The notes below the pieces were generated by a model that saw only the letters and a list, made by a program, of their open reading frames with translations, had not been told where the DNA came from and searched no databases. From the IMG/VR virus record IMGVR_UViG_3300029923_000008, positions 79,430 to 143,429 of that record: a stretch of 64,000 nt of DNA; one strand, 5' to 3'. This stretch comes from a virus. Shown piece after piece: positions 1-64,000 of the stretch (position 1 is its first letter; each line of letters starts with the position of its first letter). Position numbers and translations under genes: made by a program.

Positions 1-60
1 CCAAAACAAATATAATGACAATGAGTCATAGTATATGACAAATTGACATTATATATTTTT

Positions 61-339
61 TTAACTGTCAAAAACAATCATCATTTTATTTATCCAAGGA
101 TGTGCTTCAAAAAAAGCTAATACCCAATAATATGCTTCTGTGTCATAATCATCTCTATTTTCTTCAATTAATTCAGATTTTATCCAATGAGATATACCTT
201 CTACTGATGATATATTATGCTCTCTTATATAATCGCAACAGTCGTTCCATTCCATGTTAGAATTTATTGTTATAAATTCTATAATCTCACATTCATCTAC
301 ATAATGAATCTGTTTAGTTTCATCTAATACTTGTTTCAT
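61..339 (-). CDS. Hypothetical acidic protein, 92 aa
   Basis: No family is recognised. The protein is acidic and rich in Trp and Tyr, with no membrane segment or signal peptide visible. It is the second gene of a leftward pair, 10 bases after the gene at 350-532, and both probably use the host-type promoter at 547-578. The ATG start is the first Met in the frame. Confidence 0.75.
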   Translation of the reverse strand: MKQVLDETKQIHYVDECEIIEFITINSNMEWNDCCDYIREHNISSVEGISHWIKSELIEENRDDYDTEAYYWVLAFFEAHPWINKMMIVFDS

Positions 340-349
340 ATTTTTAAGA

Positions 350-532
350 TTAATAATACCAACAATTTAAACAAGCTTCAATATTATCATCAATTTCAAC
401 TAATGATTCTAAATCTTGACTTCCATGTGGAAAAATCTCATTACTTGAAATTTTTTCTCTTAAATCATCAATATGCTTTAATAGATTTTCTCTAAGAGTT
501 ACTTCATATTTTTTTCTATCTTCTTCTGTCAT
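350..532 (-). CDS. Hypothetical protein, 60 aa
   Basis: A short charged protein, probably helical for its first 35 residues, ending in CLNCWYY. No function can be assigned. Its ATG lies 15 bases from the -7 box of the promoter at 547-578, so it is probably the first gene of a short leftward transcript with 61-339. Confidence 0.7.
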   Translation of the reverse strand: MTEEDRKKYEVTLRENLLKHIDDLREKISSNEIFPHGSQDLESLVEIDDNIEACLNCWYY

Positions 533-546
533 TTTTATATTTTGTG

Positions 547-578
547 CAAAGATAATAAAATTATTTGTATCTTACAAA
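547..578 (-). promoter_or_regulatory. Bacteroidetes-type promoter
   Basis: Read leftward, TTTG (575-578) is followed by 20 bases and TATCTTTG (547-554). This matches the Bacteroidetes -33/-7 consensus (TTTG, 19-21 bases, TAnnTTTG). It sits directly upstream of the gene at 350-532 and downstream of the rtcB terminator. Confidence 0.7.
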
Positions 579-587
579 TTTTCGCAA

Positions 588-622
588 AAAAAAAGGATGA
601 AAATAATTTTTTCATCCTTTTT
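588..622 (-). terminator. Rho-independent terminator of rtcB
   Basis: A perfect hairpin with the arms AAAAGGATGAAAA and TTTTCATCCTTTT. On the minus strand it is followed by a run of T. It begins just beyond the stop codon of the RtcB gene. Confidence 0.85.
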
Positions 623-625
623 TAT

Positions 626-2020
626 TTAGAATTTTTTCATCTTTTGATAAGAAACTTCATTTCTTTCGTTGTTACGTTGCTTATCTTTCTTTTTTTGCTC
701 TTTCTTATCTTTCCAAGATGTACCTTCAGATTTATCTTTTATGTTTAAGATTGGTTTTATTTTATCAAGAATTAATGCAGTAGGCTCGATAGCTTTTTCA
801 ATCATATCAGAGTTTTTGTAAGCAAATGGTGATTCATCAATTGTACTTTTACATACAGATGTTGAATATATACCTTTCATTACTTTCTGAAAATCTTTTA
901 AATCAATTGACTCTTTTGCTTTTGATCTTGACATCAAACGACCAGACCCATGTGGTGCTGAGTTGTTCCAATCTTCATTTGATTTACCTTCGCATATAAG
1001 TATTCCATCTCTCATATTGAATGGTATAATCATTTTTTCACCAACATAAGATGAGATTGCACCTTTTCTTATGATAAAATCTTTGAAATCAACATAGTTA
1101 TGTATTGAATGAATTTCTTCATCAAACTTTTTGATATTCAATGCTTTTTTTATCAATGATAACATTGTTTTTCTACTCCATAGAGCATATTGTTGAGCAA
1201 AAATCATATCAAATAGATATCCAATAAGATACTCACCATCTAAATATTCTTTGTCAATATTAAGACTGTATCTTGTCCTTAATTCTTTTATTTTTTTATC
1301 AATATCAGATTTAGGATAAGTATTCATTGTAATGTCATCCAATTCCATGTTATATTCTTTGGTTGCAACGAATACTTTACCTCTTGCAACTTTAGTCCAG
1401 TATTCCGCAATTTTAAGTCCAAAGTTTCTTGACCCAGAGTGGACTGTTACCCAATAATCATTAGTCTTATCTGACTTACCAAGTTCAATAAAGTGGTTAC
1501 CACCTCCTAATGTACCAATAGATTTGTAAAATTTACCTTCATCAATTCCAATATCTTTCAATTTAGATGTTAGCCATTTATCATTGTATGATGGAGAATC
1601 ATAAGATGTCCCAAATTTTTCGTTAAATTTTACAATGAAGTTATCTGCAATTACTTGAACATCACCAAAAGGGATATTTTTAAATTTGATATCTTCGTGC
1701 ATACCAAATCCCATAGGAACATTTTCACGTATCAGATTATCAATTTTTTCTAAATCTAATGTGGTTCTACCTGAAAATCTAGCACTTAGCATCCCGCAGC
1801 CGATATCCACACCTATAGTGCTTGGTTTGAGATACTTACCCAATTCCATGGAAAACCCAATACAAATATCTGAGCCAACATGCACGTCTGGCATTAGTCT
1901 GACTTTCAACCCATTAGATGTTTCTGAGTTAATGACATTGTATATTTGTGTATAGACTCCTTCTTCAACTTCATCTATAAATATTTTAGCGTCTGTATAT
2001 TTACCTTTTAACTCAATCAT
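626..2020 (-). CDS. rtcB: RtcB-family RNA ligase
   Basis: This 464-aa protein is a GTP- and Mn-dependent RNA ligase joining 2',3'-cyclic phosphate or 3'-phosphate ends to 5'-OH ends. The family signatures appear in order: PDVH (44-47), GVDIGCGM (70-77, with metal-binding Asp72 and Cys75), GGGNHFIE (172-179), HSGSRNFG (194-201), HNY near 307, RKGA (318-321) and PHGSGRLMSR (356-365). His357 aligns with the guanylylated histidine. All key residues are present and the length is normal. It stands alone between its own promoter (2073-2103) and terminator. A plausible role, by analogy with the T4 Pnkp/Rnl1 pathway, is repair of tRNAs cut by host anticodon nucleases. That role is inferred. Confidence 0.95.
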   Translation of the reverse strand: MIELKGKYTDAKIFIDEVEEGVYTQIYNVINSETSNGLKVRLMPDVHVGSDICIGFSMELGKYLKPSTIGVDIGCGMLSARFSGRTTLDLEKIDNLIRENVPMGFGMHEDIKFKNIPFGDVQVIADNFIVKFNEKFGTSYDSPSYNDKWLTSKLKDIGIDEGKFYKSIGTLGGGNHFIELGKSDKTNDYWVTVHSGSRNFGLKIAEYWTKVARGKVFVATKEYNMELDDITMNTYPKSDIDKKIKELRTRYSLNIDKEYLDGEYLIGYLFDMIFAQQYALWSRKTMLSLIKKALNIKKFDEEIHSIHNYVDFKDFIIRKGAISSYVGEKMIIPFNMRDGILICEGKSNEDWNNSAPHGSGRLMSRSKAKESIDLKDFQKVMKGIYSTSVCKSTIDESPFAYKNSDMIEKAIEPTALILDKIKPILNIKDKSEGTSWKDKKEQKKKDKQRNNERNEVSYQKMKKF

Positions 2021-2072
2021 AATTTTACCTACTTTTTTTAATTAATTTAATTCTATTTTTTAATATTTTTTG

Positions 2073-2103
2073 CAAATGTACAACAATTAATCCAATTCAC
2101 AAA
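2073..2103 (-). promoter_or_regulatory. Bacteroidetes-type promoter of rtcB
   Basis: Read leftward, TTTG (2100-2103) is followed by 19 bases and TACATTTG (2073-2080). This is an exact fit to the host consensus. It overlaps the 3' end of the gene at 2087-2338 and lies about 53 bases before the rtcB start. Confidence 0.7.
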
Positions 2104-2338
2104 ATATTTTATTCAATTTATTCAATTTATTTTTTCTTAAAATTCTTTTACTAATGAAAAATGAATAAAATATTATATCGCATATGATACCAACATCTGT
2201 CATTATTGTTATTGTACTATAATTTCTACCTATTTCTAATACTTTATATTCTTTATTTACTGTTATGAGGTTATCATTTGTATAATCATTTTTAATGCAA
2301 ATTAAAAAATCTCCAACTATAATTTTGTCATATTTCAT
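2087..2338 (-). CDS. Small protein with KLNKI tail, 83 aa
   Basis: Function unknown. The N-terminal part (VGDFLICIKN, then ITVNKEYKVLEI) resembles a small SH3-like beta barrel seen in several neighbours, with VGD..(V/I)C.. and (L/I)..NK.Y.(V/I)..I. The C-terminus carries RKNKLNKLNKI, the tail shared by many small proteins in this window. It overlaps the upstream gene by 11 bases and is the last gene of the leftward cluster from 5333. Confidence 0.8.
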   Translation of the reverse strand: MKYDKIIVGDFLICIKNDYTNDNLITVNKEYKVLEIGRNYSTITIMTDVGIICDIIFYSFFISKRILRKNKLNKLNKIFCELD

Positions 2339-2660
2339 TTAATTTTTTTAGTTTTGATGTTCTATATTCTTTTAACCCAATAAATCTATTTATATCAAAA
2401 ACTGTATATCCATATATTTCCTCAACTTCTTCTAACATATATGAAGTATTTTGATATCTACTGCTAGTATCATCAAGTAATTCATAGCAATTTCCATCAT
2501 CATCCCAATATGATTGAATTTTTTTAATGGTATATGTTTTATTTATTTCTAAAGGATTTGATTTTTTGTATTTTAAACAATATGAAATGAAATCATAAAA
2601 AATGTTATCAGATTTAGGCGTATTATCAATACAAACCATAATATCTCCTACTTTGTACAT
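2328..2660 (-). CDS. Small SH3-like protein with KLKKLNEI tail, 110 aa
   Basis: Begins MYKVGDIMVCIDN and has PLEINKTYTIKKI, matching the beta-barrel pattern of the genes at 2087 and 2648. It ends exactly in YRTSKLKKLNEI. Function unknown. It overlaps both neighbours (11 bases downstream, 13 upstream), so translation is probably coupled. Confidence 0.8.
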   Translation of the reverse strand: MYKVGDIMVCIDNTPKSDNIFYDFISYCLKYKKSNPLEINKTYTIKKIQSYWDDDGNCYELLDDTSSRYQNTSYMLEEVEEIYGYTVFDINRFIGLKEYRTSKLKKLNEI

Positions 2661-2917
2661 ATTTTATTCAGTTTTTCTAATTTCATTTTTCTAATTATTT
2701 TTTTATCAGAAAAAAATCGTATTGGTACAAATTGACTCAATTTTTTGTTATCACTTCTTACCACAATTTTATTTTCAAAATGCCAATCAATATCCTCAAT
2801 TTTATATTTTTTCCCTACTGTCAAATGTTGATCCCAGTAATCATTATCATCAAATGTTACACAAGTGACAATTTGTCCTACTTTAAAATCATCGTTAGTT
2901 AATTCTGTGTCTTTCAT
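2648..2917 (-). CDS. Small SH3-like protein with KLEKLNKI tail, 89 aa
   Basis: Contains FKVGQIVTCVTF and LTVGKKYKIEDI, the same barrel-like pattern as 2087 and 2328, and ends RKMKLEKLNKICTK. These three adjacent genes look like diverged duplicates. Function unknown. It overlaps the upstream gene by 23 bases. Confidence 0.8.
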   Translation of the reverse strand: MKDTELTNDDFKVGQIVTCVTFDDNDYWDQHLTVGKKYKIEDIDWHFENKIVVRSDNKKLSQFVPIRFFSDKKIIRKMKLEKLNKICTK

Positions 2918-3176
2918 TTATTTTATTTAGTTTAGATATTCTCAATATTGAAATCACTTGAAGTTCAGTTAAAATTTTAATTTCATAACTATCATGTTTA
3001 CTATTATAATGAAATATAATAACTACAGTATAAAGTGATGAATTGAATTCTTTAACTATTTCACGAATACTAAAATCATATTTATTATTGAATTTTTTGT
3101 TATAATATTTTTTCAATTCTCTTAATAACAGTAGATATGATTTAGTATCTAAATTAGATACTATGTTGTCTGACAT
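2895..3176 (-). CDS. Small protein with KLNKINE tail, 93 aa
   Basis: Unknown function. A basic middle is followed by the stretch YEIKILTELQVISILRISKLNKINE. The upstream neighbour at 3161 has a similar run (YLSELQLNNISRINKLNKL), so the two are probably paralogues in their C-terminal halves. They overlap by 16 bases. Confidence 0.75.
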   Translation of the reverse strand: MSDNIVSNLDTKSYLLLLRELKKYYNKKFNNKYDFSIREIVKEFNSSLYTVVIIFHYNSKHDSYEIKILTELQVISILRISKLNKINERHRIN

Positions 3177-3451
3177 AATTTATTCAGTTTATTTATTCTG
3201 CTTATATTATTTAATTGAAGTTCAGATAAATAATGATGTTCTATAACATAATGATATCCTGTTAATTTATATTTTTTTTCTAATTTAACAGAAACAATAT
3301 AATCATAATTGTTATTATCACTTTTCATAAATCTTAATACACTATATACATTATATCCGAACTCTGATTCTTTAAGTATATTTATATAATATAATTTTAA
3401 TTCTTCAAGTAATTTTTGATATTCTGGTGAATTGCTGTTGTATTTATACAT
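3161..3451 (-). CDS. Small protein with KLNKL tail, 96 aa
   Basis: Unknown function. A helical N-terminal part (LLEELKLYYINILKES) matches LLRELKKYYNKKF in the 2895 gene, and both share SELQ...I.RI.KLNK near the end. This is a tandem duplicate pair. It overlaps the gene at 3444 by 8 bases. Confidence 0.75.
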   Translation of the reverse strand: MYKYNSNSPEYQKLLEELKLYYINILKESEFGYNVYSVLRFMKSDNNNYDYIVSVKLEKKYKLTGYHYVIEHHYLSELQLNNISRINKLNKLCQTT

Positions 3452-3779
3452 TAATTTCTATTAATTTCTGTTTTCTCATAAAAATATTATGTTCATTAAC
3501 ATTATCAAATTCATACAACTTATCATTAAATACTTCATAATCATTAAATGAAAGAATCACAGTTCCATGTTTTTCAAATTTAAAATAAATCTTTTTTTCA
3601 CTCAAAAGAGACATTTCAAATCTCTCATTAAATTTAGTATTCAAACAATTTATTAATGCAGATAAAATAAATTCATTTCTTTCTTCTAATTGAAAATAGT
3701 GTTCGATATAATAACAATTTTTAGGCATACCCCACAAACCATTATCTTGTTTTTTTGATTTTATAGGTATTATTTTCAT
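3444..3779 (-). CDS. Hypothetical protein, 111 aa
   Basis: No family recognised. The C-terminal FMRKQKLIEINV is a weaker version of the shared R..KL..IN tail. The middle (LSALINCLNTKFNERFEMSL) loosely resembles the N-terminal halves of 2895 and 3161. It is part of the leftward small-gene cluster. Confidence 0.75.
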   Translation of the reverse strand: MKIIPIKSKKQDNGLWGMPKNCYYIEHYFQLEERNEFILSALINCLNTKFNERFEMSLLSEKKIYFKFEKHGTVILSFNDYEVFNDKLYEFDNVNEHNIFMRKQKLIEINV

Positions 3780-3789
3780 AATATTTAGA

Positions 3790-4299
3790 TTAATGTATAT
3801 TACCTAAATTGTTCAATTCATCGTTTAATTTTGTACCAAGTGCTTCTAAATTTTTCAATTGATTTTTAACTTGATCTATACTATTATTAAATTCTTCTTT
3901 GATGTCTTCATTGTAATCAGATAATTCATCATTATTCATCAATTCATCTAATTTTTTATATAATTCTTTGTTTTCTATGTTATTCGCAATATAATCAAAT
4001 TCATCATTTTCATAATCTTGTCCATATTGGTATTCATTTTCAGATATTTTTTTATTTAAAGTTAGTATCTCATTTTTTGTTTTATCAGAAAATTCTTTAA
4101 ATTTAAAAGTATAATCATCATTTATAAGAGGACACCATTTTGGTTTATATTCATTTTCATTCAAATCAATATAAGGATTATTTAATTTTAAATAATTTGA
4201 CAATACACATACATCAGTGTCTGGTTTTCCTATTGTATCATAATCATACTCAGTATGACAAAAAGGACAATTTAAACATCCATTTACTATTTTTTTCAT
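3790..4299 (-). CDS. Cys-rich N-terminus with coiled coil, 169 aa
   Basis: The first 55 residues hold five cysteines (CLNCPFCH, CVLS, WCPL) that could bind a metal ion in a zinc-finger-like fold. The rest is acidic, rich in Asn, Glu and Lys, and predicted helical or coiled. No known family is recognised. Its ATG overlaps the stop of the small ORF at 4296-4466 in an ATGA arrangement. Confidence 0.75.
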   Translation of the reverse strand: MKKIVNGCLNCPFCHTEYDYDTIGKPDTDVCVLSNYLKLNNPYIDLNENEYKPKWCPLINDDYTFKFKEFSDKTKNEILTLNKKISENEYQYGQDYENDEFDYIANNIENKELYKKLDELMNNDELSDYNEDIKEEFNNSIDQVKNQLKNLEALGTKLNDELNNLGNIH

Positions 4300-4466
4300 T
4301 TTAAGTTATTTATTTTTTCAAGCTTTTGCCGTCTTTTTTCATTTGTTTTTTTTCTATTTAGCTCAGCAATCAATCGTTCATCAATTTTAAATGAGGATGG
4401 ATATAAGCTTGCAAAATCTAAGTTAACTACATTAAAAATATTTTCATTTTTTTTATTCTTTTTCAC
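4296..4466 (-). CDS. 56-aa ORF with a polymerase motif A-like peptide
   Basis: This short ORF starts with GTG at 4466 and ends at a TGA that overlaps the next ATG. Residues 13-24 read VVNLDFASLYPS, which matches motif A of family B DNA polymerases (D..SLYP). The real polymerase gene in this window has DFASLYPTT at the same motif. The ORF ends RRQKLEKINNLK, the basic tail shared by its neighbours, which supports it being a real protein. At 56 residues it cannot be a polymerase. It may be a fragment, a mimic or a chance match. Confidence 0.6.
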   Translation of the reverse strand: MKKNKKNENIFNVVNLDFASLYPSSFKIDERLIAELNRKKTNEKRRQKLEKINNLK

Positions 4467-5106
4467 TATAATTTATCTTTTTCAATTTTAATTTTCTATT
4501 GAATTGTATCAATAGTTCAGTATTCTTATATCTTAATACTGACAATTCAAAGCCATTAGTATTATAATGACTTTCTAATTTAGATATGAACATTTCAAAA
4601 TCTTCAGATAGAATACCATTTTTTTCAAATAATTTTGGCTTTCTATTTTTATTTTCAAATATTCCTCTAATTAGAATTTTACTTATTTCTGTTGAAAATT
4701 TTACATAATTATTATCATTGCAGATTTTCCAATTTTGATTTGATATTAATTCTTTGAATTTTTTGTTAGAATTTCCAATAATTCCCCAATAGTGATATTT
4801 TTTTTCATCATCATCGTCATCGTTACAACTACTTATGAATATTACATATGGAGTATCTTCATGTAAAGTTTTAAATAATTCATATTTAGATTTACAATCT
4901 AAATCAAAAACAGGATAAATAACATCTTTAAATTTTGATTCTATTGATAATCCACATTTTTCATCAATATCAATCATTTTTCTGAAGTATTTCATAATAC
5001 TATCAATTGATTCATATTTCATTTTTTCTGATGAATCATAATCACTATGATGTGTATATTGACGTAAATATGTCAATTCATTTATTTTACTTTTAAAAAA
5101 AAACAT
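4453..5106 (-). CDS. Hypothetical protein, 217 aa
   Basis: No family recognised. It is charged, with an acidic loop (DDDDDEKKYHYWG, residues 96-108) and a C-terminal NRKLKLKKIN that fits the shared tail. It overlaps the 56-aa ORF by 14 bases and follows the gene at 5109 by two bases, so it is probably co-transcribed with both. Confidence 0.8.
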   Translation of the reverse strand: MFFFKSKINELTYLRQYTHHSDYDSSEKMKYESIDSIMKYFRKMIDIDEKCGLSIESKFKDVIYPVFDLDCKSKYELFKTLHEDTPYVIFISSCNDDDDDEKKYHYWGIIGNSNKKFKELISNQNWKICNDNNYVKFSTEISKILIRGIFENKNRKPKLFEKNGILSEDFEMFISKLESHYNTNGFELSVLRYKNTELLIQFNRKLKLKKINYSEKE

Positions 5107-5108
5107 AA

Positions 5109-5333
5109 TTATTTTACTTTATATTGATTACTTCTATTGTGCTTCCAAGTTTTATACATTCTTATTTGATACATTAGCAATTGTTTCTTTTTAAACTTTC
5201 TTGTTATTCTTGATTGTTCTGGATAAAAGTGTAATCCTTCGTCCCAATAAGGATCTGTATTATCATTATTTAGAATGTTGTAGGTTCTGTTGTCAGTTAC
5301 TACATCTGATTTTTTACATTTGATTCTTTTCAT
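5109..5333 (-). CDS. Basic hypothetical protein, 74 aa
   Basis: A small Lys/Arg-rich protein (MKRIKCKKSD, RITRKFKKKQ) that could bind nucleic acid. No family recognised. It is the first gene of the leftward cluster, about 190 bases downstream of the promoter at 5521-5551. Confidence 0.7.
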   Translation of the reverse strand: MKRIKCKKSDVVTDNRTYNILNNDNTDPYWDEGLHFYPEQSRITRKFKKKQLLMYQIRMYKTWKHNRSNQYKVK

Positions 5334-5557
5334 TTTTTATTAGATTATTTTTTAATAATCTAATATTTATCTAATTTTTTCTTCATTTTATGTATTATTT
5401 TATCTTTAATTTTTATATATACTTTTTTGAATTGAATGTTTTTAAAAAATATAAAACTTTTTTTATTTATGTGATATAAGTGATATAATTTTAAACCGAA
5501 CTAGACTCAACTAGATTTTGCAAAGATAACAAAATTATTTAATAACACAAACTTTTT
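5334..5557. promoter_or_regulatory. Divergent intergenic region
   Basis: No convincing gene is seen here. It separates the leftward and rightward small-gene clusters. It holds a perfect inverted repeat at 5340-5363 (TTAGATTATT, TTTT, AATAATCTAA), a direct repeat GTGATATAA/TGATATAA near 5470-5487, a rightward TTTTTATATATAC element near 5411-5422 resembling the late-type motif, and the leftward host-type promoter at 5521-5551. The inverted repeat lies in the leader of the leftward transcript and could be an operator or a 5' hairpin. Confidence 0.5.
5521..5551 (-). promoter_or_regulatory. Bacteroidetes-type promoter, leftward cluster
   Basis: Read leftward, TTTG (5548-5551) is followed by 19 bases and TATCTTTG (5521-5528), an exact consensus match. 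It points toward the gene cluster at 5333-2087. Confidence 0.7.
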
Positions 5558-5845
5558 ATGACAAAATACATTTTAAACGGACAAAAAGGTGATTTTGATT
5601 GGAATCACAATAAAGAATATAAAACATGTCCATATTGTGGTTCTTCTTGTGATCACGGAGGTAAAGGATTTAATGATTGGAATAGAGTATATAATTGTGG
5701 ATCAATTATAACTGCAGAATGGAGTAATGATGGTTACACAGTAAATTATGATATAAAATGTGACACGCCAGAAGGAATTTATAGTAATATAGAAGTTAGT
5801 GGAAGAGTTTTTGCATCAGTTCATCATAATTATAATTATAAATAA
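5558..5845 (+). CDS. Zinc-ribbon-like small protein, 95 aa
   Basis: Contains CPYCGSSCDHGG and further Cys residues (YNCG, IKCD), consistent with a small metal-binding fold. Function unknown. It is the first gene of the rightward cluster that runs to the methyltransferase. Confidence 0.75.
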   Translation: MTKYILNGQKGDFDWNHNKEYKTCPYCGSSCDHGGKGFNDWNRVYNCGSIITAEWSNDGYTVNYDIKCDTPEGIYSNIEVSGRVFASVHHNYNYK

Positions 5846-5853
5846 AAAATCAT

Positions 5854-6144
5854 ATGACAAATAATAAAGTTGAAAGACTTTTAGCTGGAGAAACAATTAT
5901 TAGTAAAGAGCCAGGAAACTCAATGCTTCCATTAATAAAATCAAAACAACCTGTAACATTAGAACCAGCTACTTGGGAATCAGTAAATGTAGGAGATATT
6001 GTTTATTGTAAATATCACGGAAAATTATATACTCACTTAGTAAAATCAAAAAACTTAGAACAAGGAGTTCTTATCGGTAACAATAAAGGACACATAAATG
6101 GCTGGACCAAAAATGTATATGGTAAAGTAATAAATATATTATAA
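5854..6144 (+). CDS. S24/S26 (LexA/signal peptidase)-fold protein, 96 aa
   Basis: The sequence PGNSMLPLIKSKQPVTLEP has the GxSMxPxI nucleophile-serine motif of the S24/S26 clan (LexA, UmuD, signal peptidase). It is followed by VGDIVYCKYHGKLYTHLVKS, with a lysine in the usual place for the general base, then LIGNNKGHINGW and VYGKV. There is no DNA-binding domain and no membrane anchor, so it is only a compact catalytic core. It may process phage or host proteins, or it may be an inactive relative. The fold assignment is good; the substrate is unknown. Confidence 0.7.
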   Translation: MTNNKVERLLAGETIISKEPGNSMLPLIKSKQPVTLEPATWESVNVGDIVYCKYHGKLYTHLVKSKNLEQGVLIGNNKGHINGWTKNVYGKVINIL

Positions 6145-6161
6145 AAAATAAATAAATAATA

Positions 6162-6350
6162 ATGAGAGCTATATGTAAGCTAGATTACGGGCAGTTTGAA
6201 AATAACAAAACCTACAATTATTCACACACCAAAGACAATAAATATCATGTTGATGGACAATATGGAGACACAGAATTTAACAAGAGACAATTCGATGCAT
6301 TATTCACATCAGAAAAACCAAAAACACAAAACAAATCATTTAATTTTTAA
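6162..6350 (+). CDS. Hypothetical protein, 62 aa
   Basis: A small protein, possibly SH3-like, with CKLDYGQFENNKTYNYS resembling the NK.Y segment of the small proteins at 2087-2917. It ends KSFNF. No function assigned. It is 17 bases after the S24/S26-like gene. Confidence 0.7.
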   Translation: MRAICKLDYGQFENNKTYNYSHTKDNKYHVDGQYGDTEFNKRQFDALFTSEKPKTQNKSFNF

Positions 6351-6360
6351 TATCTAAAAT

Positions 6361-6615
6361 ATGAAGTTTCATGTTGGTGATAACGTTATATTCATAAATA
6401 ATTCTAAAAATATTTATGGATGGAATCTCAAGGAGTATAAAACATATAAAATATATGGATATTCATATCGATATTCAGATAATTTATCTGATATTTTATA
6501 TTCTGTAAAATTTGGAACCACTATTCAAAGTTGGTATCTTGAATGTGATTTTATGTCAATAAAAGAATATAGAAAATTAAAAATAAAAATGTTGAATAGT
6601 TATGGGATGTGGTAG
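6361..6615 (+). CDS. Small SH3-like protein, 84 aa
   Basis: Begins MKFHVGDNVIFINN and has LKEYKTYKIYGY, the same barrel-like pattern as the proteins at 2087, 2328 and 2648. The C-terminal EYRKLKIKMLN is a diverged version of the shared basic tail. It overlaps the next gene by 14 bases. Confidence 0.75.
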   Translation: MKFHVGDNVIFINNSKNIYGWNLKEYKTYKIYGYSYRYSDNLSDILYSVKFGTTIQSWYLECDFMSIKEYRKLKIKMLNSYGMW

Positions 6616-6865
6616 AGAAACACAAAATTTATTTCATTATATTAAATATAAGAATTGGAATAAAACTTGGAAATTAATTAAAAATTTTGATAGAATTACT
6701 TTTGATGATACATTTATGCCATTGATTTGTAAAATAAATGGTCACAAACCATATCAACCAGATAAACAATATGAGCCAGATAGTTGGGCTTGTAATAGAT
6801 GTCACAGATATATAAATTACAATTCAAGAAAAGAAAAATTAAAAAAATTAAAAAAATTAAAATGA
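6602..6865 (+). CDS. Small zinc-finger-like protein with KLKKLK tail, 87 aa
   Basis: Residues 42-66 read C..NGHKP....EPDSWACNRC, a Cys, Gly-His, Cys-x2-Cys arrangement like that of small phage proteins of the DUF1660 type. The end is RKEKLKKLKKLK, encoded by an A-rich run that immediately precedes the next ATG. The stop overlaps that start as ATGA. Confidence 0.75.
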   Translation: MGCGRETQNLFHYIKYKNWNKTWKLIKNFDRITFDDTFMPLICKINGHKPYQPDKQYEPDSWACNRCHRYINYNSRKEKLKKLKKLK

Positions 6866-7179
6866 AACTTTTTAAAGATATAATAAAAACTATAATCAAT
6901 TCAATTAATCCATTTTATGAAAGTAATAAACAGTTCGAACAAATCAATAAATTATTTAAAGAATTAAAAAAAAATCAATTAGATGTTTATAGATGTGAAA
7001 TTGATAGACTTCTGAATATGACTGAAGATGAAAAAAAAAATGAGCATGAAAAATTGTTGATATTAGAAGCAAATCAAATCATAAATAAATTAGAATCTGA
7101 TACAGAATTATACAAAGTATTTAATAATATATTAAGAAGAAATAAACTTGGAAAAATAGTAGATAATAAAAATGAGTAA
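6862..7179 (+). CDS. Hypothetical helical protein, 105 aa
   Basis: The ATG at 6862 is preferred over an upstream in-frame Met because it forms an ATGA overlap with the preceding stop and avoids a 64-base overlap. The protein is charged and probably coiled coil (EQINKLFKELKKNQL). Near the end it carries ILRRNKLGKI, a variant of the shared tail. Function unknown. Confidence 0.75.
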   Translation: MKLFKDIIKTIINSINPFYESNKQFEQINKLFKELKKNQLDVYRCEIDRLLNMTEDEKKNEHEKLLILEANQIINKLESDTELYKVFNNILRRNKLGKIVDNKNE

Positions 7180-7756
7180 TTTAATAGAACACGCTAAAAG
7201 AGAATTTCTAAAAATAGGTTATAAACCTGTTGAAGAATGTGAAAATGATCCAGATAAATGGGTACAAGAAAATGTGTTAGAGTTACTAGAAGTTTTTTCT
7301 AAACAAGGACATTCTGGGTTTTCAGCGTCATATGCTATTAGTTATTTTACAAAATTAGCTAATTTTAAGCCAATTGCACCTATCATGTGTACTGATGATG
7401 AATGGATTGATGTGACTATGGATGATAGTGAAATGTTATTTCAGAATAATCGTTGTAGTGCTGTTTTTAAAGTATCAACTGATGGTAGTCCATATTATTT
7501 GGATGCAATTGTTTTTGTTGATGAAAATAATTCATCATATACTGGCGGAGCACTTAATAATAAGAATGAAAGTATTACAAGCAAACAAACAATAAAAATT
7601 CCTTTCACACCAAAAACATTTTATGTTAATGTTATAGAGATTGATGATGAAAGTCGTATTAAAGATGAATCTCAATTGAAAGAAATTTGGAGTTATTATG
7701 AACATCAAGAAACAAAATCATATATTAGATATAAAAAATTAAAAAAATTAAAATGA
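7172..7756 (+). CDS. Conserved phage protein, 194 aa
   Basis: The sequence NLIEHAKREFLKIGY, VLELLEVFSKQGHSGFSA, DDEWIDV, FQNNRCSAVFK, and IPFTPKTFYVNVIE matches a conserved phage protein type that I recognise but for which I know no function. The body is complete and is followed by an added YIRYKKLKKLK tail like that of its neighbours. It overlaps the next gene by 4 bases (ATGA). Confidence 0.8.
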   Translation: MSNLIEHAKREFLKIGYKPVEECENDPDKWVQENVLELLEVFSKQGHSGFSASYAISYFTKLANFKPIAPIMCTDDEWIDVTMDDSEMLFQNNRCSAVFKVSTDGSPYYLDAIVFVDENNSSYTGGALNNKNESITSKQTIKIPFTPKTFYVNVIEIDDESRIKDESQLKEIWSYYEHQETKSYIRYKKLKKLK

Positions 7757-7971
7757 AAATAACAATAGACGAAACAAAATTTGATGTTAAATTCAGTCGA
7801 GATGAATTACCTGATCAAATAAAGACAAATTCAGTTACTAGCATGTTAAAGGAGTGGACTATATTAAGTCAACAATATAAGATTGAACAAATAAGAAAAG
7901 AAAAAATAAAAATAAGACTTGATAAATTAAATGAAATAATTTCTAAATCAAATGACAATACAAAATTATAA
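7753..7971 (+). CDS. Small protein with KLNEI motif, 72 aa
   Basis: Function unknown. The C-terminal third reads RKEKIKIRLDKLNEIISK, a version of the shared tail followed by 11 more residues. It is preceded by the same A-rich sequence as the start at 6862, and it overlaps the next gene by 20 bases. Confidence 0.7.
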   Translation: MKITIDETKFDVKFSRDELPDQIKTNSVTSMLKEWTILSQQYKIEQIRKEKIKIRLDKLNEIISKSNDNTKL

Positions 7972-8269
7972 GAAGAAATATTTAATATACAAAGATGATT
8001 TTGGTAAAAATATATATGCTGGTGATACTGTAGAATTATTTTGTCCAATGGAAATTTCAACTAAATGGGAATCATTAGTTTATTGGAGTATGCTACATGG
8101 AGCTTGGGTAGATTCTCATCCTTCTCATAAGATAATGTTTGGAGAAAATTCCCAAAGAACATTATCTTCAATGATTAATCAACAGGAATGGAATATTTGT
8201 GATTTTGATAGTGATATTCCAACAAAATATAAAGGATATTGCAAAAAAATTAAATCTTTTTACCAATAA
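7952..8269 (+). CDS. Hypothetical protein, 105 aa
   Basis: No family recognised. It has many aromatic residues (WESLVYWSMLHGAWVDSHPSH) and looks like a compact globular domain. It is the last small gene before the methyltransferase. The 49-base gap after it holds only AT-rich direct repeats. Confidence 0.7.
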   Translation: MTIQNYKKKYLIYKDDFGKNIYAGDTVELFCPMEISTKWESLVYWSMLHGAWVDSHPSHKIMFGENSQRTLSSMINQQEWNICDFDSDIPTKYKGYCKKIKSFYQ

Positions 8270-8271
8270 TA

Positions 8272-8318
8272 ACATATAAAATAATATAAAATAAAATAAT
8301 ATAAAATAACAAAATAAT
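8272..8318 (+). repeat. AT-rich direct repeats before the methyltransferase
   Basis: Short direct repeats built on ATAATATAAAATA separate the gene at 7952 from the methyltransferase. No promoter consensus is visible, so this may be a translation leader only. Confidence 0.4.
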
Positions 8319-9071
8319 ATGTATGATTTAAAAAATGGTGATTGCTTAGAGATGATGATAGATATTCCAGATAAATCTGTTGATTTGATTTTGTGCGATT
8401 TGCCTTTTGGAGTTACCCAAAATAAAAAAGATTTGAAAATACCATTTGAACCTTTATGGGAGCAGTATAAGAGAATAATAAAGTCTAATGGTGCAATTGT
8501 ATTGTTTGCTCAAGGATTGTTCTATGTGGACTTGGTTAATAGCAATAGAAAGATGTTTAGATATGATATTATTTGGGACAAAGAATTGACAACAGGATTT
8601 TTAAATTCTAAACGTATGCCACTTAGATCACATGAGCAGATTGCAGTATTTTATAAGAAATTACCTAAGTATTTTCCTCAAATGATAGACACTGGAGTTC
8701 CTTTACATTCTAAAGGTAAAACATATATGAATAAAATTCCTAAGAATCAAAATTATGGTAAATTTAAAAGTACTGATGATTCAAGAGCAGGAACAACTTT
8801 AAAATACCCTAAATCAATTTGGAAATTTCCTAAACCTCATCCAAGTATAGTAAAGCATCCAACAGAAAAATCCATAGATTTACTGAGTGAGTTAATAAAG
8901 ACATACACTGAAAAAGGTGATACTGTATTAGATAATTGCATGGGTAGTGGAACAACTGGAATTGCATGTTTAAGATATGATAGAAATTTCATAGGAATTG
9001 AATTAGATATAAAATATTTTAATGTTTCAAAGAATAGAATTAAAGATGAAGAATTAAAAATGTCAAAATAA
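8319..9071 (+). CDS. DNA N6-adenine methyltransferase
   Basis: A 250-aa enzyme that transfers a methyl group from S-adenosylmethionine to adenine in DNA. The catalytic motif IV is DLPFG (27-31), a common phage variant of DPPY. The cofactor-binding motif I is VLDNCMGSGTTGIAC near residues 203-217, and HPTEK precedes it. The order (IV before I) is that of the beta class, and the length is typical. No restriction endonuclease is adjacent, so it is probably a solitary phage enzyme that hides the genome from host restriction or adjusts expression. The recognition site cannot be read from sequence. Confidence 0.92.
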   Translation: MYDLKNGDCLEMMIDIPDKSVDLILCDLPFGVTQNKKDLKIPFEPLWEQYKRIIKSNGAIVLFAQGLFYVDLVNSNRKMFRYDIIWDKELTTGFLNSKRMPLRSHEQIAVFYKKLPKYFPQMIDTGVPLHSKGKTYMNKIPKNQNYGKFKSTDDSRAGTTLKYPKSIWKFPKPHPSIVKHPTEKSIDLLSELIKTYTEKGDTVLDNCMGSGTTGIACLRYDRNFIGIELDIKYFNVSKNRIKDEELKMSK

Positions 9072-9072
9072 A

Positions 9073-9104
9073 AAAAAGCTTCATAAAAAATGAAGCTTTT
9101 TTTT
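9073..9104. terminator. Bidirectional terminator
   Basis: A hairpin with the arms AAAAGCTTCAT and ATGAAGCTTTT, flanked by A and T runs, lies between the convergent methyltransferase and the gene at 9121. Confidence 0.85.
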
Positions 9105-9120
9105 GTTTTAATTTTGTGAA

Positions 9121-9471
9121 TTATTTTTCAGTAGAGTCAGTTTTAACTGTATTGATTGCTGTTGTATTATCATTAGAATCAGTTTTAGTAGTATCAACAG
9201 TATTTATAACCTTTTTTTCTTGCTGTATATAATGAACAATATATCCAGCTACTGCAAATTCTACACCAGCCCAGATTGCGAAATCTCCCGCTGATAATGT
9301 GCTTATTGATTGAAGTAAAAAATAAATCATACCCCATTGTCCAATTATAAATGCAATAGATGATTCTACTCTCTTTTTAGAAAAATAAGAATCTTTATTC
9401 GAATACATTTTTATTATTTCAGTAATAAATTTTTTAATATTTGTCCATCCAAAAAAATAAGTTTTTTTCAT
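9121..9471 (-). CDS. Small membrane protein, possible holin, 116 aa
   Basis: Two hydrophobic segments, roughly residues 38-60 and 64-84, are joined by a short SAGD turn. The N-terminus is basic and aromatic. The C-terminal tail is polar and Thr/Asp-rich, with a repeated pattern (NTVDTTKTDSND, NTVKTDSTE). This size and topology fit a class II holin, but structural membrane proteins of phages can look the same. No endolysin is adjacent to support lysis. It is the last gene of the leftward run from 12422. Confidence 0.7.
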   Translation of the reverse strand: MKKTYFFGWTNIKKFITEIIKMYSNKDSYFSKKRVESSIAFIIGQWGMIYFLLQSISTLSAGDFAIWAGVEFAVAGYIVHYIQQEKKVINTVDTTKTDSNDNTTAINTVKTDSTEK

Positions 9472-9475
9472 AATT

Positions 9476-10003
9476 TTATTTGTTCATTCTTTTTAGCATA
9501 ACCTTTTGTAAACTTTCAGGTAATTTCTTTTGAGCTGCTGACAATTCTTTTTTTCCATCTTTGTCATCTTCATCTTCATCTTCTTTTTTAGATTTGCTCA
9601 TTGGTTTTTTCTTATCGTCTTTATCTTTCTTATCGTCATCTTTAAGTTTTTTTACGACTTTACCTTTCTTTTCATATTTATCATCATCTTCGTCATCATC
9701 TGCTTTGATGTTTTTGAATTCTTTAAGAATGTCTTTTGCTACATCAGTACGTTTAGTTGGACCATAACTTTTGAAAAAATCTTTTTCAGTAAAATTTTCA
9801 AGATCACAAAGGTTGTTTAATTTACCATATGAATGTTCTTCTTTGGTTTTTGATTTTTCTGATACGTTTTCACCAGATTCTTCTTTTCTTTCTAAAATGT
9901 CTTTTGCTACTTCAGTTCTTTTAGTTGCTTTTGCGTTTTTGAAAACTTCTTTTTCAGAGAAATTATCAATGCTAAGTAGATTATTTAATTTGCTATCTTT
10001 CAT
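9476..10003 (-). CDS. Lys/Asp/Glu-rich protein with duplicated motif, 175 aa
   Basis: The N-terminal half contains two copies of a 35-residue unit, KLNNL....NF.EK..FK....TKRT.VAKDIL, at about residues 5-37 and 61-92. The rest is a highly charged, probably disordered K/D/E tail. No known family is recognised. The composition fits an internal virion or DNA-associated protein. A late-type promoter element lies at 10028-10043. Confidence 0.8.
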   Translation of the reverse strand: MKDSKLNNLLSIDNFSEKEVFKNAKATKRTEVAKDILERKEESGENVSEKSKTKEEHSYGKLNNLCDLENFTEKDFFKSYGPTKRTDVAKDILKEFKNIKADDDEDDDKYEKKGKVVKKLKDDDKKDKDDKKKPMSKSKKEDEDEDDKDGKKELSAAQKKLPESLQKVMLKRMNK

Positions 10004-10027
10004 GTGTTTATTATTTTATTTTTATAT

Positions 10028-10043
10028 TGTATATATATTATTT
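10028..10043 (-). promoter_or_regulatory. Late-type promoter element
   Basis: Read leftward this is AATAATATATATACAA, 25 bases upstream of the ATG at 10003. It matches the recurring TT.A.ATATA(C/A)A element. It overlaps the 3' end of the gene at 10038. Confidence 0.45.
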
Positions 10044-10304
10044 TTTAATTACTTTTTCTTCACCGCAGATATCTATTTTTATTTTATCTAAATCTTTAGT
10101 TGCACCTTTTCCTTTAGTCCAATACTTGTTTACGTTATCAAAGAATTCACTTTTCTTTTCATCTGATAATTTGGCTGGTGATTTTACATCATAACAATCA
10201 AGTATAAATTTGAAATATTCTCTGTATTCTATTTGTAAATCTGACAATTTTTCAGTTAAAGATAAACTTTCATTATATTGTTTAAAATCTTTGATCTTAT
10301 TCAT
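10038..10304 (-). CDS. Small candidate virion protein, 88 aa
   Basis: Starts MNKIKDFKQYNES, resembling the MKxIKxF.. N-terminus found on many small genes here. It continues with a helical domain (LQIEYREYFKFILDCYDVKSPAKLSDEKKSEFFDNV) of a kind I associate with short phage head proteins. It lacks the KFNI end. Internal or scaffold roles are possible but unproven. Confidence 0.75.
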   Translation of the reverse strand: MNKIKDFKQYNESLSLTEKLSDLQIEYREYFKFILDCYDVKSPAKLSDEKKSEFFDNVNKYWTKGKGATKDLDKIKIDICGEEKVIKK

Positions 10305-10323
10305 GTGTATGTTTCTGTTTTTT

Positions 10324-10336
10324 TGTATATATTAAA
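10324..10336 (-). promoter_or_regulatory. Late-type promoter element
   Basis: Read leftward: TTTAATATATACA, 20 bases before the ATG at 10304. This is the clearest copy of the recurring element. Confidence 0.5.
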
Positions 10337-10351
10337 TAATAAAAATCATTT

Positions 10352-10573
10352 TTAAAATTTTAGTTTAATTTGTCTTTTTATTAAATTGCCTTTCAATTTA
10401 ACTATTTTTTTAGAACCATCATCAAAAAAAATAGAAATCTCAAAATTGTCAAAAATAAAACCAAAATCTTGATACTCGATTTCATCGTATCTGTTAGATA
10501 TAATTATTACATTTTTATTATGATAAAAACCTTTTCTTCCTATGTAATATTCTTTAAACATTTCCAATTTCAT
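10352..10573 (-). CDS. Hypothetical protein, 73 aa
   Basis: A small protein that looks mainly beta-strand (FEISIFFDDGSKKIVKLKGN). No family recognised. It is 12 bases after the gene at 10586 and probably shares its transcript. Confidence 0.7.
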   Translation of the reverse strand: MKLEMFKEYYIGRKGFYHNKNVIIISNRYDEIEYQDFGFIFDNFEISIFFDDGSKKIVKLKGNLIKRQIKLKF

Positions 10574-10585
10574 TTTTATTATATT

Positions 10586-11074
10586 TCATCTTGGATTAAT
10601 TCTATTAGCGACTTGCATCATTGAATTGTATCTTGCTTTTTCAAACATTTCTACTGATATGTAATCAGAATTTGAAAAATCAATATTTTCATTTAAACTT
10701 TGAAGTTCTTGTGATTGTTTAATTTCATTTAGTCTTTCGTCACGAAGTTTTTGCATAACTTCATTTAACTTATTTCCTTTTTCCTCTTGTTTAACTTCAT
10801 TTATAATCTGACCATTTACTCTTGTTTCAATATTAAATTCATTAATATTGAAATCTTGTGAGTATTCTTGTCTTCTTACTTCATTTAAATTTTGATTATT
10901 AAAATTACTATAATTTTTGTTATAATTAGTATAATCAGGAGTTTCTTTTAACATTTGAGAATTAAATGAGTTATCATTTCCTCTTAATTGTTCATATGAT
11001 TGATTTGATGTTTCAATTTTTTGGGTATTAACTTTTTTGAATAAGTCTAAATACGATTGATCGTAATATTCCAT
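10586..11074 (-). CDS. Asn/Gln-rich protein with repeated LNE motifs, 162 aa
   Basis: Low-complexity and rich in Asn, Gln, Ser and Glu, so probably disordered. The second half repeats a short motif: NLNEVRRQE, IINEVKQEE, KLNEVMQKL, RLNEIKQSQ, SLNEN. LxE and IxE are the recognition pattern of the T4 prohead protease, so these could be processing sites in an internal head protein. That is inference only. No homologous family is recognised. Confidence 0.75.
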   Translation of the reverse strand: MEYYDQSYLDLFKKVNTQKIETSNQSYEQLRGNDNSFNSQMLKETPDYTNYNKNYSNFNNQNLNEVRRQEYSQDFNINEFNIETRVNGQIINEVKQEEKGNKLNEVMQKLRDERLNEIKQSQELQSLNENIDFSNSDYISVEMFEKARYNSMMQVANRINPR

Positions 11075-11095
11075 AATTTTTATGTTATTTTTGTG

Positions 11096-11458
11096 TTATA
11101 TGTTAAATTTTGATGATGCTTGTTTAGTATGTAGAACGTTAATATCTTCTTCTGTTAATTTTCTTATTTGTTCTAATATACTATTATTAATATCAACTCC
11201 TTCATTTCTAGGTATGCCTATCATAATTTCTATTGGCTCATCACCTGGATATTTATATTTCAATAAAGTATTGTCATAATTTCCAATTTTTCCTAATGTT
11301 ATATAATATTCACCATCATATATTTTAATATTGTCAATATATTTCAACTTATTTGTTTTAATAAACTCAATTATTTTATTTACTATTTCAAATTCTATAA
11401 TATATGGCTCAGTGCTACTATAGTTATAATTAGTCTCAAATTTTTTTAAATGTTTCAT
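11096..11458 (-). CDS. KFNI-tailed protein, 120 aa
   Basis: The start MKHLKKFE at 11458 is chosen because it matches the family N-terminus, follows a late-type element (11465-11477), and avoids overlap with the upstream gene. An upstream ATG at 11506 lies inside the ankyrin gene. The protein ends SSKFNI. The body is mixed alpha/beta with no recognised family. Confidence 0.8.
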   Translation of the reverse strand: MKHLKKFETNYNYSSTEPYIIEFEIVNKIIEFIKTNKLKYIDNIKIYDGEYYITLGKIGNYDNTLLKYKYPGDEPIEIMIGIPRNEGVDINNSILEQIRKLTEEDINVLHTKQASSKFNI

Positions 11459-11464
11459 ATTTGT

Positions 11465-11477
11465 GTATATATTAATA
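11465..11477 (-). promoter_or_regulatory. Late-type promoter element
   Basis: Read leftward: TATTAATATATAC, 7 bases before the ATG at 11458, at the end of the ankyrin gene. Confidence 0.4.
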
Positions 11478-12422
11478 TTACAAGTTAAATTTTTCGGCAT
11501 CTTCATAAAATGGATTCTCCTTTATATAATCAGCGAATTCGATATAGAATTGTTCTCTAAAACTATTTTTTAACTTATTGTAGAATTTAGGATATGAGCC
11601 TAATCTCAATAATTTATTAGCCATCTTTATTCTATCCATTCCAGATTCATGACATAATTTATCATAAATTAATATTATCATATTATCAGTTATATATTTA
11701 TTTAGTGGAACAATGAAATCATATATAATATCTATATTATTTGAATCTAATCTTAATATATTTATAAAATTTGTCTCGTTTTGAATTATCATTCCATTTT
11801 TAAATAGGATTTTAAATATGTCTAATATTATATTTTGTTTTTTAGGATAATAATTTAGTTCATAAGATAACCTATATAAAAAATTTGATTGATCCAATCC
11901 ATTCAAATTCACATTGTTATTTAATAATAATTCCAATATTTTTTTATTTAATATAGATCCAGTAAGAACAGATTCATTATTCATATCAATTTTATTTATA
12001 TCAACATCATCTGTAATTATTTTTTGATATAACTCAACATTAAATAATTTCTTTCTTGATAGTGAATTTAATACTGTACGATCAATTTTAGTAATTTGAT
12101 TCGCATTGGCTCCTAATTCATATAATTTTTTAAATACATTAATGTTTTTACAAAAAAATAATACGTTTTCTCCAGTACTTGTTACTACTTGGTTTAAATT
12201 TACATCAAATTTCAAAATATAATCTATTAAATCAATATTATTAGATGATACTACGCTCATTAGTACATTCTTACCACTTTTATCAGTATAATTAACTAAT
12301 CTTTTAATTAAAATAGAGTTTTTATTGTCTTCTGTCTCTAATGATTTTAGTATTTCAATTATATCTTCATTTGACATAGATATATTTTCATTTAATAGAA
12401 ACATGTTATATTTTTTTATCAT
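11478..12422 (-). CDS. Ankyrin-repeat-like protein with KFNL end, 314 aa
   Basis: The N-terminus MIKKYNMFLLNE resembles the capsid-signal-like starts of its neighbours and the end is AEKFNL. Between them are degenerate ankyrin-like repeats, for example DKSGKNVLMSVVSSNNIDLI (about 52-71), STGENVLFFCKNINVFKKLY and YELGANANQI. Further helical repeats lie around residues 130-200. Ankyrin domains bind proteins, so this may be a host-interaction protein delivered by the virion, which is inference. It is the first gene of the leftward unit that starts at 12447-12462. Confidence 0.8.
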   Translation of the reverse strand: MIKKYNMFLLNENISMSNEDIIEILKSLETEDNKNSILIKRLVNYTDKSGKNVLMSVVSSNNIDLIDYILKFDVNLNQVVTSTGENVLFFCKNINVFKKLYELGANANQITKIDRTVLNSLSRKKLFNVELYQKIITDDVDINKIDMNNESVLTGSILNKKILELLLNNNVNLNGLDQSNFLYRLSYELNYYPKKQNIILDIFKILFKNGMIIQNETNFINILRLDSNNIDIIYDFIVPLNKYITDNMIILIYDKLCHESGMDRIKMANKLLRLGSYPKFYNKLKNSFREQFYIEFADYIKENPFYEDAEKFNL

Positions 12423-12446
12423 ATTATATATTCTAACTTATATTTA

Positions 12447-12462
12447 TTTATATATATTAAAA
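12447..12462. promoter_or_regulatory. Late-type element between divergent genes
   Basis: TTTATATATATTAAAA reads as TTTTAATATATATAAA leftward and TTTATATATATTA rightward. It lies 25 bases from the leftward ATG (12422) and 17 bases from the rightward ATG (12479), so it could serve both. Confidence 0.4.
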
Positions 12463-12478
12463 AATTAAAGTTATTTTT

Positions 12479-13105
12479 ATGGCTAAAAGTGAAACACCAA
12501 CCGCACAAGACTACAGAGAATCATTTCAATCAAATATAGAACAGTTAAAAACTGAAATAGAAGATGCTCAAGAAGAATTGGATTTTGATCCATCTGAGTT
12601 TTTTCCAGTTAATAATAACATAGACTTGAATTTTAAAATTGAAATGCATGATTATGAAAAAGATTTGGAAGTAATCAGAGAGGAATCAAAAGAAACATTA
12701 GAATGTATAGCAAATTTATATTTATCAGAAGATATTATGTTAAATAAAAATATAAATAACATAATTAAAAATGATGCTCTTGCAATTTCTGATTTAAAAT
12801 TCTCTATATCCTGTTCTAAAAGAGGATTAATTAATCTAATGAAACAAATAGATAATGGTAGTTCTGATGCAGATTTATTTCAAGCAGTATCAATGTTTCA
12901 AAGAGAAATGAAAGATTGTATTGAGACTCTATATAAATTACAAAAAAGTATGAAAGAGTTTTTCAAAGATCTTAAAGAAGAATTGAAGGAAATTAATATA
13001 GGAGATACTGAAGTAGAAATACATGATAAGTATAAAGATATGAGAATTTCTGATAGAGACATCAACAAATCAATTGATATTATATTAGCATCTAAAAGAA
13101 AATAA
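12479..13105 (+). CDS. Coiled-coil protein, 208 aa
   Basis: Almost entirely helical with long charged heptad-like stretches (IEQLKTEIEDAQEELD, ETLYKLQKSMKEFFKDLKEELKEI). No signal or membrane segment is seen. No family is recognised. It is a single rightward gene convergent with the glycosyltransferase at 13109, and a structural or scaffold role is possible. Confidence 0.75.
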   Translation: MAKSETPTAQDYRESFQSNIEQLKTEIEDAQEELDFDPSEFFPVNNNIDLNFKIEMHDYEKDLEVIREESKETLECIANLYLSEDIMLNKNINNIIKNDALAISDLKFSISCSKRGLINLMKQIDNGSSDADLFQAVSMFQREMKDCIETLYKLQKSMKEFFKDLKEELKEINIGDTEVEIHDKYKDMRISDRDINKSIDIILASKRK

Positions 13106-13108
13106 TTA

Positions 13109-13870
13109 TTAATTATTTTTAAAATTTTTAACTGGATGATAAATTACATCAGGAATATTTCCTACTTCAGTGAAAATCTGTCTATAAATGTGAGTTTTAC
13201 TATCATTTATATTATAATTTTTATTTTTAAATTCATCTGGAGTGTATTTTCCGTTACCTCCAAAATCTGCAATATGAAATCCTCCATAATTTAATAAAGT
13301 TGAAATTGATACTTCATGATGTCCAGACCAACCATCTAAAAACATATCACTAAGATAATCAATTGAATTATTTGATATTCTGTATATTGGGTTGAATGAT
13401 GCTATTTTATTTTCATCTTTTATTTTTATAATAGGGTGAGACAATGAATTAAAATAACACCATGATGAATCATCTATATAATTTCTCATATTAGATGATA
13501 AAAAATCACAATTAAAATTTTCAAATTCACCAAAAAATGTATTCCAATTACCATTGAATCTAACATCATCTTCAATTATCCAATAATATTTGTATTCAGA
13601 ATGAATTTTTTTAAATTTAAAAAGGGGAAAGTGATTACTACCTGGTAATAAAAATTTACCAATCGGTTTAAAATTTAATTCTTGTAGAATGTTGTTATTA
13701 AAAGAAAAATAATTTTCATTTTTTATTATATTAGGAATATTATTAATTTTATCATGATATAAAATAAAAATGTCATATTTTTCGGGATTTAATTCTGTTT
13801 TTAATTTGTTGTATTGATTAATAATAACCTGTGATGATGATTTAGTTAATAATAATATTACATTTTTCAT
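13109..13870 (-). CDS. Glycosyltransferase (DUF3405-like), 253 aa
   Basis: The sequence YYWIIEDDVRFNGNW contains an acidic EDD motif where GT-A enzymes bind the metal and sugar nucleotide. It is followed by FDxLSSNMR-like and DGWSGHHEV segments that resemble DUF3405-type transferases. No membrane segment is present, so it is probably cytoplasmic. It lies apart from the other glycosyltransferases at 27933-35120 but could act on the same virion substrate or on host surface sugars. Donor and acceptor are unknown. Confidence 0.75.
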   Translation of the reverse strand: MKNVILLLTKSSSQVIINQYNKLKTELNPEKYDIFILYHDKINNIPNIIKNENYFSFNNNILQELNFKPIGKFLLPGSNHFPLFKFKKIHSEYKYYWIIEDDVRFNGNWNTFFGEFENFNCDFLSSNMRNYIDDSSWCYFNSLSHPIIKIKDENKIASFNPIYRISNNSIDYLSDMFLDGWSGHHEVSISTLLNYGGFHIADFGGNGKYTPDEFKNKNYNINDSKTHIYRQIFTEVGNIPDVIYHPVKNFKNN

Positions 13871-13876
13871 ATGTAA

Positions 13877-14161
13877 TTAAATATTAAATTTATTTGTTGT
13901 CTTCATAAATTCAGAATCATCTTTAACTTTATGTATTGCTGCTCTTAGCATTGAAATTTTAGTTTCTTTCATATCATTATAATTTTCACAAGATGCTTTA
14001 ATACTATCTGCTAATCCTTTTATTCTTTTATATTCTTCATCAGTTAAAAAAATATTAGAATTGTGAGTATATCCTGTTCTTAATTCACCATTTTCAGAAT
14101 TAATATAATATCCTCTTACTCTTGAACTTTCGTTTATTTCTTCAAATTTATTTACTTTCAT
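13877..14161 (-). CDS. KFNI-tailed protein, 94 aa
   Basis: Starts MKVNKFEEINES and ends TTNKFNI. The short body is helical in its second half. It overlaps nothing but lies one base from the gene at 14163, which has a similar start (MKVNKYKEYL). Function unknown. Confidence 0.8.
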   Translation of the reverse strand: MKVNKFEEINESSRVRGYYINSENGELRTGYTHNSNIFLTDEEYKRIKGLADSIKASCENYNDMKETKISMLRAAIHKVKDDSEFMKTTNKFNI

Positions 14162-14162
14162 A

Positions 14163-14501
14163 TCACAAGTTAAATTTTTTTGCTTTTTTATATACTTCAG
14201 GATTGTCTATAAATTTCATAATATCATCAAATTCACTTTGACTTATTTTATCAAAATTTTTATCTGCATACGGATAGTGGTATTCAACCCAATACCAATA
14301 TTCTCCAGTTTCATAATCTTTTTCATCAGATTTATTTAAATTAGTAATTGACATATAGCTATGCTTTGTATCTCCAAGATGTTCTATTCTGAAATTATCA
14401 TTAAAAATATAATATTCTTCTATTAGATTCATAATTTCTTGTCTAATAATTTCATACTTATCTTTAAATTTTAAATATTCTTTATATTTATTTACTTTCA
14501 T
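14163..14501 (-). CDS. KFNL-tailed protein, 112 aa
   Basis: Starts MKVNKYKEYLKFK and ends KKAKKFNL. The middle is aromatic (YWYWVEYHYPYADK). It is part of a leftward run of tagged genes from 15410. Function unknown. Confidence 0.8.
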   Translation of the reverse strand: MKVNKYKEYLKFKDKYEIIRQEIMNLIEEYYIFNDNFRIEHLGDTKHSYMSITNLNKSDEKDYETGEYWYWVEYHYPYADKNFDKISQSEFDDIMKFIDNPEVYKKAKKFNL

Positions 14502-14505
14502 ATTA

Positions 14506-14814
14506 TCAATTTACATTTTTAAAATATCTATCATAAATAAACTCTGCTGTATACTCTATTCTTTTATCTTTAAGATTATTAATTTCTTCTAATATTTCTG
14601 AATTATTATCAAAAATACTTTTTATATAAGAATCTGCTTCATCTAATTGATTAAATGATTTTTCACTTATATGTTTATCATTACAATATATGTATGATAT
14701 ATGATCAAATACATCATCAATATAATTTCTTACTGGAATTTTCCATCCAAATGAGTTTGTTTCATACTCTGGATTTTTATTATACATCTCTGTAATTAAT
14801 TTTACGTGATTCAT
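14506..14814 (-). CDS. Hypothetical protein, 102 aa
   Basis: Starts MNHVKLITEMYNKNP and ends YFKNVN, so it only weakly resembles the tagged neighbours. Mostly helical and acidic. No family recognised. Confidence 0.75.
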   Translation of the reverse strand: MNHVKLITEMYNKNPEYETNSFGWKIPVRNYIDDVFDHISYIYCNDKHISEKSFNQLDEADSYIKSIFDNNSEILEEINNLKDKRIEYTAEFIYDRYFKNVN

Positions 14815-14828
14815 TAAAACAATTTTTT

Positions 14829-15410
14829 TTATATAATTCCTTTTTCTGTCAAATATAGAATATAACTTTCACTAATATTATCAGACGAATTATTATTTAT
14901 GACAGGATTGTTTGAATTATTAGTAGTCTTAAATATTTTGGTTATATTAATGACAAAATCTTTAGCTGCTTTTGTCAAGGATATAAAATTATTATAATTC
15001 CTAAATATATTAACTATTAATTTTAATATGTATAAAAACAATGCAATTTTAATTGCCCCTATTCCACCTAAACTAAAACTAGTGAGTGATATTGTAGTAT
15101 TAAATATTAATTGGTAAACTGATGTTACAATAGCAATCCATTTACTACCAGTCAACATATTTTCTATTATTTTTAGATTTCTATTATTTTTCATTGTATT
15201 AGAAATTTTTGTAGTTGTCTCTTCTACATTATCTAAAAAATCATTTAATTTACGAATATTTTCGGGATCATTTATTTTATCTTTTGCGATTTGAAGATTT
15301 TCATATACTTTATCTTTTATTAAATCTCCTGTTTCTTTATAATTTCTAATAAATTGAGGTATTTTAAATTCTTCGTTAATTTTTTCCTCATAATTTTTAA
15401 TATATCTCAT
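14829..15410 (-). CDS. Membrane protein with MRYIKNYEE start, 193 aa
   Basis: The N-terminus MRYIKNYEEKINEE fits the family start signal. A coiled region (residues 25-80) precedes two hydrophobic segments at about 92-115 and 118-137. The C-terminal part is Asn/Ser-rich. It does not end in KFNI. If delivered with the virion it could be a membrane-inserting protein, but a morphogenetic role is equally possible. It follows the late-type element at 15430-15446. Confidence 0.75.
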   Translation of the reverse strand: MRYIKNYEEKINEEFKIPQFIRNYKETGDLIKDKVYENLQIAKDKINDPENIRKLNDFLDNVEETTTKISNTMKNNRNLKIIENMLTGSKWIAIVTSVYQLIFNTTISLTSFSLGGIGAIKIALFLYILKLIVNIFRNYNNFISLTKAAKDFVINITKIFKTTNNSNNPVINNNSSDNISESYILYLTEKGII

Positions 15411-15429
15411 TATATTATTTTTATTTTTT

Positions 15430-15446
15430 ATTATATATAAAAAAAA
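15430..15446 (-). promoter_or_regulatory. Late-type promoter element
   Basis: Read leftward: TTTTTTTTATATATAAT, 20 bases before the ATG at 15410 and just beyond the terminator of the DHH gene. Confidence 0.45.
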
Positions 15447-15452
15447 TAATAA

Positions 15453-15481
15453 AAAAAGACACTTAAATAAGTGTCTTTTTT
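15453..15481 (-). terminator. Terminator of the DHH phosphoesterase gene
   Basis: Hairpin arms AAAAGACACTT and AAGTGTCTTTT with a run of T on the minus strand. It overlaps the last codons of the gene at 15463. Confidence 0.8.
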
Positions 15482-17322
15482 GTTTTTATAATATTATCAT
15501 ATTTTTTCTTTATGTCATTCTTAATATAAAAACTATTCATTATATTGAATATGTATTTGAATACCCTTTTAAGCTCTTTCCTTTGTGTCTTTCTTGCATC
15601 TATTAGAGTATCACTATAAATATCATTTAATTCAAATCTGGTGTAAATTTCTTTAAATAATATACTATTTTCTATTTCTTTATTTTTTTTGAAGTATATT
15701 TTTTCTAAATCATCTGGCTTTACTTTTTTAGATTTAACTTCATAGAAATCTGTACTCAACCAAATATCGTAAATTTTTCTAATTGTTTCATTTTTAAAAA
15801 ATAATATTTTATCTTTAATATTGTTAATAACAATATAATTTAATATTTCAAGTTCATCATTCTCAGTTTTAATATCATTTTCACTACTGATATTTTCAAT
15901 GTCAATTAGTTTCTTATTAACTTCATCAGGAGCAAATACTTTTCCTTTTTCGTCTGATTCATTCCAAGCCATTGTAATACCCCATTTAACTCCTGAAATA
16001 TCATTAATAATTTTATTTCTTAATAAATCTAAAAATTTTATATTTTTATAATTATCTTTTTTGCAGCTTTTGAATATATTAGATATTGATCCGATACCAG
16101 GATGTCCTCCTGCAACAGTTCTTTCATCATTATAATCCATATATTGATTGAAATTTTTTAACAAACCATTCATATATGATCCTAAATTGTCAATTGATAA
16201 TCCATTTTTGTCTTTTGGTAAATCTTCTTCTGACATATCTGACATTTTAGTAGTCAAATTTGCAATTTGAAGAGTGTTTCCATATTGTAGTAAAACGAAG
16301 TTTAGTTTAGGATTATTTTTTATTATTCCTGATTCAACATCTTGTGAAAAAATAGATTTCGCTCTTAATGCATTAGCCCAAGTTCCTGATGGTACATACA
16401 TTAAATTTCCAATTATTTGATACACCACAGGTTTAACTTGCCATTTTAATTCATCTGAGTTTATAGCATTACCATCATCATCATAATTTATATATGGAAT
16501 GTTTTGCGCAAATTTTTTCCAAAATTCATCTTGTGATGAAAATATTATTTTTTTACCATCTTCTGTGAAGCCTTGTGATTTATCTCCAATTCCCCTAGTT
16601 TTTGTTTTCATTTGAGATAATCTAGAATATGCATCAGATACAAATTCAGGCTCATCACCATTTTTGAAATTAGGATTATTTTTAGGATAGAATATTTTGA
16701 ATAGTCTGAATATATTATATATTGATGGCTCATTAGAAGCATTTATAACTTCAATAAATGTTTTGTGATCAGAACGTTTAAGCATTTGATTGAAAGATGC
16801 TGCAAAATTTAATTTTGCATTAGGACTATTGATAATATTATTTAAGTCAAAATCTAATATTCCTTTTATATCAACATCATATTCATCATACTTTGCTGAA
16901 TCTATCATATCTATCCAATCTTTTGTATCATTTGAAAAAGGTATGCCTAATTGAATAGCTAACCCTTCAGCAGCAGAGCCAGTATTAGTTTTTATACTAC
17001 CTTTCTTTTGAGCTTTTATTTTTTCCTCCTCTGAAAAAATTCCATGATGATCAACATAGTAATCAAATGTCTCATCATCATTAGCAAAGTCTAATGTGAT
17101 ATTAATTAAACTATTATCAAGTTTAAATGCATCAACTCCTTCTTGATAATTTATAATACCATACTTTTTAATAGTAAAACCTTGATGAATTAAATAATTT
17201 TTCATTATAATTGCTGATACTATTCCATCTAAGTCATCGTGTGTAATTAAGCATACATCTTTTCCAGATTTGCCTTTTTTTAACCAATAATTTATATCTT
17301 TTGGAAGTTTTGGTGCGGCCAT
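15463..17322 (-). CDS. DHH/DHHA1-family phosphoesterase, 619 aa
   Basis: Residues 27-34 read THDDLDGI (motif I), LDFAND at 78-82 is motif II, DHH at 91-93 is motif III, and MIDSAKYD is motif IV. A DHHA1-type AGGHPGIGS lies near residue 404. The family includes RecJ exonuclease, nanoRNase and cyclic-dinucleotide or polyphosphate hydrolases. All metal-binding aspartates and histidines look intact. At 619 residues it is longer than nanoRNases, with a large insertion and a charged C-terminal extension. It could degrade short RNA, single-stranded DNA or signalling nucleotides; sequence alone does not decide. It is a single-gene transcript with its own host-type promoter and terminator. Confidence 0.85.
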   Translation of the reverse strand: MAAPKLPKDINYWLKKGKSGKDVCLITHDDLDGIVSAIIMKNYLIHQGFTIKKYGIINYQEGVDAFKLDNSLINITLDFANDDETFDYYVDHHGIFSEEEKIKAQKKGSIKTNTGSAAEGLAIQLGIPFSNDTKDWIDMIDSAKYDEYDVDIKGILDFDLNNIINSPNAKLNFAASFNQMLKRSDHKTFIEVINASNEPSIYNIFRLFKIFYPKNNPNFKNGDEPEFVSDAYSRLSQMKTKTRGIGDKSQGFTEDGKKIIFSSQDEFWKKFAQNIPYINYDDDGNAINSDELKWQVKPVVYQIIGNLMYVPSGTWANALRAKSIFSQDVESGIIKNNPKLNFVLLQYGNTLQIANLTTKMSDMSEEDLPKDKNGLSIDNLGSYMNGLLKNFNQYMDYNDERTVAGGHPGIGSISNIFKSCKKDNYKNIKFLDLLRNKIINDISGVKWGITMAWNESDEKGKVFAPDEVNKKLIDIENISSENDIKTENDELEILNYIVINNIKDKILFFKNETIRKIYDIWLSTDFYEVKSKKVKPDDLEKIYFKKNKEIENSILFKEIYTRFELNDIYSDTLIDARKTQRKELKRVFKYIFNIMNSFYIKNDIKKKYDNIIKTKKTLI

Positions 17323-17348
17323 AAATTTATATCTTTATAATTAGATTA

Positions 17349-17378
17349 CAAAGATACAAAAATATTTCTAATATACAA
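17349..17378 (-). promoter_or_regulatory. Bacteroidetes-type promoter of the DHH gene
   Basis: Read leftward, TTG (17376-17378) is followed by 19 bases and TATCTTTG (17349-17356), 26 bases before the ATG at 17322. Confidence 0.65.
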
Positions 17379-17390
17379 CTATTTAACTGT

Positions 17391-17876
17391 TTAATTTTTC
17401 TTTGAGAGTAAAGATGTTATATCATTGATAAACTTTTCAGAATATTTTGGATGCATATTTTCAACAATTGAAAATTTATCATTTCCTTTTACTTTTATTC
17501 CTTCTGTTATTTTTTTCAATTCAGGTTTTGTGGAGTAGAATTTCAATAAGCTATTAACAAATTCATTAATATTCATTTTTAATGTTTCATTATACTTAAC
17601 AATATGCAATTGATTATCTTTTTTTCTAATGAAGTAATCAGTATCAGAATACTTATTTTTTATTGTTTCAAGAATATCAGTTATATGCCCGCTATTAAAT
17701 TTAATTATTTTTTCTTCTAATATTTCAATTGTCAAATCAGAGCTATCTTTAGGCGTTAATAACACTTCTTCTTTAATAGTTTCATCTTTAGAATAATTAT
17801 CTATTGATATTTTAGATTCAGTAGGAATATTTTGTACATTTGATGTATCAAAATCACTATAGCGTTTTATTGACAT
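17391..17876 (-). CDS. Hypothetical protein, paralogue of 27490-27891, 161 aa
   Basis: The C-terminal 90 residues align with the protein at 27490: HIVKYNETLKMNINEF matches QCIKYNNKMGVNLTVL, and IKVKGNDKFSIVEN matches LKIEGNDKFSIIKS. The N-terminal 70 residues differ. The start MSIKRYSDFDTS is loosely like other signal-like starts. Function unknown. Confidence 0.8.
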   Translation of the reverse strand: MSIKRYSDFDTSNVQNIPTESKISIDNYSKDETIKEEVLLTPKDSSDLTIEILEEKIIKFNSGHITDILETIKNKYSDTDYFIRKKDNQLHIVKYNETLKMNINEFVNSLLKFYSTKPELKKITEGIKVKGNDKFSIVENMHPKYSEKFINDITSLLSKKN

Positions 17877-17892
17877 ATTTTTTATTAATTTT

Positions 17893-17906
17893 TATTATAT
17901 ATTAAA
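17893..17906 (-). promoter_or_regulatory. Late-type promoter element
   Basis: Read leftward: TTTAATATATAATA, 17 bases before the ATG at 17876. Confidence 0.45.
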
Positions 17907-17978
17907 TTTTAAATATCATTTAATTTTTAACTAATATTGTTAATTATAATTAAATGAATATTATTTGTCTATATTGTA

Positions 17979-18008
17979 TTGTATATTACTAATAATGTTG
18001 TATCTTTG
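17979..18008 (+). promoter_or_regulatory. Bacteroidetes-type promoter
   Basis: TTG (17979-17981), 19 bases, TATCTTTG (18001-18008), then 19 bases to the ATG at 18028. This is the best rightward host-type promoter in the window. Confidence 0.7.
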
Positions 18009-18027
18009 TACTATAAATAATTGAAAT

Positions 18028-18267
18028 ATGAAAAAATTGTATACATTATCAGAATTAAAACTCCTTAAAGTAGGAGATGAAGTTTATGTTGAATATAAGC
18101 ACTATGAAGATGGTAGTATTAAAGAAAACACCAAAGTTCATACTATTGATGATAATTATGTTTATTTTGATGATGGATTTGATTTTCCATTTAATGATTG
18201 GTCTGTTGAAACTGAGTTTGCAGTACAAGATGATGGAGATTATACATTTAAAATATTTAAAATTTAA
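18028..18267 (+). CDS. Small SH3-like protein, 79 aa
   Basis: Begins MKKLYTLSELKLLKVGDEVYVEY, then short strands (VHTIDDNYVYFDDG). It resembles a small beta-barrel protein with a VGD turn. No function known. First gene of a two-gene rightward unit behind a host-type promoter. Confidence 0.75.
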   Translation: MKKLYTLSELKLLKVGDEVYVEYKHYEDGSIKENTKVHTIDDNYVYFDDGFDFPFNDWSVETEFAVQDDGDYTFKIFKI

Positions 18268-18284
18268 AAATATATAAAAAAATT

Positions 18285-18593
18285 ATGGAAGAAATTAAAT
18301 TTAAACAAATTGAGGAATTTGATGTAATCAAAAATTCAAAATTTTATGATTCAATCAAAAATTTTGACATTATGAAAATGACATCTGAACAGAAAGATGA
18401 AGTTAAGATTTTTATTCTTAGTTTAACAGATGAGGAACAAGAATCTATCATAATTTATATTCTTGATAATGGATATAAATATATGAGTCATAATGATGAC
18501 AAAAATGAATTAGCTGAATCTTTTTTATCAGATGAAAGACTTTTAAATATATTTGATAGACTTATTTTGAAAACTCCAGATTATTTAGATTAA
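18285..18593 (+). CDS. Hypothetical helical protein, 102 aa
   Basis: Acidic and mainly helical (MTSEQKDEVKIFILSLTDEEQESIIIYIL). No family recognised. It is co-transcribed with 18028-18267 and ends at the terminator that follows. Confidence 0.75.
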   Translation: MEEIKFKQIEEFDVIKNSKFYDSIKNFDIMKMTSEQKDEVKIFILSLTDEEQESIIIYILDNGYKYMSHNDDKNELAESFLSDERLLNIFDRLILKTPDYLD

Positions 18594-18612
18594 ATAAAAA
18601 AAATTACATAAA

Positions 18613-18650
18613 AAAAAAGATTATTACTTAATTGTAATAATCTTTTTTTT
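18613..18650. terminator. Bidirectional terminator
   Basis: Hairpin arms AAAAAAGATTATTAC and GTAATAATCTTTTTT between the convergent genes at 18285 and 18664. Confidence 0.85.
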
Positions 18651-18663
18651 TGTTAAATTCTAA

Positions 18664-19176
18664 TTAAATTTCTTGTGCTGGAACTTGTGCAGCAGCAGAT
18701 TGAGCACTTGGTTGAATAGTTGCTTGAACTTGAGCTTGAGTACTACCTGCAGGTTGAGCTTGTGCTGTTCCGGGCTGAACTTGAGCTTGTGCTTGTGCTC
18801 CTTGTGCTGGTTGAACTTGTGATTCATCTCCAAATTCATCTTGAGCACCTTGTGCTTGTGGCTGTGCTTGAACTGGTCCTTTATCAGATCCTGTTACTAT
18901 TTCAACTGGAAGATTTTCAATATTCAAATAGTTTTCATTAGCCCATTGTACTAATCTTTCAGCTAATCTTTTTTCACCCATTTCAGCTCTTAAATCTTTT
19001 CCTGAACTTTCTTTAACTTTCTTAATAAATGAACCAACTAATGATTTTGGTAGATCTACATCGACACTAACACGATAGAAATCGTCAATTGCGTCTACCA
19101 TTTCATTTACTGAAGATTCTTGTGTAGTAGATTTCTTACCTTTGAAATCATTTAAACTTAAAATATTTTTTGTCAT
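18664..19176 (-). CDS. Candidate head protein with Ala/Gln/Pro-rich tail, 170 aa
   Basis: Residues 1-100 form a charged, globular-looking domain starting MTKNILSLNDFKGKK. Residues 100-170 are a low-complexity tail of Ala, Gln, Pro and Val (QAQVQPGTAQAQPAG), encoded by GCA/GCT and CAA codons that make this stretch less AT-rich than its surroundings. Such tails are common on phage scaffold or decoration proteins, but the role is unknown. Three tandem late-type elements lie upstream. Confidence 0.75.
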   Translation of the reverse strand: MTKNILSLNDFKGKKSTTQESSVNEMVDAIDDFYRVSVDVDLPKSLVGSFIKKVKESSGKDLRAEMGEKRLAERLVQWANENYLNIENLPVEIVTGSDKGPVQAQPQAQGAQDEFGDESQVQPAQGAQAQAQVQPGTAQAQPAGSTQAQVQATIQPSAQSAAAQVPAQEI

Positions 19177-19197
19177 TTTTTCAATATTATTTTTTTT

Positions 19198-19268
19198 GTA
19201 TATTAATTTTGTATATTATATATTAAAATTCATATGTCTATTTTTATTCAATTATATATATTAAATAA
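19198..19268 (-). promoter_or_regulatory. Cluster of late-type elements
   Basis: The 180-base gap between divergent genes holds leftward-oriented copies at 19198-19209 (AAATTAATATAC), 19211-19230 (TTTTAATATATAATATAC core) and 19252-19268 (TTTAATATATATAA). No coding sequence is seen in the gap. Confidence 0.4.
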
Positions 19269-19357
19269 AAAAAATGAATTTTTGTTTTTTTGATAATAGT
19301 TATTTATTAAACTTTACATGAAAAATAATATAAATAATTTAAATTAATCAATAAAGA

Positions 19358-19846
19358 ATGAAAGTAAATATAATTGTAGCAGTATCAGAAAATTTGGTGA
19401 TAGGAAAAGATAATAAATTATTGTGGAGATTAAGCAGTGATCTTAAAAAATTCAAAGAATTGACTCTTAATAAACCTATTATCATGGGTGATAAAACATT
19501 TTATTCTTTACCAAAAGGAGCATTACCAAATAGAACAAATATAGTATTGACATTAGACAAGAGTTTTAATGAACCTGATACTATTCCAGTATATTCAATA
19601 GAAGATGCATTAGAAACAGCTAACATGTATGGAGATGAAGTTTTTATAACAGGAGGTGGTAGTATATACAAACAATTTTTAGATATTTCAGATACTGTAT
19701 ATTTGACTGTAGTTCATACTATTATAGATGGAGATACAACTTTTCCAGAACTTGACGATAAATGGTATTGTGTATCAGAAGAATTTAAATCAAAAGACGA
19801 AAAGAATGATTATGACCATACATATAAAATATATAATAAAAATTAA
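19358..19846 (+). CDS. folA: Dihydrofolate reductase
   Basis: A 162-aa enzyme that reduces dihydrofolate to tetrahydrofolate with NADPH, supplying one-carbon units for thymidylate and purine synthesis. It has VIGKDNKLLWRLSSDLKKF (substrate-site Trp and Asp), PIIMGDKTFYSLP, FITGGGSIYKQFL (NADPH loop) and DGDTTFP. The usual GRKT at the cofactor site reads GDKT, an unusual Asp. Length and fold are normal. It is followed 30 bases later by phoH in the same direction. Confidence 0.95.
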   Translation: MKVNIIVAVSENLVIGKDNKLLWRLSSDLKKFKELTLNKPIIMGDKTFYSLPKGALPNRTNIVLTLDKSFNEPDTIPVYSIEDALETANMYGDEVFITGGGSIYKQFLDISDTVYLTVVHTIIDGDTTFPELDDKWYCVSEEFKSKDEKNDYDHTYKIYNKN

Positions 19847-19876
19847 TAATAACAAACAAAAAAATAATTAAAATAA

Positions 19877-21217
19877 ATGGCTAAAAAAGAAAAAAGTGAT
19901 AAAATATTTGTACTTGACACAAGTGTAATACTTTACGATCACAATGCAATTTACAATTTTGAAGAAAATGATGTTGCAATTCCTATTACAGTATTCGAAG
20001 AATTAGATGATTTCAAAAAAGGTAATGATACAATTAATTATGAAGCAAGAGAATTTATTAGAAAAACAGACAAATTAGCATCAAAATGTAATTTAAGTGA
20101 GTGGATTCCTATTGGCAAAGGAAAAGGTAGAGTAAAAGTAGTGATGAATGAAACAACTGGAACAACTGATGCTTGTTTAGTTTTCAAATCAACAAAACCA
20201 GATCATTTAATTTTAAATACCGCATTGTCATTGGTAGAGGAATATCCTGATAAAAAGATTATACTTGTATCAAAAGATATAAATTTAAGATTAAAAGCAA
20301 AATCTTTAAATGTTAACTCAGAAGATTATTTAACAGGTAAAATTAAAGATACTGATAAATTATTCACAGGTAGATCAACAATAGAATTAGATAATGATGA
20401 CATTATTACTAAATTATATCAAGATAATGTTTGTACTCCTCAAGAACTTGGAATTACAAATTTACTAAACAATAAATATCTTATTATTAAATCAACTATT
20501 TCGGCAGCATCTGCATTAGCATATTACAATGCATCAAAAAAAATGGTTGAAAGAATTGATAAAGAAACTTGTTATAAAATAACACCAAGAAATTCTGAGC
20601 AAGTATTCGCATTACATGCATTACTAAACCCTGATGTCAAACTAGTATCGTTACAAGGAGTTGCTGGAACAGGAAAAACTTTATTGGCATTAGCTGCAGC
20701 ACTTAGTCAGAAGAGAAATTTTAAACAAATATTTTTAGCTAGACCAATTATACCATTGAGTGGTAAGGATTTAGGCTATCTTCCTGGCTCAGTTGATGAG
20801 AAAATAAGTCCATATATGCTTCCACTTTGGGATAATCTAAAATTTATACAAAGTCAATTCAAAGATAGTGATAAAGAATATAAATTTATTCAAGATTGCG
20901 TTAAAGATGAAAAATTAGTTATTACTCCATTAGCTTATATTCGTGGTCGTAGTATATCTAATGTATTTTTCATTGTTGATGAAGCTCAAAATTTAACTCC
21001 ACATGAAATTAAAACAATTATAACAAGAGCAGGAGAAGGAACTAAAATTATTTTTACTGGTGATATAAATCAAATTGATACTCCATATTTGGATGCACAA
21101 AGTAATGGATTATCACATTTAATAGCAAAGATAAAAAATCAGGCAATTTATGCTCATGTAACATTAGAGAAAGGTGAAAGATCTGAATTAGCAAATATAG
21201 CTAATGAATTATTATAA
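19877..21217 (+). CDS. phoH: PIN-PhoH family ATPase
   Basis: The N-terminal PIN domain (KIFVLDTSVILYDHNAI, then FEELDDFKKG) is a ribonuclease-type fold. The C-terminal PhoH domain has Walker A GVAGTGKT near residue 262, PLSGKDLGYLPG, and Walker B FFIVDEAQNL with FTGDINQID. The 446-aa length is normal for the PIN-PhoH architecture. Many large phages carry PhoH relatives, with suggested roles in RNA turnover or phosphate stress, but the phage function is not settled. It shares a transcript with folA and ends at a strong terminator. Confidence 0.93.
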   Translation: MAKKEKSDKIFVLDTSVILYDHNAIYNFEENDVAIPITVFEELDDFKKGNDTINYEAREFIRKTDKLASKCNLSEWIPIGKGKGRVKVVMNETTGTTDACLVFKSTKPDHLILNTALSLVEEYPDKKIILVSKDINLRLKAKSLNVNSEDYLTGKIKDTDKLFTGRSTIELDNDDIITKLYQDNVCTPQELGITNLLNNKYLIIKSTISAASALAYYNASKKMVERIDKETCYKITPRNSEQVFALHALLNPDVKLVSLQGVAGTGKTLLALAAALSQKRNFKQIFLARPIIPLSGKDLGYLPGSVDEKISPYMLPLWDNLKFIQSQFKDSDKEYKFIQDCVKDEKLVITPLAYIRGRSISNVFFIVDEAQNLTPHEIKTIITRAGEGTKIIFTGDINQIDTPYLDAQSNGLSHLIAKIKNQAIYAHVTLEKGERSELANIANELL

Positions 21218-21219
21218 AC

Positions 21220-21248
21220 AAAAAGCTACTCAAATGAGTAGCTTTTTT
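21220..21248. terminator. Bidirectional terminator
   Basis: Hairpin arms AAAAGCTACTC and GAGTAGCTTTT, loop AAAT, between the convergent phoH and 21248 genes. Confidence 0.85.
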
Positions 21249-21988
21249 TATTCTTTTTTATCTTTTTTTATTTTAACAGCATCTTTAATATTAAACTTTT
21301 TTATTACCATTGGTTCATCAACAGATTCAACATAAACATCTCTACCTTCTATTCTATTAACATATCCTTTAACTATATCATTATCAATAAATACTCCAGC
21401 ATTTAATATTGGTCTTTCTTTTGGTGTTTGTGGATCAATAACATTAAAATCAGTTATTTTCTTTATTTCTTGTGCTTTAACTGCTCCAATACCAAAAAGA
21501 GGATTTGATTTGTTATCTTTTTCTTGACCTAACATTGTATATTTTGGCATTTCATTAGCTTCCTTTATTGTATCAATATTAGACTTTGATTTTTTAGTAT
21601 CTGGTTCAGCATTTGGTGTTTCTGAGTTTACAATTTTATTATTACCTTTTTCTGGTCCTTCTGTTACATGATGGGCTGTTTTTTCAACGTTTTCATCAAA
21701 ATCTTTAAATTTTAATACATTTTTTATATCTTTCATATTACTATATTTATTTTCTTTCACTGATTTATTTACTAATTTAGATTTGAATGCTATTGTTTGT
21801 AGTTTACTATCCTTTGCAGCAAATTCTTCCCAGCTACTTATATGGTTATCAACAGGATTTCCTATATATTGTAAATTTGGAATACCTTTATTCAATCTAT
21901 CATTAGTTGTTAAATCTCCAATGTCTTTTCCTTTTGTTTCCTTTCTTAACTTTTTTAATTGTCTAATAGTAGTATCTCTTGGTAACAT
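21248..21988 (-). CDS. Charged hypothetical protein, 246 aa
   Basis: Mostly polar, with a probably disordered middle (residues 105-150). An internal stretch MKDIKNVLKFKDFDENVEK resembles the N-terminal signal of the small tagged proteins, and VIKKFNIKDAV lies near the C-terminus. The C-terminal 50 residues look like a small beta domain (GYVNRIEGRDVYVESV). No family recognised. It may be a virion protein, because a late-type element precedes it at 22007-22020. Confidence 0.75.
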   Translation of the reverse strand: MLPRDTTIRQLKKLRKETKGKDIGDLTTNDRLNKGIPNLQYIGNPVDNHISSWEEFAAKDSKLQTIAFKSKLVNKSVKENKYSNMKDIKNVLKFKDFDENVEKTAHHVTEGPEKGNNKIVNSETPNAEPDTKKSKSNIDTIKEANEMPKYTMLGQEKDNKSNPLFGIGAVKAQEIKKITDFNVIDPQTPKERPILNAGVFIDNDIVKGYVNRIEGRDVYVESVDEPMVIKKFNIKDAVKIKKDKKE

Positions 21989-22006
21989 ATTAATTTGTTA
22001 TTTTTA

Positions 22007-22020
22007 TGTATATATTAAAA
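22007..22020 (-). promoter_or_regulatory. Late-type promoter element
   Basis: Read leftward: TTTTAATATATACA, 18 bases before the ATG at 21988. Confidence 0.5.
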
Positions 22021-22047
22021 AACATTTTCCGTTTTTCATATAAAAAA

Positions 22048-22075
22048 ATGTTGTGAAAATTAATTCACAACATTA
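22048..22075 (-). terminator. Terminator of the 22060 gene
   Basis: Hairpin arms AATGTTGTGAA and TTCACAACATT, followed on the minus strand by TTTTTT. It overlaps the last codons of the gene at 22060. Confidence 0.75.
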
Positions 22076-22587
22076 TCATTTTTTGTCACCATCGTTTTTA
22101 ATAAATCAAGCATTTTTGTTCTATTATCAAATTCTTTAATTTCTTCATCAGTAATTTCTAATGGCTTAAAATGTAAAATTATTTCACCACCTGCTAATTT
22201 GTGTAATTTACCTTCAACTGTATGCCAATCTAAAATTCTATGAATTCCTTCTATAGGTGAAATTACATTTTCATTTTTTGATATTTTAATAGCATGTTTT
22301 TTTAGTCTTTTATAAATCTCAATACTAGGTGTTCCTTGATTACTAATGACTCCAATCTCTTTACCATTCTCATCAAATAGTTTAGAATAAATAGTAAAAT
22401 CAAGATTACAACGTGTTACTGTATATCCGAGTTCTATACAGATATCTTCCATAAATCCAACATTAAAAATATCATTTATCACATAGTAAGCCATATCGCC
22501 ATATTTTTCAATTATTGAATTTTTTATGCTATTATTTAGTTCAATGAATTCTTCCTTTGTCATTTTTTTATTTTTACCAACAGTCAT
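22060..22587 (-). CDS. Hypothetical protein, 175 aa
   Basis: No family recognised. Alpha/beta composition, with IEKYGDMAYYVINDIFNVGFMED and LHKLAGGEIILHFKPLE segments. The start at 22587 overlaps the upstream gene by 14 bases; the Met at 22563 (MTKEEFIEL) would leave a 10-base gap and is an alternative. Confidence 0.75.
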   Translation of the reverse strand: MTVGKNKKMTKEEFIELNNSIKNSIIEKYGDMAYYVINDIFNVGFMEDICIELGYTVTRCNLDFTIYSKLFDENGKEIGVISNQGTPSIEIYKRLKKHAIKISKNENVISPIEGIHRILDWHTVEGKLHKLAGGEIILHFKPLEITDEEIKEFDNRTKMLDLLKTMVTKNDNVVN

Positions 22588-22780
22588 AATCAGTTATATT
22601 TTCTTCTTTTTTCAAATAATTATCAATTATAGTCACTGCTGTTGCTATTCCTGTTGGAGTAAATTTGTAACTAAATCTACCACCTATTGCTGTTTTAGGA
22701 GATTTTTTCTTTTTTTCTTGTTTTTCAATCCACTTATTTGCAGATTGTTCTTCTTTTTCAGTTAAATCAAATTTTATCAT
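22574..22780 (-). CDS. Hypothetical protein, 68 aa
   Basis: Short charged N-terminus followed by GGRFSYKFTPTGIATAVTIID, which looks like one strand-helix domain. No known family is named. It lies 4 bases after the transporter gene and is probably co-transcribed with it. Confidence 0.75.
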   Translation of the reverse strand: MIKFDLTEKEEQSANKWIEKQEKKKKSPKTAIGGRFSYKFTPTGIATAVTIIDNYLKKEENITDYDCW

Positions 22781-22784
22781 TTAT

Positions 22785-23654
22785 TTATTCGTTTGGTTCT
22801 ATGTGAATATAAATTTCACTTCTTTTTATTTTTTCTTTAATCTCAATTTCAATTTTGTCACAAACAGAATGAGCTTCTAATAAACTTAGTTCTGGATTCA
22901 AATGCAAGTCAAATTTAATGAAAGTATCTGCTCCTGAACTTCTGGTTTTTAAATCATGGTATATTTTAACTTCTTCATGATTATTTAATATTTCTATTAT
23001 AATATCTCTTACACCTTCTGGCGCTTTATCTAACAGAACATCAATTGCGTTTTTAGCTAATCTATAAGAAACTAAAATTATGATAAAGGCAACACCTAAT
23101 GCTGCAATTGAATCTGCCCAATGTATATTAAAATTAACAAGAATCAACCCTACTAAAACAACACATGAACTCCATATATCGGTTTTAAAATGAATAGAAT
23201 CAGCTTCTAATGCTTGACTATTATATTTTAATGCAACTTTTTTAAGCATTCTTGATCTATTTATGTCAATTACAATAGATGATATAATAACCACATAACT
23301 CCATATAGTCACTTCAACATTAAAATCATTTAAAATTAACTTTGTTATTGATTCATAAATTATCCAAATACTTGTAATTGCTAATAATATGGCCTCTGCA
23401 AATGCTGACAAATTTTCTACTTTACCATGTCCATAATTATGTTCATTATCTGCAGGCTTATCTGAAATTCTAACAGAAAAATATGTTATAATAGCAGCTA
23501 TCATATCCAAAGTTGAGTGTAATGCTTCCGACAATATTCCTAAACTACCTGTTAATAAACCAACAATTAGCTTAAATATAGTCAATGCTCCTGATGCAAT
23601 AACAGACAAAAAAGCAGCACTCTTTTTCTCAGTAATATCTAAAGTTTTTTCCAT
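22785..23654 (-). CDS. Cation diffusion facilitator (CDF) transporter
   Basis: A 289-aa inner-membrane exporter of divalent metal ions. It shows the CDF pattern: helices at about 12-34 and 38-60, His46 and Asp50 in ALHSTLDM, the loop HNYGHGKVEN (72-81), and His155 and Asp159 in ADSIHFKTDIWSS, aligned with the second metal pair of FieF/YiiP. A C-terminal cytoplasmic domain (residues 200-289) has the usual alpha/beta fold ending HIHIEPNE-like (IYIHIEPNE). The first site reads H...D where FieF has D...D, which in other CDF proteins favours zinc. All features look intact. A metal exporter is an unusual phage gene; it may protect or poison the infected cell's metal balance. Confidence 0.93.
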   Translation of the reverse strand: MEKTLDITEKKSAAFLSVIASGALTIFKLIVGLLTGSLGILSEALHSTLDMIAAIITYFSVRISDKPADNEHNYGHGKVENLSAFAEAILLAITSIWIIYESITKLILNDFNVEVTIWSYVVIISSIVIDINRSRMLKKVALKYNSQALEADSIHFKTDIWSSCVVLVGLILVNFNIHWADSIAALGVAFIIILVSYRLAKNAIDVLLDKAPEGVRDIIIEILNNHEEVKIYHDLKTRSSGADTFIKFDLHLNPELSLLEAHSVCDKIEIEIKEKIKRSEIYIHIEPNE

Positions 23655-23674
23655 TTTTTATTTATTAAATATTA

Positions 23675-23914
23675 TTAATATTCAGATAGTTTTTGAAGTT
23701 TTTGTTTACGAATCAATTTATTTATAAATAAATGATATTCAGATAATTTAATAGTGATTAATTTTTTTCTATTTTTTGCTAATTCAACATCAAAATAAGT
23801 TACATTATAACATGCTACATCATCTGTATATGCAGAAATTTTTATTTTTTTTATAATATTTTCTCCTAATGCCTCAATAGATAATAAATAACTCTCTACT
23901 GTTGTATTTTTCAT
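23675..23914 (-). CDS. Small protein with KLQKLSEY tail, 79 aa
   Basis: Body of short strands and helices; ends LIRKQKLQKLSEY, a version of the shared basic tail. It overlaps the upstream gene by 4 bases. Function unknown. Confidence 0.75.
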   Translation of the reverse strand: MKNTTVESYLLSIEALGENIIKKIKISAYTDDVACYNVTYFDVELAKNRKKLITIKLSEYHLFINKLIRKQKLQKLSEY

Positions 23915-24348
23915 GGCTTTATTTTCTCAATTGTTTTTATTTTTATATTAATTAATGAAACCAATCTATTTGCTTCTAAATTATGTATTCCACCAATTGA
24001 CATTTTCCATAATTTTTGTATTTCGTTATCAAATATATCGTGTAAAGAATCAACTGTATCAGAATCATTTATCAAAGTTTCAACTTCATTATGATATTTC
24101 CAAAAAACATCACTTTTTCTTGAACTACTAACTGTTAATGTTGATAAGCAAGAAAATATAAAAGATAAAAAGAATGAAAGTTTTATAAAAACATTAAGAA
24201 TAATAACATCGTTATTACCAATAAAAAGACGAAACATCAATAGAAAAATAACTAATGCTGATATGTATGTCACACCAAAAATAACCCATAATGAACAGGT
24301 TTCAAAATATTTACTCACTGATTTAAAAAAAACTCTTACTGGTTTCAT
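23911..24348 (-). CDS. Membrane protein, 145 aa
   Basis: Two hydrophobic segments, about residues 20-42 and 47-72, follow a basic N-terminus. The C-terminal half is soluble and charged. No family recognised. It is one of three adjacent small genes that include membrane proteins, upstream of the transporter. Confidence 0.75.
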   Translation of the reverse strand: MKPVRVFFKSVSKYFETCSLWVIFGVTYISALVIFLLMFRLFIGNNDVIILNVFIKLSFFLSFIFSCLSTLTVSSSRKSDVFWKYHNEVETLINDSDTVDSLHDIFDNEIQKLWKMSIGGIHNLEANRLVSLINIKIKTIEKIKP

Positions 24349-24360
24349 AATTTTTATTTT

Positions 24361-24564
24361 TTATAAGCTTAAATAATAGAGAATTGTCCACAAAAAAATT
24401 GATACTGTCATAATTATATTATAACTCAATATTTGAGAATTTGTCATTTTATTTTCAAATGAACTTGGATTTATTTTAGATGTCATCCAAACCATTAATT
24501 TACCAAAAAAGAATACTGTTCCGCAAAAAGCGATAAAGAAAATTATAGCCATTAATATTTTCAT
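24361..24564 (-). CDS. Small membrane protein, 67 aa
   Basis: The ATG at 24564 is chosen because it overlaps the upstream stop as ATGA; an earlier Met at 24594 would overlap by 34 bases. Hydrophobic segments at about 3-24 and 45-66 predict two membrane spans. No family recognised. Confidence 0.75.
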   Translation of the reverse strand: MKILMAIIFFIAFCGTVFFFGKLMVWMTSKINPSSFENKMTNSQILSYNIIMTVSIFLWTILYYLSL

Positions 24565-24887
24565 AATCCTATACTTATAAATAACATTGTACAATTGCTT
24601 TTAAAAATACTTGAGAAAATACAATAAACATTCAATAAATCTACGAATTCATTTGTAACTTCTTTATATTTGACGTCTGCTTCTATTTTAGAAATTTTAT
24701 TATCTATCAAATAATTTTTAATTTCAGTCATTCTAAAAGCTAGATTAAATACTTTTATTATCAATTTATCTGAAAAAACACCTACAAATTCAAATGTTTC
24801 CATTAATTTGTTAAATGCTTTATAATTTTCAATGTTATTCTCGTTTATCCAAGAATTTTCTAAGCTATATCCATATTCTGATTTCAT
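24561..24887 (-). CDS. Hypothetical protein, 108 aa
   Basis: Mostly helical, with a hydrophobic C-terminus (CTMLFISIGL). No family recognised. First gene of the leftward unit downstream of the promoter near 24917. Confidence 0.7.
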   Translation of the reverse strand: MKSEYGYSLENSWINENNIENYKAFNKLMETFEFVGVFSDKLIIKVFNLAFRMTEIKNYLIDNKISKIEADVKYKEVTNEFVDLLNVYCIFSSIFKSNCTMLFISIGL

Positions 24888-24916
24888 GCCCTATTTGTTT
24901 TTTTATAATTAATGTA

Positions 24917-24943
24917 CAAAGATAATAAAAAAATGAACTACAA
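24917..24943 (-). promoter_or_regulatory. Candidate Bacteroidetes-type promoter
   Basis: Read leftward, TTG (24941-24943), a short 16-base spacer and TATCTTTG (24917-24924). The spacer is shorter than consensus, so this is weaker than the others. It overlaps the terminator hairpin of the gene at 24974. Confidence 0.45.
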
Positions 24944-24960
24944 TAATATGTAGTTCATTA
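24932..24960 (-). terminator. Terminator of the 24974 gene
   Basis: Hairpin arms ATGAACTAC and GTAGTTCAT, followed leftward by TTTTTTTATT. It ends the transcript containing the polymerase gene. Confidence 0.75.
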
Positions 24961-24973
24961 TATTTTTATTAAT

Positions 24974-25264
24974 TTAATGTTTTTTATGTTTAAATTCTAT
25001 TTTTTGCCTATATTTTTCTGATTCATTCTTTCTAAAATATAGGATATTATTAATTTCATCATCTGTATTAGTTGATAATTTTTCTATCTGTTTCAATTTT
25101 TTCTTTCTATCTTCCTTTTTCTTTCGTTGTTCTTCGTATTTTTCTAATATTTCTGAACATTTCGAATTCAATATGATATAATTTCCGCTTCCTTTCAATG
25201 ATTTATTGTGAATCATATTTGAAGCATCTAAGATTTTTTGATATAATTCAAGATTTTTTGGCAT
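24974..25264 (-). CDS. Charged coiled-coil protein, 96 aa
   Basis: Starts MPKNLELYQK at 25264, where the ATG shares one base with the preceding TGA. Residues 45-70 are very basic and coiled (EEQRKKKEDRKKKLKQIEKL). Function unknown. Last gene of the unit that begins with the polymerase piece. Confidence 0.7.
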   Translation of the reverse strand: MPKNLELYQKILDASNMIHNKSLKGSGNYIILNSKCSEILEKYEEQRKKKEDRKKKLKQIEKLSTNTDDEINNILYFRKNESEKYRQKIEFKHKKH

Positions 25265-25770
25265 CAAATATTTTTAATTTTTTTTAATTTTTTATCCCTA
25301 ATATATTTAATTACATCTGAATTTTTATTAACAGCATCAGAACTAATATGACAAATACAATCTTCTGATATATTACAAGAATTACAATATCCTTTTTTTA
25401 TTTTACAAGTTTCATATCTTTCATATTCATCATAACCATAACTTAGATTTGGACAATTCGTTCTAATAAATTCGATAAAATTTTTCTTTCTATTTAAATA
25501 ATTTGATCTTTTTCTAGCAGTATTTAAATCTGTTTTTATCGTAAAGTTTTTTAATAAATCATGAATTGGATTTTTTTTATAATGTGAATCTACTACTAAT
25601 TCTATTCCTAATTCGTTATCTTTAATTGTATAACCATCTTCATCATTATGACTAATTATTGTAAATTCATGATAAGGAGTGAAACGATAATATTCTAAAT
25701 TAATATCAAATAATGATATAATTATATCTCCTACTTTAAATTTTGGCTTTAAATATATTGGAATTACCAT
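25264..25770 (-). CDS. Cys-rich protein with SH3-like start and KLKKIKNI tail, 168 aa
   Basis: Begins like the small barrel proteins (FKVGDIIISLFDIN). A Cys-rich patch (C.KKGYCNSCNISEDCICH) near residues 127-145 could bind zinc or an iron-sulfur cluster. It ends IRDKKLKKIKNI. No function known. It sits directly after the truncated polymerase and does not supply its missing half. Confidence 0.75.
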   Translation of the reverse strand: MVIPIYLKPKFKVGDIIISLFDINLEYYRFTPYHEFTIISHNDEDGYTIKDNELGIELVVDSHYKKNPIHDLLKNFTIKTDLNTARKRSNYLNRKKNFIEFIRTNCPNLSYGYDEYERYETCKIKKGYCNSCNISEDCICHISSDAVNKNSDVIKYIRDKKLKKIKNI

Positions 25771-25784
25771 ATTTTTATTATTAC

Positions 25785-27266
25785 TTATAATGCAGTTTCT
25801 TCTAATTTTTTTAATTCATCTTTTAATTTTTCAAGTTCTTCGTGCTTTTGATTCATTACTTTCTTCCATTTTTTTCTATCTGAATATACTTCAGCCATTA
25901 CTTGAGTAACAACTCCGTCTTCATTCTTAAATACTGAACCATTTAGAGTAACAATATCATCAGAATCAATTTCTAATTGATGTCCATTAAAAATTGAGTA
26001 GTCTTTTCCTTTTACTTTTTGTCCTTTATATGAATCTGCTGATATATTAAATTCCCTCATTGTTGTAGGATATAGAGATGCAAAGTCAAAACAACATGTC
26101 CATGTTGCCATACCTCTTACTGGATCTTTAACCCATCCTCCTTTTATAGCTTCAGATTCTGTGTCTCCATATTCACTATCTTCATTTCTTACAAGTACAA
26201 TATTTTTTTGATCTCTTAATTTCTCTCTTAAAATTCCTTCTGTTAGAGCAAGAGTAGAAATAGCATCTTTAATCTTAATTTTACCTAATACAGCCATACC
26301 ATAAAGAATGTCTACATATTTCATTTTTTCATGAATCCTTTGTACAAGACAACTATCTACTGCATTATAAAACACGAATTTTTTAAAATCTTCTCTGTGT
26401 AATCTTTTTAAATCACCATCATAGTTAATTTTCTTAATCTCTTTACCAAGTATTTTTTCAGATGCAAAATCAAGTGATAAACTTTCTTTAACTTTAACAG
26501 ATTGATCCCATTTCTTAAATAATTCCATATAATCAACAATAACTCTATGAGCAGGTAATTCAGAATAATCTGGATGTATTGCATTTGGTGGGTTGAATGG
26601 TTTATTAAGTTTTCTTGTGAATGATGCAACCTCAGGTTCAAGTCCTAATTTTCTAGCTCTTGCAACTAAGAATGTCCAGTCATAACCAATGAAATTCCAA
26701 CCAGTTATTACAGCCATCTTTGGAACTAATTTATTAAAAAATGCATGAAGCATATCAAATTCAGTTTTATAATGAATATACTTAAATTTATAATCAATAT
26801 CAAATTTTTTGAAGTATGTAACCAAATCGGATTCTATACTTAAAATTTGTTTGGAATCTAATGGTTCTGTACCAATTACTAACACTTTATTCTTATTTAC
26901 AATTGAAATTGTTTGAATTGCACTTTCAGCTAAATGAGGCTCAGGTTTTTTGTCTAATATCTCATTTTCTATATCTACAAAGAATATATCAGGTTCATTA
27001 TATGAATAAATTTCATCCCTTTCTTTTTTATCAAAACTATCAATAAAATCATAAACTGAATAACGATTTGGATATTTTGAATAAATTTCCTTTACTGAGG
27101 AGCCATCCCAGGTTACATATCTACCACTTTTTTCTGAATCATCATCAGTAGTTTTTATGAATTTTGTTGGTCTAGCCCAAGGATAATATTTAAGTTCAAT
27201 ATTACCTTTGGAGTTTATAAAACTTAATATTAAATTGTTATTTTTATATTCGTAATCTACAAGCAT
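25785..27266 (-). CDS. Family B DNA polymerase, N-terminal part
   Basis: The 493-aa product holds the 3'-5' exonuclease and the first palm motif of a T4 gp43-like replicase. Exo I is DIE (98-100), Exo II GWNFIGYDWTFL (189-200), Exo III YNAVDS (300-305), and motif A DFASLYP (394-400). It ends in a coiled helix (residues 468-493) just before the expected motif B (Kx3NSxYG). Motif B, motif C (DTDS) and the thumb are absent, and the next genes do not encode them. T4 gp43 is about 900 residues, so this is roughly half. Some T4-like phages have a split polymerase, so the second half is probably elsewhere in the genome. Otherwise the enzyme would be inactive for synthesis. Confidence 0.9.
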   Translation of the reverse strand: MLVDYEYKNNNLILSFINSKGNIELKYYPWARPTKFIKTTDDDSEKSGRYVTWDGSSVKEIYSKYPNRYSVYDFIDSFDKKERDEIYSYNEPDIFFVDIENEILDKKPEPHLAESAIQTISIVNKNKVLVIGTEPLDSKQILSIESDLVTYFKKFDIDYKFKYIHYKTEFDMLHAFFNKLVPKMAVITGWNFIGYDWTFLVARARKLGLEPEVASFTRKLNKPFNPPNAIHPDYSELPAHRVIVDYMELFKKWDQSVKVKESLSLDFASEKILGKEIKKINYDGDLKRLHREDFKKFVFYNAVDSCLVQRIHEKMKYVDILYGMAVLGKIKIKDAISTLALTEGILREKLRDQKNIVLVRNEDSEYGDTESEAIKGGWVKDPVRGMATWTCCFDFASLYPTTMREFNISADSYKGQKVKGKDYSIFNGHQLEIDSDDIVTLNGSVFKNEDGVVTQVMAEVYSDRKKWKKVMNQKHEELEKLKDELKKLEETAL

Positions 27267-27454
27267 ATATTATTTATTTTAATTTATTTTCAATTAAAGT
27301 TTCAACGAACTTTTATTTATTTAGTATAATTTCGTCCAAATGTTTATTTAAAAACTGATTCATTTTAGTATTTATAGTTAAATTAAATAATCTTTATATT
27401 TTATATAAAAATGTTTTTATATAACAAAAATTGAAACAAATTGAACCTTTTAAT

Positions 27455-27469
27455 GTTAATATATAGATG
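27455..27469 (+). promoter_or_regulatory. Late-type promoter element
   Basis: GTTAATATATAGATG, 20 bases before the ATG at 27490. The rest of the 223-base gap (27267-27489) shows no gene except a 16-codon frame that I do not call. Confidence 0.4.
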
Positions 27470-27489
27470 TATAAAAATAAATATATTTA

Positions 27490-27891
27490 ATGGAGAATAA
27501 TCAAGAGAATGATAAAGATAAAATAGTACAATTTACTGGTAAAGTTGCTAAAATGCCTAGAAATACTAAAGCTAAGAGTGCTTATACATTTTTAGAAAAT
27601 ATAAAGGTTAGTAAAAGTAAATTGTGGTACATTCTTATTGAAAAAGATGAGAATGAATTACAGTGCATTAAATATAACAATAAGATGGGTGTAAATTTGA
27701 CAGTATTAATAGAAGGAATGAAATCATATTACGAAAAGGATGAACATATTCAGAAATATATTGATGAGCTTAAAATTGAAGGAAATGATAAATTTAGTAT
27801 AATAAAATCAATTCCTGATGTAGAAGTACAACCAGGTAAAAAAATGATTACTTTTCTAACTGAAAATTTAATTCAGTTATTATATAAATAA
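27490..27891 (+). CDS. Hypothetical protein, paralogue of 17391-17876, 133 aa
   Basis: Shares IKYN.KM.VN and (K/L)I.GNDKFSII with the protein at 17391, over about 80 residues. The N-terminus differs and is polar. It is a single-gene rightward unit ending at a convergent terminator. Function unknown. Confidence 0.8.
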   Translation: MENNQENDKDKIVQFTGKVAKMPRNTKAKSAYTFLENIKVSKSKLWYILIEKDENELQCIKYNNKMGVNLTVLIEGMKSYYEKDEHIQKYIDELKIEGNDKFSIIKSIPDVEVQPGKKMITFLTENLIQLLYK

Positions 27892-27907
27892 TTTTCATTC
27901 TATTTAT

Positions 27908-27952
27908 AATAAAAATGAAAAATGAAATTAATTCATTTTTCATTTTTCATTT
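27908..27952. terminator. Bidirectional terminator
   Basis: Long A/T-rich hairpin with arms AAAATGAAAAATGAA and TTCATTTTTCATTTT between convergent genes. It overlaps the last codons of the gene at 27933. Confidence 0.75.
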
Positions 27953-28790
27953 TTTCGATATATCTGTAATTATTATAATTGTGATCAACTCCGTTAAGTC
28001 CTTTGTCACTATGAGCAGTATCATATAATACAACATCATCTAAATTTAATTTGTAAATATTATAATTATTTATAAAATTTAACAAAAATAAATTTTTTTT
28101 ATTGTGATAATTCTCATCAGATTCTGACCAATTTGAACCTCTATAATAGTGTATGAATTCATTACTTATAAATTGACATCTATATTCTTGTTTATATGGA
28201 TATTCCAATTTATTATTAGTAAATATATAATCGGATTCAATATCTATTGCTGCTGTGTGTATAACTAACTCTGTGCTATATTTTTTCATTAATATATTTG
28301 TTCCAGATCCAGTATCCGCAATTCCATTAAAAGTGAAATTAGATAAATCTATATCATTATGAAATATTGTAAATATTGCAGATAAATATTCATATGATGT
28401 ATTATTAATATTTCTTTGTTGATATAATCCACAAATTTTTTTACCATTTAATATATCAATAAAACTAAATTTTTTAAAAGGAAAAACATCGCAATCTAAA
28501 ATAACACTTATATTATTAGTATCATCTATTTTTATGTAATTTTGTAAAATATATTCTAATGCAAAAAAATGAGATTGTGATGTAAATTTTTCACTATTAT
28601 TATCAGTTATTTTAATGCTATTTATATTAAATTTTTTACAAATATCAATAATACTATTTTTTGTGTTATCATCAAATGCATTATTTACAATTATTAGTTC
28701 ATATTCATCATTACAATTTTTTTTGAATTGATGATATTGTAACTCAACAAATTCTGGCTTAATATAATGAATTGAATATATTTTTATCAT
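27933..28790 (-). CDS. GT-A glycosyltransferase, 285 aa
   Basis: Residues 92-98 read ILDCDVF, with the DxD motif that binds the metal and nucleotide sugar. The N-terminal Rossmann-like part (ELIIVNNAFDDNTK) is typical of GT-A enzymes. No membrane segment. Donor and acceptor are unknown. It overlaps the GT6 gene by 4 bases and is the last of the four-glycosyltransferase cluster, which suggests sequential action. Confidence 0.85.
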   Translation of the reverse strand: MIKIYSIHYIKPEFVELQYHQFKKNCNDEYELIIVNNAFDDNTKNSIIDICKKFNINSIKITDNNSEKFTSQSHFFALEYILQNYIKIDDTNNISVILDCDVFPFKKFSFIDILNGKKICGLYQQRNINNTSYEYLSAIFTIFHNDIDLSNFTFNGIADTGSGTNILMKKYSTELVIHTAAIDIESDYIFTNNKLEYPYKQEYRCQFISNEFIHYYRGSNWSESDENYHNKKNLFLLNFINNYNIYKLNLDDVVLYDTAHSDKGLNGVDHNYNNYRYIEKMKNEK

Positions 28791-29542
28791 AAAATTAATT
28801 TATTACTCTGTATATCAATAGAGTTATTTTTATTTATTAATAATTCTTTTTTGAGTTCTTCGATATTCAAATTTATATCTCTAGTTTCACCAATACCACC
28901 TTTATCACTAATTACAAATGAAAAATCTGGACATAATACTACTTTTGTAGGTGGATTAAAATGAAAATATCTATTGATATAACTTTCATCATTCACACCA
29001 GGCTCATAAGGTATTTTTTTATCTTCTAATTGATAATATCTCATAGTTTCACAAAAATTTATCATATTGTTAGAATTACCTCCAAAAAATGCACCATAAA
29101 AATACATTTGTGATAATTTAGTATCAAATGGTACATATGCTTTTGATGATGGATTTCTATCAAATGATTTTTCATTTTTCATCCAATCTTGATCTCCATA
29201 ATGCTGACCACCAACTAAATCTCCAATAAACCAATCTTCAATAAAATCTTTATTTACATTAGTATCAGCATCAAAATAAAATAGATAATCACTTTTTAAT
29301 TTATCTTTAATTGATAATATAGATGTAAATTTTAAGTTTGTTCCATCTACCCAATTATTATTAGTCACATGAAAATATTCAACATCAATATTATCAGGTA
29401 TATAATTTTTTGGATTATTATCCGAGAAAAAATAGAAGGTGATGTTTTTATCACCTTTGTAAAAATTCATAAATCTTTTAATAAATCTTATTCCTAACAC
29501 AAAATAAGCATTTGTAGCTAATACAACTATTCCTATATTCAT
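28787..29542 (-). CDS. GT6-family glycosyltransferase (ABO type)
   Basis: A 251-aa enzyme matching family GT6, the alpha-1,3-Gal/GalNAc transferases that include the human ABO enzymes. It has LFYFDADTNV (DxD at 91-93), LVGGQHYG (109-116), MYFYGAFFGG (146-155) and NDESYINRYF (184-193). There is no membrane anchor, as in bacterial members of this family. GT6 enzymes usually transfer Gal or GalNAc to a galactose-ended acceptor; which one here is unknown. All motifs look intact. Confidence 0.9.
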   Translation of the reverse strand: MNIGIVVLATNAYFVLGIRFIKRFMNFYKGDKNITFYFFSDNNPKNYIPDNIDVEYFHVTNNNWVDGTNLKFTSILSIKDKLKSDYLFYFDADTNVNKDFIEDWFIGDLVGGQHYGDQDWMKNEKSFDRNPSSKAYVPFDTKLSQMYFYGAFFGGNSNNMINFCETMRYYQLEDKKIPYEPGVNDESYINRYFHFNPPTKVVLCPDFSFVISDKGGIGETRDINLNIEELKKELLINKNNSIDIQSNKLIL

Positions 29543-29557
29543 TTAATTTTTTATTTT

Positions 29558-30469
29558 TTACCAGATTATATCTTTAAAATTTTCTTCTGTTTCTTTTATT
29601 TCTTTCACATAATTATATGTACAATTATCATTATCAACTTTTATTTCTTTATTGAATGGAGAAACTTGATATTCAATTTTGCTAAAATGTGTATCACTTT
29701 TGCCTACTATTCCAGCATTGTGAAAAATATAAGTTTCGTCCCATCTTTTTATATTATCAGTAGCCCAACTAAATTCTAAATCTTTATTAATCTCGACTTC
29801 ATGATTATAATAAACGGCATTCCATAAAACTGCCCACATATCAGATGTCCATGATTGAATAGGATGTTCAGGATTATATATACTTTCTGTGTTTTTCATA
29901 TGAGAATATAAATTTTCACTATCATCATACACCTTTTTCCAATAATCAGAATTTATTCCTTTCATTAAATATTGTGCTCCTCCTGCATTATTATCAATTG
30001 CTACAATATCTTCTGGTTTTACTTTAGATATTTCACACATTTCATTAAACAATTGTTCACTCTTACTTTTTATATACATGGTATCAATATAAGACCTAGT
30101 ATCACTCAAATGCCATTTATTATCATTCACCATATCCGTGAAATCTAATTTTTTTGTGAAAATCATATCTGGATCACAATAAAAAAATGTTTCATTATTA
30201 TATTCAGGATGTTCAATGAATAATTTTTCTAATATGTGAGGTCTTAATGATGATGGATATTTTGGATTTACTCTTTCATCGTTATAAATGAAGAATTTAG
30301 ATTTTATTTTTTCATTATTCATTAATGATTTTAAAATTGGACTAGGATTTGAAGTTGATACTACATAAATTGTATCATTATCATATCCATATTTCATAAA
30401 ATTATTTATCTGTACAAGTACTTGCCACAAATAATAATTATGATCAAAAGTTGCTACTAATATTTTCAT
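29558..30469 (-). CDS. GT-A glycosyltransferase, 303 aa
   Basis: Residues 97-103 read FYCDPDM, carrying the acidic DPD motif at the place expected for GT-A enzymes, and the protein starts with a Rossmann-like MKILVATFDHNYYLWQVL. W- and H-rich C-terminal half (WDETYIFHNAG) may hold the acceptor site. No known acceptor. Part of the cluster from 27933 to 35120. Confidence 0.82.
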   Translation of the reverse strand: MKILVATFDHNYYLWQVLVQINNFMKYGYDNDTIYVVSTSNPSPILKSLMNNEKIKSKFFIYNDERVNPKYPSSLRPHILEKLFIEHPEYNNETFFYCDPDMIFTKKLDFTDMVNDNKWHLSDTRSYIDTMYIKSKSEQLFNEMCEISKVKPEDIVAIDNNAGGAQYLMKGINSDYWKKVYDDSENLYSHMKNTESIYNPEHPIQSWTSDMWAVLWNAVYYNHEVEINKDLEFSWATDNIKRWDETYIFHNAGIVGKSDTHFSKIEYQVSPFNKEIKVDNDNCTYNYVKEIKETEENFKDIIW

Positions 30470-30524
30470 TATTATTTCTATTTATTTATTTATTGTATGT
30501 AAAAAATATTAATATGTTTAAAAA

Positions 30525-30556
30525 AAATAACTTGTAATAAATATTACAAGTTATTT
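30525..30556 (-). terminator. Terminator of the IPT/TIG protein gene
   Basis: Hairpin arms AATAACTTGTAAT and ATTACAAGTTATT between 30469 and 30580, followed leftward by a T run. Confidence 0.8.
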
Positions 30557-30579
30557 TTTTTAATTATTTTATATTTTTA

Positions 30580-32619
30580 TTATAGTTTTGATATATATAA
30601 ATTCGCTTCTTGATCAACACCTGCAGATGTTACAACTTTAATAATTGATGAGCCAATATATCCTAACGTTTTAGGAATAATACCTCTTATTTCTGTGTCA
30701 GATATATATTCTTGTGAATCTAAATATATATATTTAAGATTACCAGATGGCGCTATACTAATGTAAGCGTCAGTATAATATTTAGAAAAATTTTGTCCTG
30801 ATATGGTAATTAATGTTCCTTTTGATGAAGTAGATCCTGTGACATCCATTGGAGTAAAACTTAAAATAGATGGAGCTGATGTCGCTTGTATATAAGATTC
30901 AAACGGTGAATATGTTATAGAACCATTAGATGTTGTTGCATAAACATTCATTATTTCATTCATACCTGAAGTTGTTAGTCCAGATGGTACAATTACTTTT
31001 AAATGACTATTATCTATTGTAGATGTTACACCATAAGTACCTGGATAAGATGTTCCAAAACTAATAAGTCCTCCTGATAATAGACTACCATATATATCAA
31101 TAGAATCACCATATTTTCCAAATATAGGACTTATTTTTGATATTATAGGTTGATTTGTTGTATCAACAGTGAAACCATTTAATGTATAATTACCGTTTAT
31201 ACTTTCTACTCTAATATCAACATTACCAGTTGGTATTGTGTCATTAGTTGATGTAGAATTTAATATCTGGACTGTTAATGCTGTTGGACTATTATATGAA
31301 AACCTTGATAATACATTTCCTACATAAACACTCATTGATGGACTGTTTATAAATCCAGTGCCATATACACCTATTGAATGCTGTCCTCTTTTCATATGTG
31401 TAGAACTAAAACTACTTAATGATAAATTTCCAATTGTTAGTAAATTATATGAATATGGTAATGATGATCCGTATTTGTTAATTACTATAACGCTATTTAT
31501 ACCTGGCGTAACATCAGTTCCTATATAAATCGAACAAGAATTGAAATTTATAGGTGTTGATTTACATATAACTCCACTAAATGTAATAGTCAAAGGAACA
31601 TTTAAATTAGTTCCTGTTAGAATTACTGTATTACCTGGATAAACTGATGGATTTATATTTGTTATAGTTGGAATTAGAGTACTAGTAGATCCATAAACTG
31701 TAAATCCAGATTTTGATATTTCATCAACTCTAATTATTGTATCTCCAATAGGAGTATCATTTGAAATATCTGCTCTTATATGTCCAGAATCTATAAAAGT
31801 TATTTTTGATGATTGAGTAGGACCAATATGAACTAATGTAGTTGAGACATCAAAATTTGCTCCAAATATATCTACATATCCACCTTGACTTGCAGATGAT
31901 GGATAAAAACTTTCAAATAAAGGAATTGTTCCATTGTTAATTATTATGTTTGCAAATAAACTTTGTCCAGGATTTATCAATCCAAGATCTGTTTGAAGAT
32001 ATAATTGAGTAAGACCAAGTGTTAATAATGGTACTATAGCAGTTAATTTTGTTGAACTAATAACAGTAGTAATTGCATGAGTTACTGGTACAAAAAATAA
32101 CTCTGTTTTTCCAGGTATGAAATATAATCCTTCTATTGTTATAGTAGAATTTATATCTGCGCTAGTAGGACTTATTGTTATTATAGGTTTATTATTTTGT
32201 TTAAATACTTTATATTTTGCTGATGGACCTGTCGCTAATGGAGATTTTAATACCACTTCAACTTCATTGTCATAATTAGTAAGATCAGGTATTACAACAT
32301 TTAATTGATTAGGAGAAACTAATGTTGTTACTCCTGTTATTCCGCTAAAAGATGCAACTGTATTTTTAACAAAATTTATTCCATATATTGTTATCAAATC
32401 ACCATTATATGCACTTGTAGGATCAAAATCTGAAATAATTGGGGCATTTGAATATCCTTCCAATATATATGATGCTTCACTACCATCATCATCTTTTATC
32501 CAAAATCCTTTAGTACTTCCACTACTTACTGTTGTATCTTCATATCCAAAATAAATATAACCTTTCTCTGGAGTTTCAACATCATCTTTAAGTATTTTTT
32601 TAATTTTAATATAACTCAT
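30580..32619 (-). CDS. IPT/TIG-repeat surface or fibre protein, 679 aa
   Basis: After a short N-terminal domain (residues 1-55), the protein consists of about seven immunoglobulin-like IPT/TIG repeats, each with a P.I....P...N...G..I.I.G.NF pattern (for example ISDFDPTSAYNGDLITIYG near 61-79, IISKISPIFGKYGDSIDIYG). Such repeats occur in phage tail or head decoration proteins and bind carbohydrate or host surfaces. Rich in Ser and Thr, it is flanked by glycosyltransferase genes, so it is a candidate acceptor. Exact structural role unknown. Confidence 0.85.
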   Translation of the reverse strand: MSYIKIKKILKDDVETPEKGYIYFGYEDTTVSSGSTKGFWIKDDDGSEASYILEGYSNAPIISDFDPTSAYNGDLITIYGINFVKNTVASFSGITGVTTLVSPNQLNVVIPDLTNYDNEVEVVLKSPLATGPSAKYKVFKQNNKPIITISPTSADINSTITIEGLYFIPGKTELFFVPVTHAITTVISSTKLTAIVPLLTLGLTQLYLQTDLGLINPGQSLFANIIINNGTIPLFESFYPSSASQGGYVDIFGANFDVSTTLVHIGPTQSSKITFIDSGHIRADISNDTPIGDTIIRVDEISKSGFTVYGSTSTLIPTITNINPSVYPGNTVILTGTNLNVPLTITFSGVICKSTPINFNSCSIYIGTDVTPGINSVIVINKYGSSLPYSYNLLTIGNLSLSSFSSTHMKRGQHSIGVYGTGFINSPSMSVYVGNVLSRFSYNSPTALTVQILNSTSTNDTIPTGNVDIRVESINGNYTLNGFTVDTTNQPIISKISPIFGKYGDSIDIYGSLLSGGLISFGTSYPGTYGVTSTIDNSHLKVIVPSGLTTSGMNEIMNVYATTSNGSITYSPFESYIQATSAPSILSFTPMDVTGSTSSKGTLITISGQNFSKYYTDAYISIAPSGNLKYIYLDSQEYISDTEIRGIIPKTLGYIGSSIIKVVTSAGVDQEANLYISKL

Positions 32620-32657
32620 ATATAACGATTTTTCTTTTCGTTATATATAAATTTTTA
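32611..32657 (-). promoter_or_regulatory. Leader hairpin and late-type element
   Basis: The region between 30580-32619 and the upstream gene contains an inverted repeat (TATATAACG at about 32619-32628 and CGTTATATA at about 32638-32647). The late-type element AAATTTATATATAAC (32640-32657, leftward) overlaps its right arm. The hairpin would place the ATG at its edge. Confidence 0.4.
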
Positions 32658-35120
32658 AATTCCATATTGTATTTCTAATATTTTATTTTTTTCATAAAAT
32701 ACTATATTCAACTTATTTGTATCTTCAGCTAAATTTATTTTTGGTATGCACCAAATCACACTATTTTTATTTAATGATGTTTCAGATAAAGTATAATATA
32801 TTTTGTTTGATTTTAAATCTTTAATATCAATATTTAATGCTTGCATATCTTCTCCATTATAATATAACATCAATTTATTTTCATTTTTATCATACGTTAT
32901 ATTTATATTGTTTTTATCTAAGTTATATTTAACATCATATTTTTTAAAATCAAATTTCTTTGGATTTTCAATTAATTTTGACTCTATTATTCTATCAGTT
33001 ATCATTTCTGGTGTTATGCTAGTAGAGCATTCAAATTGCTTATCAGTATTTTTATTTATCGGACACCAATTCCAATCTCCTGGATCAAATTTGTGTGTAT
33101 TAAAACATCCATTACACACTTTAAAATTATGTATGTTTATGTTATTAGTTTTAAATTCGCAAAAAGGTTTAGAAAACCCTGACATCATTACTACTTGCTT
33201 ACCAACAGCCCATGCCAACCAACTTAATCCTGATCCAATACCAATATAAAATTCAGACCATTTTAATTCATTGATTCTGTGTTCAATAGGAAAATTTCCA
33301 GTTCTATCTATTATATTTTTAAGATTGGTTGGTTGTTTACTTATTACCATAACTTTATATCCTTGTGTATTAAACCAATCAACTAAAATTTGCCAGCCTT
33401 TATTGCTATCTTTGCAAGGATAATGCCAGTGCTTAGAGTTAGCTGTTGAGAATTGACCAATGCAAACATATTTCTCTTTGATTGGTCTAATTCCTTCAGG
33501 AATTTCAATTTTTGGTATAATTTCTTCGTATTCTAATCCAAGTATATCACTTGCTGTTTTTTGCAAAGGAATAGTTTTATAATCAATAGGATTTCTATTG
33601 TTGTCATATGGAGAATACCAACCTATTTTATATTTTGCATACAAATTTTCAGTGTTTTCTTGTCCTGGTTCAACAAAAGTTATTTCTGAATATTGATTTA
33701 TGAACCAACTATTCCAAAATGTTGAGCACTGAACTTTACAATTATGCTTTTTTCTAAATTCTTCAATATATGGAAACCATGCCAATGTATCTCCTATTGA
33801 TTTGCTTTCTAATGTTATCAATACATTTTTATTAGTTAAATCAAAATCATGAGTAATTACTAATTTATTATTTTTAAATATGTTAATTTTGTATTCTTTA
33901 TAACATTCATAATTAGTACGACACCAATTATTGTTGTTTAACATTTTTTTGTATATAATTTCATTTGTATTTTTATCTAATATTTCAACATAAAATTCAG
34001 ATGGAGAATCACCAACAATTTCTACCTTTGCTCCTTTAATGAAATCAATATTATAATCATATTGTGGTTCTACTATTCTTTGAGTTGTTTTATTTATATA
34101 AAGAGTATTATTATACTCTTTTAATAATATATCTTGAAATGTTATATTATCATCTAATCTTTTTATATTGAAATTATCTAATATTCTTTTAGAATCTTTA
34201 TCAACATTCATTGTCAAATATTTAATGTTTTTATATAAATCATATGTATCTAAATATGTATTAAGATTGTTTAAATAAACAGGCAAATCATACGATGTTG
34301 CTTCTTTGATAGCTAATGGATTAAGTTCTAGTAAAGATGAATGAATTAGTAAATCAGATGCTTGATAAAATAAATCAACATCACTTCTTTCTCCATGAAT
34401 TATACAATTGGCTGGTTTTTTATTTAATAATGGACTCCAATAATCAGAAAAATTCTCTGCTTGATTGCCTACAAAATGAAATTGTATTTTATAATCTATC
34501 AATTTTTCTGCTATATCAAAAACATATCCTTGATTTTTTCCTGATGTAAATAATCCAACATTCAAAACATGAAAATACTCAGGATCAAATTTCAATACAT
34601 CAATTGCTAATCCGTTATTACATGCTAATTTTTCTACTGGATATTCAACAACAGAAGATGGTATGTCAAATTTACTATATTGTAGTTGTGAATATTTAGA
34701 TACAAATAAAAACTTATCTGGAAAGTATATTTTTTTATTAATATCAAAAGTTGAAGTGTGAGTTGTTTCTATTATTTTATATGGTCTATCATCTCTATAT
34801 AACCAACTCACATGATCATTTCTCATTCCAAAAATAAATAATTCTGGTATTTCTTCCATATGAACAATATCAGGATTAATAGTATTAATTATTTCTTGAA
34901 AAAAATCACGTTTTGTTTCATCTTCCATTCCTCCAAGTGAAATGAATTTATCTCCTAATAATTCAATCAGTCTATTCCTTTGTACTACAAAACTCCAAGA
35001 GATTTGTCTATATTCAATTACATAGACATCATTTGTATTTATTAAAGATTCTACTCTTTTTAATGACACAGAAGGAAGTCCGCCAGTACTGGCATGTGGC
35101 AAAATTATCAATATTTTCAT
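32655..35120 (-). CDS. Bifunctional glycosyltransferase: GT4 fused to heptosyltransferase-like domain
   Basis: The 821-aa protein has two transferase modules. Residues 1-330 form a GT-B enzyme of GT4 type (ILPHASTGGLPSVSL, then NVGLFTSGKNQGYVFDIAE and LLELNPLAIKEA). Residues about 430-720 resemble the autotransporter O-heptosyltransferases TibC and Aah: SIGDTLAWFPYIEEF, IGIGSGLSWLAWAVGK, and a Cys cluster VCNGC...WCP...FEC near residues 668-698 that in that family binds iron. A C-terminal beta domain of about 100 residues ends the protein. The family glycosylates Ser residues of beta-helical or repetitive surface proteins. Here the acceptor may be the nearby Ser/Thr-rich fibres; that is inference. 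Confidence 0.85.
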   Translation of the reverse strand: MKILIILPHASTGGLPSVSLKRVESLINTNDVYVIEYRQISWSFVVQRNRLIELLGDKFISLGGMEDETKRDFFQEIINTINPDIVHMEEIPELFIFGMRNDHVSWLYRDDRPYKIIETTHTSTFDINKKIYFPDKFLFVSKYSQLQYSKFDIPSSVVEYPVEKLACNNGLAIDVLKFDPEYFHVLNVGLFTSGKNQGYVFDIAEKLIDYKIQFHFVGNQAENFSDYWSPLLNKKPANCIIHGERSDVDLFYQASDLLIHSSLLELNPLAIKEATSYDLPVYLNNLNTYLDTYDLYKNIKYLTMNVDKDSKRILDNFNIKRLDDNITFQDILLKEYNNTLYINKTTQRIVEPQYDYNIDFIKGAKVEIVGDSPSEFYVEILDKNTNEIIYKKMLNNNNWCRTNYECYKEYKINIFKNNKLVITHDFDLTNKNVLITLESKSIGDTLAWFPYIEEFRKKHNCKVQCSTFWNSWFINQYSEITFVEPGQENTENLYAKYKIGWYSPYDNNRNPIDYKTIPLQKTASDILGLEYEEIIPKIEIPEGIRPIKEKYVCIGQFSTANSKHWHYPCKDSNKGWQILVDWFNTQGYKVMVISKQPTNLKNIIDRTGNFPIEHRINELKWSEFYIGIGSGLSWLAWAVGKQVVMMSGFSKPFCEFKTNNINIHNFKVCNGCFNTHKFDPGDWNWCPINKNTDKQFECSTSITPEMITDRIIESKLIENPKKFDFKKYDVKYNLDKNNINITYDKNENKLMLYYNGEDMQALNIDIKDLKSNKIYYTLSETSLNKNSVIWCIPKINLAEDTNKLNIVFYEKNKILEIQYGI

Positions 35121-35182
35121 TATAAATTATTTATTTTTATTTTTTATTCTAACTTTTATGATAAGTTTATAATTTTAACAAA

Positions 35183-35215
35183 AAAAAGCATCATTGAAAA
35201 TCAATGATGCTTTTT
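35183..35215 (-). terminator. Terminator of nadE
   Basis: Strong hairpin with arms AAAAAGCATCATTG and CAATGATGCTTTTT and a leftward T run. Confidence 0.88.
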
Positions 35216-35230
35216 ATTAAAAATAATAAA

Positions 35231-37003
35231 TTAATCTAAAGATACTGTATTAATTGGTGTATATTTATTAATTAATGTTTCACGATTACTAAATCCTCTG
35301 CTCCTTGGACTCATGATAACAATTGGAGAACTTTGAGCAGCTTTATATACTGATATTTTCATTTTACTAACTGCAAAATTAACTTGCTCATCCCATTGTT
35401 TAATATCATATTTATAAACTTCCTCCATTTTAGGAAAATAGTCAATATTCAATGAATGATTTTTATAATTCAAAATTAAATCATCTCTTGTCATTCTATC
35501 ACGAATTAAAGATGCACATATTCCACTTTGTACCCAATAATCAATTGGATCTTCATTTGCATCAGGTAATTCTGCGGCAGGTTTAAATTTTCCATTATAT
35601 AAATCAAAAGGCACAATTTCATCTTTATATAATTCAGTGTTAATATAATCTGATAATTCATACAATTCAACTTTTGTTAAATCTCCAATTATAGCATGAA
35701 CACCAATTGAACCAATATCATGGAAGGATGCCCAACCCAAAACGATCTCAGTATGATTACCTGTTGAAACAATGCCACTTTTAAATCTGTGAGTATCTTC
35801 TAATCCTAGTACAGTTCTTAACACTGCATGTATTGATGCTTTACCTGTATCACTTAATTCAGGAGCATCACTCATATGAATTTTATCAACTTCTAATATT
35901 TCATTGACAGTAGATTGAATTGGTTGCCAATAGGTAGTAGTTCCTAATTTTTCATCTAATTGAGTCACATAATCTCTTGATTTAGTATTCAATGATGATG
36001 GATTTGAAATAAATATGGTATGTTCTTTACCCATAGCTTTATAAACTAATGCTGCTACAATAGATGAATCAAGTCCTCCTGATACATGAACTTGAGCATT
36101 TTTAATTCCTGACAATTTGAAGAATTCTTTTTGCTCAAATAGAATAGCATCAGTTATTTCTTTATATTTACTATCATCACTTCCTATAATTGGATCACAA
36201 TCTGATATTTTGAAATTTGAATTTGCATCTTCAAATTTAGGTAGTTCTTTAATTAATCTTCCATAACTATTATAAACAAGAGATCCACCATCATAAATTA
36301 TAATATTTTTAACGATGTCACCACAACCAACTGAATTTACAGAAACAACAGGAACCATATTATTTTTAGCTATTTTAGAAAAAAGATTTTTTCTAATTTT
36401 TTGCTTTCCATAATAAAAATATGATTGATTTGGAATAATCAAAATTTCTGCTCCCATGTTAACCATTTCTTGAGGAATATCTCTGTGATGATTCATAAAC
36501 CATGCATCTTCACATATTGGAGTTCCAATTATAGTTTTACCTACATTTGGTAAATAAACTTCAAAAACTTTAGTTTCAGTTCCTTCTGTGAAATATTTTC
36601 TATCTTCGTGATGATCTGTATCAGCTAATAATTGTTTATCATATGTACGAATACCATTATTATCAATAACAGCTACTGAATTTTTTAATACTGGAAATCC
36701 ATTTCTGTTATTACCGTGAGATGAAACAAATCCTATCACGATAATTCCTGACATATTCAATTCTTTTCTATATCTTTCTATATCTTTCAATTTTGTTATT
36801 TGATCACGAATGAAATCTTCTCGATCCCAAAGAGAACCACAACAATATCCACTAATTGAAGTTTCTGGAAACACTGATATGTCTACATAAGAGTCATAGC
36901 TATGATCTAATTTTAAACATTGTAGTATTTTTCTAGTATTACCAATTAAATCTCCTGTTACAGTATTGATTTGATGTACTGAAATATTTGCATTTTCAAT
37001 CAT
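35231..37003 (-). CDS. nadE: Glutamine-dependent NAD+ synthetase
   Basis: A 590-aa two-domain enzyme making NAD+ from deamido-NAD, ATP and glutamine. The N-terminal nitrilase-type amidase has the triad Glu47 (FPETS), Lys123 (YDKQLL) and Cys164 (PICEDAW). The C-terminal ATP pyrophosphatase domain has VSGGLDSS at 307-314. Length and motifs are complete, so it should be active. It is a single-gene unit with a host-type promoter and a strong terminator. A phage might use it to restore NAD+ depleted by host defences such as Thoeris or Sir2 systems, or to feed replication. That use is inference. Confidence 0.95.
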   Translation of the reverse strand: MIENANISVHQINTVTGDLIGNTRKILQCLKLDHSYDSYVDISVFPETSISGYCCGSLWDREDFIRDQITKLKDIERYRKELNMSGIIVIGFVSSHGNNRNGFPVLKNSVAVIDNNGIRTYDKQLLADTDHHEDRKYFTEGTETKVFEVYLPNVGKTIIGTPICEDAWFMNHHRDIPQEMVNMGAEILIIPNQSYFYYGKQKIRKNLFSKIAKNNMVPVVSVNSVGCGDIVKNIIIYDGGSLVYNSYGRLIKELPKFEDANSNFKISDCDPIIGSDDSKYKEITDAILFEQKEFFKLSGIKNAQVHVSGGLDSSIVAALVYKAMGKEHTIFISNPSSLNTKSRDYVTQLDEKLGTTTYWQPIQSTVNEILEVDKIHMSDAPELSDTGKASIHAVLRTVLGLEDTHRFKSGIVSTGNHTEIVLGWASFHDIGSIGVHAIIGDLTKVELYELSDYINTELYKDEIVPFDLYNGKFKPAAELPDANEDPIDYWVQSGICASLIRDRMTRDDLILNYKNHSLNIDYFPKMEEVYKYDIKQWDEQVNFAVSKMKISVYKAAQSSPIVIMSPRSRGFSNRETLINKYTPINTVSLD

Positions 37004-37030
37004 AATTTGTAAATGTTTTTAATTTGACTA

Positions 37031-37062
37031 CAAAAATACATATAATAATTGACATATACAAA
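37031..37062 (-). promoter_or_regulatory. Bacteroidetes-type promoter of nadE
   Basis: Read leftward, TTTG (37059-37062), 20 bases and TATTTTTG (37031-37038), 27 bases before the nadE ATG. Confidence 0.65.
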
Positions 37063-37086
37063 ATAAATTTATAATATTTATAAGTA

Positions 37087-39210
37087 TTAGGATACGGTCC
37101 AACCTTTATTTGTTGCAATAGTTTTATCACAAGTAGAAAATCCTAAACAACCTGTAATTTTTATTGCTTTACCAGATAATGTTGGTAAGTCTCCAAATAA
37201 TGTATTTAAGGCTATCGCATCTAAATTACAATAAGAAACATCAACTTGAGGAGAAGAACCAGTGAATGTACTACCAGTATTAGTTAGCCTTATGCTTGTA
37301 ACTTGATTTGGAATTCCTGAAGTCCCAGCAATCGTAATCGAAGAAATTTTAGAATCTAAAATCATTTCACCATTAACATATTCAGTAGAAAGAAATGCCC
37401 CATTGAAATTACATTGAGAAGTTAAGCTACCTATATATTCAAAGCCAGGGTTATTCGGTAAATTAGGACAGCCAGAAAACATATTACTAGCGTCAATTAT
37501 ATTTCCGAATGCTAATGGCAAAACAATTGATTGTAATCTTAGCATGTTAGACGCAAAACCCCCAATATTACTCACGACACCCCATGAAGACGGTAGTACT
37601 AATGAAGAAATAGAAGAATGTGAAAACATAACTGAAATACTAGTAACTAGATCCCAAGATGTTGGTAATTCTATTTTTGTTAAAGAACTACAATACCAAA
37701 ACATAGTACTAAGATTTGTAACTTTTCCCCAAGACGATGGCAATATTATTGATGATAAACTATTACACACGTAAAACATTTGACTCGCATCCGTAACGTT
37801 ACCCCATGTTGGTGGAAATGTTACAGAAACTAAAGAAGAACACCCATAAGTGATACCATTTGCGTTTGTAACATTTCCCCAATCTGGGAAAGCAATTGAA
37901 GATAAAGATGTACAACTTTGAAACATATTTTGAACTGTTGTTAGGCTTCCAAAAGATGGTGGAAAAATTATTGACACTAAAGAGGTACATCCATAAAACA
38001 TTAAAGTAGCGATAGTTACGTTTGTAAATGATGTTGGAAATTTTATTGACACTAAAGATGTACATCCATAAAACATATATGCTATAGTATTAAGGTTTCC
38101 CCAAGATGTTGGAAAGCTTACATTCTGTAAAGAAGCACAGTTATAAAATAAATAACTAGCATTTGTCACACTTCCCCATTCAGGTAGGTATACTGACACT
38201 AAAGAATTACACGCAAAGAACATATAAGTAATAGTATTTACACTTCCCCAAGATGACGGAAATCTTATGCTTTTTAATTTTGGGCATAAGGCAAACATAT
38301 TACTAGTTGTTATTACTTTACCCCAAGATAATGGTAATATAATTGAAGATATATAAGGGCAAACGTAAAACATATAACTTGTATTCGTAACATTACCCCA
38401 ATAAGAAAAATTTACGTCAATTAAAATATCACAGCGTGAAAACATATATGTGCAGGTTGTAACTAAATTAAAACTAGATGGTAATGTAATTGATTGTAAT
38501 TTTGCGCAATTTTGAAACATATAACTGGTGTTTTTATTTGCACCCCATGATACTGGCATAACTATTGATTTCAACTTAGTACAATTATTAAACATGTAAC
38601 TTGAATCTGTAATTAAATTAAAATCTAATGGTAATACTATTGATATCACTCCACTATTATTAAGCATAGAACTTGAATTTATTGATAGACCTGTAGAATT
38701 TAACGGAAAGATTACACTTTCCAAAAAAGGAAGAGAGAATAAAGAATAGTTACTATAAAACATACTATTATAAGTTGTTAAATAAATAGCATTCATAATA
38801 TTCGCATATAAAATTTTTTGTATTTGAGTAGATTTAGTAAGTGTATGAGCTTTTATGGCAAACGTACTAAGATTCCCAATTACACTACGAATACTAATCA
38901 CAAATGTTGTATACCCGAGAGAACAAGGTTGCCCAGTACCAATTACATACTTATGCTGATAATTTGTTCCGCTAATATTATTAGTTGTTACGATTCCATC
39001 ACCCCAATCAATAGTATATACTGACCCAGTTGATGTTATAACGTTAAAACAATATGCGATACAATCATCAGCTACAAGCAATTTAATCTCATTTATACTA
39101 GTATCTGAAATATCTATCCAATCTGGTTGTGGGGTCCATGGTATTATCGGTGTTATTACTGGTGATGATGATATTGATGTTTGACTTGGTAATCTTATTA
39201 TTCCTGACAT
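37087..39210 (-). CDS. Leucine-rich-repeat fibre protein (BspA/DUF285-like), 707 aa
   Basis: Residues 1-120 hold a Pro/Ser leader and a PKD-like segment (YTIDWGDGIVTTNN). Residues about 165-540 contain roughly 17 tandem units of 23 residues with the pattern (S/T)W.(N/K)VT(N/T).S.MF..C.SL.SI.(L/F)P, similar to BspA-type LRR_5 and DUF285 repeats. A C-terminal domain ends LSGKAIKITGCLG....IATNKGWTVS, a form common in phage fibre tips. LRR proteins often bind host surface ligands, so this is a strong candidate for receptor binding. It starts right after the collagen-like fibre gene, with an AGGAGG sequence ahead of its ATG. Confidence 0.87.
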   Translation of the reverse strand: MSGIIRLPSQTSISSSPVITPIIPWTPQPDWIDISDTSINEIKLLVADDCIAYCFNVITSTGSVYTIDWGDGIVTTNNISGTNYQHKYVIGTGQPCSLGYTTFVISIRSVIGNLSTFAIKAHTLTKSTQIQKILYANIMNAIYLTTYNSMFYSNYSLFSLPFLESVIFPLNSTGLSINSSSMLNNSGVISIVLPLDFNLITDSSYMFNNCTKLKSIVMPVSWGANKNTSYMFQNCAKLQSITLPSSFNLVTTCTYMFSRCDILIDVNFSYWGNVTNTSYMFYVCPYISSIILPLSWGKVITTSNMFALCPKLKSIRFPSSWGSVNTITYMFFACNSLVSVYLPEWGSVTNASYLFYNCASLQNVSFPTSWGNLNTIAYMFYGCTSLVSIKFPTSFTNVTIATLMFYGCTSLVSIIFPPSFGSLTTVQNMFQSCTSLSSIAFPDWGNVTNANGITYGCSSLVSVTFPPTWGNVTDASQMFYVCNSLSSIILPSSWGKVTNLSTMFWYCSSLTKIELPTSWDLVTSISVMFSHSSISSLVLPSSWGVVSNIGGFASNMLRLQSIVLPLAFGNIIDASNMFSGCPNLPNNPGFEYIGSLTSQCNFNGAFLSTEYVNGEMILDSKISSITIAGTSGIPNQVTSIRLTNTGSTFTGSSPQVDVSYCNLDAIALNTLFGDLPTLSGKAIKITGCLGFSTCDKTIATNKGWTVS
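37480..38680 (-). repeat. Tandem LRR-encoding repeats
   Basis: About 17 imperfect 69-base units encode the repeats of the LRR protein. Unit boundaries follow the conserved MF..C.SL and FP.SWG blocks; the units differ enough to be ancient rather than recent. Confidence 0.75.
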
Positions 39211-39211
39211 A

Positions 39212-41218
39212 TTATATTCCTCCTATTATTTTGTATGTTAATGTTAAATCAGTTTTTGGTACAGAAGTTGATTCTATTATAAAACTTCCTGATGCTGTTG
39301 TTATAGATGGTTGTATTCCAGAACTTGAAACATCAGATGAGTTCAAATTTGAAAATACTGCATCTATCCATGATGTTATTGATACATTTGTATCTGATAT
39401 TGTATAATAATAAAAACCGTTCGCATTTACAGAACTAGACCAATTTAAAATTAATATAGATATTGTATTTATTATTGTTGCATTTATATAATAATTACTA
39501 TCTACCGTACCGTTAGCTTTTAAGAATTGAGATGATGTTCCTCCTGATTTAATAAATAAACTGGCTGAAATATTATTATTACCTAAATCAACATTTGAAG
39601 TTGAACCAGTATAAGGAATATAATTAATAATATTTTGTGTTATTCCTGTAATTAAGTTATTCAATTGTGTATCTCCACTTATTCTGTCAATAGTCTCATC
39701 GCTTATTAAGTTTGTTAATGATGTTTCACCAGAAATTCTATTAAATGTTTCTCCTGTAATTAAATTGTTTAAATATGTATATCCGCTTATTCTATTGAAT
39801 GTTTCATCACTTATTAAATTATTTAATGATGTATATCCGCTTATTCTATTAGATGTTTCATCACTTATTATGCTTGTTAATGAAGTATCACCAGACAGTC
39901 TATTGAATGTTTCATCACTTATTAAATTAGTTAATATAGTATCTCCGCTTATTCTACTAATAGTCTCATCACTAATTAAATTTATAGTCTGTGTTGAAAC
40001 AGGTAAATCTATTGGATTTATAGATTCAAATCTTGTTTTGCCAGAGTTCCAAATAGCCAAATAATTATCTGTTGGAATTTCTTCTCTTGTAGATAGAGGT
40101 TGTTCATATCCAATATCTCCTACTCTAGCTATACCATGATTATCAAAAACTAATCTACCATTACTCAATCCATCATATTTTACAGATTCAAATCCAGTAT
40201 ATTCACCTTCTGATAATCCTGTTGTTGCTCCACTTCTTAATATTATATAATCTTTCGTTGTAAATATTTGTTCAGAATGAGTTTCATAAGTTGTTCCTGA
40301 CTGTATAATATTTCCATCAATATGAAATGATCCTCCGTTATCAGTATATACAAAAGGATTTAATCCATTAGGTTGATATAATTGATAATGATTATGATTA
40401 GTATTAGAATATGATGTTGAATCAATAGAACCATCTGCTTTTAAAAATTGATTTGATGTACCTCCTGTTACTGATACAATAGCAGAAATTATGCTTCCTT
40501 TTGATATTATATTTTCAGTTGAATTAATTCCTCCATTTACTTCTAATGTTAATCCATTATATGTTAATCCACTATCAGCATATGCGCCGTTTGTAGTACC
40601 ATCAGATTTTAATATTCTATTATTTGAGTAATTAGTTACTGTATCAAAGCCTGTGCCTGATGTACCATCTGTGCCTGATGTTCCTGAACTACCAGAACTA
40701 CCTGATGAGCCAGAGCTTCCTGATGTACCTGATGTACCATCTGTGCCTGATGTTCCTGAGCTACCTGATGAACCTGAGCTACCTGATGTTCCATCTGTAC
40801 CTGACGATCCTGAGCTACCTGATGAACCTGATGTTCCATCTGTACCTGACGATCCTGAGCTACCTGATGAACCAGAGCTTCCTGATGTTCCTGAGCTTCC
40901 TGATGTTCCATCTGTACCTGAAGTTCCTGATGAGCCAGAGCTTCCTGATGAACCTGATGTTCCTGATGAGCCAGAGCTTCCTGATGTTCCTGAGCTACCT
41001 GATGAACCTGATGTTCCTGAGCTACCTGATGTTCCTGATGTTCCAGAACTACCTGATGTTCCTGATGTTCCATCTGTTCCTGAGATACCTGTTGTACCAT
41101 CTGTTCCTGATGTAGATGTTCTTCCAGATTCAACAATTGAATCAACTGTATATTTTAAGTCATTTAGTTTTTTTCTTATGTTTCCACCATTTTCATATTC
41201 CAATATCCATTCACTCAT
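39212..41218 (-). CDS. Collagen-like Ser/Thr/Gly-triplet tail fibre protein, 668 aa
   Basis: Residues 1-35 form an anchor (MSEWILEYENGGNIRKKL). Residues 36-190 are Gly-X-Y triplets made almost only of Gly, Ser, Thr and Asp (GTSGSSGTDG), collagen-like without proline. A globular region (190-395) follows. Residues about 405-525 hold six 18-residue repeats of LISDETFNRISGDTSLTN type, probably a trimeric beta or coiled stalk. A C-terminal domain repeats the SQFLKA(D/N)G(S/T)(I/V)DS motif seen near residue 265. The layout fits a trimeric fibre. The Ser/Thr-rich stalk is the most obvious acceptor for the nearby glycosyltransferases. Confidence 0.88.
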   Translation of the reverse strand: MSEWILEYENGGNIRKKLNDLKYTVDSIVESGRTSTSGTDGTTGISGTDGTSGTSGSSGTSGTSGSSGTSGSSGSSGTSGSSGSSGTSGSSGSSGSSGTSGTDGTSGSSGTSGSSGSSGSSGSSGTDGTSGSSGSSGSSGTDGTSGSSGSSGSSGTSGTDGTSGTSGSSGSSGSSGSSGTSGTDGTSGTGFDTVTNYSNNRILKSDGTTNGAYADSGLTYNGLTLEVNGGINSTENIISKGSIISAIVSVTGGTSNQFLKADGSIDSTSYSNTNHNHYQLYQPNGLNPFVYTDNGGSFHIDGNIIQSGTTYETHSEQIFTTKDYIILRSGATTGLSEGEYTGFESVKYDGLSNGRLVFDNHGIARVGDIGYEQPLSTREEIPTDNYLAIWNSGKTRFESINPIDLPVSTQTINLISDETISRISGDTILTNLISDETFNRLSGDTSLTSIISDETSNRISGYTSLNNLISDETFNRISGYTYLNNLITGETFNRISGETSLTNLISDETIDRISGDTQLNNLITGITQNIINYIPYTGSTSNVDLGNNNISASLFIKSGGTSSQFLKANGTVDSNYYINATIINTISILILNWSSSVNANGFYYYTISDTNVSITSWIDAVFSNLNSSDVSSSGIQPSITTASGSFIIESTSVPKTDLTLTYKIIGGI
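39640..39990 (-). repeat. 54-base repeats in the fibre stalk
   Basis: Six tandem 54-base units each encode about LISDETFNRISGDTSLTN. They are imperfect copies and keep the reading frame. Confidence 0.8.
40651..41115 (-). repeat. Gly-Ser-Thr triplet minisatellite
   Basis: Nine-base-periodic repeats encode the collagen-like region. They create long open frames on the other strand (PDVPELPDEP) that are shadows. Such arrays change length easily by slippage or recombination. Confidence 0.85.
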
Positions 41219-41241
41219 ATTATAATTTATTTATTTATTTA

Positions 41242-41257
41242 TGTATATATTTAAATT
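41242..41257 (-). promoter_or_regulatory. Late-type promoter element
   Basis: Read leftward: ATTTAAATATATACAT, 23 bases before the ATG at 41218. Confidence 0.45.
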
Positions 41258-41262
41258 AATCT

Positions 41263-42516
41263 TTATACTTTAGATATAATAGGATTATCTATCCATATAG
41301 AAGAATCTATCCAAACTTTACCATCTTGCCAATATCCTTGAGAAAAAATACTAATATTATATGTTACCTTTAAAATAAAATAATAAATTCCTTCATTTCC
41401 TATATTGTTTGTTATTGATATTTTTATGCAATAATATCCAGGATTTTGAATATTAGGATATATTATATTTTCATAATCTGAAAATTTTTCTCCTACAATT
41501 AAAACATTTGAATAATATTTATTGATATTAGGATCAGTAGCATCATCTATGTAAAGTATAAGATTATTAATAATATCAATTGTATGAATAATATTTTTAT
41601 CAAATTGATTAAGAGTAAGAGTAAATCCACTCTCAATATAAATTTCACCAGTTATTCCAGATGCATTTGAAAAATCACTTGTGTTACCTGTTATTTCTGT
41701 TGTTAAAACATTAGGTATAAATACAATTTCAGGAACACTATCATTAACAATAATATTATAAATATAACTTGATGTAGTATTGCCGACATAATCTGAAACT
41801 GAAATATAAATATTATAAATTCCATATTCAATTATTTCAGGTAATATAATATTTTTATCAATTACATATAAATAGAAAATAATATTATCTAATGATATAT
41901 TCAAATTAAAGCAATCTATTATTCTATCAATAAATAAATATTTTAAACTATCTGATGTCCATCCAGTTATTCCGTCATGAGATAAATGCAACCTTGCATC
42001 GTGAGGTACTATTGTTCCTCCGCCAGTCCAAGTTGTTCCGCTAATAGGATATTTATAATAAATAATTGGTCCTTCTGATTCTTTAATATTTGTTGTTGTA
42101 GTTGTCGATATTATTCTAAATGTTGTAGTTGTTGTTGTATTTATTTTCAAATCAATTATATTCATAATAAGATAATCTGCTATATCATCATCTTCATCAT
42201 TATCATCATATGAAAATTTAATACAATAATTACCTGTTTTAGTTATATTTTCATATATTTGATTAGTATCAACAATTAAGGTATTTAATTGAAATCTATT
42301 TATATTTTCATTTTCATTTTCATCATCTGATATATAATTTATAACATTACTAATAATATCTACCCTATTGATTATATTTCTATCAAAATCACCAATATTT
42401 AGAGTAAATCCGCTATAAATATTAATACCTGAACTTATACCTGAACTTACTTTATAATAGTCAGTAGTAGTGTCAGTTACGCTATATAATATATGTGGGT
42501 TATATATAATATTCAT
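41263..42516 (-). CDS. Virion-like protein with duplicated domain and poly-Thr, 417 aa
   Basis: Two related domains flank the centre: residues about 30-105 (YSGFTLNIGDFDRNIINRVD, TGNYCIKFSYDDN) and about 285-375 (ESGFTLTLNQFDKNIIHTID, PGYYCIKISITNN). Between them are threonine runs (NTTTTTTF, STTTTTN) and a possible Ig-like segment. The C-terminus is WQDGKVWIDSSIWIDN. No family recognised. Its place beside fibre genes suggests a tail accessory protein. Confidence 0.78.
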   Translation of the reverse strand: MNIIYNPHILYSVTDTTTDYYKVSSGISSGINIYSGFTLNIGDFDRNIINRVDIISNVINYISDDENENENINRFQLNTLIVDTNQIYENITKTGNYCIKFSYDDNDEDDDIADYLIMNIIDLKINTTTTTTFRIISTTTTTNIKESEGPIIYYKYPISGTTWTGGGTIVPHDARLHLSHDGITGWTSDSLKYLFIDRIIDCFNLNISLDNIIFYLYVIDKNIILPEIIEYGIYNIYISVSDYVGNTTSSYIYNIIVNDSVPEIVFIPNVLTTEITGNTSDFSNASGITGEIYIESGFTLTLNQFDKNIIHTIDIINNLILYIDDATDPNINKYYSNVLIVGEKFSDYENIIYPNIQNPGYYCIKISITNNIGNEGIYYFILKVTYNISIFSQGYWQDGKVWIDSSIWIDNPIISKV

Positions 42517-42534
42517 TAATTTAATATTTTAATT

Positions 42535-43404
42535 TTAACAATTAGTGATAATTCCATTATCATATGCTACATCACTAGTTAAATATCTACAAACATCTGA
42601 TGTATATGAAGAATATGAAAATATTATTCTATTATATGATTGTTGACTATCAAAATTTGTTAAAAATTTAATAGTATAATAAGTTGATGTAGTACCTAAA
42701 TATATATAATTTAGTGTTGTATCTAAACTCAATGATGTAATAGTATTATATGGAATATAATATTTAAATATTGTATAACCTGTTCCTGATGGTTTATATT
42801 CACTAATAATAAATTCTGTTGATCCTGTTGTAATTCCGCTAATAGATTCACAATTTACTTGATTGGTAATAATGTCATTAAAATATAAATTTGATATTGT
42901 TATAGCACTACTTGGAGGAATAGCAGGAGGATAATCAATATTTGCTTGCATAACATCTAATGCCACATCGTAATCAGAAGGATTATTCAAATAAATTTTT
43001 CCTATTTTATTTGTAAGAGAGCCATTTAAAAGTAGTAATCTACCTATTGGAAATGTTGTACCTGAATCAGAATCATAATAATAATTTATATTATATGTAC
43101 TTTCATCAAAGTAATAGTAAGGATCATAAGAACTCTCATTAGTACTACTATAATTTCCATTATAAATAACTTTTATTAATAAAAAAGTAGATTCTCCTGA
43201 TGTTCCATAATCTAGTAAAAAATTTTCAGTGTAAGCAGGTAGTATTAATCTTGCATTGTAGCATGATTCATATGATATTTCAATATCACTAAGACTTAAT
43301 AATGTTGAAGTTTGAGGCCCATCAGATGTTCTAAAATCTCTATCCCAATTTTTTATTTCTCTTTTTATTTTACTACTAAGTGAATTACTAGTTATTTTAG
43401 CCAC
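42535..43404 (-). CDS. Structural protein, paralogue of 43415-44188, 289 aa
   Basis: A GTG start at 43404 gives MAKITSNSLSS, which aligns with MAIITPNSL at the start of the next gene; an upstream ATG at 43449 would overlap that gene by 35 bases. Shared blocks include R.IKNW, LSL.D..I.YES, LL.YG..G, YNINYY, and NP.DYDV.LD. The C-terminal halves differ. Function unknown, probably virion. Confidence 0.82.
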   Translation of the reverse strand: MAKITSNSLSSKIKREIKNWDRDFRTSDGPQTSTLLSLSDIEISYESCYNARLILPAYTENFLLDYGTSGESTFLLIKVIYNGNYSSTNESSYDPYYYFDESTYNINYYYDSDSGTTFPIGRLLLLNGSLTNKIGKIYLNNPSDYDVALDVMQANIDYPPAIPPSSAITISNLYFNDIITNQVNCESISGITTGSTEFIISEYKPSGTGYTIFKYYIPYNTITSLSLDTTLNYIYLGTTSTYYTIKFLTNFDSQQSYNRIIFSYSSYTSDVCRYLTSDVAYDNGIITNC

Positions 43405-43414
43405 TATATTTATA

Positions 43415-44188
43415 TTAAATTTTATCCCAGTTTCCAACACTGGCATCAATTAATCTTAAAACCTCATATTGATGAATATATTCATATGATGTTGAATAAT
43501 CTATTGTTTGAATGCTTTCAGGAATGATAGTTATAACTCCTTCTGATATGTTTTTAATTGTTAATACATTACCAGAACCTGTTGATATTGGTAAATATAA
43601 AGAATATGTTGAGGAATTATCTGTTGTACCAGAACATCTGATATATTCATCTGTTGTTGTACCAGTGTATGTGCTTGATATGTTTTTTACTCCATAATGT
43701 ATTTGGTAATCAGATGGTACATCTGTTTCATCATCAAATTCTGAATCGACCGTAGCATGTAATATATCTAAAACAACATCATAATCAAGTGGATTAGTCA
43801 CATAAATTTGTGGAATTCTTTCTTCAGAAGATCCTGTCATTATCAATAATCTATTCAATGGTCTTAAAATTGGGTCATTTTCGAAGTAATAATTTATATT
43901 ATATTTTATTTGCTCATATATATAATATGGATCTTTTAAACTATCATAAGTTACTTTTATCATTAAAAATGTAACCGCTTTACCAACAAATCCATAAAGT
44001 AATTTATTGGATTCTCCTGCTTTCAAAACTATTCTTGATCTGTATTGTGATTCATATGGAATAGCTAAATCCTCTAAACTTAATTTATTAATTATATTTG
44101 GACCTTCAACCGCAATAAATGAGCAATTCCAATTTTTTATTGTTCTCTCTGTTGTATTAATAAGAGAATTAGGTGTTATTATAGCCAT
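43415..44188 (-). CDS. Structural protein, paralogue of 42535-43404, 257 aa
   Basis: Shares about 150 N-terminal residues with its neighbour, as listed there. Beta-rich C-terminus (SGNVLTIKNISEGVITII). Probably a virion component in a tandem duplication. First gene of the long leftward structural unit behind the late-type element at 44203-44217. Confidence 0.82.
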   Translation of the reverse strand: MAIITPNSLINTTERTIKNWNCSFIAVEGPNIINKLSLEDLAIPYESQYRSRIVLKAGESNKLLYGFVGKAVTFLMIKVTYDSLKDPYYIYEQIKYNINYYFENDPILRPLNRLLIMTGSSEERIPQIYVTNPLDYDVVLDILHATVDSEFDDETDVPSDYQIHYGVKNISSTYTGTTTDEYIRCSGTTDNSSTYSLYLPISTGSGNVLTIKNISEGVITIIPESIQTIDYSTSYEYIHQYEVLRLIDASVGNWDKI

Positions 44189-44202
44189 ACTAATGTTTTC
44201 TC

Positions 44203-44250
44203 TTATATATAAAATTTAGCATCCAAAAATTTATATATAATATAAATATA
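44203..44250. promoter_or_regulatory. Divergent late-type promoter elements
   Basis: The 74-base gap holds AAATTTTATATATAAG leftward (44203-44217) and TTTATATATAATATAAATA rightward (44229-44248), each about 15-20 bases from its gene. The rightward copy includes TATAAATA, the T4 late-promoter consensus. Confidence 0.5.
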
Positions 44251-44262
44251 AAATAATTAAAC

Positions 44263-46752
44263 ATGAGATATATTTATACGCCTAAATTTGATGGTACATT
44301 TACAATGAGTTGGATAGGTGCTCCAATGTATACAGATGAAATCTCAACTCAACTTCGTGATATTAAAACATTTTCAATTGTACCATTAAAAAGTATATCA
44401 TCAATTACAAATTTCACAGATGTAATAAAAGGTGAAACAGATGAACATTATTTTAAAAAATATTTTTCTTATAGTAATTTAAGAAGTGGAGTAAGTTATA
44501 GTGAAGTGAGCTATAGTGAATCTATGCCTATTACAGGAATTACTCAAGTGTATTGTGCATTGAATGACTTATATTTAAATCTATCATATTATAGAATTGA
44601 TGAAAATATTGATACAATACCTACATTAGCAATAAACACAATTGTAATTGAAGGAACTTATAATATTGAGGAAACTGATACCATTGTCGATATACCAGAT
44701 GATGATTTTATAATATTTAGTCCTAAAAATATTTATAAAGTTTTCAAATTAACAGGATATGAAGTTTATGGTGTAAATACAAATAATTTACAAATTAAAT
44801 ATAGATTTACTCAAGATAATGGTAGAACATATACTCCATGGGAACCTTTAACAACTGAAAATATATCAACAGTAAAAATAAATCCTATCAGATTTGCTCA
44901 AGTTGAATATTCTGTTTCTAAAAAAACAAATGGAATTACATCTAAAATATACGATATAATATTATTAGGAGATTTTCAAAATATTAATAAAAATTATCTT
45001 AAACTTAATAGATATGGAGTTAGAGAGGATTGCTCTTTGACATATCCATCCCTAAATACTGGTACAACCATTGATTATGTTGATAATCCAAATGCTATAT
45101 GTTTATGTGGAACAACAATTTATCAAACTGGAGGAGCAATTGATTATAATAGAGATTGGATAACAAAGGGATTGAGTTGTTATTTATCAGGAAATGTAGT
45201 AACAAAGTTAAGCTCACAAGTTAATGATCCTGGATTCAATTCAACCCAAACAGCAGCATCAGATGGTATTTTTAATCCATATGCTGGATCTATTAAAATT
45301 GGTAATTGGTATGCATATTTAGCAAACACTGTAGGTAAAATATTCGGATGGACAGTTGATTATCATTTAACAGATCCAGACGGAAAAGGAATTGATAGTA
45401 TTCTTCATGAATATCAATTATATAATATAGTAGATACACAAAAAATTAAAATAATAGTACCTGAAAATACATTTCCTGATAATCAAGTTCAAGTGAATGA
45501 ATATATGCTAGATATGATGGACACCTTTCAAGTTATAATACTAAAAGATGAATTTCATAATGCGTTTGGAATTGAAAAAAGACCGTCACAAAAAGATATA
45601 ATATTTTTTTGCCAGGCAAATCGTATGTACAGAGTAAAAAGTGCTCAAGTAAAAAGAGATGTGATGTATATGGGTATTTATTATAATGTTGTACTTGAAA
45701 AATATGAAAAACTTGCAAATGAAAAAAATCTTTCTACTAAATCAACAAATTTGATAGATATATTAACAAATAATAATACTATTGATTCATTATTTGGAGT
45801 TGAGATAAGAGAGCAAGAAGATAAAATAGTAAGTAAACAATTAAAACCAATTACACATGAAGTTTATAGATTAAATGTAAATCCTAAATTAAATATAATT
45901 AAAAAGGATATTTATAATTCTTTAAAGGATATAAAAATAGCTGATAGTTATTATAATTTATCTTCTTTACCATCTGGAATTACAGCCGTGTCATATACTT
46001 ACAAAGATTCAAATTTGAAAGTTAGTGATAATAGATCATTTAATGTTTGGTTCAATTTTAATAATATTTACGATACAAATAAAGCAATTGATGAAAGTAC
46101 ATTTAGGTCATATAATATCAATAGTACTAGTAATTTCGAATTTTTAAATAATTATGATTCAATTAATAACAAAGGATATAAATTATCATATAAAAATAGT
46201 AAAATTTCATTAACTATAAATAATATTGATTATAGTTTAACTGCAACAGGATTAACAACAAATATGTGGTACGGTTTAACTGTAAATTTAGATAATAGAC
46301 AAAGAGAAGTGAGTTTAGATTTATTTAAAAGAAGATACAATTATAAAATAACAATGTTTACACATGATTATAAGAGTGTTATATTAGATAATACTAACAC
46401 ATCTGGTATTACATATTATAACTCAAATGGATATAGACCAGTTAAAAATACTGAAATAGCTACCAGATTACCTGATACTAGTTTATATAAACTTGCATCA
46501 ATAAAATATGTTGATGGATATAATAATTCTGTTGTTCCATTAAACACATTTAATATAGATCAAACTATAACAATAAATTCATCTGATATTAAATTAACTA
46601 ATATTAGAATATATGATGATGTAATTCCTGATGAATCTAAATCTAATTTATTGTTACAGAGAGTTGTGCAAGATTCTAATAATTTGATATTAGCAGATAA
46701 TGCTACTAAAAAATTATTCACTAAAAATATTTATAATGATAGATGGGAATGA
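44263..46752 (+). CDS. Large structural protein, 829 aa
   Basis: A beta-rich protein with no clear named family. Residues 1-270 include SYSEVSYSESMPITGIT and a long strand region; the middle (about 400-480) has MLDMMDTFQVIILKDEF and KRPSQKDIIFFCQANRMYRVKSA; the last 250 residues look like a LamG/concanavalin-type jelly roll (FNVWFNFNNIYD, MWYGLTVNLDNRQREVSLDLF). This fits a baseplate or tail-tip protein. It is followed by tagged genes, overlapped as ATGA. Confidence 0.82.
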   Translation: MRYIYTPKFDGTFTMSWIGAPMYTDEISTQLRDIKTFSIVPLKSISSITNFTDVIKGETDEHYFKKYFSYSNLRSGVSYSEVSYSESMPITGITQVYCALNDLYLNLSYYRIDENIDTIPTLAINTIVIEGTYNIEETDTIVDIPDDDFIIFSPKNIYKVFKLTGYEVYGVNTNNLQIKYRFTQDNGRTYTPWEPLTTENISTVKINPIRFAQVEYSVSKKTNGITSKIYDIILLGDFQNINKNYLKLNRYGVREDCSLTYPSLNTGTTIDYVDNPNAICLCGTTIYQTGGAIDYNRDWITKGLSCYLSGNVVTKLSSQVNDPGFNSTQTAASDGIFNPYAGSIKIGNWYAYLANTVGKIFGWTVDYHLTDPDGKGIDSILHEYQLYNIVDTQKIKIIVPENTFPDNQVQVNEYMLDMMDTFQVIILKDEFHNAFGIEKRPSQKDIIFFCQANRMYRVKSAQVKRDVMYMGIYYNVVLEKYEKLANEKNLSTKSTNLIDILTNNNTIDSLFGVEIREQEDKIVSKQLKPITHEVYRLNVNPKLNIIKKDIYNSLKDIKIADSYYNLSSLPSGITAVSYTYKDSNLKVSDNRSFNVWFNFNNIYDTNKAIDESTFRSYNINSTSNFEFLNNYDSINNKGYKLSYKNSKISLTINNIDYSLTATGLTTNMWYGLTVNLDNRQREVSLDLFKRRYNYKITMFTHDYKSVILDNTNTSGITYYNSNGYRPVKNTEIATRLPDTSLYKLASIKYVDGYNNSVVPLNTFNIDQTITINSSDIKLTNIRIYDDVIPDESKSNLLLQRVVQDSNNLILADNATKKLFTKNIYNDRWE

Positions 46753-47102
46753 AATACATAAAATTTTTTGAAGGTATTAATGAAAAAAAATATTGGGTAG
46801 TTAATGTACGTGAGCCATATTTTGAAATAAGTATGAAAAAAATTGATGCATTAAATTGTTATAAAAACATTAAAGATGATGAAACATTTTCAATGTACAC
46901 ATACAAAAAAAAGAATAATAAAATTTATATAACATATGATCCAAATAGAAATTTTAATAACTTTAAATGGTGTATTTATGATGAATATGTTAAAGGTAAT
47001 ATAGAACGAGGTAGATTTGAGTATCAAGGAGAAATTGAAGTCACAAAACAAGATATAAAACAATTCAAATTAGAAAAAGAGACAAATAAGTTTAACATAT
47101 GA
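46749..47102 (+). CDS. KFNI-tailed paralogue, 117 aa
   Basis: Starts MKYIKFFEGINEKKYW at 46749, where the ATG overlaps the preceding TGA, and ends ETNKFNI. The body matches the four-gene family at 54604-55957 and 63624: KYW, SMKKI..., Y.Y...YDPN, F.W..YDEY, F.YQGEIE. Function unknown. Confidence 0.82.
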   Translation: MKYIKFFEGINEKKYWVVNVREPYFEISMKKIDALNCYKNIKDDETFSMYTYKKKNNKIYITYDPNRNFNNFKWCIYDEYVKGNIERGRFEYQGEIEVTKQDIKQFKLEKETNKFNI

Positions 47103-47959
47103 AATATATTAAGAAATATGAAATAGTAGATTATAAAGAAACTGATTTTGATGAAATAGATGAATATGACGGTTTTTTATATGCATACTCTGATAAACCT
47201 TTGACTAAAAAAAATTTTAGTAAAGCTTTAATATTTCCATATAATAGAGCAGATGCTTCAGATACAGGTAGTGAATATATTTATCAAATTAAATTAAATA
47301 AGCCAATATACAAAAAGAAAAGACTTATTGATATGATAGATGATGAAGATATTTTTAGTGATAAGAAGGACATTAAAGATGAACATTCTGGTTATTCTGG
47401 ATATTTTTTAAAGAATTATATGAATGATTGGCAAATTTATATAGAAGATGTTAATGATGTAGTAAGTTTCAAACTTGTAGGAGGATTTGTAATGTATGAT
47501 AAAAATAAGACATCAAGATTAAAAATAAAATATTCAGAAGAAACTGATAGATGGTTATACTTATATATATCAGGATCATTAAGATTACCAAAATTGACAC
47601 AAAATATTATAGATGAATTGAAACAATTTAGACCAACTGAATCAATAAAAATATATAAAGGATTAGAAGAAGTTCAAATTGTACATTCATCAGAAGTAGA
47701 TTCTCCTTATAAAAAAGGACAAACAATAAAATCATTTTTTAATTATCCAACTTCTTGGACTACTAACATATTAACAGCTATTAGATTTATTGATGATGAA
47801 CCATCAACACCTCCATTTGTTGCAGTTATGACTACTTCACCAGATGACATTTTAGTTGATGTACAGATGTTACCAAAGAAATACTATCATACTAATCAAA
47901 GAGAAATTATAATGCTACCAGGAACATATGAATATAAATTAGTATGGAAAGGAAAATAA
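47099..47959 (+). CDS. Putative ADP-ribosyltransferase with virion-type N-terminus, 286 aa
   Basis: The N-terminus is MKYIKKYE, shared with the tagged family. The C-terminal 100 residues match the ADP-ribosyltransferase fold: IKIYKGLE at 183-190 (where classical enzymes have YRG), TSWTTNILTAIRF at 218-230 (the STS-type strand), and NQREIIMLPGTYEYKLV at 266-282 (Q/ExE with E269, followed by the typical LPG). The arginine of motif 1 is a lysine, so activity is uncertain. T4 Alt, a packaged transferase injected with DNA that modifies host RNA polymerase, has the same three-motif pattern. This protein lacks the KFNI end. Confidence 0.7.
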   Translation: MKYIKKYEIVDYKETDFDEIDEYDGFLYAYSDKPLTKKNFSKALIFPYNRADASDTGSEYIYQIKLNKPIYKKKRLIDMIDDEDIFSDKKDIKDEHSGYSGYFLKNYMNDWQIYIEDVNDVVSFKLVGGFVMYDKNKTSRLKIKYSEETDRWLYLYISGSLRLPKLTQNIIDELKQFRPTESIKIYKGLEEVQIVHSSEVDSPYKKGQTIKSFFNYPTSWTTNILTAIRFIDDEPSTPPFVAVMTTSPDDILVDVQMLPKKYYHTNQREIIMLPGTYEYKLVWKGK

Positions 47960-47960
47960 A

Positions 47961-47986
47961 AAAAGAACCTTAATTAAGGTTCTTTT
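47961..47986. terminator. Bidirectional terminator
   Basis: Perfect palindromic hairpin with arms AAAAGAACCTTAA and TTAAGGTTCTTTT between convergent genes. Confidence 0.85.
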
Positions 47987-47990
47987 CATT

Positions 47991-48476
47991 TTAATTTTCA
48001 ATCATTTTTTTAATATCTTTAGATAAATAATATCGAATTTTTTTATCTTTAATTTTAAATTCATAAGCTTCAAATGTTTTAATCTGCTGTTGCAAATTAC
48101 AAATGAAATTATTCAAATCTACTATTGATTCAGTATATACTGGATCTGAATCCCAATAATCAGGAAATCTTTTCTTAAAACTTTCTAATTCATTTTCTAC
48201 TATTCTAACTGATAAATAAACATTTTTATCAAATATATTTGATTTTATACTTATCATATCTTTCATATGTACAGTAAATCTATGTACTAAATTATCTGTT
48301 TCTATTGTTTTAAGAAGTCCTATTGCATATGCATCATTCTCTGAAATGACAATTGGTTTATTTTCTTTTACAATTGCTTGTATTTCTTGCTCATTTTTAT
48401 CTTTAAGAACAAATCGCTTGTAGTCTGACCATAAGCAACGTCTAAAAATATCATCAATTGTTAGTGTAATAATCAT
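47991..48476 (-). CDS. Conserved hypothetical protein, 161 aa
   Basis: Begins MIITLTIDDIFRRCLWSDYKRFVLK. Charged and helical, with no motif for a known activity. It resembles conserved phage proteins of unknown role. Single leftward gene between two rightward units. Confidence 0.78.
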   Translation of the reverse strand: MIITLTIDDIFRRCLWSDYKRFVLKDKNEQEIQAIVKENKPIVISENDAYAIGLLKTIETDNLVHRFTVHMKDMISIKSNIFDKNVYLSVRIVENELESFKKRFPDYWDSDPVYTESIVDLNNFICNLQQQIKTFEAYEFKIKDKKIRYYLSKDIKKMIEN

Positions 48477-48577
48477 ATAATATCGAATTTTTTTTTTGTT
48501 ATTAATAAATTGTATTAATATTATTTTTTTTTGTTTATTTTTTTTTAATATATAAGATTAAATATCAAAGATTTTAG

Positions 48578-48585
48578 TACCTTTG
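48578..48585 (+). promoter_or_regulatory. Candidate -7 box
   Basis: TACCTTTG fits TAnnTTTG, 36 bases before the ATG at 48622, but no TTG lies at the proper upstream distance. The 48477-48621 gap holds no gene. Confidence 0.3.
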
Positions 48586-48621
48586 TGATGTTTAATAAAA
48601 ACATATTATCGTTCTCTTATT

Positions 48622-49392
48622 ATGAAATATATCAAACATCACAATGAAAATTATATGAATAAAAAAATAACTGATATTAGAGAGTTTTTTTCGAATTTAA
48701 AAATGATAACATATCACTTTGAAGATTATAATATATTTAATATTTTTAAAACTGATATTGAAAATGAACTAAATGTGAAATGTGAAATGCCATTTTTTGG
48801 ATTTTCAAATTTATCTGAATCATTCTTTATTCCTATAATAGATACAGTAACTGTTCAATTACATAAAATGTTTAATATGATAATTAATAATGATTATATT
48901 GATATATATGATGACTGCAATTCAGGAAAATTAGGTTATAATAGATTTATTATTTACGAGAAAAATGGTAAATATTTTTCCAAAATAGGAAATCACATGT
49001 CTGATATAATTTCTAGAGAAGTTAATGATGAAAAATTTAAGTCATATTATTACATTAGATTCAGAACAAGAAGTTTTAATAATAGTGAAAAAATAGAAGA
49101 AGAAAAAGAAACAAACATAATTAATGACATAATAGATACACATAACCTTAATGATAAATATAACATATCAATATATAGTAGTGGAAGTCTACGTGAAATT
49201 AAAATAATTAGTAAAAATAGAATAATATTAAATTCTGATCAGAAAAAAGAAATTGAAAACGCTAAATTATTCGGATTTGATAAATATCAAGAATTGGAAA
49301 AATTATTATCAAAACAGAAAGAACATAATGATAATATAGAGAATATTACTCATATTGAAAAAGAATTTAATTTAAATAAATTTAATTTATAA
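48622..49392 (+). CDS. KFNL-tailed protein, 256 aa
   Basis: Starts MKYIKHHNENYMNKK and ends NLNKFNL, with a charged coiled stretch before the end. The body has a predicted alpha/beta domain (IIYEKNGKYFSKIGN) and no recognised family. First of four co-directional tagged genes. Confidence 0.82.
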   Translation: MKYIKHHNENYMNKKITDIREFFSNLKMITYHFEDYNIFNIFKTDIENELNVKCEMPFFGFSNLSESFFIPIIDTVTVQLHKMFNMIINNDYIDIYDDCNSGKLGYNRFIIYEKNGKYFSKIGNHMSDIISREVNDEKFKSYYYIRFRTRSFNNSEKIEEEKETNIINDIIDTHNLNDKYNISIYSSGSLREIKIISKNRIILNSDQKKEIENAKLFGFDKYQELEKLLSKQKEHNDNIENITHIEKEFNLNKFNL

Positions 49393-49396
49393 AAAC

Positions 49397-50215
49397 ATGA
49401 AAAATTATTTACAATACATCAAAGAAGCTAAAATGTCTAAACTCATTCAACCAAGTGATGAAGAAATTGAAGAAGCTGAAAAAATATTAGCAGAAGGAAA
49501 AGATCCAGATTCAATGAAAGATGTTGGTTGTTTTTATATAGATGTATCTGGTAAATACTCAGTATATTATACATTTTGGAGATGGAATCCAAAATCTGCA
49601 TCTTGTTATTATATTTGTAATCTAAGTACTGACTTTATGACTGCAGTTAAAAAAGCAGCTAAAGCTTCAGGTAGGATTCAAGTAATAATTGATAGATTTG
49701 GAACATATGCTGGACTTTTTCAAGCAGAAAAAAATAAAATCTTAACATTTGGAAAACATAGAGGGCAAACAATTGGAGAAGTATTTGTAGAAGATCCTCA
49801 ATATGTTGTTTGGTTATCTAAAGATTTTAATGGAAATGCTGATATGGCAAAAGAAATTCAAGAATATAAAAAATTATTTTTTGAAACATTGACAAAGAAA
49901 AACCAAGAAGAAAGTACAAGTAAATATATAGGAGAAGTTGGTAAAAAAATTGAAATAAAAGCAACTGTTTATAATTTTAATACAACTCAGAGCGCATTTG
50001 GAACACAATATACCTGCAAACTAATAGATGATGATGGTAATAGATATATAGCTTATAATATTGGCAGAACTCTTAGAAAAAATGATGTTGTATATATGAC
50101 AGCAAAAGTAAAAGAGCATAAAGAAATAGTAGGAATTAAATTTACTTCTATATACTATTGTAAGATAACTAATGTTTTTAATTTGGACGATGATATGGCA
50201 AAATTCAATTTATAA
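49397..50215 (+). CDS. KFNL-tailed protein with FGKHRGQTIGEV domain and OB-like domain, 272 aa
   Basis: Starts MKNYLQYIKEAK (similar to T4 capsid-targeting starts) and ends DMAKFNL. Residues about 114-140 read ILTFGKHRGQTIGEVFVEDPQYVVWL, matching the short domain found at the end of exonuclease-X-like and related nucleic-acid proteins. Residues 180-260 look like an OB fold (GKKIEIKATVYNFNTTQSAFG, VVYMTAKVKEHKE). Together these suggest a DNA- or RNA-binding protein carried in the capsid. Confidence 0.78.
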   Translation: MKNYLQYIKEAKMSKLIQPSDEEIEEAEKILAEGKDPDSMKDVGCFYIDVSGKYSVYYTFWRWNPKSASCYYICNLSTDFMTAVKKAAKASGRIQVIIDRFGTYAGLFQAEKNKILTFGKHRGQTIGEVFVEDPQYVVWLSKDFNGNADMAKEIQEYKKLFFETLTKKNQEESTSKYIGEVGKKIEIKATVYNFNTTQSAFGTQYTCKLIDDDGNRYIAYNIGRTLRKNDVVYMTAKVKEHKEIVGIKFTSIYYCKITNVFNLDDDMAKFNL

Positions 50216-50218
50216 ATT

Positions 50219-50632
50219 ATGATGATGTATGAGAGTTTTTTAAAAACAATATTTAATCCAATTGAAGTTAAATTCGCTGATGCTATTATAATTTTTTTAA
50301 ATATAGTTAAGCCTGAATGTAATTGGAGTTATAAAAAATTTGATGATGATGTTTGGATATATGCAAATTCGAACAAATTTGTATTTAAAATAGTTAAAGG
50401 TGATCACAAATCATACTATAATATCAATTGTGATTTTCATTATAATCAGAATTATTCAATACTAGGTGGTCATGTGATTGAATTTTTGTTACATCTTTTT
50501 AATAAAGATTATATGACGATTTTAGATATTACTGTATCAATTGATGATATTAAATATGTAATAAAAAAATTAACAAAAGAAAATTTTGATGATTTTTCCA
50601 TTAAATATACTGCAAATAAATTTAATTTATAA
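50219..50632 (+). CDS. KFNL-tailed tandem paralogue A, 137 aa
   Basis: Begins with three ATG codons and MMMYESFLKTIF, and ends KLTKENFDDFSIKYTANKFNL-type (last residues ANKFNL). Its neighbour at 50635 has the same start and end with a diverged middle, so this is a tandem duplication. Function unknown. Confidence 0.82.
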   Translation: MMMYESFLKTIFNPIEVKFADAIIIFLNIVKPECNWSYKKFDDDVWIYANSNKFVFKIVKGDHKSYYNINCDFHYNQNYSILGGHVIEFLLHLFNKDYMTILDITVSIDDIKYVIKKLTKENFDDFSIKYTANKFNL

Positions 50633-50634
50633 TT

Positions 50635-51060
50635 ATGATGATGTATGAAAGTTTTTTAGATTTTTTTAGTAAAAAAACAAGTCCTACTATTAAATTAGCA
50701 GAATCATTAGTTAATTTTATTAATTCAATTGATTATAATTTAAAATGTTATTATGAAAAAAACGGAAGATTTATATCAATAAATAATAATTTCAATAATC
50801 TTAGATTATTGACTATTGATTCATATAAAATGAGAACTATGAATTTACAGTTTATTAAAATTAATGTGTATCATGCAAATTTAAATGAGAATGAAAATCT
50901 TGTTGATTTTATTTATGAAATTTTTGATGTCGATATTAATCTTAATTATATTTATTTTGATATAACAGAAAAAGATATTCCAAATTGTATTGAAAAATTA
51001 ACAAAAGAAAATTATGATAACTTCCTAATAAAAAAATCATCTGATAAATTCAATATATAA
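50635..51060 (+). CDS. KFNI-tailed tandem paralogue B, 141 aa
   Basis: Starts MMMYESFLDFFSK (triple ATG) and ends KLTKENYDNFLIKK...DKFNI. The KFNI is encoded by AAA TTC AAT ATA, different codons from most copies, and no gene follows it, so the end is selected as protein, not as a ribosome signal. Function unknown. Confidence 0.82.
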   Translation: MMMYESFLDFFSKKTSPTIKLAESLVNFINSIDYNLKCYYEKNGRFISINNNFNNLRLLTIDSYKMRTMNLQFIKINVYHANLNENENLVDFIYEIFDVDINLNYIYFDITEKDIPNCIEKLTKENYDNFLIKKSSDKFNI

Positions 51061-51087
51061 AAAAGACTGTCAATTGACAGTCTTTTT
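51061..51087. terminator. Bidirectional terminator
   Basis: Hairpin AAAAGACTGTCAATTGACAGTCTTTT between the tagged genes and the convergent 51092 gene. Confidence 0.85.
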
Positions 51088-51091
51088 TATT

Positions 51092-51313
51092 TTAATCTAC
51101 CCATTTACCCTTTCTGTCATCAAATCTTTTTTCAAGATCAATCAAATGATAACTCCATTTGTTAGGAAAATCTAATAATCTTAAGTTTAATTTTTGTACA
51201 TCTTTGTGTACTTCAGTTAATTTAGCTTCAATCAATATTGATGGAGCTTCGTAACCATTACGGTTTACGATTTCGACTCTCCAAAGTCGAGTTTTAGATA
51301 TTGTTTTCATCAT
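51092..51313 (-). CDS. Hypothetical protein, 73 aa
   Basis: Small alpha/beta protein (RLWRVEIVNRNGYEAPSILIEAK). The ATG ATG start is inside a hairpin (left arm CATCATC, right arm GATGATG) that may sequester it. No family recognised. Confidence 0.75.
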   Translation of the reverse strand: MMKTISKTRLWRVEIVNRNGYEAPSILIEAKLTEVHKDVQKLNLRLLDFPNKWSYHLIDLEKRFDDRKGKWVD

Positions 51314-51326
51314 CGTTAATGATGAT
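51303..51326 (-). promoter_or_regulatory. Start-codon hairpin
   Basis: CATCATC, ATTAAC loop, GATGATG. The right arm contains both Met codons of the gene at 51313, so folding could block translation. A late-type run (ATTATATATATATTAC) lies near 51361-51376. Confidence 0.4.
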
Positions 51327-51388
51327 GATTGGCGGAGAATGTAAATTAATTTTCATAAGTAATATATATATAATTTTTTAAATAAAGT

Positions 51389-52945
51389 TTATAGTTTAAT
51401 CTTTAATTCGTCATATGGATATTGTTGTAATTTATATACTTCATCTCTTCTTGATTCATATTGTTTCCACAATATTGTTTTATAATCAGGATGAAAAATA
51501 TCAACCAAATCAAACACTATTAGTTTTGACTTTTCTTTATGTAATCTCAATCCTCTACCAATTGCCTGACGTATTATTTTAGGTTCTTTGTAAGAATCTG
51601 CAAAGATAATATTAGCAATTGCTTTCACAGAAACACCTGTTGAAAATACACCGAATGATGCTATGAGTATTTTAGGATTACCTGATGTATCTTCTAGTTT
51701 TTTCTTAATATATTCTCTTTTCTCAGTAGATGTGCCACCATCCATATAGAATACATCCTTTCCAATACAATTATCTTTAATGTGATTATATAATTCTGTA
51801 CCATATACAATAGTATGAAATAATATAAGTGAATTTGATTTGAATTTATCTACTAAGTTTTTAATGAATGTCATTCTTTTAGCTGAATTGTGTATGTATT
51901 CTCTTTCCAACGTCCAAGCTTGCTGTCCATTTGACTTTTTAATACTATTAACTCCTTCTGCAAACTTATGATTATCATGATGTAACATAATAACTTTTAT
52001 TTTAAGATCAGAAATTAATCCTTTATCAATTAACTTTCTTGCACTAATATTTAATAATTTTGGACCCAATAATGATTGAATAGTTAATATTTCAACTGAA
52101 GCATCAGATGGATAAGAACCACTCATACCAAATCTAAATTTAGCAGTTCCAAAAGTTTTTGTTAAAATAGTTTGAATGGTAACAGCCTTAGCTGTATGAG
52201 CCTCATCACAGGCGACTATTTCAAATTGTGAAAACCACTCTTTTGGATATTTTTCAAGAGATTGATAAGTACCAATATATACATTAGGTAATTTTTCACC
52301 TTCTCTATATTTTCTTGGTTTATCACTCATTACTTCATCTATACGAATATCTAATGGAGTTTTATTATCATTATTGAAACCGTAGTTATAGTCATTCAAA
52401 TCATTATAAAATTGTGTAACTAAACTTATACTTGGAACAATCAATAGAACTTTCGCTTTTTGATTTACGTTTTTTAAGTAATAAAAAAGTAGAGTACCAA
52501 ATACTAATGATTTACCTCCAGCAGTTGCGATTTCAATTAACCCATATTGATGTTTGAGTAATTGATATATGGCATCTACTTGATGCTCATAAGGCATAAA
52601 TGATTTACCATCAGGAGTTTTATGATCTTTATAAAAATCCTCAATAAATTCTTGTAAATTATCTTTTGATATATCTTTATTACGTGGAAATTGGTCTTGA
52701 TTTTCTATTATAAATTTGTAACCATACTCTTTACAGCATTTATATATTTCACCCCATAAGCCAAAGTTAATTACTCCGTCTGAAAAGTAGCTTATATCGC
52801 CATTCCAAACACCGAGTTTGAATCTTTTCATAAAACGATAATTATTAACTTTTCTTGTTAAATATAGTTTAAGTTGATTATATTCTCCTTTGGTTGATTC
52901 AGTTAAAATTAATTTTGAATTATCTTTATTTAGTTTAAATTTCAT
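51389..52945 (-). CDS. uvsW: UvsW-like SF2 DNA/RNA helicase
   Basis: A 518-aa ATP-dependent helicase of the T4 UvsW type, which unwinds branched DNA and R-loops during recombination-dependent replication. Walker A ATAGGKS lies near residue 139, motif II is DEAH near 247, motif III is SGS near 274, and motif VI is QAIGRGLRLH near 467. The N-terminal 100 residues match the UvsW-type substrate-binding domain (FMKRFKLGVWNGDISYF). Complete and likely active. The 10-base overlap with the tagged gene at 52935 and the UvsY-like gene further upstream suggest one recombination operon. Confidence 0.93.
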   Translation of the reverse strand: MKFKLNKDNSKLILTESTKGEYNQLKLYLTRKVNNYRFMKRFKLGVWNGDISYFSDGVINFGLWGEIYKCCKEYGYKFIIENQDQFPRNKDISKDNLQEFIEDFYKDHKTPDGKSFMPYEHQVDAIYQLLKHQYGLIEIATAGGKSLVFGTLLFYYLKNVNQKAKVLLIVPSISLVTQFYNDLNDYNYGFNNDNKTPLDIRIDEVMSDKPRKYREGEKLPNVYIGTYQSLEKYPKEWFSQFEIVACDEAHTAKAVTIQTILTKTFGTAKFRFGMSGSYPSDASVEILTIQSLLGPKLLNISARKLIDKGLISDLKIKVIMLHHDNHKFAEGVNSIKKSNGQQAWTLEREYIHNSAKRMTFIKNLVDKFKSNSLILFHTIVYGTELYNHIKDNCIGKDVFYMDGGTSTEKREYIKKKLEDTSGNPKILIASFGVFSTGVSVKAIANIIFADSYKEPKIIRQAIGRGLRLHKEKSKLIVFDLVDIFHPDYKTILWKQYESRRDEVYKLQQYPYDELKIKL

Positions 52946-53120
52946 TTAGTGCCTTTAATTTTTCTTTTCTTATGATAGAATTTGCTTTTATATAATATTT
53001 TTTATAACTTTTTTTATTTTTTAAAAAAAAATTATAATCCCCATAAATTTTTGATTTGAAATCAAATTTAGCATAAAATTCATCAAGGAATATTTTATAT
53101 GCTAATTCATCTATTTTCAT
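52935..53120 (-). CDS. Small protein with KLKALNEI tail, 61 aa
   Basis: Basic and aromatic, starting MKIDELAYKIFLDEFY and ending SIIRKEKLKALNEI. One of the last two tail-bearing genes of this type. It overlaps both neighbours. Function unknown. Confidence 0.75.
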   Translation of the reverse strand: MKIDELAYKIFLDEFYAKFDFKSKIYGDYNFFLKNKKSYKKYYIKANSIIRKEKLKALNEI

Positions 53121-53346
53121 CTATTTCATTTAATTTATTAATTCTGATTTTTTTTATACAAACAGTATTAATATGTTTATTAATTATATCATTTAATAAT
53201 TCAATAGATATTATTTCTTCATTTACATAATAACTATATACAGAGTTATCTAAATGTTTTATAATAATTCTTGGTTTAAATATTCCTTCTGATATCATAG
53301 AAGCTGATTTAATTCCATAGGTTTTTAATTCTTCATTGATTAACAT
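53107..53346 (-). CDS. Small protein with KLNEI tail, 79 aa
   Basis: Beta-rich N-terminal half (KPRIIIKHLDNSVYSYYV) and an end of KKIRINKLNEIDENR. An AGGAGG lies 11 bases before its ATG. Function unknown. It overlaps the UvsY-like stop by one base. Confidence 0.75.
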   Translation of the reverse strand: MLINEELKTYGIKSASMISEGIFKPRIIIKHLDNSVYSYYVNEEIISIELLNDIINKHINTVCIKKIRINKLNEIDENR

Positions 53347-53804
53347 TATTTATATCCTCCTAGTATATTTGCAAGTTCAATTTTAGCTTTAACAGAATAG
53401 TTTATTGATTCTAAATTTTTAGATGTATCTCTTAAAAAATTAACATGTTCATCTAATTCATTTATAAAACATTGATGTTCAGATAAATCTGCTTCAATTA
53501 ATCTCAATTTTTCAGTTCCAGAAGTTTTAACTTGATATGATGTTGCGTAGAATTCAAATTTAGCTTTTGTTAATACCTTTGTTTTTTGAACAAGTTTATG
53601 TATTTTAACACTATAATTTTTTATTTCTTCAACTACCATTTGTCTTTGACTTATTGCTTCAGCTTGAATATCTGCAATATTTTTCAAATCATCATGAATT
53701 AATCTACCAGTTAATTTATTTACAATAGCAATCCATTGTTTAGTAGATTCTAACATCTTTTTTTGTAACTTTTGACGTGAATCTAAATCTTCGTTTTCAG
53801 ACAT
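53346..53804 (-). CDS. UvsY-like recombination mediator, 152 aa
   Basis: An all-helical protein resembling T4 UvsY (137 aa), which loads the UvsX recombinase on single-stranded DNA: LTKAKFEFYATSYQ parallels KARLDYYSGRG, and the C-terminal helices (FLRDTSKNLESINYSVKAKIEL) end GGYK as T4 UvsY ends EAGK. The similarity is only partial, and I base the call mainly on size, helical content, the YY-type block and its position next to UvsW. UvsX itself is not in this window. Confidence 0.5.
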   Translation of the reverse strand: MSENEDLDSRQKLQKKMLESTKQWIAIVNKLTGRLIHDDLKNIADIQAEAISQRQMVVEEIKNYSVKIHKLVQKTKVLTKAKFEFYATSYQVKTSGTEKLRLIEADLSEHQCFINELDEHVNFLRDTSKNLESINYSVKAKIELANILGGYK

Positions 53805-53852
53805 AGTTATTACTTTATTTTATTTTTATGTATTATAAATAACTAGTATAGT

Positions 53853-54587
53853 TTAAATTTTTGTGAAATTAAGATCAAAATAATATTCAAAATTATATTG
53901 ATTAGAAGTTTTATTTTGATTATATAAAAGAGTTATATTATTAAAATTATATGGATCATAACCTTGAACACTTATATTTGTCAAATTTTCAGGTTTATAT
54001 ACATCAGGATTAAATTTTGGATTATATTGTAAAATGATATTATTATAAATTGTTTGATCTGCTATGCTATAATAGTTAACGTAAAATTGTATAGTATCTA
54101 GTCTATATCTACTAAAAATATTACTATTTATATATTCATAGATAGCATTATTTATATCATTTGAATATATATCATCTTGTCTTATAATTTTAAATACTCT
54201 TTGTTCTTTAATTTTAAAAAATAAATAATCTTTTAATATTTGAGAACCATTTATATTTATCTGCCATCTTGTATTATTATTCTTATCTGATTCAGTTTGA
54301 CTATATGGCGATATTATTTGATTATTTTCTTTTAAATCTGATAGATTTTCATTATAATTAACTTCCCATCCATCAGGTATTGTATTAATATCATAGTATT
54401 GATAACCATTATTTCCATTGGTTGTGTCATTAACTATCTGACTAAATTTTATAGCATCATCATTAATAGAAATTTTATCTTCTGTATAAATTATTTTACC
54501 ACCAAAAAAAGTTCTCAATTCTGTTTGATTCATTGTACCAGGAACAGAGTTAACTGAAAATTTTTTTAATATTAAGTTACTTTTCAC
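53853..54587 (-). CDS. Structural protein, 244 aa
   Basis: Beta-rich and Asn/Tyr-rich, similar in style to the tail proteins (GYQYYDINTIPDGWEVNY, YDPYNFNNITLLYN). No family recognised. It lies between UvsY-like and the tagged paralogue array, probably a baseplate or tail protein. Confidence 0.75.
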   Translation of the reverse strand: MKSNLILKKFSVNSVPGTMNQTELRTFFGGKIIYTEDKISINDDAIKFSQIVNDTTNGNNGYQYYDINTIPDGWEVNYNENLSDLKENNQIISPYSQTESDKNNNTRWQININGSQILKDYLFFKIKEQRVFKIIRQDDIYSNDINNAIYEYINSNIFSRYRLDTIQFYVNYYSIADQTIYNNIILQYNPKFNPDVYKPENLTNISVQGYDPYNFNNITLLYNQNKTSNQYNFEYYFDLNFTKI

Positions 54588-54603
54588 TATTTTTTAATTT
54601 TTT

Positions 54604-54951
54604 TTATATGTTGAATTTATTAGCAACTAACTCAGATTCATCTATGTTTATTATACCGCCGAATTTATAACCTTTTTTATCCATCCATTTGTCATTTATA
54701 CCTCCATCATAGTACTCATATCCCCATTTTTTAAGAGGTTCATATTCTGGATGATAAACAATATACATATAATTTCTTCTATAATCTTTTATTGTTAATA
54801 CATTTTCCAATGCATACTTAACATAATTTTGAATTCTGTCTTTAGGACAACTTATTTGTTTTAGAGAATTTTTGAATCTTTTATCTGTTGGAACTAACCA
54901 ATATATTGTATCATCATATAAATCATCTTCAAAGAATTTTAAATATTTCAT
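54604..54951 (-). CDS. KFNI-tailed paralogue 1, 115 aa
   Basis: Starts MKYLKFFEDDLYDDTIYWL and ends VANKFNI. Like the next three genes it has IYWL(V/L)PTD.RF..SLKQI.C, a Y.(Y/F)..Y region and a Y.F.G.(I/V)NID.SE block. Probably the most diverged of the four. Function unknown. Confidence 0.85.
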   Translation of the reverse strand: MKYLKFFEDDLYDDTIYWLVPTDKRFKNSLKQISCPKDRIQNYVKYALENVLTIKDYRRNYMYIVYHPEYEPLKKWGYEYYDGGINDKWMDKKGYKFGGIINIDESELVANKFNI

Positions 54952-54954
54952 ATT

Positions 54955-55290
54955 TTATATATTAAATTTATTTGCTGCTAATTCTGAATCATCTATATTT
55001 ACAATACCCATAAATTTATAATTATTATCTTCATAATAATTATCAGTCAATTTATTTTTATATTCATTCCAACCCCATTTATCATCCACATTAAAATTGT
55101 TATTAGAATTGTCATATCCAACAAATATATATTTACATTCTTTTAAGCTGCTACTATCTAAAAATCCCCTTATTTTTCTATCTGTACAATTTATTTGTTT
55201 TAATGATTTTACAAATCTATCATCAGTTGGAAGTAACCAATATTTCCTTTTAGAATTTCTTTTATTTTCGAATTTTTTAATATATTTCAT
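54955..55290 (-). CDS. KFNI-tailed paralogue 2, 111 aa
   Basis: MKYIKKFENKRNSKRKYWLL start, LAANKFNI end, and the core KYWLLPTDDRFVKSLKQINC. Closest to the genes at 55290 and 55631. Tight spacing to both neighbours. Function unknown. Confidence 0.85.
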   Translation of the reverse strand: MKYIKKFENKRNSKRKYWLLPTDDRFVKSLKQINCTDRKIRGFLDSSSLKECKYIFVGYDNSNNNFNVDDKWGWNEYKNKLTDNYYEDNNYKFMGIVNIDDSELAANKFNI

Positions 55291-55631
55291 TATAAGTTAA
55301 ATTTATTTGCGGCGAATTCAGATTCATCTATGTTTATATTACCCATAAATTTATAATTATTATCTTCATAATAATCTTCAGTTGGCTTACCTCTGTATCT
55401 ATTCCAGCCCCAATTATAATCATCAATATTATTATTATTATTTGAATTTAGATTTGGATTATAACCTACAAATATATAATTATGTTTTTTTATTTCTTTG
55501 CTATTTGAAAAACCTTTTATTTTTTCAATAGAGAAATTCAATTGTTTTAGTGATTTTTTAAATCTTTTATCTGTTGGTATTAGCCAATACATTTTTTGAC
55601 TATATTTTTCAAATTTTTTAATATATTTCAT
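55290..55631 (-). CDS. KFNL-tailed paralogue 3, 113 aa
   Basis: MKYIKKFEKYSQKMYWLIPTD start, FAANKFNL end, and a TDKRFKKSLKQLNF core. Shares YYEDNNYKFMG(I/N)(V/I)NID with paralogue 2. Overlaps its neighbours by one base each. Function unknown. Confidence 0.85.
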   Translation of the reverse strand: MKYIKKFEKYSQKMYWLIPTDKRFKKSLKQLNFSIEKIKGFSNSKEIKKHNYIFVGYNPNLNSNNNNNIDDYNWGWNRYRGKPTEDYYEDNNYKFMGNINIDESEFAANKFNL

Positions 55632-55957
55632 TATAAGTTAAATTTATTTACTGCTATTTCTACATCATTTAAATCTATATTTACAGTGCCCATAAATTGA
55701 TAATTATCAGATTCAAATGAATCATTAGTCATTTTACCATTATATGGATTCCAACCCCATTCGTTAAGTGAATATGGCTTATAACAAATAAATACATATT
55801 TCATATTTCGTATTCTACTATTATTCAAAAATTCTTTCATTTTGTCTCTATCACATTTTATTTGAATTAGAGATTTTTTAAATCTATCATCAGTTGGTAA
55901 AAGCCAATAACTCTCAGATTCATATAGATAAGATTCGAATTGCTTAATATTTTTCAT
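55631..55957 (-). CDS. KFNL-tailed paralogue 4, 108 aa
   Basis: MKNIKQFESYLYESESYWLL start, EIAVNKFNL end, and LPTDDRFKKSLIQIKC core. Ends one base into the next gene. Function unknown. Confidence 0.85.
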   Translation of the reverse strand: MKNIKQFESYLYESESYWLLPTDDRFKKSLIQIKCDRDKMKEFLNNSRIRNMKYVFICYKPYSLNEWGWNPYNGKMTNDSFESDNYQFMGTVNIDLNDVEIAVNKFNL

Positions 55958-58900
55958 TAATCATTTATAGTTTTTATAGGATCTATTATATATTCCACAT
56001 GAGAATAATTAGAAAATATATTATTATTCATATTTTGATCACTATTAGTAATAACATAAAAATCTTTATCCCAAGATGAATTAAATATAAATCTTGAACT
56101 GAACTCATAACCGAATTCATCCACCATTGGGTAAATTGATAAATCAGTATCAGTATTTTTCAATTTTAATGGCGATGATATAGGATTTATTTTTGAATAC
56201 ATCAACTCTTCTATTCTTCCAAAATTTTCATATGTTGTATCAAATTTATAATTTGAATTCCATGATTTTATAGTATCACCAGATAAATATAAAGATACAT
56301 TATTAAATATTGACACATTATTGAATATTGGTTCGTATGATCCGTTATATCTATATATTGAATTCGTTGATGATACTCCATTTGATGTATTCATTATAGT
56401 TTCATTATTATTTAGATACATTGATCTTGCTAAAGGATCTGTTACATTATATTTTTGTTTTTTATTATTGTCATAATAAATTTGATATTTATCATAAATA
56501 TTAACTGATGGTCCTTTTATTGAACTTTTAATATAAGAGTTTTGATTTGTTTCTAATAATTTTGGATCATTAAATGTAAAAATAAAAGGTGGATAATTTT
56601 TAGTCCAATCTGATACATTTTTCATTGTACCTCCTGTGATATTCATTGGATGTGTATATCCAGATTGTCCAATTGAATTAACATAGTAGTATGTTATACC
56701 AGAATCAAATTCAGATAATGTATTCATATCATCAAATGCATCAAATATATTAGAAGCTACAATTAAAGATGAATCAAAATCATTAACATTGGTTGCAGGA
56801 TATGATAAACTATGTCCATCTAATGTTTTAGAATTATATAATCCAAATTTTTCTCCAAAAATAGCAACATTATTTATATTTACATATTTTTTTTGTATTG
56901 GAATTTTAACATTAATAACTATTAAAAAATTCTTAAATTTTTCATTTAAAATAACATGTATGGAATTTGATGTTTTATCTATTACGTTATTATTAGATAA
57001 TCCGTTTTCATAAGTTGAATCATATGATCCATCAACATAATATTCATAAACATCATTTAGAATAATTGAAAATTTATAATTATTGAAATTTTTACTATTA
57101 TCAGCAACTATGTTTATTATTCTTCCGTTGATATCTCTTGATACATTTGATACATTTAACGCATTAATATTTAATCCTTTAAATAATGTATTGGATGCAG
57201 TATAGTTATCACCAGATTGAAAAGTAGAATATTTTAATGTTTGTTTAACATAATCAATATCATCAATAGTGAAATTTGACTTATTTTTGAAAAAATAATC
57301 AAAATAGTCAATATCAGAATTTAAATATAATTCTAAGTTAAATTTTTTACTATAAATTTCCATAAAATCAACTTCAATATTAGTAGTTTGATTTAAATAT
57401 TTTACAATATTATCAGTAGTTCCTGAGAAAAAATTTCCTATTCTATAAAAATAGTCTAAGTTTTTTTCTACCTCTGTTGGCATTAAACTAAACACATTAC
57501 AAGTAGAATTAAAAGTATCTCCAATATTAATTGAATTGTTTAATTTATAAGGATAATCACAATTAGAATTTGATCCAGCAAATCCCCATTTTACTACTGA
57601 TGGATTTTTTCTCCATATTTCAGTTAAATTGTTAAATGATATTTCATAAAGTTCATCATCTGAAACATATTCAGATGAAACATTCATTACTTGGTATTGT
57701 CCATCTTCTCCTCTTGAATGAGTCATATTTTTTTTAGTTAATGATGATGTATCAGTATAATCAACAGCATATAATTTTTGTTCATCTGTTGACGTATATG
57801 TATCTTTCTCATAATCGAAATCTGCAAAATGAGAATTTACCCTATTAAAATCAAAATCTTTAATGTCGCTGAATTTTATTCTATAAACAGGATAAACTAT
57901 TGGTTTATTTCCATATTTATATATTTCTTTCTTGGTATAATATATACTATCTTTTCCACCTTTCCAATATTCTAAACCTGTTGAATATGAATTTATTGCA
58001 TAATCACTTTGTATAAAATAAGCTCCATTTTTATTCTTTAATACATGATAAATCCCGTCTATTTGTATTAGATATAAATCTCCATACATTGATTCTGTTG
58101 TTTCTCCTGAATAATATGGATCAATATTAAAATTTGATGTATATCCAGATATATGATTAGTTATACCAGAAGGATTATTAATAATTTTACAATTATAATT
58201 AAATCCGTTAGTATAATTAATGTAACAAGTTCTATCATTAGAAACATTGAATGTATATCCACTCAAATCTATATCACTGACAATTCTATATGTATTTTTT
58301 CCATTATTATTTACTCTTATGACGTTATAAAATTCATTATCATAATCTGAATTTGTAAGTTGAATCCAATAGGTTTTATCTAAAAAAAATCCTTCAATAA
58401 AAGGAGATTCATTACTTTCTACAAATTTATCACCTGACATATATCCGAAGATATTATTTTTTAATGTAAATCCACTTTTTAGTTCAGGAGTAATATATGA
58501 TGTTAAATTTGTTACTAATTCTAATTTATCAGCGTAAAAACCATAATATCTATTTATAGAATAATTATTTATATTAACTGGATTAGCAGGAACATCATCA
58601 AATAAAAACTTCAGATTTAAAATATGCGGAAATATTAAATTATTATTTTCAAAAGATTTAATGATTTCATGTTCAAGCTTAAAATGTGGCTGTTCATATT
58701 TTAGTATTGATTGTAAAAAATTCGATTTGTTTACATAACTACCATTATTATAATCAATTCCATAAAATTTAGAATACTCATATTGTCTAAAATCTAAATC
58801 AAATGATCTTTCTGGAAATGATGCATTGTTTGTGAAATTAGTATATAAAAATAACCCAAAATCAGTATTATACCTCATATCAATTACAGATACACATTTC

Positions 58901-59394
58901 CATTTATCAACTATTTGAGTATGAAAGTTATCTTTATTTAATTTACTTGAACCTAAATCGTCATCTTCATTTTCATAAGGTGCAGCGCCATCGACTCTTA
59001 AAATAATAAAACCATCTGGTAAATTTTCTTTTCTTATAAATAAAGGTGCTAAATACTCAAAATCTTCATTATACCAATTATCTTCTACTGATTTTGCTCC
59101 ACTCCAATAAATATCATCGAATTGTTGATTATATTTAGTGAATACATTAGTAACATCAGAATCATATTTAACATCAAATGCTAATTGTGATGACAAACCA
59201 TCATAATAATTAACTATTTGATTTTCGTATAGTTTATTTTTAGCAACTGAATAATGTTTATATTTTTGATTAGATAATTGAGTATTAGTATCAAATGATT
59301 CTAAGTATAGTTTATAATCAGAACTAACAACTAATTTTATGTTAGTTGTTAGAGCGGGATTAGTTCTTAATAATTGAAAACTGTTATTTATCAT
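55957..59394 (-). CDS. Giant structural protein, 1145 aa
   Basis: Starts MINNSFQLLRTNPALTTNIKLVVS and runs through long beta-rich segments (FAPLFIRKENLP-like LAPLFIRKENLPDGFIILRV, residues about 115-134). It looks like a conserved large virion protein of Bacteroidetes T4-like phages, probably a baseplate or tail component, though I know no assigned role. It follows the 1060-aa gene by 21 bases in the same unit. Confidence 0.85.
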   Translation of the reverse strand: MINNSFQLLRTNPALTTNIKLVVSSDYKLYLESFDTNTQLSNQKYKHYSVAKNKLYENQIVNYYDGLSSQLAFDVKYDSDVTNVFTKYNQQFDDIYWSGAKSVEDNWYNEDFEYLAPLFIRKENLPDGFIILRVDGAAPYENEDDDLGSSKLNKDNFHTQIVDKWKCVSVIDMRYNTDFGLFLYTNFTNNASFPERSFDLDFRQYEYSKFYGIDYNNGSYVNKSNFLQSILKYEQPHFKLEHEIIKSFENNNLIFPHILNLKFLFDDVPANPVNINNYSINRYYGFYADKLELVTNLTSYITPELKSGFTLKNNIFGYMSGDKFVESNESPFIEGFFLDKTYWIQLTNSDYDNEFYNVIRVNNNGKNTYRIVSDIDLSGYTFNVSNDRTCYINYTNGFNYNCKIINNPSGITNHISGYTSNFNIDPYYSGETTESMYGDLYLIQIDGIYHVLKNKNGAYFIQSDYAINSYSTGLEYWKGGKDSIYYTKKEIYKYGNKPIVYPVYRIKFSDIKDFDFNRVNSHFADFDYEKDTYTSTDEQKLYAVDYTDTSSLTKKNMTHSRGEDGQYQVMNVSSEYVSDDELYEISFNNLTEIWRKNPSVVKWGFAGSNSNCDYPYKLNNSINIGDTFNSTCNVFSLMPTEVEKNLDYFYRIGNFFSGTTDNIVKYLNQTTNIEVDFMEIYSKKFNLELYLNSDIDYFDYFFKNKSNFTIDDIDYVKQTLKYSTFQSGDNYTASNTLFKGLNINALNVSNVSRDINGRIINIVADNSKNFNNYKFSIILNDVYEYYVDGSYDSTYENGLSNNNVIDKTSNSIHVILNEKFKNFLIVINVKIPIQKKYVNINNVAIFGEKFGLYNSKTLDGHSLSYPATNVNDFDSSLIVASNIFDAFDDMNTLSEFDSGITYYYVNSIGQSGYTHPMNITGGTMKNVSDWTKNYPPFIFTFNDPKLLETNQNSYIKSSIKGPSVNIYDKYQIYYDNNKKQKYNVTDPLARSMYLNNNETIMNTSNGVSSTNSIYRYNGSYEPIFNNVSIFNNVSLYLSGDTIKSWNSNYKFDTTYENFGRIEELMYSKINPISSPLKLKNTDTDLSIYPMVDEFGYEFSSRFIFNSSWDKDFYVITNSDQNMNNNIFSNYSHVEYIIDPIKTIND

Positions 59395-59415
59395 TATTAT
59401 ATTTTATTATATTTT

Positions 59416-62400
59416 TTAAGATCCAATACTTCTTACTGATGATGTTCTGTTTCTAAATATCTTAAACACTATTTCAAATTCAAATGGTCTATTTAAGCTT
59501 TCAGATTCAATAAAGATTCTGAGTTTTTTTGTAACTGATGGAGATGTAGATAAATTTGTAGGAAATGATATTGAATCACTTGTTCCTCCTGATAATTTAA
59601 ATAAAAATTTAATAGGTAATGTAAATTTGCTATTAGAATTTATCAATTTAACTCCACTTTTATCAGAATAAACATAATCTGAAATATTATCAATATGTGG
59701 ATGTATCGTAACAGGAAAATCAGTTTGATAATCATTGTCAGCACTCCAAGTAACTCCAGTCCAATTAACATCATTAAATATATTTATTGGAGTTGAATAA
59801 GTACCTCCTGAATTTGGTGTTGTAGTTCCAGTTAATCCAACATTCCAATTTTTAGAGTACAAAACTTGTCCTAATCCATTAGAATTATATGTTTTTCCTG
59901 AATTATATATTGCATTTGTTCCTGATACATCAGAAATCCAAATAAATTGATTATCTACTTGTGTTCTAAGCATATCTTCTGAATCAATATAAGTTGCTAA
60001 TGATCCATTTGAATATTGTGTATTATAAAATCTATTATCACCATTAACAGTAGGTACATATTTTCTATATGAAAGTAATCCTAATTGTGCAGATTGTGAA
60101 ACATTTCCAAATTGTATGTAGAAATCATCAGAAGAATATATATTATTGTAATATGTTCTTGTTGTTGTACCAGATAATTCTGCATAATCTTCACATGTAA
60201 TATTTTGAATTATAGATGCACCATTTTCTATTGTAACATTTGTTGAATTCTTATATAAACTAATTGAAAGTTCTCCTTTTGCATTAGATACAATTTCTTC
60301 AAGAGCAGTTATTTTATCTGTTAATAATTTTAAATAATCATTTAACATAATTATATTACCTGAGCTATCTTTAAATGATGTGCCTACATTTACATCAGTA
60401 TGAGCAACATATAAATCATTAACATAATATGATTGCTGAAGATGCGTTGTTAATCCTTTTGCATTAAAATCACTTTCTATTTGTGAATATATTTGTTCAT
60501 TTTGAGCAGATTGTAAAATAGTAGAATTTTCGTTACCTACTTGAGAAAGATCAGTTGGAAAATCAATTGTCATAACGTCAGACCAATCAGATACTATAAG
60601 TGAGTCTGGAAATCCAACTTCTGATATAGATTTAATTTTAATTTCAACTGTTTCATTTGGATGTAAAGATATGTCTAATTGATTAACTTTAGGTGAATTT
60701 GCATCAGAAACATTTTCAACATCCCATGTCCAAACATCTAAAGCTCTATTATAAGTTCTTGTCCTTGCATCTGTCATATATTGATTCCAATTGGAAAAAT
60801 ATCCAGTTTCAGTAACATTTTGAGTTGTTATACTTGGATTAAGATATGCTTTAGTTTGATCAGTAATATCTCCAGTAGATGTAGAATTTGTGTATATAGT
60901 TTCTGTAAGATTTAAATTAAATCCTTCTGTTGTAGGCTCAGAACCTCCTGTAGCCTTATATCTATATTGAACAATAAACTGAACAACTTCTTGTTTTTGT
61001 TGTTCTCCTACTGTATTAATTATAATAGGTTCTGGAATACTCCAAAAACCTCTTACCCTAAATTTTGCAGTTACACTTGAAATTGAACCAGTATTCTCAG
61101 CAGTAATTTGACTAACTATCGATGTGTATGATTTAGTTAATGATGATTGCTGACTTATCAAAGTATTTAATTGATTTTGACTTGCCTGCTTATCTGATGT
61201 TGATTTGTATTGCTTAGTACTAAGTTCTTTATTCTGTTCAACTATAGCATCACTTAATTGTTCTAATTGTGATTTTATAGATACTTTTTGAGTATTTAAA
61301 TTTTGAATTTTTGCTGAATCCGCTGTATCAGTTAAATGTGTATTTATTTGTAAAACTTTAAAATTACTAGATACTAAAGTTGGTACATTTGGTGTTATTC
61401 CAAATTTACTAGGTATATTTTTAGATATTAAATCTTTTAATATAGAACCATAATCAAATACAGTATCACTATAGAATTTTGTCATAGAAACAGTACTATT
61501 TGTATCTAAAACTAAATTGTTACTATAAAAAGATGTACCATAAGACCATGTTGATGAAATGACATTTGAATCTGTATTAATAGGTTTGATAAAAACTACA
61601 TTGTATTCATCATAACCAATAGATATTTTTATTGTTTTTTCTGGTAATACAGGACTATAAATCTTCAATCCTTGTGATAGTATTGGAACAGGTTCTAACC
61701 CTTCCAACCTCTCTAAAATAACTCTATAATTACTTTTAGCTGTACTAACTTCCTTTATTGTCCATAATGTTGATGAATCTTTTTTATTTATTATTAATTC
61801 ATCTCCTACTGATAATTGTCTAGTGTTACCTGTATAATCATAATAAGTTATCGATCCTAATACATACCACATTTTACTATTAATTGTATCATTATCAATA
61901 CCAACCACATCAAATATTCCATAATATTGAAGTTTATCATAATCTAAGTCAAATACTTGCTCATCATAAGGTTGATTACTATGAAAAACACCAGTATTTT
62001 TTATATTTGTGTACCATGAAGTCAAATCATCAATAAAAACATCATTTCTATTTAAGAATTTAGTTTCAAAATCTGATTTTGAATTTGAACCATCTGATGT
62101 TAAATTACCATATTGATCTGTCTGAAATTTTATTATATATCTACGTGATAATACCTTTTTTACTTTTTGATCAATTCTATCAGTTAAATCAAGTTCTATC
62201 GCTAACATAGGATTATAAAGAGATTCAAAAAAAGAATTGTTTATAGATGTGAATTTTTTTATACTATCTAAACTATCAATAGGACTAGGCTCACTATTCA
62301 AATCATCTACATATATTCTTCTCATAGTTGTACCATCTGATACATAAGCTGTACTATCAGATAATCCTGCTAATTTCTGAATATTTCTATTTGCAATATC

Positions 62401-62598
62401 TAATTCATTTTTTAATTGACCAACTGTTGGAAATTGATATGATGATGTTGTTCCATCTGTATTCATTAAGTTAACGTTTACAACAGAATTTCTACTAGCT
62501 ACAACATCATTTAATTTTGTCATAACTTCTACTGAATTCTTATTTAATACAGCTAGTTGTTCAGCTAAAGACACAAAACTGTTTTGTTGATTTATCAT
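59416..62598 (-). CDS. Giant structural protein with coiled coil, 1060 aa
   Basis: The N-terminal 100 residues (NSFVSLAEQLAVLNKNSVEVM) are helical. A coiled coil occurs near 425-490 (LNTQKVSIKSQLEQLSDAIVEQNKELS), and fibronectin-like and beta-rich regions follow (KINQL-type VNQLDISLHPNETVEIKIKSI). The C-terminus looks like a tail-spike or baseplate domain with repeated Gly-Thr turns. Function unknown; first gene of the unit, behind the late-type element at 62620-62635. Confidence 0.83.
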   Translation of the reverse strand: MINQQNSFVSLAEQLAVLNKNSVEVMTKLNDVVASRNSVVNVNLMNTDGTTSSYQFPTVGQLKNELDIANRNIQKLAGLSDSTAYVSDGTTMRRIYVDDLNSEPSPIDSLDSIKKFTSINNSFFESLYNPMLAIELDLTDRIDQKVKKVLSRRYIIKFQTDQYGNLTSDGSNSKSDFETKFLNRNDVFIDDLTSWYTNIKNTGVFHSNQPYDEQVFDLDYDKLQYYGIFDVVGIDNDTINSKMWYVLGSITYYDYTGNTRQLSVGDELIINKKDSSTLWTIKEVSTAKSNYRVILERLEGLEPVPILSQGLKIYSPVLPEKTIKISIGYDEYNVVFIKPINTDSNVISSTWSYGTSFYSNNLVLDTNSTVSMTKFYSDTVFDYGSILKDLISKNIPSKFGITPNVPTLVSSNFKVLQINTHLTDTADSAKIQNLNTQKVSIKSQLEQLSDAIVEQNKELSTKQYKSTSDKQASQNQLNTLISQQSSLTKSYTSIVSQITAENTGSISSVTAKFRVRGFWSIPEPIIINTVGEQQKQEVVQFIVQYRYKATGGSEPTTEGFNLNLTETIYTNSTSTGDITDQTKAYLNPSITTQNVTETGYFSNWNQYMTDARTRTYNRALDVWTWDVENVSDANSPKVNQLDISLHPNETVEIKIKSISEVGFPDSLIVSDWSDVMTIDFPTDLSQVGNENSTILQSAQNEQIYSQIESDFNAKGLTTHLQQSYYVNDLYVAHTDVNVGTSFKDSSGNIIMLNDYLKLLTDKITALEEIVSNAKGELSISLYKNSTNVTIENGASIIQNITCEDYAELSGTTTRTYYNNIYSSDDFYIQFGNVSQSAQLGLLSYRKYVPTVNGDNRFYNTQYSNGSLATYIDSEDMLRTQVDNQFIWISDVSGTNAIYNSGKTYNSNGLGQVLYSKNWNVGLTGTTTPNSGGTYSTPINIFNDVNWTGVTWSADNDYQTDFPVTIHPHIDNISDYVYSDKSGVKLINSNSKFTLPIKFLFKLSGGTSDSISFPTNLSTSPSVTKKLRIFIESESLNRPFEFEIVFKIFRNRTSSVRSIGS

Positions 62599-62619
62599 GT
62601 TTAATAATTTAATTTTTAT

Positions 62620-62635
62620 CTATATATAAAAAAAC
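62620..62635 (-). promoter_or_regulatory. Late-type promoter element
   Basis: Read leftward: GTTTTTTTATATATAG, 21 bases before the ATG at 62598. Confidence 0.45.
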
Positions 62636-62680
62636 TCTATTTCATAAGAAATAAAATGATGCAAGATCATGATATATATA

Positions 62681-63310
62681 TTATATATTATATTTATCCG
62701 AATTTATAATAGCTTCTTCTGCTCCTTTGAAATATTTTTTTAATTCCTTTGGTACCCCGTATTTAGCTAACATAATATCTTTATTTAATGAATCTTTAAT
62801 TATTTCTAAAAATCCTTTTTCTTTAGATTCAAAAATTTTCATGAAATTATCAATATATTTAACAATAGGATATAATTTTATCATAAGATTATAATTACAT
62901 TCTCTTGTTGCTCTTTTCATATTTTTTCCATGCATCTCACTATCACCTGAATTTCCAGTAATATAATAATTAAATTTTCCAAATTTATTATCTATAGTAT
63001 TTCCACTTCCACGATATTTAATGATTATACTCATAGCATACATATTTCTCCATCTAACTGTAATATTAGTATATACTTCTCTGACTTTATTGCGTCCATT
63101 TTCATCTTTTTCGTTATTTAAGAAATCAACATTTTTTTGAAATTGATAGTCAATAGCATTTTGATTATTTTTATATCTTTTCTTTAGATCATTATATGTA
63201 GGAGTTAATAATTTTGCCATATCATCTGATATATATAATGTGTTATTACTAATATAAAAAGGTTGCTGTTCTATAATATTATTATTTTCAAAATATTTTA
63301 AGTATTTCAT
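62681..63310 (-). CDS. KYNI-tailed protein, 209 aa
   Basis: Starts MKYLKYFENNNIIEQQ and ends NSDKYNI, a Phe-to-Tyr variant of the tag. Helical and charged body with KFGKFNYYITGNSGDSEMHG. No family recognised. Overlaps the next gene as ATGA. Confidence 0.82.
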   Translation of the reverse strand: MKYLKYFENNNIIEQQPFYISNNTLYISDDMAKLLTPTYNDLKKRYKNNQNAIDYQFQKNVDFLNNEKDENGRNKVREVYTNITVRWRNMYAMSIIIKYRGSGNTIDNKFGKFNYYITGNSGDSEMHGKNMKRATRECNYNLMIKLYPIVKYIDNFMKIFESKEKGFLEIIKDSLNKDIMLAKYGVPKELKKYFKGAEEAIINSDKYNI

Positions 63311-63627
63311 ATGTTAAATTTTTTTAAATTAGTTTTAAAAATTAAATCTTTTGCTTCTGTATTTGTTAATTTTCTAGTAATTAATATTGGTCTAACTTCA
63401 TCAAGTACTTTATCATTATAAAATAATAATTTATATGTTCTAATATAATGATCTTCATGATCATCATCTTTATCATCATTTACCTCAATTATAATAGCAT
63501 GATCATCAATAATTCCATTTGTAGCATAATTAAAATAATAGTCTTTTATTAGAGGTAAATCGACTAAAACATAATCACCTATTTCATATTCATATTCATT
63601 ATATTCAAATTTTTTCAAGTATTTCAT
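63307..63627 (-). CDS. KFNI-tailed SH3-like protein, 106 aa
   Basis: Starts MKYLKKFEYNEYEYEIGDYVLVD and ends LKKFNI. The middle (IGDYVLVD, RTYKLLFYNDKVLDEV) resembles a small SH3-like barrel. Overlaps both neighbours by 4 bases. Function unknown. Confidence 0.82.
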   Translation of the reverse strand: MKYLKKFEYNEYEYEIGDYVLVDLPLIKDYYFNYATNGIIDDHAIIIEVNDDKDDDHEDHYIRTYKLLFYNDKVLDEVRPILITRKLTNTEAKDLIFKTNLKKFNI

Positions 63628-63953
63628 ATATTAAATTTATTTGAGTGTTTTTCTATTTCTACTTCTTCTAATTCTTTCTTTGATAGTTTAATATCACCAT
63701 TATATTTATAATATTTATATGTACCATCATTTAATGATGCGTCCCAATATACATTATCATTTTTTATTTCCATTACAATATATAATACACTATCAAAAAT
63801 ATCAGAATCAGAGAAAAAATAAATAATACTATCTATTGTTTTATCAGGACATCCAATTTTTTTCAAAGATTTTCTAATAATAATAGGATCATAAATAACT
63901 GACCAATATTCACCATAATCATTATTGGACTCAAATTTCTTTAAGTATTTCAT
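63624..63953 (-). CDS. KFNI-tailed paralogue, 109 aa
   Basis: Starts MKYLKKFESNNDYGEYW and ends KHSNKFNI. Related to the four-gene array: EYW, RKSLKKIGCPDKTI, Y....W, Y.YNGDIKL.KKELEE. Function unknown. Confidence 0.82.
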   Translation of the reverse strand: MKYLKKFESNNDYGEYWSVIYDPIIIRKSLKKIGCPDKTIDSIIYFFSDSDIFDSVLYIVMEIKNDNVYWDASLNDGTYKYYKYNGDIKLSKKELEEVEIEKHSNKFNI

Positions 63954-64000
63954 TTTACAATTAGTATAAATTTTATTGGATCCCCTTCATCATCAACACT
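63950..64000 (-). CDS. Partial gene, C-terminus only
   Basis: Reading leftward from the window edge gives SVDDEGDPIKFILIVK and TGA, which overlaps the ATG at 63953. This is the 3' end of an incomplete gene; nothing more can be said. Confidence 0.5.
   Translation of the reverse strand, partial: SVDDEGDPIKFILIVK

Follow-up and report, generated by a model that had tools for sequence, protein, structure and literature searches.

What role is played by a few residues that recur at both ends of many small and otherwise dissimilar phage proteins? The window analysed here, a 64,000-nucleotide stretch, is part of the genome of a T4-like huge phage, and KFN(I/L) forms the C-terminus of 15 of its 88 ORFs (non-overlapping, at least 50 amino acids), with one further ORF (63310) ending in KYNI. 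All sixteen start coordinates listed in the first-pass annotation are the ATGs of ORFs that end in this way. The observation is real: composition predicts 0.0068 KFN(I/L) ends (Poisson P ~2e-45), 10,000 shuffles gave a mean of 0.008 and never more than one, and the next commonest four-residue end occurs only twice. With both ends stripped, the 16 tagged proteins fall into 10 families; because six are paralogues of one family, the number of independent tags is below 16 yet far above chance. Of the middles named in the earlier description, the ankyrin-like one has Pfam support; the SH3-like and OB-like folds were confirmed by no library. The tagged ORFs, together with two that carry only the start tag, are as follows.

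11096..11458, minus strand: tagged protein, 120 aa, MKHLKKFE...SSKFNI; end tag and stop 11096-11110
11478..12422, minus strand: tagged ankyrin-repeat protein, 314 aa, MIKKYNMF...AEKFNL; tag 11478-11492; Ank_2 5e-6
13877..14161, minus strand: tagged protein, 94 aa, MKVNKFEE...TNKFNI; tag 13877-13891
14163..14501, minus strand: tagged protein, 112 aa, MKVNKYKE...AKKFNL; tag 14163-14177
14829..15410, minus strand: start tag only, 193 aa, MRYIKNYEE...TEKGII
46749..47102, plus strand: tagged YWLLPTD-family protein, 117 aa, MKYIKFFE...TNKFNI; tag 47088-47102
47099..47959, plus strand: start tag only, 286 aa, MKYIKKYE...VWKGK; possible ADP-ribosyltransferase, by eye
48622..49392, plus strand: tagged protein, 256 aa, MKYIKHHNE...LNKFNL; tag 49378-49392
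49397..50215, plus strand: tagged protein with ExoX-like C-terminal domain, 272 aa, MKNYLQYIKEA...MAKFNL; tag 50201-50215
50219..50632, plus strand: tagged protein, 137 aa, MMMYESFL...ANKFNL; tag 50618-50632
50635..51060, plus strand: tagged protein, 141 aa, MMMYESFL...SDKFNI; tag 51046-51060; hairpin and T run 3'
54604..54951, minus strand: tagged YWLLPTD-family protein, 115 aa, MKYLKFFE...ANKFNI; tag 54604-54618
54955..55290, minus strand: tagged YWLLPTD-family protein, 111 aa, MKYIKKFE...ANKFNI; tag 54955-54969; modelled
55290..55631, minus strand: tagged YWLLPTD-family protein, 113 aa, MKYIKKFE...ANKFNL; tag 55290-55304
55631..55957, minus strand: tagged YWLLPTD-family protein, 108 aa, MKNIKQFE...VNKFNL; tag 55631-55645
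62681..63310, minus strand: tagged protein, 209 aa, MKYLKYFE...SDKYNI; tag 62681-62695
63307..63627, minus strand: tagged protein, 106 aa, MKYLKKFE...LKKFNI; tag 63307-63321
63624..63953, minus strand: tagged YWLLPTD-family protein, 109 aa, MKYLKKFE...SNKFNI; tag 63624-63638

A common start had also been claimed, and 11 of the 16 tagged proteins match MK[YHVN][ILN]x(1,2)[FY]; the other five differ (MIKKYNMF, MKYIKHHNE, MKNYLQYIKEA and, twice, MMMYESFL), so that the pattern is looser than first described. Two window proteins (14829-15410 and 47099-47959) have the start tag without the end tag. As a profile, the start motif is conserved at positions 2, 4 (I/L), 7 (F/Y) and 8 (E). With start profiles built from genomes other than the one scored, some orthologues being among their sequences, ORFs with both tags, start only and end only number 69, 11 and 32 of 561 in relative G005 (Fisher 3e-51), 66, 10 and 13 of 410 in G004 (8e-52), 14, 4 and 14 of 222 in G000 (2e-11) and, with a variant end tag, 14, 14 and 12 of 455 in G007 (2e-12). 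Both motifs are thus present and are statistically associated.

The end tag varies by lineage. KFN(I/L) closes 68 of the 410 G004 ORFs and 89 of the 561 in G005, and the more distant G007 has no such end and 26 of the KKYN(I/V)(I/L) kind; the G007 orthologue of the window ORF at 49397-50215 (MAKFNL) ends in QKYNII. The huge phage LR756500 has 12 ends resembling NADDFGFFDN. Within the tagged clade the tag is retained in 104 of 105 orthologue pairs in which either member bears it. The C-terminal tag, a putative signal, is new and changes its form from one virus lineage to another, and no description of an end of this kind was found in the titles and opening abstracts of the literature searched.

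The start motif points to the phage head. In T4, targeting needs residues 4 and 7 and processing needs residues 8 and 10, according to PMC9026906. Judged by its conserved residues, the start motif has the hydrophobic and aromatic positions 4 and 7 of a T4-type capsid targeting sequence. A first start profile, run on 283 T4 ORFs, placed gp61.1 1st, IPI 2nd, IPIII 14th and IPII 15th, with Alt 70th and gp22, gp68 and gp21 210th or lower; a second, trained on the start motifs of LR756502, failed to recover the T4 IPs (ranks 59, 66 and 67). Three ORFs of relatives begin MKKF(K/E/D)E(Y/F)IKE and continue into the mature capsid-protein arm (arm BLASTP 2e-9), the front tag replacing the capsid propeptide and its Glu aligning with the inferred capsid cleavage Glu, so that by alignment the front peptide is related to that propeptide as well as to the T4 peptides. 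The T4 prohead protease prefers Ile or Leu at P3 of an (I/L)xE site; one of these occupies P3 in 27 of 50 start tags in LR756502 and in only 16 of 76 scored in G005, and the G005 figure counts against the reading set out below.

The clade also encodes a T4-type portal, prohead protease-scaffold and capsid, as judged from sister contigs on which the capsid matches are strong (G029, 9.5e-231; G027, 8e-54) and the genes run in the order portal, protease-scaffold, capsid, the first two identified by where they lie and by their resemblance to the LR records. Searches of the window's own record with PF03420 and PF07068 found no head genes, the only match being weak (4e-4). Between the portal and protease-scaffold genes of G027 lies a tagged gene, which begins MKVNRFNES and finishes TDKYNL, and T4 core genes 67 and 68 occupy the corresponding interval. 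As a point against packaging, neither the capsid protein nor the protease-scaffold has the end tag, and all three fusions to the capsid arm lack it too. Mimicry of a scaffold C-terminus was suggested by relatives, in which 66 of 71 upstream ORFs end in (R/K)F(K/R)x(I/L/V), and was rejected because both scaffolds of the tagged clade end in AFDKLNS, not in the tag. Recovery of the T4 IPs by one of two profiles, the three fusions and the tagged head-module gene bear out the likeness to T4 capsid-targeting peptides proposed in the first-pass annotation, and the assignment of the start motif as a putative peptide of this type is fairly well supported.

We therefore favour, tentatively and with a little less than even confidence, a reading in which the tagged proteins are packaged and probably injected head cargo, bearing a T4-type peptide at the N-terminus and, at the C-terminus, a docking peptide specific to the lineage. 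The N-terminal 8 to 10 residues would act as a T4-type capsid targeting peptide, attached to the prohead core through the hydrophobic or aromatic residues 4 and 7 and removed by the prohead protease, which would cut behind the conserved Glu. A second address, KFN(I/L)-COOH, would stay on the mature protein as part of a tail that lies beyond its folded domain; we infer that inside the prohead this tail binds a partner peculiar to the lineage, much as C-terminal loading peptides hold encapsulin cargo. Docking may raise loading, hold small cargo or position it for ejection, and the tagged set would probably enter the host together with the DNA. In a fuller version, which we regard as doubtful, each head would take up some 100 or more different host-facing proteins per genome under a code written at both ends: a T4-type front that is cut off, and a lineage-specific C-terminal docking peptide, KFN(I/L), KKYN(I/V)L or NADDFGFFDN, read by a co-evolving head component that excludes the cargo of rival phages. 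If the packaging reading is true, the two-ended pattern would place dozens of huge-phage proteins in one class, that of injected proteins, from sequence alone. Candidates for counter-defence and takeover could then be listed directly, and the C-terminal tag could be transferred to other proteins in order to load them into phage heads.

It is possible, though rather unlikely, that the start tag alone is the prohead address and that the end tag does another job, such as a stability signal that blocks or times proteolysis by a host or phage enzyme, or an unfolding handle used before ejection. No common end was found among start-tagged ORFs in the parts of five relatives examined (LR756502, LR756504, G014, G019 and G017), and 30 of the 40 start-tagged ORFs of LR756500 lack its NADDFGFFDN-like end; the end tag is therefore not needed for packaging generally and, given its variation between lineages, is not a general packaging signal. 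Even in G005, 11 of 80 start-tagged proteins lack it. Like C-terminal degrons, the tag also sits at the very C-terminus and finishes in a free aliphatic residue. However, the replacement of KFN(I/L) by KKYN-type ends in orthologues is more easily explained by a phage partner that co-evolves with the tag than by a host protease that is itself conserved, and such lineage-specific ends make co-evolution of tag and receptor testable.

Improbable, but next in standing, is sorting of the tagged set outside the virion, to a replication compartment or membrane, the start motif merely resembling T4 targeting peptides. The failure of one of the two T4 profiles would fit this, as would the apparent use of two or more addresses by a single genome, since short 'GDYVL'-type proteins, judged SH3-like by eye, are also found with another C-terminal motif. 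Against it stand the three fusions, in which the front tag meets the mature arm of the capsid protein at the Glu where cleavage is inferred, the T4 IPs recovered by the first profile and the tagged gene within the head module.

A DNA or RNA junction element (late promoter, re-initiation or cassette recombination site) of which KFN(I/L)-stop is a by-product is very unlikely and close to refuted, even though many tagged genes lie in tandem with 4-base overlaps and the tag is enriched in the codons AAC and ATA, a bias that the first-pass annotation does not mention. In G005, AAC supplies 51 of 99 tag Asn codons, compared with 14% genome-wide, and ATA outnumbers ATT by 45 to 2. The AAC excess in G004 is larger in tandem copies (36/59) than in isolated ones (5/18), but it is no stronger in tandem in G005 (38/77 and 12/21), and in G007 AAC at the tag (3/26) is close to its frequency at untagged ends (22/163). 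Isolated copies bear the same tag as tandem ones, and the copy at 50635-51060 is followed by a hairpin and T run and not by a gene; the first-pass annotation had noted a copy with no gene after it. A late promoter (TATAAATA) overlapping the stop was rejected, since none of its 54 window matches (40 expected) falls at a tag; nor does TATAAATA distinguish tagged operons, as it lies within 80 bases upstream of their heads (1/4, 2/17 and 2/18) about as often as upstream of others (8/85, 13/116 and 20/194). Codons at the end vary as claimed, with 20 distinct DNA ends among 26 in the whole record. Across 53 G004-G005 pairs, drawn from the tagged set so that conservation is partly by construction, identity is 146/159 at KFN, 4055/6326 in mid-protein and 235/423 over the eight residues preceding the tag, and synonymous changes are commoner at the tag than elsewhere (Asn 19/53 against 63/368, Phe 15/47 against 42/264). 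For G000-G005 the figures are 2/19 and 26/186 for Asn, and 4/15 and 23/128 for Phe. Because the tag is kept in orthologues while synonymous codons change freely, selection acts on the protein, as the first-pass annotation had argued.

The 225 tagged proteins form 69 core groups, including ankyrin repeats, leucine-rich repeats and an ExoX-like domain, and only 9 untagged ORFs in four genomes resemble a tagged core. A Pfam scan of ten window proteins returned only Ank_2 (5e-6, at the cut-off) and an ExoX-like C-terminal domain (2e-8), and protein libraries gave almost no function for tagged proteins beyond ankyrin, LRR, ExoX-like and weak single matches. One end-tagged G007 protein is an ADP-ribosyltransferase (ART-PolyVal 2.5e-20); its relatives are frequent in phages (46 records), where these tags are not noted. 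In 47099-47959, YKGL, PTSWTTN and QRE were read by eye as what we take to be an ADP-ribosyltransferase motif, which neither HMMs nor a structure model (from three sequences, mean pLDDT 51) confirmed; a PDB sequence search with this protein gave a single match, at E 0.53. The YWLLPTD fold gave 50 PDB matches up to E 10, the best at 1.9 and none below 0.001. The K, F and N that are invariant in the YWLLPTD alignment are so partly by construction, since the tagged set supplied all 23 sequences; a single YWLLPTD-like ORF of the four genomes lacks the tag. In the single YWLLPTD-family model (54955-55290) the conserved ends lie outside the confidently predicted fold, giving, as for encapsulin cargo, a conserved C-terminal peptide on unrelated proteins with a tail predicted to be free of the fold. 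Descent of all tagged proteins from one expanded family, its cores diverged beyond recognition and its ends merely the slowest to change, is scarcely credible: the three largest core groups (69, 24 and 23 members) do hold 116 of the 225, but the variety of the 69 groups speaks against it, and conservation of ends that lie outside the modelled fold needs a functional reason.

Among known systems, the closest named records by UvsW, the LR records, probably belong to the Mahaphage clade of huge phages, for which PMC7162821 gives Bacteroidetes as predicted hosts. The start motif recurs in LR756502, LR756504 and LR756500 but is scarce in LR756501 (4 of 298 ORFs examined), and these records show no KFN excess like that of the window's clade, LR756500 having its different end tag. 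The giant phage SPN3US and its relatives also package and eject many head proteins, which a protease cuts after Glu, but their propeptides are much longer (several of more than 100 residues, one of 20), and the available part of PMC5694885, the source for these points, does not describe a shared C-terminal tag. T4, whose prohead protease is gp21, likewise has head proteins (IPI, IPII and IPIII) that are small and unrelated yet share a short N-terminal peptide, with hydrophobic or aromatic residues 4 and 7 and a Glu near its end; the clade has a T4-type head module, and an ADP-ribosyltransferase is among the set, as is the packaged Alt of T4 (PMC9026906). In contrast to the handful of T4 proteins, however, the clade motif is found on scores of ORFs, its consensus is MKYIKKFE rather than MKTYQEFIAE, and most of the proteins add a C-terminal tag that the ends of the T4 IPs do not resemble. 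For that tag a parallel is the encapsulin cargo loading peptide, which is short, usually C-terminal (N-terminal versions exist), borne by unrelated cargo and docked inside an HK97-fold shell, according to PMC7355545; here the shell would be a tailed-phage prohead, each protein has two marked ends, and the docking is putative.

The record that holds the window (its bases 79430-143429) comprises 143,429 bases at 24.5% G+C, and among named huge phages its UvsW is nearest to those of LR756501-LR756504 and LR745206 (48-56% identity). The predicted hosts of the Mahaphage clade are Bacteroidetes (PMC7162821). All sixteen proteins that the first-pass annotation listed as sharing a C-terminal end tag, KFN(I/L) or a close form, are present and end as described there. 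KFN(I/L) ends 15 of the 88 window ORFs where 0.0068 are expected, and the maximum in 10,000 shuffles was one.

The KFN(I/L) tag is the mark of one clade, as shown by counts across relative virus contigs (G000-G008), the LR records of named huge phages and twelve further contigs. ORFs were counted over all of G000, G005, G006 and G007 and to base 220,000 of 221,902 in G004, in separate pieces no longer than 20 kb, with loss of ORFs spanning the borders between pieces. The tag ends 21/222 ORFs in G000, 89/561 in G005, 12/74 in G006 and 68/410 in G004; from internal rates, about 0.03 would be expected in G000 and in G005. DNA matches to the motif before a stop, versus a reversed control, number 23 vs 7 in G000, 21 vs 4 in G001, 68 vs 3 in G002, 65 vs 2 in G003, 85 vs 3 in G004, 103 vs 7 in G005 and 16 vs 0 in G006, compared with 8 vs 6 in G007 and 0 vs 1 in G008. 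The far larger records LR756501, LR756502, LR756504 and LR756500 give 13 vs 5, 11 vs 3, 15 vs 10 and 16 vs 7, with 0, 1, 1 and 0 ORF ends of the broad motif in the stretches read, and the twelve further contigs, found with UvsW from LR756500 and LR756502, have at most 15 matches each. A DNA pattern in which the tag and its stop overlap a following MKY start occurs in 117 IMG/VR stretches.

Within the clade the tag is retained in 104 of 105 orthologue pairs in which either member carries its broad form (six pairwise genome comparisons, with proteins recurring among pairs), the sole exception being a G000-G004 pair only 31% identical. Under the strict form K(F/Y)N(I/L/V/M), both members match in 46 of 53 G004-G005 pairs, and the other seven have K replaced by N or Q on one side with (F/Y)N kept. 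Across these 53 pairs the tag K, F and N agree at 146/159 positions, compared with 298/389 in the first eight residues, 4055/6326 in mid-protein and 235/423 in the eight residues preceding the tag; the final residue agrees in only 24, with swaps between Ile and Leu. Synonymous change between G004 and G005 is higher at the tag than elsewhere (Asn 19/53 vs 63/368, Phe 15/47 vs 42/264), and between G000 and G005 it is about equal (Asn 2/19 vs 26/186, Phe 4/15 vs 23/128). These comparisons indicate that selection at the end tag acts on the protein, since K, F and N are kept while the Asn and Phe codons change synonymously. Despite this free codon turnover, AAC and ATA are in excess at the tag relative to the genome in G000, G004 and G005 (AAC in 10/26, 38/69 and 51/99, but 1/15 in G006), with ATA far more frequent than ATT, and neither bias is present at untagged ends. 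The codon bias counts against a purely protein-level account, and could arise if a few ancestors gave rise to many tags.

Stripped of their ends, 225 tagged proteins fall into 69 groups by single linkage, a conservative number because one group joins SH3-like (by eye) and leucine-rich proteins; only nine untagged ORFs in the four genomes of origin resemble a tagged core. Pfam matches among 101 tagged G005 proteins comprise ankyrin repeats (11), LRR (2), one ExoX-like protein and some weak single matches. The window also encodes an NAD synthetase (35231-37003; phrog_36784, 6e-38) and a protein with the MKYIKKFE-like start motif (47099-47959) whose motifs resemble an ADP-ribosyltransferase by eye, an identity that neither HMMs nor a PDB sequence search nor a model of low confidence supported. 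One family of tagged proteins, YWLLPTD, has 23 tagged members with a mean column identity of 30% and a single untagged relative in the four genomes; its invariant columns are F7 and the tag K, F and N, the latter partly set by choosing members from tagged proteins. The AlphaFold model of the window member (54955-55290) is confident (mean pLDDT 84.6), with residues 2-11 below 50, a mean of 66 over residues 101-110, 39 at residue 111, and coil beyond residue 105; no PDB match to the fold is significant. In this model the conserved ends lie outside the fold and look like linear recognition motifs.

Other lineages carry other ends. G007, with a UvsW 77% identical, has 455 ORFs, none of them ending in KFN(I/L); instead, 26 have an end of the kind KKYN(I/V)(I/L), KKYNISL or KKYNI, across 23 core groups. 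By reciprocal best match, KFN on a protein of one clade corresponds to KYN on its counterpart in the other: both members are tagged in 4/89 pairs with G005, 2/52 with G000, 2/60 with G004 and 1/20 with G006, an ExoX-like protein recurring among them, and only the KFN member is tagged in two (G005) and three (G004). A third ending, NADDFG(F/L/M)(F/L)DN with some altered forms, marks 12/656 ORFs in LR756500, leucine-rich repeat proteins included; the first ten found form seven core groups, and 10 of 40 ORFs with a start-motif score of at least 4 carry it.

L109, L115, L118, L214, L215 (stretches of LR756500): NADDFGFFDN-like tag

In the parts read, that start score is reached by 64/303 ORFs in LR756502, 18/383 in LR756504, 24/248 in G014, 24/312 in G019 and 12/153 in G017, with no common end on them. 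At the stricter score of 6, LR756502 has 53/303 and LR756504 15/383, against a null rate at internal Met of at most 0.2%.

A second C-terminal motif, approximately R(K/R)xK(L/I)xK(L/I)N, occurs on small proteins of the same genomes. Omitting KFN-tagged ORFs, it ends 16/222 ORFs in G000, 46/561 in G005, 51/410 in G004 and 10/74 in G006, with fewer than one expected per genome (0.3 in G005), and among the records read is almost missing outside the clade (5/455 in G007, 0-3 in six others). The MK(Y/H)(I/L) start is rare with it (1/46 in G005, 3/51 in G004). Some ORFs resembling capsid fragments, which are possible decoys or assembly inhibitors, also carry it.

Window 2087-3451, 6602-7756, 23675-25770, 52935-53346, and many relatives: second C-terminal motif
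L433:1276-1665, L430:1213-2061, L438:1197-1697: ORFs like major capsid protein fragments

The exact C-terminal place of the end tag, its Ile/Leu interchange, its position outside the fold and its change by lineage on the same proteins suggest that it is read by a groove of a phage partner that co-evolves with it. We propose that the front peptide would bind the prohead core, with the prohead protease cleaving after its Glu, and that the end tag would stay on the mature protein and fit this groove. At the front site (I/L)xE is found in 27/50 LR756502 proteins vs 16/76 in G005, where its infrequency would therefore imply looser cleavage specificity. The main rival is a role of the end tag in stability or unfolding. 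Mimicry of a scaffold end is unsupported: an ORF lies upstream at 71 of 80 capsid loci of relatives and in 66 of the 71 it ends in (R/K)F(K/R)x(I/L/V), typically ERFKN(I/L) and close to the end tag, but both tagged-clade scaffolds end in AFDKLNS. The capsid and the portal are candidate docking sites for the end tag.

In many of these huge phages the ORF between the portal and capsid genes is 600-830 aa long and, in LR records, holds a peptidase S77 match, so protease and scaffold look fused.

L210, L108, L082, L436, L438, loci L229-L307: ORF between portal and capsid genes

A tagged gene sits between the portal and protease-scaffold genes in the relative contig G027, whose sample also yields a contig with a UvsW identical to that of the window; G029 has none at this place.

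The start and end tags are strongly associated (Fisher 3e-51 in G005), and the start is related to capsid sequences. ORFs in three relatives (G034, G025 and G022) begin MKKF(K/E/D)E(Y/F)IKE, followed by capsid-protein homology that starts just after the propeptide, and their Glu shares an alignment column with the capsid-protein Glu at the putative cleavage site, placed by likeness to T4. These capsid fusions link the front peptide with the propeptide of the capsid protein.

L429:1543-1794, L434:802-1185, L435:1255-1647: small proteins in which a T4-like targeting peptide is followed by the mature capsid protein's N-terminal arm

A profile trained on 197 tagged proteins from three relatives and run on 283 T4 ORFs ranks gp61.1 (MKTFKEFIKED) first and the internal head protein IPI (MKTFKEFTSTT) second, with IPIII 14th and IPII (MKTYQEFIAEA) 15th; Alt is 70th, gp22 210th, gp68 233rd and gp21 270th, gp67 being left out. 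A second profile, from 38 LR756502 start motifs, did not recover the T4 internal proteins (ranks 59, 66 and 67). Targeting of T4 IPIII is governed by residues 4 and 7 and its processing by residues 8 and 10 (PMC9026906). One end-tagged G007 protein is an ART-PolyVal ADP-ribosyltransferase; although its domain is widespread in phages, it recalls Alt, the packaged ADP-ribosyltransferase of T4.
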